From contig CAJOGQ010000025.1 of NCBI GenBank assembly GCA_905234125.1, positions 1 through 34,127 of the forward strand: a DNA stretch of 34,127 nucleotides, written 5' to 3'. Source of the stretch: an uncultured Bacteroidaceae bacterium (GTDB taxonomy: Bacteria > Bacteroidota > Bacteroidia > Bacteroidales > Bacteroidaceae). A program made the translations under genes and the position numbers. Of this stretch, positions 1-34,127 are shown one piece after another (positions within the stretch are counted from its first letter, which is position 1; every line of letters begins with the position of its first letter). The notes beneath the pieces are model-generated. The model saw only the letters and a list, made by a program, of their open reading frames with translations, was not told where the DNA came from and did no database searches.

Positions 1-210
1 CAACACCAGTATGCGAAATACTTCATTTAAGGCAATCAGCATATTAGACTTGCCAGAAGCATTCGAACCATACAGGATGCCTAATTTATACAAGAATACA
101 CCATCGGCAACTTCTGTAACAAGTTCCGACGATGGTCCCTTAGCTAAGAAATTCAATTTTTGCTTGTCTCGAATAGAAAGGTAATTTTTTACCCAAAAAT
201 CTCTTATCAT
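1..210 (-). CDS. AAA-family ATPase, N-terminal fragment (cut by window edge)
   Basis: The reverse strand reads 70 codons without a stop from an ATG at 208-210 to the window edge. The protein begins MIRDFWVKNYLSIRD and carries a Walker A motif, GSNASGKS, at residues 48-55, preceded by a short beta-rich stretch. This is the layout of the AAA_15/AAA_21 group of ATPases (OLD- and RloC-like, often in defence or abortive-infection loci), in which the P-loop lies near residue 40-50. The rest, including Walker B and any nuclease domain, is outside the window, so the role cannot be settled. A good promoter match lies just upstream at 247-278. Family is fairly sure; function is unknown. Confidence 0.85.
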   Translation of the reverse strand, partial: MIRDFWVKNYLSIRDKQKLNFLAKGPSSELVTEVADGVFLYKLGILYGSNASGKSNMLIALNEVFRILVL

Positions 211-246
211 AGAAGCGGTATTTGTGATATTATTGTATTTTCGATA

Positions 247-278
247 CAAAATTACATATTATTTTCTTTTCAATCAAA
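247..278 (-). promoter_or_regulatory. Bacteroidota-type promoter for the AAA ATPase
   Basis: On the reverse strand TTTG (275-278) is followed after 20 bp by TAATTTTG (247-254). This fits the Bacteroidota primary-sigma consensus TTTG-N19-21-TAnnTTTG. The start point would fall near 240, giving a leader of about 30 nt to the ATG at 210. Confidence 0.6.
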
Positions 279-541
279 TAAATTTGGATAAATTTTGTAA
301 TTATCCTACGATTTTGTATATATTTAACTCTGTATTGTGTGTAGAGATAGCAGATTTGTACAATTTACTGTCCAAAGTTGTTGCCCGATAATACAATCTT
401 CTTGTACATCAACAAGGGGAGTGCATTGGATAGTAGTTCGTAATTCCAACCTCTTGACATAATCACACGCGCGTTTATACTGATATGGTATTATCATCGT
501 CTGCGAATTTGTACATCAAGACCCGTATGTCCTCAATGTAC

Positions 542-562
542 AACTGCGACAGTGTCGCAGTT
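542..562. repeat. Perfect 21-bp inverted repeat
   Basis: The arms AACTGCGACA and TGTCGCAGTT flank a single central G, and the right arm continues into TTTTG. It could be an operator for a dimeric regulator or a short terminator stem. Nothing nearby decides between these. Confidence 0.55.
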
Positions 563-737
563 TTGAATTACTATCGAAGAAACAATCCACATAAGCCAAT
601 TAAAAAAACTGCACATTTTTATGTTTCTTGTGGTTTGCAAAAGTTAAATACGTTAAATCTTCGTCTTTTTCATTCTCCATCAAATCCACGCAATCACTTT
701 TCTACCGTTTTAATCAAAACAAATTGGTACACAATAA

Positions 738-2327
738 GTTACAAATACTCTGGATGATTATAATTATAGTTTCCATCATGATATTGTCTATGGTATACAA
801 AAACCAGGAAAAGAGCTGCTTGTTGATGGCGTCCTTTATGAATATTATCCTGATAAAACAGCGATTCTTCTGAAAGGATCCGTAGTAGGTGCGTACGAAA
901 TTCCAAGTACAATTCAGACGGAAGGTGGTGAATGTAGAGTTATTGCTATAAAAGAGAGAGCATTCGAGAATTGTTCGAATCTCACTTCGTTGGTTGTCCC
1001 TGATAATGTCAAATCTATTGGCGATGGTGCATTCTATAATTGTTATAAATTATCTTCTGTAACTCTTCCTAATAGCATTAGATTTATCGATAATCAAACT
1101 TTTGCTTATTGTAGTAACCTGACCTCTATTGCAATTCCGTCCCACGTTCAATCAATCGGGAGCAACGCTTTCAATGGATGCGGAAAATTAGAAACTTTAA
1201 CTATTCCGCAAAGCGTCAATTTTATAGGATGGTATGCCTTTAATGGTTGTGCAAGTTTGACTTCAATAATAGTTGAGAATGGCAATCTTAAATATGATTC
1301 GCGTAATAATTGTAATGCGCTCATTGAGACAGCGACGAATACCTTGATTAAAGGTTGCAATAATACCATTATCCCCGATGGCATCACATCCATTGATGAT
1401 TATGCCTTTTATCAGTGTAGTGGTTTGAACTCTATTGTTTTTCCTTCCAGCGTGACTTCCATCGGAGATTATGCTTTTTATGGGTGTAAGCAACTGACGG
1501 ATCTTAACATTCCTAAAAATGTTGTTTCTATAGGAAGTAGTTGGGGACGTGTTTTTGCAGGCTGTAGCAATTTGACTTCAATAATAGTTGAAAAAGGCAA
1601 TCTTAAATATGATTCTCGTAATAATTGTAATGCACTCATTGAGACAGCGACGAATACCTTGATTCAAGGTTGCAATAATACCATTATCCCCGATGATATC
1701 ACATCCATTGGAGATATGGCTTTCGATAATTGTAGGGGATTGGTGTCGGTCACTATTCCAGATGGTGTCACAAGCATTGGTGACTTTGCCTTTGAATGGT
1801 GTACTAGTTTAACCTCCATCAATTTTCCCACAGGATTGAAAAAAATAGGGAAATATGCATTTAATGCATGTTTGAATATATCCTCTGTTGTGTCGAAGAC
1901 AAGGAATATTTTTGCCTTTGGTACAGATGCATTCAACGGTGTTAATTATTATTCACCCTGTGTTCTCACTGTTCCATACGGAACAAAAGATGCATATATT
2001 GCAGCAGGGTGGACGGAGAATGTTTTTAAAGGAGGAATTGTGGAAGCTCCATATGCTCTAAAGATTGCTGATGTGGACGGGAATGAAAAGGTGACCATTA
2101 CAGATGCTGTGGCTATCGTGAGTCATATCTTGGGCGATGACATCAATGGTTTTGTAGCTGCGGCTGCTGATGTGAATGGAGACGGGAGAATCACCATCAC
2201 GGATGCTGTGGCTGTGGTTGATATGATTCTGAGTGTGGTAATGCGTCCGTCAAAGTACGGAGAGACATGGAAGACAATACGCTCGACCCACAATAGAACA
2301 CATTTTTATTTATTAACATATTTCTAA
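738..2327 (+). CDS. BspA-like leucine-rich repeat protein with C-terminal dockerin-like domain; 5' end disrupted
   Basis: From about 900 the frame shows the BspA/LRR_5 pattern over and over (SIGDGAF..C..L.S..IP..V), typical of Bacteroidota cell-surface adhesion proteins. From about 2065 to 2240 come two EF-hand-like calcium repeats, DVDGNEKVTITDAVAIV and DVNGDGRITITDAVAVV, the signature of a type I dockerin-like domain, followed by an unusual 30-residue tail. The frame is open from 738, after a TAA at 735, and residues from about 820 on look like a genuine BspA N-terminal region (LLVDGVLYEYYPDKTAILLK). There is no in-frame ATG or GTG and no signal peptide; the first alternative start is TTG at 990, which would drop about 84 plausible codons. 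The gene may therefore be a pseudogene or a 5'-truncated copy. Family is confident; an intact product is doubtful. Confidence 0.75.
   Translation, partial: VTNTLDDYNYSFHHDIVYGIQKPGKELLVDGVLYEYYPDKTAILLKGSVVGAYEIPSTIQTEGGECRVIAIKERAFENCSNLTSLVVPDNVKSIGDGAFYNCYKLSSVTLPNSIRFIDNQTFAYCSNLTSIAIPSHVQSIGSNAFNGCGKLETLTIPQSVNFIGWYAFNGCASLTSIIVENGNLKYDSRNNCNALIETATNTLIKGCNNTIIPDGITSIDDYAFYQCSGLNSIVFPSSVTSIGDYAFYGCKQLTDLNIPKNVVSIGSSWGRVFAGCSNLTSIIVEKGNLKYDSRNNCNALIETATNTLIQGCNNTIIPDDITSIGDMAFDNCRGLVSVTIPDGVTSIGDFAFEWCTSLTSINFPTGLKKIGKYAFNACLNISSVVSKTRNIFAFGTDAFNGVNYYSPCVLTVPYGTKDAYIAAGWTENVFKGGIVEAPYALKIADVDGNEKVTITDAVAIVSHILGDDINGFVAAAADVNGDGRITITDAVAVVDMILSVVMRPSKYGETWKTIRSTHNRTHFYLLTYF
1256..1710 (+). 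repeat. 140-bp direct duplication inside the LRR gene
   Basis: Bases 1256-1395 and 1571-1710 match at all but 7 of 140 positions, offset by 315 bp (105 codons). Each copy encodes the spacer module that begins LTSIIVE and includes NCNALIETATNTLI, a segment known from other BspA-like proteins. The near identity exceeds that of the surrounding repeats and points to recent duplication or gene conversion. Confidence 0.9.
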
Positions 2328-2344
2328 TTTAAATTATTATCAAA

Positions 2345-3565
2345 ATGAAAAAGAATTTTTTAATGTTGCTCACAGTCTTGGTTGGCTTTGTGTCTGCCCA
2401 TGCTGCCAATGGCTTGACTGGGAGCGAGGCCAGCATCCCACAGGGAAAGGTTGGCACAATCAGCATTTTGCTGAACAATGACGACTATGTGTTTACGGCA
2501 TTTTCCTTCAAGCTTACCCTTCCTGAAGGTTTGAGCTTCGTGCTGAACGACAAGGGGAAACCAACCTTTGAGAAGGGGACACGCTTTGATGAGAGCCACA
2601 CGCTGTCCTCTGGTGTTTCGGAACAGTCAGCCACTTTTACCTGCCTGTCAGGAGAAAAGATGCCTATTACAGGCAAAAGCGGTATGCTCATAGATGTCTA
2701 TGTCACGTCTAATGCCGAATTGGCTGTGGGCACAGAGTTGTCTGCCACACTGAGTGAAGTGACGTTCACCACCACGAGTGTGGAGGAAGTTGTTTTTCTT
2801 GATGCGACAGTGGATATCACCATCGCAGAGCCCCGTCTCATTTTTGATGAGAAAAGCACTACACTGCCCACCTACACAGCAGGGGACAAGGACAATGTGA
2901 GAATGAAGCGAACGATCAATGCCAACGAATGGAGCACCATCGTATTGCCTTTCACGCTGACCAAGGCCAAGGCAGAGGCAGCGTTTGGCTCTGATGTGCA
3001 GTTGGCCGAATTCACTGGATTTGAAGTGGATTATGGTGACGATGACGAGAATGTCATTCCACTGGGCATCACGATGAATTTTGCTGAATATACCATGAGC
3101 GCAAAAAAGGGTATGACAGGAGGTAAGCCTTTCCTCATCAAGACCACGAAGAAAATTGAACAATTCGATGCAGATGAGGTTACTTTGTTTGATGCTGTGA
3201 CAGATGTGACGAAATCAGATGATTTTGATACTGCAGGCAAGATGACTGGCACTCTGGTGAAGAGCGTGATTCCTGAAGATGGATTGTTCCTCAGCGAGAA
3301 TAAGTTCTGGTACTCAACAGGTGCAACGAACGTAAAGGCCTTTCGTGCATGGTTTGAGTTGGGTGCTGTACTTGATAAAGAAACAGACTTTTCCGCGAAA
3401 GTTCGCTTCACGATTGATGAGGCTACAGGCATTAAAGAATTGAAGAAAGGAAAAGTTGAAGGATTGAAGTTGGGTTGGTACACGTTGGATGGTCGCAGGC
3501 TCAGTGGCAAGCCAACAGCGAAAGGTACTTATATCAATAATGGCAGAAAAGTGAATGTACGTTAA
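2345..3565 (+). CDS. Secreted protein with cohesin-like domain and C-terminal sorting-like tail
   Basis: 406 residues. Residues 1-20 are a signal peptide (MKKNFLMLLTVLVGF, cleavage likely after SAHA). Residues about 25-165 have the beta-sandwich pattern of cohesin-like domains: a G-x-V-x-T-I-S-I-L-L start, F-S-F-K-L-T-L-P-E-G-L-S-F, then G-x-L-I-D-V-Y-V. Residues about 170-360 form a beta-rich module met in many Prevotella secreted proteins (RTINANEWSTIVLPF ... KAFRAWFEL). The last 40 residues (GWYTLDGRRL...GTYINNGRKV) resemble the second half of a type IX secretion (Por) sorting tail. It starts 17 bp after a gene with a dockerin-like end, and a tiny peptide gene follows 23 bp later, so the three are probably co-transcribed. 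No catalytic motif is visible. The cohesin assignment is by pattern only and needs structural confirmation. Confidence 0.7.
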   Translation: MKKNFLMLLTVLVGFVSAHAANGLTGSEASIPQGKVGTISILLNNDDYVFTAFSFKLTLPEGLSFVLNDKGKPTFEKGTRFDESHTLSSGVSEQSATFTCLSGEKMPITGKSGMLIDVYVTSNAELAVGTELSATLSEVTFTTTSVEEVVFLDATVDITIAEPRLIFDEKSTTLPTYTAGDKDNVRMKRTINANEWSTIVLPFTLTKAKAEAAFGSDVQLAEFTGFEVDYGDDDENVIPLGITMNFAEYTMSAKKGMTGGKPFLIKTTKKIEQFDADEVTLFDAVTDVTKSDDFDTAGKMTGTLVKSVIPEDGLFLSENKFWYSTGATNVKAFRAWFELGAVLDKETDFSAKVRFTIDEATGIKELKKGKVEGLKLGWYTLDGRRLSGKPTAKGTYINNGRKVNVR

Positions 3566-3588
3566 TGTTTCATTAAAAGAAGAAGACA

Positions 3589-3783
3589 ATGAAAAAGATT
3601 TATATGGCTCCTAAGATGGAGTGTCTGAAGATAGAAGATGTACAACCTCTGTGTGCCAGTGGCGTGGGAGGTAGTGGAATCTCTGGTGCCCCTGGTTATG
3701 GTGGCAAAGACCCTGGTGGCAAAGAACCATCAGCCAAGGAGATTGCAGAATTTGAAGACGCAATAGATGGTCTTCTTTGGTAA
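3589..3783 (+). CDS. Small MKKxYxxP-type Gly-rich peptide, function unknown
   Basis: 64 residues. The start MKKIYMAPKME is the hallmark of a loosely defined class of Bacteroidota peptides: MKKxYxxP, a short acidic/hydrophobic helix, then a Leu-Cys/Ala-x-Ser-Gly step (LCASG, residues 21-25), then a Gly/Pro-rich tail. There is no membrane segment, no lipobox at a suitable position and no standard signal peptide. The C-terminus is acidic and ends in an aromatic residue (FEDAIDGLLW). It is the last gene before a strong terminator and lies 23 bp after the cohesin-like gene. A similar Gly-rich tail appears out of context at 28560-28685. The class has no established function known to me; a precursor-peptide or secreted role is only a guess. 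Confidence 0.7.
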   Translation: MKKIYMAPKMECLKIEDVQPLCASGVGGSGISGAPGYGGKDPGGKEPSAKEIAEFEDAIDGLLW

Positions 3784-3804
3784 AACTGAATATAGACCCT
3801 AATG

Positions 3805-3843
3805 AAAGAGGACGGCACACAGGTTAGTGTACCGTCCTCTTTT
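3805..3843. terminator. Strong bidirectional hairpin terminator
   Basis: AAAGAGGACGG at 3805-3815 pairs perfectly with CCGTCCTCTTT. After one mismatch, ACAC pairs with GTGT, leaving a 6-nt loop. A-rich and T-rich ends on both sides let it serve both the rightward peptide gene and the leftward GT9 gene. Confidence 0.85.
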
Positions 3844-3860
3844 ACTTTCAACCCAATCGG

Positions 3861-4916
3861 TCATTTGAGTTGACTGTTGTCTTGTGTACGCCGGATGAAG
3901 TCTTTCAATCGGTTCCACACTTCTTCTTGGCTGATGAGGGCATATTGCTGTTCATTGTTCATCTTGGCCAAATCGGCTGATGTGGCAAGGTCGGCAGGTG
4001 AGATTCCTTCGGCAGGTATGCTGTTTTGAGGAATCCAAACCGTCTTGCTGTTGGCTGGGGCACAAATGACGAATGAGGGACATCCTGTGGCGTGCATGAT
4101 GTGACGGGCACCTCCTTCGTTGCCAAAGAAGAGGGAAATGTAGTAACCCATCGCCACCAGTTCGCGTGAGGAACGTGCCTGAACATCGATGAAAACCTTC
4201 AGCGGACAGCCTAACTTTTTATACACACGGAGGGCATTCTCTGCTTCTTGGCCTGGGGCGTAGTTGAAGATGATTTGGTAATTGGGGTACTCCTGCATGA
4301 ATTGTTGCAATACCCACACCATGCGGTCTTCGTCCCAAACCTTCGATGCCAACTTGGCTGTGACGTTCGCCAGCATGATAGGTTTCTTCAGGTTGATGCC
4401 TTGCTGTCGCAGATAGGCTCCAAAGGCTTCCTTCTCTTCCTCCGTGATATGGAGAGAGAACTCCTTGACGGGTTCGATGGGCTTGATGGCATTGAGTGGA
4501 GAGGAGAAGCTGACGTCATGCTCCACCATCGATTTCTTCCCACAAGGTGGTATCATGTGGTTGAAGGCCAGACGGGTGTAACTCTTCTTCACTCCAATGC
4601 GATAGGGCGTGTGGGGTGAGAAACGTGCAAACAGCATCGTGTTGGCTGTGCTACGCATGTCGATGATGACATCGTAGTGGGTATGATGGACAATTTCCCA
4701 CACTCGTCTCAGATAGTGAACAAAGTTATGACGTTCTTCCTCTGCGAAGGTGATGATTTTGTCGATGGAAGGATGCCCCTGAAACAGAGGCGCGATCTTC
4801 TCGTTCAGCACAAAATGAATCTGTGCTTCTGGAAAGTTGTGACGCAGGGTGTTGAGTAGCGATGTGGCGAGAATGGCGTCACCCATCTGCCTGAAGCGTA
4901 CGACAAGTATATTCAT
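3861..4916 (-). CDS. Glycosyltransferase family 9 (heptosyltransferase-like)
   Basis: 351 residues. The N-terminus MNILVVRFRQMGDAILATSL is the classic start of GT9 enzymes (ADP-heptose:LPS heptosyltransferases WaaC/WaaF/WaaQ and relatives). The C-terminal half carries the nucleotide-sugar site, FFGNEGGARHIMHATGCPS, followed by VWIP. These enzymes act on the cytoplasmic face of the inner membrane and add a heptose or another sugar to the LPS inner core. Which sugar is transferred here cannot be read from sequence. It faces away from the GT4-LicD-kinase-GT2 run, from a region with paired promoters. Family is secure; substrate is not. Confidence 0.93.
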   Translation of the reverse strand: MNILVVRFRQMGDAILATSLLNTLRHNFPEAQIHFVLNEKIAPLFQGHPSIDKIITFAEEERHNFVHYLRRVWEIVHHTHYDVIIDMRSTANTMLFARFSPHTPYRIGVKKSYTRLAFNHMIPPCGKKSMVEHDVSFSSPLNAIKPIEPVKEFSLHITEEEKEAFGAYLRQQGINLKKPIMLANVTAKLASKVWDEDRMVWVLQQFMQEYPNYQIIFNYAPGQEAENALRVYKKLGCPLKVFIDVQARSSRELVAMGYYISLFFGNEGGARHIMHATGCPSFVICAPANSKTVWIPQNSIPAEGISPADLATSADLAKMNNEQQYALISQEEVWNRLKDFIRRTQDNSQLK

Positions 4917-4937
4917 AAGCCAAAGACAAATTTGTTG

Positions 4938-4952
4938 ATGGGGGCAAAGGTA
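4938..4952 (-). promoter_or_regulatory. Promoter -7 element for the GT9 gene, one arm of a 15-bp inverted repeat
   Basis: The reverse strand reads TACCTTTGCCCCCAT. TACCTTTG (4945-4952) matches the Bacteroidota -7 element TAnnTTTG. A start near 4939 gives a leader of about 20-25 nt. The -33 region falls in the AGTTAAA heptamer array and is not a clear TTTG. Confidence 0.55.
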
Positions 4953-4962
4953 ACACTTTTTA

Positions 4963-4997
4963 AGTTAAAAAATAAAAGTTAAAAGCTAAAAGTTAAA
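4963..4997. repeat. Heptamer array, AGTTAAA type, five units
   Basis: Five 7-bp units in strict register: three are exactly AGTTAAA, the other two are AAATAAA and AGCTAAA. The array lies in the -33 region of the GT9 promoter. Confidence 0.8.
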
Positions 4998-5037
4998 GTT
5001 ACCTATATATATTAAGGGGGTAATCATCACTTTTTTT

Positions 5038-5065
5038 AGTTTTTAGTTTTTAGTTTTTAGTTTTT
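5038..5065. repeat. Heptamer array, AGTTTTT x4
   Basis: Four perfect tandem copies of AGTTTTT directly before the GT4 promoter, flanked by T tracts. Its complement (AAAAACT) resembles the AGTTAAA-type array 40 bp away, so the divergent gap is nearly symmetrical. Confidence 0.9.
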
Positions 5066-5070
5066 TTCCC

Positions 5071-5085
5071 TACCTTTGCCCCCAT
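5071..5085 (+). promoter_or_regulatory. Promoter -7 element for the GT4-LicD-kinase run, giving an almost leaderless mRNA
   Basis: TACCTTTG (5071-5078) is followed by CCCCC and the ATG at 5084. With initiation 5-8 nt after the element, the transcript would start at or next to the start codon. The 15-bp sequence is the exact inverted partner of 4938-4952. Confidence 0.6.
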
Positions 5086-6145
5086 GGAAAGGAAAACGGT
5101 CTTGCTGGACCTTAGTGACATCGGCAACCCGACCAGCGGTTTTGGTCAGATAGCCAAGAACTATGCAGAGTGGTATTCGGCGATGGAGGATGAGACGCTG
5201 AAGTTTCATTTTCTGTTGCCTCCTGCCTATGAAAAGGACTTTGGTCCCTTGGTGGAGACGAGTCATTTTCGGCGTAAGTTTCACAAATGGTTCAGCAAGG
5301 GTCTCCCAACGGTGGATTTGTGGCACTCGACCACCCAGCAACAACTGAAACGCAAACGTGGAAAGTGTGGGAAGTTTGTGCTGACCATCCATGACCTCAA
5401 CTACCTGACCGAAAAGAACTGGATTCGTCAGCAGAAGCACAGGCTTGTGTTGCAACATGCCATCAATCAGGCTGATGCCATCACCTGCATATCCAAGTTT
5501 GTGGGCAGGCAGATTGAGGAGCAGTTCAACCTGAAGGGCAAGTCCGTCAGGGTCATCTACAACGGAGTGGAGGATATCACAGGACAGCCTGAGGCTAAAC
5601 CCACCTTTGCAACTGGCAGACCGTTCTTCTTTGCCATCGGGCAGATACGTCCGAAGAAAAACTTCCACCTGCTGGTGGACATGATGAAGGAGTTTCCTGA
5701 CCACGACCTCTATGTGTGTGGCGACGACCATTTTGCCTACTCCAAGGTGGTGCGCGAACACATCGAGGCACTTCCCACCAAGAATGCTGTTCTGGTGGGC
5801 AAGATCACGGGTGAGGAACGTGTGTGGCTCTATCGGCATTGCGAGGCCTTCCTTTTCCCCAGCGTGGGTGAGGGTTTTGGACTTCCAGCCATCGAGGCGA
5901 TGCAGTTTGGCAGAGCTGTGTTCATCTCTTCGGCCACTTGCTTGCCAGAGATATGTGGTGATTGTGCCACCGTGTGGGAGAATCTCTCGCCAGATGAGAT
6001 GGCGAAGGTGGTGAAAGCGCATCTGCCAGGATTCTATGATGATGCTGAACGGATTGAGAAGCTCAAACAGCATGCCAAAGAATTTAGTTACAAGAAGCAC
6101 ATCTCTGCATACATGAACTTGTACAGAGAGTTGCTTAATACATAA
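5084..6145 (+). CDS. Glycosyltransferase family 4 (GT-B fold)
   Basis: 353 residues. The N-terminal acceptor domain begins with VLLDLSDIGNPTSGFGQIA, where the Gly-rich loop sits in many GT4 enzymes. ITCISKF is the interdomain strand. The C-terminal domain carries FFFAIGQIRPKKN and the donor site EGFGLPAIEA at about residues 262-271, which holds the E-x7-E signature of retaining GT4 enzymes. It transfers a sugar from an NDP-sugar, probably onto LPS core or surface glycan given its neighbours. The gene is followed after 5 bp by licD and should be its co-transcript. The start is fixed by the promoter element ending 5 bp upstream. Confidence 0.93.
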   Translation: MERKTVLLDLSDIGNPTSGFGQIAKNYAEWYSAMEDETLKFHFLLPPAYEKDFGPLVETSHFRRKFHKWFSKGLPTVDLWHSTTQQQLKRKRGKCGKFVLTIHDLNYLTEKNWIRQQKHRLVLQHAINQADAITCISKFVGRQIEEQFNLKGKSVRVIYNGVEDITGQPEAKPTFATGRPFFFAIGQIRPKKNFHLLVDMMKEFPDHDLYVCGDDHFAYSKVVREHIEALPTKNAVLVGKITGEERVWLYRHCEAFLFPSVGEGFGLPAIEAMQFGRAVFISSATCLPEICGDCATVWENLSPDEMAKVVKAHLPGFYDDAERIEKLKQHAKEFSYKKHISAYMNLYRELLNT

Positions 6146-6150
6146 CAATC

Positions 6151-7002
6151 ATGCGACTGATAAATACCGCAAACTACGACATCAAAACCTTGCAGGGCAG
6201 ACTTGTACCCCTGTTAGAGTGCATTGACCAGGTGTGTCGCGAACATCATCTTCGCTACTACCTGTGGGCAGGCACGATGCTGGGTGCTGTGCGTCACAAA
6301 GGTTTCATTCCTTGGGACGACGACATGGACATCTGCATGCCCCGTCCTGACTATGACCAGCTCTTGGCGCATTGTCAGGAATGGATGCCTGCACCCTTCG
6401 AAGTGGTGGGGCCTCATAACCGTCCTGACTATCCTTACCCCTTTGCCAAAGTGGAGGACTCCAGCACGACCGTTCTGGAACGTCCTGACTTCAATTTCCC
6501 AGAGGGTATCTATGTTGATATCTTCCCCCTGGATGGCATCCCCTCTGACAAATCCATCGTCAAGAGCCATCTGAAAACCTATAAGTTCTATCGCCACTTG
6601 CTTTTCTTCCGAGGTCGTGATCCCTTCAAGCATGGCAAGGGGCCACGTTCGTGGTGGCCATTGCTCATTCACAAGGTGTTCACCCTGAAGTGGCTGCAGG
6701 ATAAGGTGCACAGCCTGATGACCAAGTATGCGTTTGATGACTGTGAGGAGGTGATAGATTACGACTCCAACGAGAAGGGTATCATCCGCAAAGAGTGGCT
6801 GGGTGAGCCGAAACCTTACGAATTTGAAGGCAAGACCTTCATGGGACTTTCCAAATCCGACGACTATCTGACCTGCATGTATGGAGATTACATGACCCCT
6901 CCACCCAAAGAAAAGCAGATTCAGCACAACTTTTACTATATAAATTTAGAGATGCCCTATCGGGAATTTTGTAAACAGAACAATATAACTCTTTCCACAT
7001 GA
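6151..7002 (+). CDS. LicD-family phosphotransferase/nucleotidyltransferase-fold protein
   Basis: 283 residues. Residues 38-60 (LWAGTMLGAVRHKGFIPWDDDMD) are the LicD core: a Gly-rich G-T-x-L-G-x-x-R loop and the metal-binding D-D-D-x-D cluster. LicD proteins in Haemophilus and pneumococcus attach phosphocholine (or another phospho-substituent) to surface glycans; the fold is of the nucleotidyltransferase type. No licA/licB/licC choline genes lie nearby, so the group transferred is unknown. It sits between GT4 and a sugar-kinase-like gene and overlaps the latter by 4 bp (ATGA), which argues for translational coupling and a shared task in decorating the LPS core. Confidence 0.92.
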   Translation: MRLINTANYDIKTLQGRLVPLLECIDQVCREHHLRYYLWAGTMLGAVRHKGFIPWDDDMDICMPRPDYDQLLAHCQEWMPAPFEVVGPHNRPDYPYPFAKVEDSSTTVLERPDFNFPEGIYVDIFPLDGIPSDKSIVKSHLKTYKFYRHLLFFRGRDPFKHGKGPRSWWPLLIHKVFTLKWLQDKVHSLMTKYAFDDCEEVIDYDSNEKGIIRKEWLGEPKPYEFEGKTFMGLSKSDDYLTCMYGDYMTPPPKEKQIQHNFYYINLEMPYREFCKQNNITLST

Positions 7003-7748
7003 AGTACAAGAACATCATTAACCCCAAGTATGAGTCACTGAAGAATTTCGTGGCAGAAATTCCAGAGAAGTTCGACAAGGAAGGAATGCTTATCTATGAC
7101 TCACGTAACACGGTGAGAGTATTCAAACAGAGTGACGGCACGAAGGTGGTTGTGAAGCGTTATCATCGCTCTCCCTTCCCCCAGCGCTTTGACTACACGT
7201 TCCGTCGTCCCAGCAAGCCTAAACGCGCCTACAACTACGGACTGAAGTTGCAGGAACTAGGCATTAACACACCCACACCCATTGCCTGTATAGAAGAATA
7301 CAAATGGGGACTCTACTCTCGTGGCTATATCATCACGGAGTTTTGTCCAGACCCAGACCTGCGTCTCCTTCGCGATGAACCAGAAGGTCATGATGGTCTT
7401 ATCAATGCTTTGGCACGCTTCTTGGTGAAGATGCACGAGAAGGGTTTCTTGCATGGCGACACGAACCTTTCCAATTTCCTCTACCACGAAGACATCAAGT
7501 CGCCTGGTGGCTACTTCATCACCACTATCGACATCAACCGTTCCCTCTTTGTAGACAAGCCATCGAAAGAAGTCTGCATCCGCAATCTGATGCGCCTCAC
7601 CCATGTGCGTCCTACGCTGACGAAGATCATCACCAAATACGCTGAATTGCGTGGATGGGATGTCGATTGGGCCATCAAATTCGTGATGCAGAAACTCGAC
7701 AACTTTGAGAAGCGGATGGAGTTGAAGAAGAAACTGAAGAAGAAGTAG
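6999..7748 (+). CDS. LPS-core kinase, WaaP/KdkA/InaA-like
   Basis: 249 residues with a small protein-kinase-like fold. The ATP-anchoring lysine is likely K53 in VVVKRYH. The catalytic loop is HGDTNLSNF at residues 152-160, with D154 as base and N159 as metal ligand. The metal-binding Asp is D178 in TIDIN. This is the layout of bacterial kinases that phosphorylate Kdo or heptose in the LPS inner core (KdkA, WaaP). The C-terminus is strongly basic (ELKKKLKKK), which would suit a membrane-surface enzyme. Together with LicD it implies a phosphorylated, decorated core. Family is confident; the sugar is not. Confidence 0.88.
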   Translation: MKYKNIINPKYESLKNFVAEIPEKFDKEGMLIYDSRNTVRVFKQSDGTKVVVKRYHRSPFPQRFDYTFRRPSKPKRAYNYGLKLQELGINTPTPIACIEEYKWGLYSRGYIITEFCPDPDLRLLRDEPEGHDGLINALARFLVKMHEKGFLHGDTNLSNFLYHEDIKSPGGYFITTIDINRSLFVDKPSKEVCIRNLMRLTHVRPTLTKIITKYAELRGWDVDWAIKFVMQKLDNFEKRMELKKKLKKK

Positions 7749-7765
7749 AGGTTTCTGGTTGAAGA

Positions 7766-7793
7766 TTTAGAGTTTAGAGTAGAGGGTTTAGAG
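7766..7793. repeat. Heptamer array, TTTAGAG type, abutting the GT2 start
   Basis: Four 7-bp units in register: TTTAGAG three times and TAGAGGG once. The array ends one base before the ATG at 7795, so it occupies the whole ribosome-entry region of the GT2 gene. Confidence 0.9.
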
Positions 7794-7794
7794 T

Positions 7795-8706
7795 ATGGTT
7801 TCATTCATCGTCCTGAACTACAACACGCCACGCATTACAAAACGGTGCGTGGACTCCATTGTGAACATCTATGGAAACAAGGACTATGAAATCATCATTG
7901 TCGATAACCACAGCACCCCTGAGAACTACGCCGAGCTGGTGGCGCTTACTACCAACCTTAACTGTCAACTATCAATCGTCACCTGTCAACTGAACACGGG
8001 CTTTGGCCTGGGCAATATGTGGGGAGCCAATCAAGCTACAGGACGCTACTTGTGCTTCCTCAACAGCGACGTGCAATTGGTCGAGGACTGTATCACACCC
8101 TTGCGTGACTATCTTGCCACCCATCCTGAAGCAGGTGTCATCACCCCTCAGCAATATCGCTCCGATGGTTCCATCGCCTTCTCCTTCCGCCATAAGATGG
8201 GCATTCGTCGAGACCTCTTTGGAGATGACATCTTCGAGCACCTCTTTCCAAAACAATTCCCCAAGCGTAGCAACCTCACTCGCACGGAGCCTTTCGTTGT
8301 GTCCGAAATCAATGGCAGTTTCATGATGTTCCGTTCCGATGTCTTTTGGCAGATTGGAGGCTTCGACACCAACATCTTCCTGTTCCATGAGGAGTACGAC
8401 ATTGCACGACGGTTAGAATTGCACGGCTATCAAAACATTGTCTATCCCACTGTGCGGTTCCTTCATGCGCATGGAGCCACCACCAAATCATCCCCCAAGT
8501 GCATCCGTCAGGAGCGCTACATCTCCAAAATCTATTGCTACAGCAAGTATCATCATCCCCTCATGACCCTCCTCTTCCGAGCTGAGAACATCCTCTTGAA
8601 ACTCTTCTCCCCCAAGAACTGGTATCTCATCCCCGTCTTTTTGCGTGGCAACGTGTTGGCACTCTCCATGCGACCCTCTATCCATCAACCAAACCCTAAA
8701 CAATAA
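7795..8706 (+). CDS. Glycosyltransferase family 2 (rhamnosyltransferase-like) with heptamer repeat inside the frame
   Basis: 303 residues. The GT-A start MVSFIVLNYNTP and IIIVDNHST is followed by NTGFGLGNMWGAN (residues 67-79) and the metal-binding FLNSDVQL (about 88-95). HEEYDIARRLELHGY supplies the acidic catalytic motif. It probably adds rhamnose or another sugar to surface glycan. Residues about 54-65 (TNLNCQLSIVTCQ) are encoded by a heptamer array like those found between genes in this window, inserted in the variable loop just before NTGFG. The C-terminal residues are also coded by a repeat-like CCCTAAA stretch. The 5' end is preceded by another array rather than a ribosome site. The catalytic core looks intact. 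Confidence 0.9.
   Translation: MVSFIVLNYNTPRITKRCVDSIVNIYGNKDYEIIIVDNHSTPENYAELVALTTNLNCQLSIVTCQLNTGFGLGNMWGANQATGRYLCFLNSDVQLVEDCITPLRDYLATHPEAGVITPQQYRSDGSIAFSFRHKMGIRRDLFGDDIFEHLFPKQFPKRSNLTRTEPFVVSEINGSFMMFRSDVFWQIGGFDTNIFLFHEEYDIARRLELHGYQNIVYPTVRFLHAHGATTKSSPKCIRQERYISKIYCYSKYHHPLMTLLFRAENILLKLFSPKNWYLIPVFLRGNVLALSMRPSIHQPNPKQ
7955..7989. repeat. Heptamer array inside the GT2 reading frame
   Basis: Five 7-bp units in register, including CTGTCAA at 7962-7968 and 7983-7989 and CTATCAA at 7969-7975. The same units occur between genes at 22226-22239 and 28542-28555. Confidence 0.8.
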
Positions 8707-8816
8707 GCTGTTTCTCAAAGTGACAAATCGTTAGTTCTAAGTGAAGGGAAAAAGAATAATATAACGCCAAAGGATTATCTTTTTTGAGGATAAAACGAAA
8801 AAAAGTGGTGAAAAGT

Positions 8817-8847
8817 TTTGGTGGTCGGCGAAAAAGTCGTACCTTTG
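8817..8847 (+). promoter_or_regulatory. Promoter for tRNA-Glu (and probably rpsT)
   Basis: TTTG at 8817-8820, a 19-bp spacer, then TACCTTTG at 8840-8847: a near-perfect Bacteroidota promoter. Transcription would begin about 8853, some 25 nt before the mature tRNA. Confidence 0.8.
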
Positions 8848-8877
8848 CACTCGCATTTGAAAAAATGCTCTTAGGTT

Positions 8878-8952
8878 GGCCCGTTCGTCTATCGGCTAGG
8901 ACGAGAGATTTTCATTCTCTAAAGAGGAGTTCGACTCTCCTACGGGCTACCA
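8878..8952 (+). tRNA. tRNA-Glu (anticodon UUC), CCA encoded
   Basis: A full cloverleaf can be drawn. The acceptor stem GGCCCGT/ACGGGCT has a G-U first pair. The D arm follows, then the anticodon stem AGAGA/TCTCT around the loop TTTTCAT with anticodon TTC at 8911-8913, then the T arm with GTTCGACTC, discriminator A at 8949 and genomic CCA at 8950-8952. A short CCAT/ATGG hairpin with a T6 loop follows directly and may aid processing or partial termination. Confidence 0.97.
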
Positions 8953-9023
8953 TTTTTTATGGAGATGGGTGCGAGGTCACAGCGCCATACCACATCGGAC
9001 TCCTTATCAATTTGATTCAAACA

Positions 9024-9044
9024 AAAAGTTAAAAACTAAAAATT
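9024..9044. repeat. Heptamer array, AAAAACT type, in the rpsT leader
   Basis: Three degenerate 7-bp units (AAAAGTT, AAAAACT, AAAAATT) end 8 bp before the rpsT start. A-rich leaders are common in Bacteroidota, so composition alone may explain it. Confidence 0.5.
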
Positions 9045-9052
9045 CAAATCAA

Positions 9053-9307
9053 ATGGCACACCACAAGTCATGTCTGAAGCGCATCCGTCAGAACGAGAAG
9101 CGCAGACTCCACAACCGTTACTACGCAAAGACTATGCGTAATTTCCTCCGTGACATCCGTAATGAGAAGGATAAGGCTACGGCTCAGGAAATGTTCCCAA
9201 AACTCCAGAAGATGCTGGACAAGTTGGCTAAGCAGAACATCATCCACTGGAAGAAGGCTGCTAACCTGAAGTCGAACACGGCGAAGTTGATCGCTAAGAT
9301 GGCATAA
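9053..9307 (+). CDS. rpsT: 30S ribosomal protein S20
   Basis: 84 residues, the usual S20 length: [18 protein letters not shown], Lys/Arg-rich helices throughout, ending KLIAKMA. S20 binds 16S rRNA early in small-subunit assembly. The ATG at 9053 is chosen over an upstream in-frame ATG at 8969, because MAHHKS is the conserved S20 start and the extra residues would be translated from tRNA-trailer sequence. No promoter is visible between the tRNA and this gene, so it is probably co-transcribed with tRNA-Glu. A strong terminator follows after 30 bp. Confidence 0.97.
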
Positions 9308-9337
9308 CAGGAATAGCTAAATATTCGTAGAGAAAAG

Positions 9338-9372
9338 AAGACCGGAACTCGAAAGAGTTTTGGTCTTTTTTT
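9338..9372 (+). terminator. Intrinsic terminator of rpsT
   Basis: A 13-bp stem (AAGACCGGAACTC with GAGTTTTGGTCTT, two G-U pairs) closes a GAAA tetraloop and runs into a seven-T tract. Confidence 0.9.
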
Positions 9373-9478
9373 GATGCCGAAGGAGGCAAAACAGCATCGA
9401 AATGGGGTTGTTTTGAACTTTTTTCCCCTACGGGGAAGATTTCTTTCTTTTTTCTTTTTTTATGTCACAAATAATGCG

Positions 9479-9486
9479 TAACTTTG
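9479..9486 (+). promoter_or_regulatory. gyrB promoter -7 element
   Basis: TAACTTTG matches TAnnTTTG; the -33 position (9456-9459) is TTTT within a T-rich run. The transcript would have a leader of about 40 nt before the ATG at 9533. Confidence 0.6.
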
Positions 9487-9532
9487 TAACGTAATCCGAA
9501 TAAAACAAAGAGTATATTTAAGAGAATAGAAA

Positions 9533-11509
9533 ATGGATGAAACACAAATGAACGGGGCGGATTATTCCGCCAGTAACATCCAAGTCCTTGAAGGCTTGGA
9601 GGCTGTAAGAAAACGCCCCGCCATGTACATCGGCGATATCAGCGAGAAGGGCTTGCACCATCTCGTATATGAAACCGTCGACAATTCAATTGATGAGGCG
9701 CTGGCAGGCTTCTGCACGCACATCGAAGTGACTATCAACGAAGACAATTCCATCACGGTTCAGGATAATGGACGTGGTATTCCTGTTGACATGCATGAGA
9801 AGGAGCATCGCAGTGCCCTCGAAGTGGTGATGACTGTGTTGCACGCCGGTGGTAAGTTCGACAAGGGCTCCTATAAGGTGTCAGGCGGTCTGCATGGTGT
9901 GGGTGTGAGTTGTGTGAACGCGCTGTCGAAGCACATGACCTCTCAGGTGTATCGTGACGGCAAGGTCTATCAGCAGGAGTATGAGAAGGGTAAGCCTCTC
10001 TACGATGTGAAGGTGGTGGGCGAGACGGAGTTGCGAGGCACTCGTCAGCAGTTCTGGCCAGACAACAGCATCTTCATCACGACAACTTACAAGTATGACA
10101 TTCTGGCAAACCGTATGCGTGAGCTGGCCTATCTGAATGCAGGCATCAAGATTACGCTGACGGACATGCGTTTAGACAAGAATGCTGAGGTGGGCATCGA
10201 GGGCATCCGTCAGGAGATCTTCCACAGCGAGGGCGGTCTGAAAGACTTCGTCCGCTATATCGATTCAACCCGCACTTGCCTGTTTGATGATGTGATTTAT
10301 TTGAACACGGAGAAGCAGAACACGCCTATTGAGGTGGCCATCATGTACAACACCTCGTACAGCGAGAATATCCACTCCTACGTGAACAATATTAACACCA
10401 TCGAGGGTGGTACGCACCTGCAGGGTTTCCGTACAGCCTTGACGCGTGTGCTGAAGAAATATGCTGACGACAACAAGATCACGGAGAAGCTGGAGAAGCA
10501 GAAGATTGAAATCAGCGGTGAGGACTTCCGCGAGGGACTCACAGCGGTCATCAGCGTGAAGGTGGCTGAGCCTCAGTTCGAGGGTCAAACGAAGACCAAG
10601 CTGGGTAACAGCGAGGTGGCTGGTGCCGTTCAGCAGGCTGTGGGTGAGGCTCTAACCTACTATTTGGAGGAACACCCAAAGGAGGCCAAGTTGGTCATTG
10701 ACAAGGTGGTGTTGGCCGCTGAAGCCCGTGTGGCAGCCCGTGCAGCCCGTGAAAAGGTGCAACGCAAGAACCCGATGACAGGTGGTGGTCTGCCTGGTAA
10801 GTTGGCTGACTGCTCAGACAAGGATGCTGCAAACTGCGAGATGTTCATCGTCGAGGGTGATTCGGCAGGTGGTTCGGCCAAGCAGGGTCGCGACCGTCAC
10901 TTCCAGGCCATCCTGCCCATCAGAGGTAAGATATTCAATGTGGAGCGCGTGAAGTGGCACCAGGCTTTCGAGCATGAGGAGGTGAACAACATCTTCCAGG
11001 CATTAGGCGTGAAGTTCGGCCTGAACCCAGAAGATCAGAAGGAGGCCAACTACGAGAAGTTGCGTTACTACAAGACCATCATCATGACCGATGCCGATGT
11101 CGATGGTTCTCACATCGACACCCTTCTGATGACACTCTTCTTCCGATTCCTGCCACAGCTGATTCGCGACGGTCGTCTCTACATTGCCACTCCTCCACTC
11201 TACAAGTGTACGAAGGGCAAGGTGAGCGAGTACTGCTACGATGAGGCTGCCCTCCAGCGATTCATCGACACGTATGGTGAGGGTTCAGAGGATAAGATCA
11301 AGGTGCAGCGATACAAAGGTCTTGGTGAGATGAACCCAGAACAGCTTTGGGAGACCACCATGAATCCTGAGACACGTCTCTTGAAGCAGGTGACGATTGA
11401 CGATGCCGCAGAGGCAGACTACACCTTCTCTATGCTGATGGGCGAGGACGTCGGTCCACGTCGAGAGTTCATTGAGAAGAACGCCACCTATGCGACGATA
11501 GATGCATAA
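9533..11509 (+). CDS. gyrB: DNA gyrase subunit B
   Basis: 658 residues, the short GyrB form lacking the enterobacterial insert. The GHKL ATPase domain shows NSIDEALAGF, DNGRGIPVDMHEKE and GGLHGVGVSCVNALS. The transducer domain follows. The TOPRIM domain has the catalytic glutamate in FIVEGDSAGGSAKQGRDR and the metal aspartates in MTDADVDGSHI. The C-terminus carries QRYKGLGEMNPEQLWETTM. With GyrA it introduces negative supercoils using ATP. It is monocistronic here with its own promoter and is convergent with ftsZ. ParE is a paralogue, but the TOPRIM and C-terminal motifs and length fit GyrB better. Confidence 0.96.
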   Translation: MDETQMNGADYSASNIQVLEGLEAVRKRPAMYIGDISEKGLHHLVYETVDNSIDEALAGFCTHIEVTINEDNSITVQDNGRGIPVDMHEKEHRSALEVVMTVLHAGGKFDKGSYKVSGGLHGVGVSCVNALSKHMTSQVYRDGKVYQQEYEKGKPLYDVKVVGETELRGTRQQFWPDNSIFITTTYKYDILANRMRELAYLNAGIKITLTDMRLDKNAEVGIEGIRQEIFHSEGGLKDFVRYIDSTRTCLFDDVIYLNTEKQNTPIEVAIMYNTSYSENIHSYVNNINTIEGGTHLQGFRTALTRVLKKYADDNKITEKLEKQKIEISGEDFREGLTAVISVKVAEPQFEGQTKTKLGNSEVAGAVQQAVGEALTYYLEEHPKEAKLVIDKVVLAAEARVAARAAREKVQRKNPMTGGGLPGKLADCSDKDAANCEMFIVEGDSAGGSAKQGRDRHFQAILPIRGKIFNVERVKWHQAFEHEEVNNIFQALGVKFGLNPEDQKEANYEKLRYYKTIIMTDADVDGSHIDTLLMTLFFRFLPQLIRDGRLYIATPPLYKCTKGKVSEYCYDEAALQRFIDTYGEGSEDKIKVQRYKGLGEMNPEQLWETTMNPETRLLKQVTIDDAAEADYTFSMLMGEDVGPRREFIEKNATYATIDA

Positions 11510-11526
11510 AAGGAAGAATATTTGAA

Positions 11527-11589
11527 GAATATTCTCACGCTCAGCAATGTTCAAGTAAACTTGACATTGCGTTCGCTTAATCGAATATT
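11527..11589. repeat. Large imperfect inverted repeat after gyrB
   Basis: The inner arms GCAATGTTCAAGT (11544-11556) and ACTTGACATTGC (11559-11570) pair with one bulge around an AA loop. The outer GAATATTC (11527-11534) pairs with GAATATT (11583-11589). It can fold into a long hairpin or cruciform about 20 bp after the gyrB stop. It may end or stabilise the gyrB transcript. Confidence 0.65.
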
Positions 11590-11674
11590 TCATTCAATTC
11601 TTACATATATTCTCGTGTCGACCACAAGAAGTGATTCTAAAGAGTTGACACATCTTTTACCGAAAGCAAAAAGA

Positions 11675-11709
11675 GGGGAGGGAAGCAATGCGATATTGCT
11701 TCCCTCCTC
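11675..11709. terminator. Hairpin between convergent gyrB and ftsZ
   Basis: GGAGGGAAGCAAT (11677-11689) pairs perfectly with ATTGCTTCCCTCC (11695-11707) over a 5-nt loop. There is no clean T tract on either side, so it may be a transcript-end stabiliser or a bidirectional terminator for gyrB and the dcw operon. Confidence 0.65.
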
Positions 11710-11765
11710 CACGTTTGTGAGATATGCCGTTTCTGGGGCTTTACATATTACGTCTTAGCATCACA

Positions 11766-13076
11766 TTAGAACACAATCGTTGTGCCAGGCTCCATCACGC
11801 TCGTCTTGCTGGAACCCATGTCTGTGAGTTGACGCATGGTCTCCTTCGAACGTTTGAAGGTGGGTGAGGTCTCCACCATACTGATGACATCCTCGTTGTC
11901 AAGGTCTTCTTCCTTAAAGATGTAACTGTAGATAGGACGACGGATAGCACGGTCTTTCTTATCGCGTCCATAGATGGTTTCACGACGATGTGCTTTCTCA
12001 GCCTCACGTTCAGCCAGCTCGGCATCTCGTTGCTGTTGCTCCTTGTCACGAGCCATGAGACGGTTACCCATTTCTTCTGAATCGATGTCTTCCACACCAA
12101 AACCGGTGGCGAGGATGGTGATCTTCACCTGATCAGTCAGCGCAGGATCGACAGAAAGACCCCACTTGGTCTCCACATCGTCGCGCTTGATCTTGGCCAT
12201 GAACTCATGCACCTCGTTCATCTCATCCATCATGAGGGCGTTGTTGCCTTCGCCAGACTCATCAGGCACAGAGATGCGGAGCAGAATCTTGGTGGCGCGA
12301 TAAATGTCCCTGTCGTTGAGGAGTGGAGAATTCAGGGCATCTTCAATACCCTTCGTCACACGATTCTCTCCTGAACCATAACCTGTACTCATGATGGCCA
12401 CACCACCATTCTTCAGTACTGTGCTGACATCATTGAAGTCGAGGTTGATGATGCCGTGCATGGTGATGATTTCAGCAATGGAACGGGCTGCGTTGCACAA
12501 CGTGTCGTCGGCCTTGGCAAATGCCTTTATGACTGTGAAGTCCTGATAGATCTCACGCAGACGCTCGTTGTTGATAACCAACAGCGCATCTACATTCTTG
12601 TTCATCTCTTCCACGCCATCGAGAGCCTGGTCAATCTTCTTGTTGCCCTCCCAACGGAAAGGAATCGTGACGATACCCACCGTGAGGATGCCCATATCCT
12701 TGGCCGTCTTGGCAATGAGAGGGGCGGCACCTGTGCCCGTTCCACCACCCATGCCGGCTGTGATGAACGCCATCTTGGTGCCATCAGAGAGCATGCTCTT
12801 AATTTGATCGAGAGATTCCTCTGTGGCTTGGCGAGCTTTGTCAGGACGGTTGCCGGCACCTAAGCCTTCACTACCCAACTGAATCTTCTCAGGCACAGGA
12901 GAATCCTGCAACGCCTTATTATCTGTGTTACATACGACAAATGTAACATCATGGATGCCTTCGTTGTACATGTGGTTGACTGCATTGCTGCCGCCACCAC
13001 CTACACCTATCACCTTGATGATGCTGGTGGGTGCTTTCTCAAAGTTGAACACACCGAAATTTACGTCTTCTGCCAT
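11766..13076 (-). CDS. ftsZ: Cell division protein FtsZ
   Basis: 436 residues. The tubulin-like GTPase shows GVGGGGSNAVNHM near residue 24, the signature loop GGGTGTG at 110-116, and the catalytic T7 loop NLDFND at 211-216, so both halves of the polymer active site are present. A charged linker (about 340-390, rich in K/R/E) leads to a C-terminal segment with SPTFKRSKETM, which probably takes the place of the FtsA-binding conserved peptide; it ends in PGTTIVF. FtsZ polymers form the division ring. It is the last gene of the dcw cluster, 19 bp after ftsA, and ends toward a hairpin shared with gyrB. Confidence 0.97.
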   Translation of the reverse strand: MAEDVNFGVFNFEKAPTSIIKVIGVGGGGSNAVNHMYNEGIHDVTFVVCNTDNKALQDSPVPEKIQLGSEGLGAGNRPDKARQATEESLDQIKSMLSDGTKMAFITAGMGGGTGTGAAPLIAKTAKDMGILTVGIVTIPFRWEGNKKIDQALDGVEEMNKNVDALLVINNERLREIYQDFTVIKAFAKADDTLCNAARSIAEIITMHGIINLDFNDVSTVLKNGGVAIMSTGYGSGENRVTKGIEDALNSPLLNDRDIYRATKILLRISVPDESGEGNNALMMDEMNEVHEFMAKIKRDDVETKWGLSVDPALTDQVKITILATGFGVEDIDSEEMGNRLMARDKEQQQRDAELAEREAEKAHRRETIYGRDKKDRAIRRPIYSYIFKEEDLDNEDVISMVETSPTFKRSKETMRQLTDMGSSKTSVMEPGTTIVF

Positions 13077-13095
13077 ATCTTATTCAGTTTTTGTC

Positions 13096-14730
13096 TTAAT
13101 TATTATCATCAACATCGCTCACAATCTCATTGATCTTCTTCTTGAAGCGTCCCCAAGCACTGTTCTCCCTTTCAGCGTTCCTGACATGCTCCGTCAGGTC
13201 ATCAACAGCGTTCCTCAGCAGTTCGGCCAAGTCAGCACCTTCCTTAAGGCTCTGCTTAAACTTGTCCTTTCCCTGAAGGGCTGCAGCGGCCTTCTCGTAT
13301 TTCTCGCCAATCGCCTCGTCGAGGATGCTCAGAGAGATTTCCTTCGCACTTTGGCGCACCTTCTTGTCGCGTCCGTAGCGTTTCAGTTCATCATCCTGCT
13401 TCTTCACCTTGTCGATAGCTGTGCGGATGTCAGCCTTGACATTGTCGAATGTCACAGCATCCTGGGCTTCAGCAGCAGCGGCAGCCTCAACTTCTTTCTG
13501 ACGAGCCTGGCGCTCTTCCTCCTTCTGTTGTTGGTCGAACATGTCTGGAGCACGACCAATGTCCTCTCCTCCACAAGCCACTGTGCCTGAAAGGAGGAGC
13601 GAGAGGATGGTGGTGGTGCGAGCATTGTCGATGGTGATGTTTCCAGCATTGGAGGTCCTCACCACCATCTGGTTCACCTTGTTGGCCACGCGCACCTTAT
13701 CAATCTTCGTGCTCTTGGTCAGAGCCTTCACGATGTTCTTCATGTTACTTCCACCACCTGTGATGACAAGACCAGCCAACAGCAGACCGCTGTAGTTGGA
13801 GTTTGCGATCTGGTTGCTGATGTTCGCAATGATTTCACCCATGCGAGCTTCGATCACATTCTTGATGGTGGATATGTCAATCTGGCGACCGTCAGTGGTC
13901 GTGTAGTATTGTGTCTCGCTTTCCTCTGCCATGTCCATCTCCTGACAGGCATCGCCATACTTCAGCTTGATATCCTCTGTTTCAGCCTCGTCAATAGGCA
14001 GGGTGGACAAGTCTTTATTGATGTTGTTGCATCCAAGTGGGATGGTGACCAGATAGCGGACGATGTTATTCTTGAAGACTACGAGTGTCGTTGTCTCAGC
14101 TCCAAAATCAATCAAGGCACATCCAGAACGTTTCTCTGCGTCTGTCAACACGTGGTTGGCCAACTGCAGGGGAGCGATAGACTCTTCCACGATGGCCACA
14201 CCAGCGTTGGCAAAAACAATCTCGATATTTGAGCAGAGGTTGTTCTTGGCAATAATATCCAGGAACTCACCTTCAATGTTTGTGCCCATCACACCTACAG
14301 GGTCGGCAATCACGCTCGAATCGACCACAAACTCTTGTGGAAAGTTCTCAAGTACCTCGTAGTCGTTGAACGGAATCTCGTAACTCTCCTGACGGATGGC
14401 ATCGATGGCCTCGTTGGTGATGTAGCTCTGCGTGAGCAAGTTGCGCTTGATGACACACTTGTAGGAACGTACAGACTGACCACCCACGCCTACGTAGGCA
14501 CGGGAGATTTTTGTTTTTAGCACCGACTCCAGTTTAGCGATGATGCTGTTCACGCTCTGGTAGGTCTTCTCTATGTTATAGACCACTCCACGCTTCACGC
14601 ATCCAGCTGTCTTCTCCTCGGCATAAGCCAGAATCTGCATTGTGCCGTCCTTCTTTTTACCTGCGATACCACAAATCTTGGAAGAGCCAAGTTCTATCGC
14701 AACAATGAAATCTTTATCGGAATTAGCCAT
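13096..14730 (-). CDS. ftsA: Cell division protein FtsA with long C-terminal extension
   Basis: 544 residues against about 420 in E. coli. Residues 1-390 form the actin-like ATPase: AIELGSSKICGIAG is phosphate loop 1, ALIDFGAETTTLVVF (205-219) phosphate loop 2, and LVITGGGSNMKNI (321-333) the adenosine motif. Residues about 397-522 are an Ala/Glu/Lys-rich, coiled-coil-like extension. The last 20 residues (GRFKKKINEIVSDV) are an amphipathic helix, the usual membrane anchor. FtsA ties FtsZ to the membrane and recruits later division proteins. It lies between ftsQ and ftsZ in the canonical order. Confidence 0.96.
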   Translation of the reverse strand: MANSDKDFIVAIELGSSKICGIAGKKKDGTMQILAYAEEKTAGCVKRGVVYNIEKTYQSVNSIIAKLESVLKTKISRAYVGVGGQSVRSYKCVIKRNLLTQSYITNEAIDAIRQESYEIPFNDYEVLENFPQEFVVDSSVIADPVGVMGTNIEGEFLDIIAKNNLCSNIEIVFANAGVAIVEESIAPLQLANHVLTDAEKRSGCALIDFGAETTTLVVFKNNIVRYLVTIPLGCNNINKDLSTLPIDEAETEDIKLKYGDACQEMDMAEESETQYYTTTDGRQIDISTIKNVIEARMGEIIANISNQIANSNYSGLLLAGLVITGGGSNMKNIVKALTKSTKIDKVRVANKVNQMVVRTSNAGNITIDNARTTTILSLLLSGTVACGGEDIGRAPDMFDQQQKEEERQARQKEVEAAAAAEAQDAVTFDNVKADIRTAIDKVKKQDDELKRYGRDKKVRQSAKEISLSILDEAIGEKYEKAAAALQGKDKFKQSLKEGADLAELLRNAVDDLTEHVRNAERENSAWGRFKKKINEIVSDVDDNN

Positions 14731-14778
14731 ATCTATGTTATGTTATCTCTTTGTTAAAACCTTAATTTGTCAACTATC

Positions 14779-15537
14779 TCACCTCTTCGTGCAGATGATT
14801 TGGCTGGCATATTCAATATCCATCCTCGCATACTTTTGCCATCCCACTTTGCCAATCGCCTTCTCGTAGAATGTCCTCAGTTTCTGAAGTTTCTTCTCAT
14901 AGTCCTCTAACGCACCCAAATAAATCACCTGGTCACCTACACGGGGAATCAGTTCCACCACGCGTTCCCCCTTCTGATTCTTCAGCACATATATCTGCTC
15001 TATCTGATTGTTCCAGAATTCTTCTGTTTGCAAGAACTGTCCAAACTCTGCCAATTTCGTGCTGGCGAACTTTTCATCAATATCGCCCGATGCCACCACA
15101 AGATTTGATGTGCATCCACGGTTAGGAATCAACTTACCCGTCGCATCCACAAAGTAGCCGTCTTTTCCTTCAGGGCAAACCATACAGACTGGCACCCTCT
15201 GCTCCACCTTGATGCACATCTTTCCGTTAGCCGACTTGTAGCACTCCACCTTTGAGATGAAGTTATTGCTCCTGATGGTCTCCTCTATCTTCCTTGTGTC
15301 CACGTCCTTCATCTTCATTCCCTTCGGATAGACATGTGCATTCTTCAGCATATTCTCAATGTCTTCCTTTCCCACGAACAAGGACTGCTCATCTTCCTTC
15401 ACGATCAGTTCCACCGCAGAGCACAATTCCTCCTTGTCTGGACCCGACAAGAATAGGATGGCATAACCCACGTATGCCACCAAGCCCAAGGCCAACAGCG
15501 ACACCATTGTGAACTTTACGATTTTACTTACTTTCAT
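14779..15537 (-). CDS. ftsQ: Cell division protein FtsQ
   Basis: 252 residues: a short cytoplasmic tail, one membrane helix at about 9-31 (FTMVSLLALGLVAYVGYAIL), then a POTRA-like region (about 35-105, with VEQRVPVCMV) and a beta domain. FtsQ is the periplasmic scaffold that binds FtsL (and FtsB where present) and links early to late divisome proteins. The sequence is poorly conserved, as is usual; the call rests on size, topology and position between murC and ftsA. The stop codon lies at the end of two heptamer-like units at 14767-14780. Confidence 0.88.
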   Translation of the reverse strand: MKVSKIVKFTMVSLLALGLVAYVGYAILFLSGPDKEELCSAVELIVKEDEQSLFVGKEDIENMLKNAHVYPKGMKMKDVDTRKIEETIRSNNFISKVECYKSANGKMCIKVEQRVPVCMVCPEGKDGYFVDATGKLIPNRGCTSNLVVASGDIDEKFASTKLAEFGQFLQTEEFWNNQIEQIYVLKNQKGERVVELIPRVGDQVIYLGALEDYEKKLQKLRTFYEKAIGKVGWQKYARMDIEYASQIICTKR

Positions 15538-15545
15538 CTTCTAAG

Positions 15546-15587
15546 CCCTAAACGTTAAACTCTTATCTCTACACTCTCACTCTTCAC
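15546..15587. repeat. Degenerate heptamer array between murC and ftsQ
   Basis: Six 7-bp steps in register beginning CCCTAAA (15546-15552) and including CTCTACA and CTCTCAC. The murC stop codon (15584-15586) falls within the last unit. Confidence 0.6.
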
Positions 15588-16954
15588 TTTGACAGAATCT
15601 CTGTGATTTGTGGAACAAAATTCTCAATGTCACCAGCACCCAACGACATCAGCACATCGAAATCCTTCTTCTTCACCACATCAAGGATGTCTTCCTTATG
15701 AATGAGGTGCTTCTCCATGCCTGGACGCAGGTTGTCGTAGATTAGTTTGCTCGTCACTCCTTCGATGGGGAGTTCGCGTGCTGGATAGATGTCGCACAGA
15801 TAGACACAATCGAGCAATGAAAGCGCAGAAGCAAACTCTTTGTAGAAGTCGCGAGTACGGGTGTAAAGATGTGGTTGGAAGATGGCCGCAATCTTTTTGT
15901 CTTGATACAACTCACGCACGGACTTCACGCTCTGCTCAATCTCATTGGGATGATGCGCATAGTCGCTGAGGAACACCATCTGGTCGTTCTTCACCTTGAA
16001 GTCGAAACGACGGTCAACTCCTCTGAAACTCTTCATTCCCTCACGCAGTTCATCGTCACTCACACCATTCAGGATGGCCAAAGCCATCGCACCAATGCCA
16101 TTTTCGATGTTGATGCTGACGGGTACACCCAACAGGATGTCCTTCACCACGCCATTAGGATGCACAAAGTCAAATACGATTTCACCCCCACCAATGCGGA
16201 TGTTCTCCGCATGGAAATCACCTTTTTCACGGGCATATTCATAGACCTTCACACCCTCCTGCACATCTGGCCTCATCTCCAGACCTTTGTGGATAATTAG
16301 CGCACCACCTGGTTGGATGAGGGTCGTATAATGACGGAAACTCTCCAAGTAGGCCTCTTTCGTTCCGTAGATGTCCAAGTGGTCAGGGTCAGTAGCCGTG
16401 ATGACGGTCATGTAAGGACGCAACCAATGGAATGAACGGTCAAACTCGTCAGCCTCTATCACCACATAGTCGCTCGAAGAGAAGATGTAGTTTGTACCAT
16501 AGTTCTTCGAAATGCCTCCCAGGAAGGCGTTGCAATCCACATGACTCTGATGTAACAGATGAGCTGCCATCGTTGAGGTGGTAGTCTTTCCATGTGTGCC
16601 AGCTACACAAAGTCCCTTGTATGCCTGGGTCAAAGTTCCCAGCACCTGTGCACGTTTTTGTACCTCAAAGCCATTTTCAAGGAAATACGCCATTTCTTTC
16701 TGTGTTGGGGGAATGGCAGGTGTATAGACTACCAAGGTGCTTTCCTTCTGCTTGAAGCATGCATCAATCGCCTCCACATTTTCCTCATAATGTATCTTGG
16801 CACCCTCTTCTATCAACTTCTCCGTCAGTTCGCTGGGGGTCTTGTCATACCCACCCACGTTATATCCTTTGTGGAGGAAATAACGAACCAGTGCACTCAT
16901 GCCAATGCCACCAGCGCCTACAAAATATACGGATTTTATGTCGTTCTTATTCAT
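15584..16954 (-). CDS. murC: UDP-N-acetylmuramate--L-alanine ligase
   Basis: About 456 residues. The N-terminus has the UDP-binding loop VGAGGIGMSAL; the Mur-ligase ATP site GTHGKTTTS lies near residues 119-127; SDYAHHPNEIEQ is the MurC-specific motif in the C-terminal domain. It adds L-Ala to UDP-MurNAc, the first peptide step in peptidoglycan synthesis. The ATG at 16954 shares one base with the murG stop (TGATG), a coupling arrangement. A GTG one codon earlier (16957) is also possible. Confidence 0.96.
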   Translation of the reverse strand: MNKNDIKSVYFVGAGGIGMSALVRYFLHKGYNVGGYDKTPSELTEKLIEEGAKIHYEENVEAIDACFKQKESTLVVYTPAIPPTQKEMAYFLENGFEVQKRAQVLGTLTQAYKGLCVAGTHGKTTTSTMAAHLLHQSHVDCNAFLGGISKNYGTNYIFSSSDYVVIEADEFDRSFHWLRPYMTVITATDPDHLDIYGTKEAYLESFRHYTTLIQPGGALIIHKGLEMRPDVQEGVKVYEYAREKGDFHAENIRIGGGEIVFDFVHPNGVVKDILLGVPVSINIENGIGAMALAILNGVSDDELREGMKSFRGVDRRFDFKVKNDQMVFLSDYAHHPNEIEQSVKSVRELYQDKKIAAIFQPHLYTRTRDFYKEFASALSLLDCVYLCDIYPARELPIEGVTSKLIYDNLRPGMEKHLIHKEDILDVVKKKDFDVLMSLGAGDIENFVPQITEILSK

Positions 16955-18090
16955 CACTTCTTTTTGTTATTATATTCAACAGCCAATTTATAAACCTCTT
17001 CTGCAATCACATCAGCAGAATTGAGGAATGCCAACTTCTTTGCATTCTCGCCCAACGACATCAGTTGGGTGTCGTCTGCCACCGTCTTGAGGGCGATGCC
17101 AATCAGCTTGTCCTTGGCTTCCTTGTCTGTCACCAAGATGGCGGCTCTTTGGTTCGATAGTGCCTGTGCATTCTTCGTCTGGTGGTCTTCAGCCACGTTG
17201 GGCGATGGAACCAAGATGCTGGGTTTACCCAACAGGCAGAGTTCGGAGATGGAACTGGCTCCAGCACGACTCACCACGATGTCGGCAGCGGCATAAGCGT
17301 TGTCCATGCTGCTGATGAAGTCCATCACTTTCATATTGGGTACTTCTGCCTGCTTGTTCAATTCCTCCGCAATGCTCTGGCTATAGTATTTGCCTGTCTG
17401 CCAAATGAATTGTACATCACTCTGGCGAATCTCGTCCAAGTGTGCCAACACGCTCTCATTCATTGTTCGTGCCCCCAAACTGCCTCCAATCATCAGCACC
17501 GTCTTCTTGTTGGGATCCAAACCGAAACTTTTCCTTGCCTCTTCCTTCGAGATTTTGTTCTCTAACAAGTTTTGGCGAACAGGATTTCCCGTCATGAGAA
17601 TCTTGTCGGCAGGGAAGAAACGTTCCATCCCACTGTAAGCCACACAAATCTTGTTCGCCTTCTTGGCCAGCGACTTGTTGGTCACGCCAGCGTAGGAATT
17701 CTGTTCCTGAATCAGGCAGGGGATGCCCAACGAATAGGCGGCATTCAGAGTGGGAGCCGAAGCATAGCCACCCACGCCCACAGCAACTTGTGGTTTGAAG
17801 TCGAGAATAATCTGCTTCACCATCTTCTTGCTCTTCAGGAAGTCCATCATCACACTGATATTCTTCGGATTCCACAGTGGACGCACCAAACCACGAACGG
17901 GCAATCCCACAATCTTGTAGCCTGCCGCAGGAACGCGTTGCATTTCCATACGTCCTTCAGCACCCACAAACAGGATTTCCGCCTCTGGATGCTTTTTTTT
18001 GATGGCGTTGGCTATTGACACAGCAGGAAAGATGTGCCCGCCCGTGCCACCACCACTCACAATCACTTTCAATGTTTGATTTCCTTCCAT
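16954..18090 (-). CDS. murG: UDP-N-acetylglucosamine--MurNAc-(pentapeptide) lipid transferase
   Basis: 378 residues from the chosen ATG. SGGGTGGHIFPA (residues 12-23) is the first Gly-rich loop; PVRGLVRPLWNPKN and VGVGGYASAPTLNAA follow; the GT-B donor domain has MIGGSLGARTMN and SRAGASSISELCLLGKPSILVPSP. MurG converts lipid I to lipid II on the inner face of the membrane. The frame is open to 18168, but that longer form would be translated from the promoter at 18126-18133. The ATG at 18090, 11 residues before SGGGTGGH, is preferred; 18111 is an alternative. Confidence 0.95.
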   Translation of the reverse strand: MEGNQTLKVIVSGGGTGGHIFPAVSIANAIKKKHPEAEILFVGAEGRMEMQRVPAAGYKIVGLPVRGLVRPLWNPKNISVMMDFLKSKKMVKQIILDFKPQVAVGVGGYASAPTLNAAYSLGIPCLIQEQNSYAGVTNKSLAKKANKICVAYSGMERFFPADKILMTGNPVRQNLLENKISKEEARKSFGLDPNKKTVLMIGGSLGARTMNESVLAHLDEIRQSDVQFIWQTGKYYSQSIAEELNKQAEVPNMKVMDFISSMDNAYAAADIVVSRAGASSISELCLLGKPSILVPSPNVAEDHQTKNAQALSNQRAAILVTDKEAKDKLIGIALKTVADDTQLMSLGENAKKLAFLNSADVIAEEVYKLAVEYNNKKK

Positions 18091-18125
18091 TATCTTTTTC
18101 TCACTTTTCATCTTTTTTGAATGGA

Positions 18126-18133
18126 CAAAGGTA
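18126..18133 (-). promoter_or_regulatory. Internal dcw promoter before murG
   Basis: The reverse strand has TACCTTTG preceded at 22-25 bp by TTTGTTG, a fair Bacteroidota promoter. It would start transcription near 18120 and drive murG-murC-ftsQ-ftsA-ftsZ independently of mraZ. Confidence 0.55.
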
Positions 18134-18218
18134 CAAATAATCAATGGATTATCTGCAACAAATGTCACAAAATCATACTTTTATCTCACTTTTCTTTTGT
18201 TCTCCCGCTCATTTGACT

Positions 18219-19553
18219 TCAAGACATCCCTCCATCGGTGTAATATTCACTTGTCTCGCCATTCACAACAGCCTCCACGATGGGGGCGTTCAACTCTTTC
18301 TTCTCCGCATAACGGCTCACGCTGAGAATCACGCCGATGTAGAAACTCGTGATGAGGATGGAGGTTCCTCCTTTGCTGATGAGGGGCAATGTCTGTCCAG
18401 TCACGGGTACCAATCCCACGGCCACGCTCATGTTGACAAACGCCTGCAACACCATCATGATGCCAAAGCCCAACACCAGATAGGCAGGGAAGAAACTCGG
18501 ACACTTCTGTGCGATTCTTCCCACACGTATCAGCAACACTAAGTATAGGAATGCCACGAAGAACGCGCCAGGGATGCCCAACTCCTCGATGATGATGGCA
18601 TAGATGAAATCGGACTCTGCATGTTGCAGGAAGTCACGCTGGATAGAGTTGCCTGGTCCCAGACCTATCACGTCAGAGTTGGCGATAGCAATGGCAGCGT
18701 ATGTCGTTTGCGAATTTTCGTCGTTGATGAGCCTCTCCTTTTCTGACTTAAATGCATTCTTTTCCTTAGCCTCATCACTTCCTCCGAATTTTCTTTCCAG
18801 ACGTTTCTTGACCGTCACGACTCGCTTACATCCTGGAATCTCTTGCCAAGTGCTTTCAGGAACAGCCATCACTGTCATGGCGAAGAAGGCTCCAATGCCC
18901 ACTATGACAGCCAAACCTTTGAACATCAAATCCTTTGGAACCTGTCCGATGAACATCATTACAACGACCACCAGAAAGAGCATCATCGCTGTTGATACAT
19001 TATCGATAAAGATGAGTCCACAAATCAGCAATGCCGCGCTCCCCACAATCGCAAAGGCCAGATAGCGTTTTCCCTTGATGGCCCCCACAATCTTACGTTT
19101 CTTTCCTCTCACCCATTCCTCTTTCTCCGTCTGCGTCTTGGCGAGCACCACAGCCACCGTCATCAGCAACGCCGCTTTCGCCACTTCGGAGGGTTGAAAA
19201 CGCACACCAAACAAATCCACCCAACGATTGGTTGAGTTCACCGTGCTACCACCACCCAACACAGCGGTGTATAGCAACAGCAGAATGGCCACTGGCAACA
19301 GGATAAACGGGAACAACATGAACCATTTGCAGGGGATGCGGTGCACCAGCAAGATGATGATGAGGCCAGCAAACAGGAATCCAGCCTGGCTGACCATCGG
19401 TCCCCAGTGGTGTCCACCCTCAAACGTCAGTCGGCTTGATGCGCTATACACTTCCACCAACGAGATCATGCACAGGAAGAAATAAATCATCCACACGCCT
19501 TTGTCGCCCTTGAAGAGTTTTCCTCCCAAGAAATCTTGCACAATTGTTCCCAT
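18219..19553 (-). CDS. ftsW: Lipid II polymerase FtsW (SEDS family)
   Basis: 444 residues with about ten hydrophobic segments. Conserved SEDS motifs are visible: FQPSEVAKAALL, the loop NSDVIGLGPGNSIQRDFL, HAESDFIYAIIIEELG, and a C-terminal PLISKGGTSIL. FtsW polymerises glycan strands at the septum together with its partner FtsI, also in this cluster. The loop between segments about 4 and 6 is long and charged (ERKFGGSDEAKEKNAFKSEK), more than in E. coli. RodA is the paralogue; cluster position fixes FtsW. Confidence 0.95.
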   Translation of the reverse strand: MGTIVQDFLGGKLFKGDKGVWMIYFFLCMISLVEVYSASSRLTFEGGHHWGPMVSQAGFLFAGLIIILLVHRIPCKWFMLFPFILLPVAILLLLYTAVLGGGSTVNSTNRWVDLFGVRFQPSEVAKAALLMTVAVVLAKTQTEKEEWVRGKKRKIVGAIKGKRYLAFAIVGSAALLICGLIFIDNVSTAMMLFLVVVVMMFIGQVPKDLMFKGLAVIVGIGAFFAMTVMAVPESTWQEIPGCKRVVTVKKRLERKFGGSDEAKEKNAFKSEKERLINDENSQTTYAAIAIANSDVIGLGPGNSIQRDFLQHAESDFIYAIIIEELGIPGAFFVAFLYLVLLIRVGRIAQKCPSFFPAYLVLGFGIMMVLQAFVNMSVAVGLVPVTGQTLPLISKGGTSILITSFYIGVILSVSRYAEKKELNAPIVEAVVNGETSEYYTDGGMS

Positions 19554-19566
19554 ATCGTTTTGTATA

Positions 19567-20898
19567 TTAAAGATTCCTCACACACTCTTTGAACTGATCG
19601 CCTCGGTCTTCCATATTTTTGAAGAGGTCGAAGCTGGCACAGCAGGGGCTCAACAGCACGGTGCTACCAGGTTTGGCCATCTTGTAACATTCATCCACAC
19701 AGTCCTTCATGCTCTTCACGTCGGCAATCGGAATGCCAAAACCATCGAATGCCTTGTGCAGTTTCGAATTGTCCACACCCAAGAAGACCAGTCCGATGCA
19801 CTTTTCCTTCACCAAGTCGAATATCTCTGAATAGTCATTGCCCTTGTCTTTGCCACCGAGGATAAGCACCACTGGGGTTCGCATGCTGTCGAGCGCATAC
19901 CAGCAGGCATTCACGTTCGTGGCCTTGGAATCGTTGATGAAATCCACACCACGCACTCTTCCTGCCTTCTCCAAACGGTGTTCCACTCCCTCGAATGTCT
20001 TCAGTCCCTCACGAATCTGGCTGTTGCTCACACCTGCCAAATCAGCGGTGATGCCTGCGGCGAGGGAGTTGTAGAGGTTGTGCTTGCCACGCAGTGCCAA
20101 CTCCTCCTGCTCCATGTTGAATGGGGTAGGACCTTCGATCACGTAAGTATCCTCGTCCACATAACCAATCACGCTGTCGCTCTTGAACTCGCTGAAGGGA
20201 CAGAGACGTGCCTTGATGTTGTATTTCTTCAGTTCTGCTGTCACGATGGGATCATCGTTCCAGAAGACGAAAGCATCCTCTGGGGTCTGGTTCTGGATGA
20301 TGCGCATCTTCGAATCCACATAGTTCTGCATCTTGAAGTCATAACGGTCGAGGTGGTCTGGGGTGATGTTCATCAGTACGGCAATGTCGGCCTTGAAGTC
20401 GTACATATTGTCCAACTGGAAACTGCTCAACTCTATCACATAATAATCGTGTTGATCCTCAGCTACTTGCAAGGCGAGGCTACGTCCGATGTTGCCAGCC
20501 AGCCCCACGTTGTAACCCGCATTCTTCAGGATGTGGTAGATGAGGGATGTGGTCGTTGTCTTGCCATTACTTCCCGTGATGCAAATCATCTTCGCATGGG
20601 TGTAGCGACCTGCAAACTCAATCTCAGAAATGATGGGGATGTGCTTCTCCTTAATCTTCAGAATGATTGGCGCATTCTCAGGGATGCCAGGACTTTTGAT
20701 CACCTCGTCAGCATTGAGAATCAACGCCTCCGTGTGATGCCCCTCCTCCCACACAATCTCGTGGCTGTTGAGCTGTTCCTTGTATTTATCTTTGATGTTC
20801 GACATGTCGCTCACGAACACATCGAATCCCTTCTTCTTTGCCAGCACTGCGGCTCCAGCACCGCTTTCTGCCGCTCCTAATACTACAATTCTTTTCAT
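19567..20898 (-). CDS. murD: UDP-N-acetylmuramoyl-L-alanine--D-glutamate ligase
   Basis: 443 residues. The N-terminal nucleotide loop VLGAAESGAGAAVLA is followed by the ATP site ITGSNGKTTTTS (GSNGKTTT at 109-116). NITPDHLDRY and FINDSKATNVNA are the central and C-terminal Mur-ligase motifs; the latter is typical of MurD. It adds D-Glu to UDP-MurNAc-L-Ala. It lies 13 bp before ftsW and 36 bp after mraY, clearly in the same operon. Confidence 0.97.
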   Translation of the reverse strand: MKRIVVLGAAESGAGAAVLAKKKGFDVFVSDMSNIKDKYKEQLNSHEIVWEEGHHTEALILNADEVIKSPGIPENAPIILKIKEKHIPIISEIEFAGRYTHAKMICITGSNGKTTTTSLIYHILKNAGYNVGLAGNIGRSLALQVAEDQHDYYVIELSSFQLDNMYDFKADIAVLMNITPDHLDRYDFKMQNYVDSKMRIIQNQTPEDAFVFWNDDPIVTAELKKYNIKARLCPFSEFKSDSVIGYVDEDTYVIEGPTPFNMEQEELALRGKHNLYNSLAAGITADLAGVSNSQIREGLKTFEGVEHRLEKAGRVRGVDFINDSKATNVNACWYALDSMRTPVVLILGGKDKGNDYSEIFDLVKEKCIGLVFLGVDNSKLHKAFDGFGIPIADVKSMKDCVDECYKMAKPGSTVLLSPCCASFDLFKNMEDRGDQFKECVRNL

Positions 20899-20916
20899 CT
20901 TCTTATCTATGTTATT

Positions 20917-20937
20917 TTCTAAACTCTACACTTTTTA
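20917..20937. repeat. Heptamer steps at the mraY stop
   Basis: Three 7-bp steps (TTCTAAA, CTCTACA, CTTTTTA) fill the mraY-murD gap; the last contains the mraY stop codon. Degenerate on its own, but it fits the other arrays in the window. Confidence 0.45.
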
Positions 20938-22194
20938 TCTAATCTTCAATGTTATGATTGTGATGGCTGCTAACAGGATGGTGACAATCCAGAAACGGAT
21001 GGTGATCATCGACTCGAACAGTAATCCGTGAGGACGCTTGATGATGTACTTAACGCCATCTTCCATCTTGTGTCGATAGTGGTCATGGAAAGGAGCACGT
21101 TTGAACACCCTCCATTTCTCACCTCGTGCATTTCCCTTCTTCGCGTATGCTATCTGAATGATGACCGACAAACTCTCCATCAGGAAGATGCCACAGAGGA
21201 TGGGCAATAAAAGTTCTTTATGAATGATGACGGCTGTGACACCAATCACTCCACCAATGGCCAGACTGCCCGTATCGCCCATGAACACTTTGGCAGGGTA
21301 GGCATTGTACCATAGGAAACCCACCAAAGCACCCACAAAGCCACAGAGGAACACGATAATCTCTTCTGAGCCAGGGATGTACATCACGTTCAGATAGTCG
21401 GCAAAACGGATGTGACCACTCACGTATGCCAAGATGCCCAACGTCACGCCAATGATGGCAGAGTTGCCCGCACACATGCCGTCCATTCCATCATTCAGGT
21501 TTGCACCATTGCTCACAGCGGCAATTACGAACGTGGTGACTAATACGAAGAGAATCCAACCGCATGCACGCTTGGTCTTGCCGTCCTGAATGAAACCAAA
21601 CACTTCATAGTAGTCGATGTTGTTGCTCTTTACGAAGGGGACGGTCGTCACAGTGCTCTTACGAGCCTCACTCTTGTGATAGACCTCCACTTTGTCACCA
21701 ATTTCACGTTCCACATTCTCACGTACCACAGCCTCTGGACTGAGCCACAGCGTCAGACCCACAGCAATACCAAACGCAAACTGAGACAGGAGCTTCAATT
21801 TGGGAGGCATTCCGTCTTTATTGCCACCCAACTTAATCTTGTCATCAATGAAGCCGATGATACCAAAGAACGCAATCGTGGCAATCAGCAACTCCGTATA
21901 GACATTGGAGAGCTTGCCGAACAAGAGGGCAGGCACCAACACGGCGGCCACAATGACCACACCACCCATCGAAGGCACACCTTTCTTCTGCACGCCGTAT
22001 GGGTCAATTGATGCATCGCGTGCCTCCTCGATATGCTTCTTCCGACGCATATACTTGATGAAATACTCACCAGCCACCATCGCGATGATGAGCGAGAGAA
22101 TCAGCGACGACAACGCTCTGAACGACACATATCCAAACAATCCTGCACCAGGAATGTCGAACTGATCTAAGTATTGAAATAAATCGTATAACAT
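20935..22194 (-). CDS. mraY: Phospho-N-acetylmuramoyl-pentapeptide transferase
   Basis: 419 residues, longer than the 360 of E. coli. Conserved features are GVPSMGGVVIV, the aspartate pair in GFIDDKIK, NGANLNDGMDGM, MGDTGSLAIGG and the cytoplasmic HDHYRHK loop. The extra length is a charged insertion at about residues 150-205 between membrane helices, which seems usual for Bacteroidota MraY. The enzyme moves phospho-MurNAc-pentapeptide to undecaprenyl phosphate, making lipid I. The stop codon lies in a heptamer-like unit. Confidence 0.96.
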   Translation of the reverse strand: MLYDLFQYLDQFDIPGAGLFGYVSFRALSSLILSLIIAMVAGEYFIKYMRRKKHIEEARDASIDPYGVQKKGVPSMGGVVIVAAVLVPALLFGKLSNVYTELLIATIAFFGIIGFIDDKIKLGGNKDGMPPKLKLLSQFAFGIAVGLTLWLSPEAVVRENVEREIGDKVEVYHKSEARKSTVTTVPFVKSNNIDYYEVFGFIQDGKTKRACGWILFVLVTTFVIAAVSNGANLNDGMDGMCAGNSAIIGVTLGILAYVSGHIRFADYLNVMYIPGSEEIIVFLCGFVGALVGFLWYNAYPAKVFMGDTGSLAIGGVIGVTAVIIHKELLLPILCGIFLMESLSVIIQIAYAKKGNARGEKWRVFKRAPFHDHYRHKMEDGVKYIIKRPHGLLFESMITIRFWIVTILLAAITIITLKIR

Positions 22195-22204
22195 ATTTTA
22201 TTGG

Positions 22205-22239
22205 ATGTCAAATGTCAATTATCAACTGTCAACTATCAA
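22205..22239. repeat. Heptamer array, xTGTCAA/xTATCAA type, five units, containing the murE stop
   Basis: Five 7-bp units in register: ATGTCAA twice, then one each of TTATCAA, CTGTCAA and CTATCAA. The murE stop codon (22236-22238) is inside the last unit. It fills the murE-mraY gap. Confidence 0.85.
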
Positions 22240-23684
22240 CTAAAACAAGCTCTCACCTCTTCCTTATCATCGAAGTGGTGCTTCACTCCCTTCACATCTT
22301 GATAGTCTTCGTGTCCCTTTCCTGCGATAAGAATCACGTCCCCTGTTTTGGCCATCATGCAGGCAGTCTTGATAGCTTGACGACGATCCACGATGGCAAT
22401 CACCTTCTTCATCTGTTCCTCATCCAGCCCTGCCAACATGTCGTTGATGATGTCCTGAGGCTCCTCGAAACGTGGGTTGTCACTTGTGATGATGACACGG
22501 TCGCTCTGCTTTACTGCCTCACGCGCCATGAGCGGACGCTTGCCTTTGTCGCGATTGCCACCTGCACCACATACGGTGATGACCTCTCCTTTACCCTCCA
22601 ACACACCATGAATGGCGTTCAGCACATTCTCCAACGCATCGGGCGTGTGGGCATAATCGACAATAGCTGTGTAGCCAGAAGGGGAACGGAGAGCTTCGAA
22701 TCGTCCATTCACGGGCTTCATCGCACTCAGCGCCACCAACACCTCCTGCTCGTTCTTGCCCAACATGATAGCGGCACCATAGACAGCCAGGAGGTTGCTT
22801 ACGTTGAACTTGCCAATGAATTGCACACCCACTTCCTTGCCATTGATGTTGAGATACATGCCCTCGAAGTGACACTCGATGATCTTGGCCTTGAAATCAG
22901 CGGGGCTCTGCACAGAATAGGTCTTCACCTGAGCCTTCGTGTTCTGCACCATCACCATCCCGTTCTTGTCGTCTGCATTCGTGATGGCGAAAGCTTCCTT
23001 GGGAAGGTTGTCGAAGAAGAGTTTCTTGGCCTTGATGTAGTTCTCAAAGGTCTTGTGATAGTCGAGATGGTCACGCGTGATGTTGGTGAACAATCCCCCA
23101 GCAAAGGTCAGGCCACCAATGCGGTTCTGCACGATGCTGTGACTGCTCACTTCCATGAAGGCGTACTCACACCCTGCCTCCACCATCTGAGCCAACAAGG
23201 CATTGAGTGTGATGGGGTCTGGCGTCGTATGCTCAGTTGGGATTGCCTCACCATCAATGTAATTACATACGGTGGAGAGTAACCCTGCCTTGTGTCCCAT
23301 ATAGCGGAACATCTCATACAGCACGGTGGCGATGGTCGTCTTTCCGTTCGTTCCTGTCACACCCACCAACTTCAGCTTGCTCGTCGGGTTGCCGTAGAAA
23401 GTAGTGGCAACCTGCCCAACGACCTGCTCCGTATTCTCCACACGCACATACGTCACTCCCTCCTTCACCTCAGCAGGAATCTCCTCACACAGCACAGCCA
23501 CAGCACCCAGTTCCAATGCCTTGCCAATATAATTGTGTCCATCAGCCACCGTTCCTCGCACGGCGATGAAGAGATGACCCTCCCCAATCTGGCGGGAGTC
23601 GATTTGCACACCATTGATGTTATGCTCTAAATCGCCCTTCACTTCGAGGACATTGAGCCTGCTGACGAGTTCTTTCAGTTTCAT
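22236..23684 (-). CDS. murE: UDP-MurNAc-tripeptide synthetase (meso-diaminopimelate-adding)
   Basis: 482 residues. [14 protein letters not shown] is the N-terminal MurE signature; GTNGKTT (111-117) is the ATP site; [10 protein letters not shown] and [12 protein letters not shown] follow. The amino-acid pocket motif is SDNPRFEEP with DNPR at 402-405, which in this family marks use of meso-diaminopimelate rather than lysine. It makes UDP-MurNAc-L-Ala-D-Glu-mDAP. Normally murF follows in proteobacteria, but here mraY does, so MurF must be encoded elsewhere. Confidence 0.96.
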
Positions 23685-23717
23685 ATCTTATCTATTTTAT
23701 TAAAGTTCAACCCTATA

Positions 23718-23769
23718 CTCTAAACCCTAAACTCTAAACCCTAAACTATTTCAACCCTAAACTATTTCA
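23718..23769. repeat. Heptamer array (CTCTAAA/CCCTAAA) plus 16-bp tandem duplication at the ftsI stop
   Basis: CTCTAAA and CCCTAAA alternate twice in perfect register (23718-23745). A 16-bp unit, ACCCTAAACTATTTCA, then occurs twice in tandem (23738-23753 and 23754-23769). The second copy includes the ftsI stop codon (23762-23764), so the end of the gene was copied into the gap. Confidence 0.9.
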
Positions 23770-25969
23770 GCTCCAACGATACAGTTTGTCCTTTCACCAC
23801 TTTGCTTCCACTTGGCACACTCTGATGCGTCACCCTTCCACGTCCTGACACACGCACTTTCATCCCTCGCTGACTCAGCGCATAGACGGCATCCTTTGCA
23901 CCCATTCCTGTTACGTTGGGCACAATATTGTCGCTGACTTTCACCGATTGGAATTCTACAGCGTCTGCACCTGCGTATGCGGTTCCCCATTCGTACCCGT
24001 CTCCTCCTTTCGATTTCATGCCCAACTGATCGAGCACATAACGCGCTGCCATCACATTGCCGTCCTTCACCGTAGGTACAAGCACAGCTGTGGAGTCTTT
24101 GGCCAAGTTGATGTCGGTGGTCACATTTTTGGAATAGACGCGCTGGGCAATTTTGGAGAAGACAGGACCAGCCTGTCCACCACCACTTGCCACGTAGTAG
24201 GCATGACGGATGGCTACGATGCAGGTGTATTTGGGGTCTTCAGAGGGATAATAGCCACAGAAACTGACTAAGTGCTCATTGTGACCAGCCTTATATCCGC
24301 CACCTGTTGCCACCTGAGCCGTACCCGTCTTTCCGCTCACATGGAAATAGGGATTGCCAGCTCGCTTACCCAAGCCCTCCTTGTCGTTCACCACCCTGTA
24401 GAGGATGCCTTGAATGTCATCTAACGCATGCTGGCTACAGATGTGAGGTTTGATGACCTCCACAGGGAACTCCTCCACCATCTCGCCGTTCTTTGCGATA
24501 CCCTTGACAAAACGCGGGCGCACCATTTTTCCGTTGTTGGCGATGGCGTTGTAGAAGCTGACTGTGCTGATAGGCGGAATCTGGGTTTCATATCCGATGG
24601 ACATCCACGCCAAAGCCGTAGCAGACCAGTTGTCTGACATCCTGTAACCACCCTTGATGTCCTTGTGAGGTGTACGGATGACGGGGTCGGCGGCACCGTC
24701 AAAAGGCAATCCGAGTGGCGTGCCAATACCTACACGACGCAATCCTTCCACAAACTTCTCAGGCTGGTTGTGGTAGTGCTTATCAATCAATTTGCTCACA
24801 CCCACGTTACTGGAGAACATCAGCACATGTGGTACGTCGATGGTGCCATAGCCTCCTCTGTGCCAGTTGTGGTCTTTCATCGATGCTCCATACATATTGC
24901 AGATACCACTTCCTGTCTCCACACGGTCAGACGTTGTGATATAACCATCGTCCAATGCCACCAAAATGGAAGCTGTCTTGAAGGTGGAACCAGGCTCCAT
25001 CAAGGCAGCCAGGGCGTAGTTTCTGGCCTCATAATACTCGCCGTCATCGTAGCGCATCAGGTTCACGATGGCCTTCACATCGCCTGTCTTCACCTCCATC
25101 AGCACCACCACACCCATCGAGGCTTCCAACTCGTGCAGTTTCTCACGGAGGGCACTTTCGCAGATGTCCTGCATGCTCACATCGATGGTGCTCACAAGGT
25201 CGTAACCATCCACGGGCTCCTTATCCACAATGGACAGGTATTTTGACAGCACCTTCTTGTTGTGCTTCTGACCTGGTTCACCTCTCAACAGCGAGTCGTA
25301 AGCCAACTCCAGACCTGAACGAGCCGAATCCTTCGCACCAAACATCTCCCCCAATGTACGACGTGCCAACGAACCGAATGGCTTGTTGCGGTTGTTACGA
25401 GGTTCGATGGTCAAGCCGCTGGTGTAGCGGTTCTTGAGATTGAAGACAGGAAGCCGCATCAGGTCATTGTACTGAATAAAGTTCAGCACCACACGGGGCG
25501 ACACATCCCAGTAGCGCTTATGTTCCTTCAGACCCTTCGTCAGATGAGCCAAATGCTCCTCGTAGGTGTATCTGGGACAAATCTCAGCCAAACCACGACA
25601 GATGGTGTCCAGATTGACCTCCCACATGGAGTCCTTTTCGTGCACCTGCTGGGGGTCATACACCCTGATTTTTGAACCATTGGCAGCCGTCGAATCGGGC
25701 AGACGGTCAATACCAGACAGGAAGTCGATATACACCTTATAGTCAGGCAGACTACTGGCCATCAACTGACCATCGGCACTCAGAATGTTTCCACGTGCTG
25801 CTGGCAGTTTCTCTGGCTTGCCCACACTCACTTCACCCACTTCCTTCCACTTGTCATGCTCCACCGTTGCAGTAATGACAGATTTTGTGATGATGGCGAT
25901 CATCACAAGGGCTGCAATCACCACAATGACCGTGATGCGCGTATTGATATATTTCTTGTCAAATTTCAT
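23762..25969 (-). CDS. ftsI: Septal transpeptidase FtsI (class B penicillin-binding protein with PASTA domain)
   Basis: 735 residues. One membrane helix at about 12-32; pedestal domain about 50-250, with LPAARGNILSADG; transpeptidase domain with the active-site serine in STFK (328-331), SSN (386-388) and KTGT (547-550), all intact. A PASTA domain closes the protein (about 680-735, NIVPNVTGMGAKDAVYALSQRGMKV). A C-terminal PASTA is absent from E. coli FtsI but found in Bacteroidota and Gram-positive homologues. It cross-links septal peptidoglycan with FtsW. The start overlaps the ftsL stop by 4 bp (ATGA). Confidence 0.96.
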   Translation of the reverse strand: MKFDKKYINTRITVIVVIAALVMIAIITKSVITATVEHDKWKEVGEVSVGKPEKLPAARGNILSADGQLMASSLPDYKVYIDFLSGIDRLPDSTAANGSKIRVYDPQQVHEKDSMWEVNLDTICRGLAEICPRYTYEEHLAHLTKGLKEHKRYWDVSPRVVLNFIQYNDLMRLPVFNLKNRYTSGLTIEPRNNRNKPFGSLARRTLGEMFGAKDSARSGLELAYDSLLRGEPGQKHNKKVLSKYLSIVDKEPVDGYDLVSTIDVSMQDICESALREKLHELEASMGVVVLMEVKTGDVKAIVNLMRYDDGEYYEARNYALAALMEPGSTFKTASILVALDDGYITTSDRVETGSGICNMYGASMKDHNWHRGGYGTIDVPHVLMFSSNVGVSKLIDKHYHNQPEKFVEGLRRVGIGTPLGLPFDGAADPVIRTPHKDIKGGYRMSDNWSATALAWMSIGYETQIPPISTVSFYNAIANNGKMVRPRFVKGIAKNGEMVEEFPVEVIKPHICSQHALDDIQGILYRVVNDKEGLGKRAGNPYFHVSGKTGTAQVATGGGYKAGHNEHLVSFCGYYPSEDPKYTCIVAIRHAYYVASGGGQAGPVFSKIAQRVYSKNVTTDINLAKDSTAVLVPTVKDGNVMAARYVLDQLGMKSKGGDGYEWGTAYAGADAVEFQSVKVSDNIVPNVTGMGAKDAVYALSQRGMKVRVSGRGRVTHQSVPSGSKVVKGQTVSLELK

Positions 25970-26679
25970 TGTCCGGTGGTTTTTGCGGGTTGCTCTTTCT
26001 TCTCTTTTTGCTCACTCTCAGCAGGTTGCGCCTTCTTCTCATTCTCAGCAGGCTGCTCTTTCTTCTCATTCTCAACGGGTTGTGAATTGATTGCCTCAGC
26101 GGGTTCCTGCGTTTCTTCTTCTGTATCAACTTCGTTGGCCTTCAGCTCTGACGAATCGACCAATACCTCCTCAATTTCCTGTTCGTCCGACTGGACTTTT
26201 TTGTCGCTTGCCTTAATCAGGAAGGGAGGGGTGATGGAATTGCGCAACAAGCTGTCAGGAGTGCTGCGTAGTCGCTTTTCCACATTCGATTGTCGGGTCA
26301 GGTTCATCAGTTCGCTCGATTGGGTCAGCACGTTGTACTTCACCTCCTGCAATCTTCCCCGAAGACTGTCAATCAAGATGATATCTTGCTGACTGTCATA
26401 ACGGTTGCCTGTGTAAATCAGCATCAGGAATACGCAGAACACCACAAACATGATCTGCTTAATCATGAACTTGCTCATCAAGAAATCGCCGCCAAGTATG
26501 GACTTGACAGAGATTTCTCCGAGCTCGCTTTCATCATCCTCATTCGTAAACTTTCGAATGGCCTCGATGGCTTCCTGTTCCTCTGTTTTCATTTCGTTTT
26601 CCATCGCAAGTTCATCTGGAGGAGTCATCCCTGACTCTTCCAGCATCTTTTTCTTCGTGTCGTCGTTCTTTGTCTTCAT
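25966..26679 (-). CDS. ftsL: FtsL-like division protein with long low-complexity tail
   Basis: 237 residues, about twice the usual FtsL-like length. An acidic cytoplasmic region (1-68) precedes one membrane helix (about 72-90, IKQIMFVVFCVFLMLIYTG) and a short periplasmic coiled coil (about 97-140). After that comes a tail of about 80 residues, rich in Glu, Lys, Gln and Pro, with imperfect repeats built on PAENEKK (about 200-233). FtsL stabilises the FtsQ/FtsI/FtsW complex. The call rests on topology and its place between rsmH and ftsI; sequence identity in this family is always low. Confidence 0.85.
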   Translation of the reverse strand: MKTKNDDTKKKMLEESGMTPPDELAMENEMKTEEQEAIEAIRKFTNEDDESELGEISVKSILGGDFLMSKFMIKQIMFVVFCVFLMLIYTGNRYDSQQDIILIDSLRGRLQEVKYNVLTQSSELMNLTRQSNVEKRLRSTPDSLLRNSITPPFLIKASDKKVQSDEQEIEEVLVDSSELKANEVDTEEETQEPAEAINSQPVENEKKEQPAENEKKAQPAESEQKEKKEQPAKTTGQ

Positions 26680-26801
26680 ACTTCGTCTCTGCCTGGCTTC
26701 TTCTTTAAGCCTTTCCTTTAAATATAATAATGTGTAATCTCACTTTATCGCCTGTCTTCAAAGGCGTGGATGACTAATTTTCTAATTCTTTCTACCAGTC
26801 T

Positions 26802-27722
26802 CTATATCTTCTCCGCCACTCTCAGTTTGGCACTTCGGCTTCTCGGATTCTTTGCCATTTCCTCCTCCGTAGGTACGATTACTTGACGATTCACCAATTT
26901 GAATGGTGCATTCACCCTTCCGAAGAAATCCTTGTCTTCCTTTCCCTCCACATTACCCGTCTTCATCAGGTTCTTCACCATGCGGTCTTCGAGTGAATGG
27001 TAGGTGATCACCACCAATCGCCCTCCTGGCTTCAACATCTCCGTCGCTCCCTTCAGCATCTCACGCAAGGCGTCCATCTCGTGATTCACCTCTATGCGCA
27101 AGGCTTGAAACACCTTGGCCAGTTCCTTCTTCTCCCTTTCGTTGCGGAAGAAAGGTTTCACCACCTCCAGAAAGTCGCCAATCGTCTCAATGGGCTTCCC
27201 TTGTCTTGCCTTCACGATGGCTGATGCCAACTTGCGGCTCTGCTTCAATTCGCCATACAGGTAGAAGACATCTGCCAACTGCTTCTCATCATACGTGTTC
27301 ACCACATCTGCCGCTGTCTGTCCAGCCCGCTGGTTCATCCTCATGTCGAGTTTGCCCTCAAAACGGAACGAGAATCCACGTTCGCTATCATCAAAATGGT
27401 GGGAACTCACACCTAAATCAGCCAACAACCCGTCAATCTGCTCCACCCCGTGGTATTTCAAGAAGTTCTTCAGGAATCGGAAATTGCTCCTCACAAAAGT
27501 GAACATCCCCTCATCAAGCCCCTCAGCATTCCGTTCTGCGTCAGCATCCTGGTCAAAACCATAAAGATGCCCTTGCCCATCCAGCCTCGACAGAATCTCC
27601 CTGCTATGTCCCCCACCTCCAAATGTCACATCCACATAGCAACCACCTTCGCCAATGTTCAGCCCATCCACACTCTCTTTCAGCAACACCGGCACATGGT
27701 ATGTCATCTCACTTTCCACCAT
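26802..27722 (-). CDS. rsmH: 16S rRNA (cytosine-1402-N4)-methyltransferase RsmH
   Basis: 306 residues. MTYHVPVLLKESVDGL is the conserved start (ATG at 27707); the called ATG adds MVESE and both are possible. VDVTFGGGGHSREIL is the SAM loop; LADLGVSSHHFDDSERGFSFR and DMRMN follow; VVITYHSLEDRMVK and RSRSAKLRVAEKI end it. It methylates C1402 of 16S rRNA and is the usual second gene of dcw clusters (mraW). A gap of 122 bp separates it from ftsL, with no clear promoter seen in it. Confidence 0.97.
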   Translation of the reverse strand: MVESEMTYHVPVLLKESVDGLNIGEGGCYVDVTFGGGGHSREILSRLDGQGHLYGFDQDADAERNAEGLDEGMFTFVRSNFRFLKNFLKYHGVEQIDGLLADLGVSSHHFDDSERGFSFRFEGKLDMRMNQRAGQTAADVVNTYDEKQLADVFYLYGELKQSRKLASAIVKARQGKPIETIGDFLEVVKPFFRNEREKKELAKVFQALRIEVNHEMDALREMLKGATEMLKPGGRLVVITYHSLEDRMVKNLMKTGNVEGKEDKDFFGRVNAPFKLVNRQVIVPTEEEMAKNPRSRSAKLRVAEKI

Positions 27723-27733
27723 ATTTATGAATC

Positions 27734-27761
27734 CTCTAAACTGTCAACTCTAAACTGTCAA
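27734..27761. repeat. Tandem 14-bp (two heptamers) array at the mraZ stop
   Basis: CTCTAAACTGTCAA occurs twice, back to back (27734-27747, 27748-27761), joining the two heptamer types CTCTAAA and CTGTCAA. The mraZ stop codon (27758-27760) lies inside the second copy. Confidence 0.9.
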
Positions 27762-28210
27762 CTCTCAACTTGTCCAAACAGGCTCTCCAACTCTTCGCCC
27801 AAGTTGTCCGCACCCTTCATCACTTCCTCCAAAGCTTGCTTGCTCCAGATTTCCACTCTGTCCACCATCGCCAAGAAACGGACATCGGCTTCAATGCCAG
27901 CGTATTGCAATTTCCTTTTCGAAATCAGCAAACGGCCATTTTTGTCCAATTCAATCGGCTCAGCGTCAGCCTCAAACTTTCTCAACATCATCTGCTCTTT
28001 GCTGTTCCAAGGGTTCACCTTCGCACGCAGACTGTCCAAGTGGGCGTTCCACACCGATTCAGGATACAGCACCAGACACTTCTGGAAGACATCCTGACGC
28101 AACACGAGGTTCTTTTCCTCCTCAGCGTCAAGCACCTTCCTGAAAGCGGCAGGCAGGAAAACCCTACCTTTAGAGTCCGTCTTAGCTGGATAATCACCAA
28201 TGAATCGCAT
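27758..28210 (-). CDS. mraZ: Transcriptional regulator MraZ
   Basis: 150 residues with two SpoVT/AbrB-like MraZ repeats. MRFIGDYPAKTDSKGRVFLP is the first, with the conserved D-x-K-G-R-x-x-L-P; ELDKNGRLLIS opens the second. MraZ binds repeated GTGGG boxes before its own operon and controls dcw transcription. The ATG at 28210 is chosen because the longer frame to 28264 would begin inside the promoter and the MraZ boxes. The C-terminus (GQVES) and stop are encoded by heptamer-array sequence. Confidence 0.95.
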   Translation of the reverse strand: MRFIGDYPAKTDSKGRVFLPAAFRKVLDAEEEKNLVLRQDVFQKCLVLYPESVWNAHLDSLRAKVNPWNSKEQMMLRKFEADAEPIELDKNGRLLISKRKLQYAGIEADVRFLAMVDRVEIWSKQALEEVMKGADNLGEELESLFGQVES

Positions 28211-28232
28211 AGTCTTTTTGTAAATTAGTGTG

Positions 28233-28264
28233 CAAATGTACACAAATTCCCCACAATTCCCCAC
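28233..28264 (-). promoter_or_regulatory. dcw operon promoter overlapped by two MraZ boxes
   Basis: On the reverse strand TACATTTG (28233-28240) is the -7 element. Immediately upstream are two perfect tandem copies of GTGGGGAATT (28255-28264, 28245-28254), 10 bp apart, as MraZ boxes are in other phyla. They cover the space between -10 and -33, so bound MraZ should block RNA polymerase. The leader would be about 15 nt. Confidence 0.8.
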
Positions 28265-28289
28265 CTTTTATCATTTTTTTTTCAAAAAA

Positions 28290-28313
28290 GTTATCAACAC
28301 CCCTGTTGATAAC
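28290..28313. repeat. 24-bp inverted repeat upstream of mraZ (DnaA-box-like arms)
   Basis: GTTATCAACA and TGTTGATAAC flank CCCC. Each arm contains TTATCAACA, one base from the DnaA box TTATNCACA. It lies about 50 bp upstream of the mraZ -7 element. Confidence 0.65.
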
Positions 28314-28372
28314 TCCGCAACTATCTGATTATGAGTAATGTTTGAAAATACATAAAAAGTGGGGGAACCCTC

Positions 28373-28397
28373 AATTGTAAACTCCGACTTTACAATT
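28373..28397. repeat. 9-bp inverted repeat in the mraZ upstream region
   Basis: AATTGTAAA and TTTACAATT are separated by 7 bp. Apart from this, the 24-bp palindrome, the promoter and a hairpin at 28469, the 349-bp stretch 28211-28559 shows no gene. Confidence 0.6.
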
Positions 28398-28468
28398 CGT
28401 GCATTTTTATTAAAATTCCCTTTTCAAACTCCTTGACCATAGAACGCGAGCAAGAGGGTGATAAACAT

Positions 28469-28505
28469 AAAGGGAAGGCCACACATCCCGTGCAACCTTC
28501 CCTTT
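28469..28505. terminator. Hairpin terminator between the CobW-family gene and mraZ
   Basis: AAAGGGAAGG (28469-28478) pairs perfectly with CCTTCCCTTT (28496-28505); inner bases CAC/GTG can extend it. It probably ends the leftward CobW-family transcript before the dcw promoter. Confidence 0.75.
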
Positions 28506-28541
28506 CTCATTTGATGCCCATTTGCTTGCATCGCGTTAGCC

Positions 28542-28562
28542 CTATCAACTGTCAACTCGTTA
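28542..28562. repeat. Heptamer array at the end of the Gly-rich remnant
   Basis: Three 7-bp units in register (CTATCAA, CTGTCAA, CTCGTTA); the last holds the stop codon of the remnant frame. Confidence 0.7.
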
Positions 28563-28685
28563 ACCTCCGAAGCCGCCGCCCTCTGGTGGAGGACCATCAT
28601 TGCACTGGTCGTTGCTACCACCGTTGTTGTAGCCGCCAGTGGTGCCGCTGCTGGTTCCCTCGCCCTCAGTACCTCGTCCAGAACA
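28560..28685 (-). pseudogene. Gly-rich peptide remnant in frame after the CobW-family stop
   Basis: Directly after the TGA of the CobW-family gene, the same frame stays open for 41 codons and then stops. It begins CSGRGTEGEGTSSG and ends GPPPEGGGFGG, very rich in Gly, Asn and Ser. There is no start codon of its own. The composition and the Cys-Ser-Gly step recall the tail of the MKKxYxxP peptide at 3589-3783. The likeliest reading is the 3' end of such a peptide gene that lost its 5' half and now abuts the metallochaperone gene. TGA read-through is an untested alternative. Confidence 0.45.
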
Positions 28686-29966
28686 TCAGTCTGCTAAGCA
28701 GGCATCGAGCATTTCGTGGAGAAATTCCTTCATGGAGTGATCCATGTGTTGGCCGATGAAGACGAGTTTCTGCATGCGGTCGCCATATTGGGCATCCCAG
28801 TCGGCCTTGAGTTTGGGTTCGGCCTCTAAGAGACGGTCGAGTTGGTCTTTGGGCATGGTGGCGTACCACTGTCCGCAGTTCTTAAGGGAGAATTGTTTGC
28901 CGGCTTGCTCGAAGAGGTAGCAGATGTCTTCCTCGCCCTTGAACCAGCAGATGCCTTTGGCACGGATGATGTTCTTAGGCCAAAGACGAGCCACGAAATC
29001 GTCGAAGAGGCCGAGTTTCATGGGACGACGGGCGAAATAGACGTAGGTGCCTATGCCGTATTCTTCTGCTTCGCCTTCATCGTGATGATGATGGTGGTGG
29101 TGTTCATGGGAGTGATGGGAGTCATGGGAATCGTCATCGTCATCATCGTCATCGTGGTGATGGTGGTGTTCATGTTCATCGTGATCATCATCATCTTCTT
29201 CTTGCTCCTCGCTCCTTGCCCCTTGCTCCTCATTAATCCCTTCTACGGCAGAAATCCAGGCGGCGCTGGTGGCTACCTTGTCGAAGTCGAACATGTTGGT
29301 GTGGAGAATCTTGTCGAAATCCACGTCGCCGTAGTTACATTCGATGATGTCGGCTTTGGGTTGGAGGGCACGGACAATCTGCTTGATGCGGGAGAGCTCT
29401 TCTGGTGTCACTTCGGAGGCTTTGTTCAGGAGCACGATGTTGCAGAACTCAATCTGCTGAATGACAAGGTTTTCAATGTCTTCCTCGCCGATGTTGGGTT
29501 TCTGGAGCGCATCGCCTGAACCAAATTCATCGCGCATGCGGAGGGAATCGACCACCGTGACGATGCAGTCGAGGCGTGGCAGGCCGTTTGCCCAATATTT
29601 GGGTTCCATCGAGGGGATGGAGCAGATGGTTTGGGCGATGGGAGCTGGTTCGCAGATTCCACTGGCCTCGATGACGATGTAGTCGAACTGTTGCATCTTC
29701 ACCAGGTCTGTGAGCTGTTCGACGAGATCCATTTTCAGCGTGCAGCAGATGCAGCCGTTCTGTAGGGCGACGAGAGAGTCGTCTTTCTGGTCGACGATGC
29801 CTCCCTGTTGGATGAGGTCTGCATCGATGTTCACTTCGCCGATGTCATTGACGATGACGGCGAATTTGATTCCTTTCTTGTTGCCGAGTATACGGTTGAG
29901 CAAGGTCGTTTTGCCACTGCCCAGATAGCCTGTCAGCAGTAGCACGGGTACTTCTTTGAATGCCAT
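28686..29966 (-). CDS. CobW/COG0523-family GTP-dependent metallochaperone with His/Asp-rich loop
   Basis: 426 residues. P-loop GYLGSGKTT (13-21); the metal-binding CxCC motif as GCICC (71-75), hallmark of COG0523; VIEASGICEP (98-107); NKAS (181-184) as the base-recognition element; CobW C-terminal domain about 304-422. Between the two domains, residues 257-297 are almost only His and Asp, as in zinc-handling members. Just before it, EEQGARSEEQE (245-255) is coded by a heptamer array. The family inserts or hands over zinc or other metals to client proteins. A zinc-dependent M23 peptidase lies upstream on the same strand, which suits a zinc role, but no Zur box was found. Confidence 0.92.
   Translation of the reverse strand: MAFKEVPVLLLTGYLGSGKTTLLNRILGNKKGIKFAVIVNDIGEVNIDADLIQQGGIVDQKDDSLVALQNGCICCTLKMDLVEQLTDLVKMQQFDYIVIEASGICEPAPIAQTICSIPSMEPKYWANGLPRLDCIVTVVDSLRMRDEFGSGDALQKPNIGEEDIENLVIQQIEFCNIVLLNKASEVTPEELSRIKQIVRALQPKADIIECNYGDVDFDKILHTNMFDFDKVATSAAWISAVEGINEEQGARSEEQEEDDDDHDEHEHHHHHDDDDDDDDSHDSHHSHEHHHHHHHDEGEAEEYGIGTYVYFARRPMKLGLFDDFVARLWPKNIIRAKGICWFKGEEDICYLFEQAGKQFSLKNCGQWYATMPKDQLDRLLEAEPKLKADWDAQYGDRMQKLVFIGQHMDHSMKEFLHEMLDACLAD
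29204..29231. repeat. Heptamer array inside the CobW-family frame
   Basis: On the reverse strand, four 7-bp units in register: GAGGAGC, AAGGGGC, AAGGAGC and GAGGAGC. They encode the GARSEEQ-type insert just before the His-rich loop. Confidence 0.85.
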
Positions 29967-29972
29967 GATAGG

Positions 29973-30021
29973 ATGTTAAATGTTAAATGTCAGATGTTAA
30001 ATGGAAAATGTTAAATGTTAT
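29973..30021. repeat. Heptamer array, ATGTTAA type, seven units, containing the M23 stop
   Basis: Seven 7-bp units in perfect register; four are exactly ATGTTAA and the others differ at one to three positions (for example ATGTCAG). The stop codon of the M23 gene (30018-30020) is in the last unit. It fills the whole gap to the CobW-family gene. Confidence 0.92.
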
Positions 30022-30632
30022 TTCACTTTCACGTTGACGGTTCCGTTCTTCTTCGTTGCGGTCAGTTTCACATCGCGCAGTTCATGTTGCTTGTGGTTGA
30101 AGATGAGGTCGCTGTCGAAGGCTTGGTCGCCGATGCGGGTCTCGAAATGCACGTGTTCGGTGGTGGCGTTACCCGTCTTGCCTTCGAGGGCAATCACGTC
30201 GCCGGCTTTCACATGTTCGCCTTTCTTGACGAGGTTCTTCGAGTTGTGGGAGTAGCGTGTTTCCAGTCCTGTCGGGTGGCTGATGAAGACTACGTTGCCG
30301 TAGCCACGCATCTCGCCAGAGAAGGTGACCACTCCCTCGAAGGCCGCTTTCACCTTGTCTTTGGCCTTCGTCTTGATGTCGGTGCCCTTGTGATTGGGAC
30401 GTTTGCCCCCAAAGGGACTGATGACCTTGCCTTCGTCCAGGGGGTAGTGCCATTCCTTGTTCTTCATCTTCTTGAAGTTGATGGTCACCTCGTCCGTGGT
30501 CTTGAAGGGGTCGGCAGTGGGCAGGATGTAGGCATCGGAGTTTCCTTTCGTCGTGGTGCGCGACGAGAAACAGCCCGAAAGTACGATGGCTGCCAACATG
30601 AATAACCACGTTTTTTTTGTCAATCTGTGCAT
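30018..30632 (-). CDS. M23-family peptidase, probable lipoprotein
   Basis: 204 residues. Residues 1-21 are a lipoprotein signal with lipobox LSGC (Cys21). The LytM/M23 domain spans about 65-170: HKGTD gives zinc ligands H81 and D85, YSHNS supplies H129, and HVHFE gives H160 and H162. All key residues are present, so it should be an active zinc endopeptidase cutting peptidoglycan cross-links, rather than a degenerate EnvC-type activator. There is no LysM or coiled-coil region. It has its own promoter and is followed by the CobW-family gene across a 49-bp heptamer array. Confidence 0.92.
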   Translation of the reverse strand: MHRLTKKTWLFMLAAIVLSGCFSSRTTTKGNSDAYILPTADPFKTTDEVTINFKKMKNKEWHYPLDEGKVISPFGGKRPNHKGTDIKTKAKDKVKAAFEGVVTFSGEMRGYGNVVFISHPTGLETRYSHNSKNLVKKGEHVKAGDVIALEGKTGNATTEHVHFETRIGDQAFDSDLIFNHKQHELRDVKLTATKKNGTVNVKVK

Positions 30633-30663
30633 ATTTTTCCTTCGTTTATGCTTTCTTTGCGTG

Positions 30664-30671
30664 CAAAGTTA
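30664..30671 (-). promoter_or_regulatory. Promoter -7 element for the M23 gene
   Basis: The reverse strand has TAACTTTG; transcription would start near 30658, about 25 nt before the ATG at 30632. A clear TTTG at -33 is missing. Confidence 0.6.
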
Positions 30672-30735
30672 CGGAAAAAAAGCGATAGGAACGGACTTTT
30701 TCTCAGATTTGTGTCGTTCATTCAATACTTTTCCG

Positions 30736-30743
30736 TATCTTTG
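30736..30743 (+). promoter_or_regulatory. Promoter -7 element for the metalloprotease gene
   Basis: TATCTTTG, with TTTG at 30708-30711, 24 bp upstream (longer than usual). The leader would be about 18-25 nt. Confidence 0.6.
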
Positions 30744-30766
30744 CCACCATACTTATAGAAAGAGAG

Positions 30767-33361
30767 ATGATACGAATGAAAAAAATACTTGCTTTTGGAG
30801 GTCTGATGCTGATGCTCTTGGGGAGTGTTGACGTGTCAGCTTCTGCTTCGTGGTCCTTGTTCAAGTCGAAGAAGAAGCATAAGAAAGAGGTGGTGACGCC
30901 ACCTCCTTCGAGGTATAAGGTGCTGACGGGGAGTGACTCTGTGAAGATGAAGGGTGTGATGAATGTCATCGAGAAGGGCGACACCATCTATTTGGAGTTG
31001 CCCACACGGCTGTTGGGCAAGGCTTTCCTCGTGTCGAACAAACTCCAGCAGGTGCCAGCCGAACTGAACGAGTCGGCGGCGAACAAGGGTGTGAACTACG
31101 AGAACCAGATGGTGCGTTTTGAGTGGGAGAAAGAGGCCAAGCAGGTGCGTGTGCGTCAACAGCGTGTGACTCCAGAGGCTCCTCGCGGTTCGAAGATAGC
31201 GCAGTCGGTGAGTGACAACTATGTGGATCCCCTCATTGCTTCCATGAAGGTGGAGGCTGTGCCGAAAGACTCCTCGACAGTCATCTTCAAGGTCAATGAC
31301 CTCTTCAACGGCAAAAAGAACGTGTTGAATGATGTGTTCAACGAAATCAATATCGGCACCACGCCTGTCAGCGAACTGTCGCGCATCTTGAGTGTTAAAG
31401 CGTATGAGGAGAGTGTGGTGGCCAAGTCAGAACTGACCACGACGGTGCATGAAGGTCGTTCGAAGGTGAACATCACGGTGGTGGTCAGCACCGCCATCAT
31501 GCTGTTGCCTGAAGAGCCGATGCGGACACGTCGAGAAGACTGGCGAGTGGGCTATTTCTCCACGCCTTCGATGCGTTTCAACGACCTCCAGCAACGTGTG
31601 GAGCATGTCAACTACATCACCCGTTGGCGATTGGAACCCAAGGACTCGGCGGCCTATATGCGTGGTGAGTTGGTGGAGCCTGTCAAGTCTATCACTTTCT
31701 ATATCGGTGGGGCGGTGCCAGAACATCTGAGACCCTACATCGAGAAAGGTATCCTTGATTGGAACCCAGCCTTCGAACGGGCAGGATTCAAAAACGCCAT
31801 CCGTGTGGTTGTGCCTGACGACACCCTCGATGTGGAAGGTGACGACATGCGCTATTCTGTGCTCACATACGCAGCGTCGGAGAAAGCCAATGCGATGGGG
31901 CCTTCCACGCTCGACCCCCGTACGGGTGAGATTTTAGAGGCCGATGTCATTTGGTGGCACAATGTGCAGTCGCTCATCAGCGAGTGGATTATGGTGCAGA
32001 CAGGAGCTGTTGATGTCCGTGCCCGTCAGTTGGAACTGCCAGAGGAACTGATTGGAGATGCTGTGCGCTTTGTGGCTTGTCATGAGGTGGGACACTCCCT
32101 CGGACTTCGTCATAATATGATTGCCTCAGCTGCTTATCCGACGGACTCGCTTCGGTCCGCCACCTTCACCTCAAGGATGAAAGGTACTTCAGCCAGCATC
32201 ATGGACTATGCCCGGTTCAACTACATCGCCCAACCAGGGGATGGGGTGAAGGTGATGTCGCCCAATATCGGTCCTTACGACTTGATGGCGATAGAGTGGG
32301 GCTACCGTTGGTATCCATACGGTACAGATGAGAGCCGTGAACTGGCTCAGTTCTTGGCTCGTCATCAGGGGAAGGAGTATCGCTATAGCGAAACACAGCC
32401 ACAACGCACGGCTATTGATCCTCGTGCGCTTTCAGAAGACCTTGGCGATGACCCCATCAAGTCTGCTACTTTGGGTGTCGAGAACCTGAAACGTGTAATG
32501 CCCAATCTTGTGAACTGGACGCTGAATGGAAAACCAGACCAAAACTACGACGAAGCTGCCAGTCTCTATTCCGCAGTCATCTATCAATGGAGCCTCTACC
32601 TCTATCATGTGATGGCCAACATTGGCGGTATCTATATGGATAGACCTACCATCGATTGGCTGAGTGATTCGCGTAAGGAGGCTTATGGTCATGTGGAGAA
32701 AGCCCGTCAGAAGGAGGCAGTCAAGTTCTTAATCGATAACGTGCTCAGTTATCAAGAGTGGCTCTTTGGTTCGAACCTCTCCAAACAGATTTATCCGCTT
32801 CGCAAGACTCCGCTTGGCACAACGGAACAGGAGCCTGCCATGTTGCTGAAGAACCAGCAGAACTACATCCTTTGGGATTTGCTTGCCAACGAGCGCCTTG
32901 TCCGCATGTATCAGAACGAATGGATGAATGGCGACAAAGCATTCACGGCGGTGGAGATGATGCAGATGTTGCACGAGGCCATCTTCCGCAAGACCATCAG
33001 TGGGCAGAAGCTCAATGTGATGGAGCGTAGCCTTCAGAAGAGTTTCCTCGATGCTCTCATCACTGCTGCGGCAGAAAGCGAGGGTGTGAAGATTAATAAG
33101 AGTTTGGTGGAAGAGAATTGTTTCGGACTTCCTGAATGGTTTGAGGATGGGTCTTCCCTCGATTCCTCGCGTCCTCGCACACTCGACATCACGATGACTC
33201 AGATTTCCCGCACTTCAGATGCTATCAGTCTCAAACGTGGGGAATTGCTGCGCATCCTCCGTCTCTGCAAGAGCAAGGCTGGTACTGGTGATACAGCTAC
33301 GCAGATGCACTATGACGATATGGTGCTACGTATCCAAACAGCACTTGGACTCAATAAATAA
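30767..33361 (+). CDS. Large secreted zinc metalloprotease (DUF5117/DUF5118/DUF4953-type zincin)
   Basis: 864 residues; a second ATG at 30776 (MKKILAFGG) may be the true start. A signal peptide occupies about the first 28 residues. The N-terminal part (about 45-300), with RYKVLTGSDSVKMKGVMNV and YLELPTRLLGKAFLVSN, matches the pattern of the DUF5118/DUF5117 regions. The zincin site HEVGHSLGLRH (439-449) has the extended HExxHxxGxxH motif of metzincins, and SIMDY (477-481) is a likely Met-turn. All metal ligands are intact. Such proteins are frequent in Bacteroidota and presumed to act in the periplasm or at the surface; substrates are unknown. A SusC-like gene follows after 40 bp on the same strand. 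Confidence 0.9.
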   Translation: MIRMKKILAFGGLMLMLLGSVDVSASASWSLFKSKKKHKKEVVTPPPSRYKVLTGSDSVKMKGVMNVIEKGDTIYLELPTRLLGKAFLVSNKLQQVPAELNESAANKGVNYENQMVRFEWEKEAKQVRVRQQRVTPEAPRGSKIAQSVSDNYVDPLIASMKVEAVPKDSSTVIFKVNDLFNGKKNVLNDVFNEINIGTTPVSELSRILSVKAYEESVVAKSELTTTVHEGRSKVNITVVVSTAIMLLPEEPMRTRREDWRVGYFSTPSMRFNDLQQRVEHVNYITRWRLEPKDSAAYMRGELVEPVKSITFYIGGAVPEHLRPYIEKGILDWNPAFERAGFKNAIRVVVPDDTLDVEGDDMRYSVLTYAASEKANAMGPSTLDPRTGEILEADVIWWHNVQSLISEWIMVQTGAVDVRARQLELPEELIGDAVRFVACHEVGHSLGLRHNMIASAAYPTDSLRSATFTSRMKGTSASIMDYARFNYIAQPGDGVKVMSPNIGPYDLMAIEWGYRWYPYGTDESRELAQFLARHQGKEYRYSETQPQRTAIDPRALSEDLGDDPIKSATLGVENLKRVMPNLVNWTLNGKPDQNYDEAASLYSAVIYQWSLYLYHVMANIGGIYMDRPTIDWLSDSRKEAYGHVEKARQKEAVKFLIDNVLSYQEWLFGSNLSKQIYPLRKTPLGTTEQEPAMLLKNQQNYILWDLLANERLVRMYQNEWMNGDKAFTAVEMMQMLHEAIFRKTISGQKLNVMERSLQKSFLDALITAAAESEGVKINKSLVEENCFGLPEWFEDGSSLDSSRPRTLDITMTQISRTSDAISLKRGELLRILRLCKSKAGTGDTATQMHYDDMVLRIQTALGLNK

Positions 33362-33401
33362 TTGTAACTTAGTTTGTTGACGCTAACGATAAGTCAGAAC
33401 A

Positions 33402-34127
33402 ATGAAAAGATTCTACACAATGATGTTCCTGTTGATGGCGACAATGATGTTGTTCGCCCAAGAGCGCACCATCACAGGAACGGTGAAAGATGGCGATTTC
33501 AATGGTGAACCTCTGATGGGTGCCACCATCGCTGTGGGTGAAGGGAAAGTGACCCAAGGTACTGTGACCGACATCAACGGACAATACACCCTTACCGTAC
33601 AAGCCTCCACCAAGAAGTTGACGGTAAGTTATATGGGTTACGAATCAAAAACCATCACGCTCAAGCCCAATCAGAATAAATATGACGTGACCCTCTATAG
33701 TTCGTCGAAAGGGCTGGGTGAGGTGATCGTGACAGGTTATCAGCAGATAGACCGCCGTAAACTGACGGCAGCCGTGTCGGAGGTGAAGATTTCCGATGAG
33801 ACAGTGGGTGCTGTCAAGAATATCGACCAGGCATTGGCGGGTCAGGTGGCAGGACTTTCCACCGTCGCAGCCAGTGGAGCGCCAGGTGCGCCGATGAAGA
33901 TTCGTATTCGTGGAACGTCCTCCATCAATGGTGTGCAGGAACCCCTGTGGGTGCTCGACGGCATTCCCATGGAGGGCAATGAGATTCCTGCCATCGACAA
34001 CCTCAACGACATCGACGACATCTACCAGACCAGCATTGCCGGCTTGAACCCTTCTGACATCGACAACATCACCGTCCTCAAGGATGCGGCGGCCACAGCC
34101 ATCTATGGTGCCCGTGCTGCCAATGGC
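33402..34127 (+). CDS. SusC/RagA-type TonB-linked outer membrane receptor, N-terminal part (cut by window edge)
   Basis: 242 codons are open to the window end. Residues 1-19 are a signal peptide (MKRFYTMMFLLMATM, cut near LFAQ). Residues 22-100 are the carboxypeptidase-D-like domain (ITGTVKD ... GATIAVG ... DINGQYTLTV ... YMGYESKTI). GLGEVIVTGYQ (104-114) leads into the plug domain, with VAGLSTVAASGAPGAP, IRIRGTSSING and LWVLDGIPMEG, ending at NITVLKDAAATAIYGARAA. SusC proteins import oligosaccharides or peptides through the outer membrane with a SusD lipoprotein, which should lie just beyond the window. The preceding protease makes a peptide or glycopeptide substrate conceivable. Confidence 0.95.
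   Translation, partial: MKRFYTMMFLLMATMMLFAQERTITGTVKDGDFNGEPLMGATIAVGEGKVTQGTVTDINGQYTLTVQASTKKLTVSYMGYESKTITLKPNQNKYDVTLYSSSKGLGEVIVTGYQQIDRRKLTAAVSEVKISDETVGAVKNIDQALAGQVAGLSTVAASGAPGAPMKIRIRGTSSINGVQEPLWVLDGIPMEGNEIPAIDNLNDIDDIYQTSIAGLNPSDIDNITVLKDAAATAIYGARAANG

Follow-up and report, generated by a model that had tools for sequence, protein, structure and literature searches.

Heptamer arrays in the window

The window, the whole stretch of 34,127 nucleotides that was analysed, derives from an uncultured Bacteroidaceae bacterium and carries mur, fts and mra genes, a family-2 glycosyltransferase gene and a CobW-like gene, with short tandem arrays of 7-bp units between and within its genes. 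Between divergent genes, an AAGTTAA array (4962..5001, strand unassigned, TRF) forms the left arm of an inverted array pair predicted to fold as a long stem. The right arm, likewise without assigned strand, is a perfect TTTTTAG array of 4.7 copies (5033..5065, TRF, 100% matches), and just downstream of it lies a TACCTTTG box, which we take to be of the Bacteroidota promoter type. On the plus strand, an imperfect TTTAGAG array (7766..7794, TRF) fills the gap to the ATG at 7795 of the glycosyltransferase gene (7795-8706, Pfam), and an imperfect AACTGTC-type array (7960..7992, TRF) within this gene translates stop-free as NLNCQLSIVTCQLN.

Most of the other arrays were read on the minus strand. 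The murC/ftsQ gap holds a degenerate CCCTAAA/CTCTAAA-like stretch (15546..15580), the murE/mraY gap a GTTGACA/GTTGATA array that contains the murE stop codon (22205..22242; TRF 22206-22241) and the ftsI/murE gap an alternating GTTTAGG/GTTTAGA array of period 14 together with a 16-bp repeat (23709..23769; TRF 23709-23747). A mixed GTTTAGA/GTTGACA array of period 14 in the mraZ/mraW gap (27734..27770, TRF) provides the mraZ stop codon. Also on this strand, a copy of the half-motif GGCTRACGCGATGY, written GGCTAACGCGATGC (28528..28541) and lacking a paired right arm, adjoins about two CTGTCAA/CTATCAA units (28542-28556), and an AAGGAGC-like array (29204..29231, TRF) lies within the CobW-like gene (28686-29966, Pfam), where it reads EEQGARSEEQ. 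Finally, an ATGTTAA array of 6.9 copies (29973..30020, strand unassigned, TRF) fills the gap between two minus-strand genes.

The initial annotation had described at least a dozen arrays with a strict 7-bp unit at gene junctions. Its core observation was borne out, as heptamer arrays are real both in the window and in a 426-kb sample of the source genome, and units are indeed common to distant sites, with two unit types combined at 27734. TRF (minimum score 30) recovered nine of its 11 listed sites as period 7, some of them better as period 14, and made no call at 15546 and 28542; the count was thus about nine and not a dozen. The period is looser than claimed, since several arrays are two alternating units (period 14) and those at 7766 and 7960 reached no more than 72% and 69% matches. 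Of the nine recovered arrays, seven lie at junctions and two (7960 and 29204) within coding genes. With a stricter in-house score, six period-7/14 arrays were found in the window, whereas 200 dinucleotide shuffles averaged 0.015 such arrays and never gave more than 1.

Period, placement and unit vocabulary

In the 426-kb sample (48 kb intergenic), 26 intergenic arrays had period 7 and 10 had period 14, all other periods up to 20 yielding 0-3 each, and five shuffles gave 0.0 arrays at periods 7 and 14. An excess at 7 bp over shuffled controls, as the initial annotation had predicted, is therefore present, and a spectrum without such an excess is excluded for the source genome. In CDS, too, no other single period was as frequent as 7 (12 arrays, and 7 at period 14); there, the periods divisible by three summed to 19, equal to the sum for 7 and 14. 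The array score and the gene caller were home-made, so that some CDS and intergenic assignments may be wrong; array density per kb was 0.93 in co-directional, 0.80 in convergent and 0.75 in divergent gaps, and 0.043 in CDS. The arrays are not a feature of junctions only: 16 of 63 lie well inside genes, including that for pyruvate formate-lyase, and 13 of these 16 are stop-free in every sense frame. As to a possible single origin of the pyruvate formate-lyase insert, the tree requires 4 changes for the AACTSTC label, and well-supported branches force 1. Two period-7 arrays in 20 kb were also seen in a genome with a 3.7-Mb contig, which makes an assembly artefact unlikely, although most of the genomes compared are fragmented. 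Of 40 stretches fetched, several were short and four were masked (G+C of 0).

The unit sequences, which had been regarded as freely varied, proved to be restricted. The 63 arrays fell into 26 families, compared with 59.6 for random intergenic heptamers (minimum 53 in 500 draws), and the pattern GTT-D-A-N-R fitted 29 of the 63, against a random mean of 2.5. The probability that two arrays belong to the same family was 0.066-0.070 within each of three genomes and 0.051-0.058 between them, and 0.012-0.014 against or among 80 mraY loci, mostly from more distant genomes. GGGG is present in a minority of families only (AAGGGGC, AGGGGCG). A C-free strand as a general rule was rejected: 31 of 62 own arrays and 31 of 83 arrays of the relatives G017 and G025 were free of C or G, as were 49% of random single heptamers. 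The mean minor share was 0.087 in own arrays, 0.166 in G017/G025 and 0.185 in random heptamers, own arrays being somewhat more one-sided.

Turnover between relatives

G017 and G025 are close relatives of about 92% identity. Indels of at least 4 bp between them numbered 42, of which 21 were multiples of 7 (P = 4e-8), a count in which the aligned lengths may contain overlapping BLAST pieces. Anchored comparisons covered sites with both flanks in the partner stretches fetched; 36 of 60 array clusters were anchored for one pair and three of eight for the other, and 30 unique sites were kept for the first. Of the 30 unique orthologous sites of G017 and G025, 14 can still be aligned; among their 13 gaps, 8 are multiples of 7, five of these being 21 bp long. 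The other 16 sites differ in array content or presence. Some orthologous sites bear different array families, and one site (L286 8990) has one copy of a unit in one relative and two in the other. Some junctions also lacked the array or carried another one in relatives. Whole-unit changes were thus seen when array length was compared between relatives. The indels uphold the length-constrained 7-nt process that had been proposed and show that mutation in 7-nt steps is ongoing. For indels of G017 and G025 that lay outside pre-existing arrays, the 7-nt excess was non-significant (7/25, P = 0.056); another control outside arrays gave 4 multiples of 7 among 18 indels, all exactly 7 bp. Array-free junctions had one multiple of 7 among 13 indels, and the array-poor pair G010/G011 one among nine indels of at least 4 bp.

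With a probability of roughly 0.6, the arrays are heptanucleotide microsatellites that change by 7-nt slippage, are re-seeded by copying between sites and are filtered by selection. The whole-unit growth and shrinkage observed would most simply be due to replication strand slippage. The restricted, lineage-wide vocabulary suggests re-seeding by copying from other arrays, as does the fact that a site can hold a different family in a relative; template switching between repeats would be one example, and snap-back copying would yield inverted arms. Selection would leave arrays where they are tolerated, i.e. in intergenic gaps, at gene ends, where they can provide a stop codon, and in permissive protein loops, where their orientation would usually be stop-free.

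Independent local slippage alone, by which every array would have grown locally around a random seed and units common to several sites would reflect sequence bias, accounts for the 7-nt unit changes between relatives, the one-versus-two-copy difference included, and slippage of the polymerase was suggested earlier for heptanucleotide repeats in bacteria (Mrazek 2007, as relayed in PMC4679880). The vocabulary is, however, far narrower than random seeds would give and is lineage-linked, and different families occupy some orthologous sites, which makes this explanation unlikely, if the strongest of the alternatives. Loss of mismatch repair was rejected as a cause; mutS was over its cut-off in 40 of 45 genus genomes, including the source genome.

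Hairpin cores, candidate functions and known repeats

Some arrays flank a dispersed core, GGCTRACGCGATGY…CCGCATGG, as its two inverted arms. The half-core was found dispersed in 25 of the 45 genus genomes, with 0 for the reversed-pattern control, and over 43 instances arms scored 13.98 against their own partner and 7.33 against other arms. Arm sequence varies among core copies, and many copies have no paired arms. Quite unlikely is an undescribed mosaic hairpin of the genus, in which the apex would be a conserved core (GGCTRACGCGATGY and CCGCATGG with a short spacer between them) and the stem arms would be inverted heptamer arrays of changing family. Snap-back or template-switch copying would rewrite both arms together, the whole being one self-spreading system that seeds heptamers genome-wide and into conserved enzymes; loss of SbcCD, a nuclease that acts on hairpins, may have allowed its expansion. 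SbcD was over the family cut-off in 6 of 45 genomes, a cut-off that was passed by only 8 of 13 control genomes and may miss divergent members. None of these six reached at least ten array-pattern matches, compared with 17 of 39 genomes without SbcD (Fisher P = 0.07, with no correction for kinship or completeness), an association to be taken as a lead, not a result. Matches to two patterns ranged from none to over a hundred per genus genome. Two reversed-pattern controls for arrays were high (one 240 vs 399 matches) and not usable as a null, because a reversed unit fits rotated arrays; another gave 0 in the source genome and small numbers elsewhere.

Spread by a mobile or template-driven agent, either a hairpin/mosaic element of core and inverted arrays or a polymerase writing heptamers from a template, would agree with the dispersal of the half-core, the better match of arms to their own partners and the lack of a counterpart to two core copies (L289, L295) at the anchored site of the partner species. 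It is decidedly unlikely, as arms vary between copies, unlike MITE ends, many copies lack paired arms and, for 47 of 55 own arrays, the neighbouring 150 bp hold no inverted partner. The REP-type transposase Y1_Tnp was disfavoured as a driver: it had no match in the source genome (84% complete), and of the 14 of 45 genus genomes over its cut-off only two had at least ten array matches, against 15 of the 31 others. One core hairpin was found at the same place in five congeners, with flanks 86-94% identical, which hints at a function at that site. A search of 20 sources with Rfam 15 covariance models at the gathering score returned only three tRNA matches.

Array orientation showed no strand preference in 27 co-directional gaps (sense-only 8, antisense-only 7), and no bias relative to gene strand (30/32 and 41/42) or to GC skew (32/30 and 36/47), so that replication-strand bias was also rejected. 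Selection for all-frame stop codons was dismissed, stops in at least two frames being sense-only in 8, antisense-only in 7, on both strands in 10 and on neither in 2 of the 27 co-directional arrays. The lack of strand or junction-type preference argues against a bound protein, as the initial annotation had held, and the absent orientation bias and similar junction-type densities led to rejection of a translation, terminator or promoter role as a general explanation. Least probable is that the arrays are functional mRNA or DNA elements (translation enhancers, terminators or protein-binding sites), a role suggested for the Beggiatoaceae TAACTGA repeats: intergenic enrichment, some arrays immediately 5′ of start codons (7766-7794), the predicted long stems and the hairpin shared by five congeners speak for it, but arrays show no preference for strand or junction type, sit within unrelated enzymes and, at a shared junction, are missing or of another kind in relatives, and 28 of 45 genus genomes have fewer than ten matches to the two searched patterns. 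The arrays probably act mainly as neutral or mildly selfish fast-evolving DNA and not as binding sites.

Among known repeats, the STRR of filamentous cyanobacteria are heptamers with several families dispersed in a genome; the present arrays share this trait in an unrelated lineage. Rickettsia palindromic elements add in-frame peptides to conserved proteins, as some arrays do here, but are not tandem heptamers. REP/BIME mosaics combine a dispersed hairpin core with other repeat modules; here, a similar core was found with no transposase link, and its arms are variable heptamer arrays. The conserved terminal inverted repeats of MITEs are not present, as arms differ among core copies.

The arrays correspond to heptanucleotide long simple sequence repeats, being tandem 7-nt units beyond chance that change in length by whole units between relatives. 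In most of the genomes surveyed by Mrazek (2007), as relayed in PMC4679880, no other long-unit class was as abundant as heptanucleotide repeats, and a dominant 7-nt unit with proposed polymerase slippage (PMC4679880, PMC4692102) is shared with the present arrays. The present arrays combine a lineage vocabulary common to many families, a location inside genes for about a quarter of those sampled and differing families at some orthologous sites, traits by which they may stand apart from the repeats of the earlier genomes. TAACTGA repeats, known from marine Beggiatoaceae, Cyanobacteria and five Bacteroidetes including Paludibacter, with other heptamer repeats beside them in Gramella and Elizabethkingia, are likewise mostly intergenic and patchy between relatives (PMC4679880). 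They occur, however, chiefly in forward orientation directly upstream of start codons, in contrast to the unbiased orientation and even junction densities found here, and their unit was absent from the 26 families (63 arrays) of our own sample. The GGGAATC/GGGGAYT repeats of Xanthomonas and Nostoc are also largely intergenic heptamers, with some inverted pairs and variable length between relatives, but are of the G-rich quadruplex type (PMC4692102). The novelty seen by the initial annotation in a heptamer system of Bacteroidales is therefore only partial, since such repeats were already described in bacteria, Bacteroidetes included.

This known kind of repeat is extended here by one vocabulary, same-spot differences between related species and some hairpins around a conserved core. 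Predicted gene starts and ends adjoining arrays deserve doubt, and the data suggest that unusual peptides in these proteins, NSQLSTLNSQL for instance, stem from repeat insertion and are not domains; within conserved enzymes, 7-nt steps preserve the frame only in sets of three. With array-rich beside array-free genomes, unit-length indels and arrays in conserved enzymes, this is a genus in which the heptamer process can be watched.

Period, position and gene context of the arrays

The window, which carries the mraZ-ftsZ cell-division cluster, lies on one of the 107 contigs (C25) of a 2.70-Mb genome that is 84% complete. MraY comparison placed uncultured rumen and hindgut Prevotellaceae/Bacteroidaceae, including Candidatus Minthosoma, as its closest named relatives. 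Of the 11 heptamer sites listed in the initial annotation, TRF recovered nine at period 7 or 14; the other two, at 15546 and 28542, are visible by eye, yet short or degenerate. Six period-7/14 arrays in the window exceeded the threshold of an in-house score; dinucleotide shuffling, repeated 200 times, gave 0.015 on average and never more than 1. The intergenic spectrum of 426 kb of the same genome contained 26 arrays at period 7, 10 at period 14 and 0-3 at each of the remaining periods to 20. When this sample was shuffled five times, period 7 gave 0.0, which confirmed the proposed 7-bp excess at gene gaps for this genome.

The arrays had been described as lying at gene junctions. Of 63 arrays sampled from the genome, co-directional gene pairs flanked 27, divergent pairs 8 and convergent pairs 5, and 7 were at stretch ends; 16, however, lay well inside genes. 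Density per kb was 0.93 in co-directional, 0.75 in divergent and 0.80 in convergent gaps, and 0.043 in CDS. No strand preference was observed relative to genes or GC skew. The upstream gene was often entered by the array, its stop codon being array-derived, as in mraZ of the window.

Free length change within CDS is limited to multiples of 3. In the called CDS of the 426 kb, period 7 was nevertheless the largest single period (12 arrays, plus 7 at period 14), and all periods divisible by 3 together reached 19, equal to the total for 7 and 14. Because the 7-nt period occurs even inside genes, we infer that its source is mutation rather than selection. Thirteen of the 16 in-gene arrays had no stop in any sense frame, and such arrays insert peptides, e.g. 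NSQLSTLNSQL. The products of array-bearing genes in this genome and in the congener G025 include pyruvate formate-lyase, anthranilate synthase I, a LytTR regulator, cytochrome bd subunit II, TilS, DsbD, a NuoF-like protein, an ABC ATPase and a polyprenyl synthase. Among 19 pyruvate formate-lyase orthologues readable at the insert site (from 30 loci), 12 had no insert, five an AACTSTC array, one another heptamer array and one a different insert. The LytTR linker holds an AACTCTC array in this genome and an AAGGAGC array in one congener.

Repertoire of units and length change between relatives

With rotations and strands merged, the 63 arrays fell into 26 families; random intergenic heptamers gave 59.6 (minimum 53 in 500 draws). 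The pattern GTT-D-A-N-R fitted 29 of the 63 (random mean 2.5, maximum 8). The probability that two arrays share a family was 0.066-0.070 inside each of three congener genomes, 0.051-0.058 across the three, where some pairs from the array-bearing congeners G017 and G025 are orthologous sites, and 0.012-0.014 with or among 80 named mraY loci. The unit sequences therefore differ, as annotated, but inside a common repertoire.

Array length was compared between relatives in small samples of indels and gaps, and change in 7-nt units was seen. Across the first 93 kb of alignment, G017 and G025 share about 92% identity. The larger fetched set contained 42 indels of at least 4 bp with clean flanks, of which 21 had a length divisible by 7 (P = 4e-8), against 7/25 when those in pre-existing arrays were set aside (P = 0.056). 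Of 30 unique orthologous array sites, 14 aligned and 16 differed, some through another family. Gaps at the aligned sites were multiples of 7 in 8 of 13 cases, five of them 21 bp. As controls, gaps of at least 4 bp away from arrays were multiples of 7 in 4/18 (all exactly 7 bp) and length differences at array-free junctions in 1/13. For indels of at least 4 bp in the array-poor pair G010/G011 the fraction was 1/9. Slippage would be the cause of these unit changes; arrays may also be copied between sites or replaced by template switching, with selection probably acting as a filter.

Inverted arrays and a dispersed core

An inverted partner within 150 bp accompanied 8 of 55 arrays from the window's genome, where shuffled arrays gave 0; the corresponding counts were 8 of 74 for G017/G025 and 3 of 14 for G010/G011. 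The window pair at 4962-5065 is predicted to fold into a long stem. Between 4930 and 5090, TACCTTTGCCCCCAT abuts the inverted arrays at both divergent genes, so that the promoter region, too, resembles part of an inverted duplication.

Of the 45 genomes in the genus, 25 carry the dispersed half-motif GGCTRACGCGATGY, with 26 copies in the window's genome and 0 for a reversed-pattern control. In 43 distinct instances read with at most one mismatch, CCGCATGGC (at most two mismatches) followed downstream in 23, and period-7 repetition was detected in 18 of the flanks on the left and 17 on the right. Compared in inverted sense, left flanks matched their own right flank more closely (mean 13.98) than those of other copies (7.33). 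The core, GGCTRACGCGATGY-spacer-CCGCATGG (window 28528-28541; searched stretches L302, L316, L324, L342, L308, L312, L329 and others), often sits between inverted arrays of one family; many copies, including that of the window, have no paired arms. Exact copies of the composite core were present in 8 of the 13 sampled congeners and in 1 of 188 further genomes of the family; the window's genome holds none. Five congeners share one core hairpin at a common position (their flanks being 86-94% identical), and a second was position-conserved in G010/G011. Rfam gave no match. Across the 45 genomes, presence of the half-core was associated with at least 10 matches to two array patterns: 15 had both, 10 the core only, two the arrays only and 18 neither (P = 0.0007, a statistic that ignores kinship).

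One hairpin (L037, 8430-8560) holds a core copy in tandem duplicate with a 22-bp step. A C-rich palindrome resembling CCCCCTCCGACTCCCCCAAGGGGGAG adjoins core or arrays in L282 (~7760-8110), L289 (~3150-3270), L306, L307, L311, L320 and L328, as if modules had been combined. SbcD, a hairpin nuclease subunit, scored above the family cut-off in only six of the 45 genomes, all with few or no matches to the two array patterns.

Distribution in the family

Heptamer repeats are already a known kind (PMC4679880, PMC4692102, PMC4060949). Among the matches listed from a mainly open-access literature (in part the best 20 of 262 and the best 12 of 10,436), none described arrays of heptamers for Prevotellaceae or within genes of that family. 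Of 150 genomes, 22 contained (GTTTAGR)x3: 19 of the 45 in the genus, the window's genome counted, and 3 of the 105 outside it; AGTTGASA-type repeats occurred in 24 of the 45. A unit-free search of the 80 mraY loci yielded period-7/14 arrays in 32, with 65 arrays at period 7, 13 at 14, 29 at 8 and 19 at 9; 26 of the 29 at period 8, a weaker second peak, lay outside the closest group. In single stretches of at most 20 kb, five arrays at period 7 but also five at 11 came from 20 further genera of the family, and one at 7 and four at 15 from 20 further families of the order; thus no 7-bp peak was seen in these small samples. The array trait occurs in several lineages of this family but is patchy from species to species.
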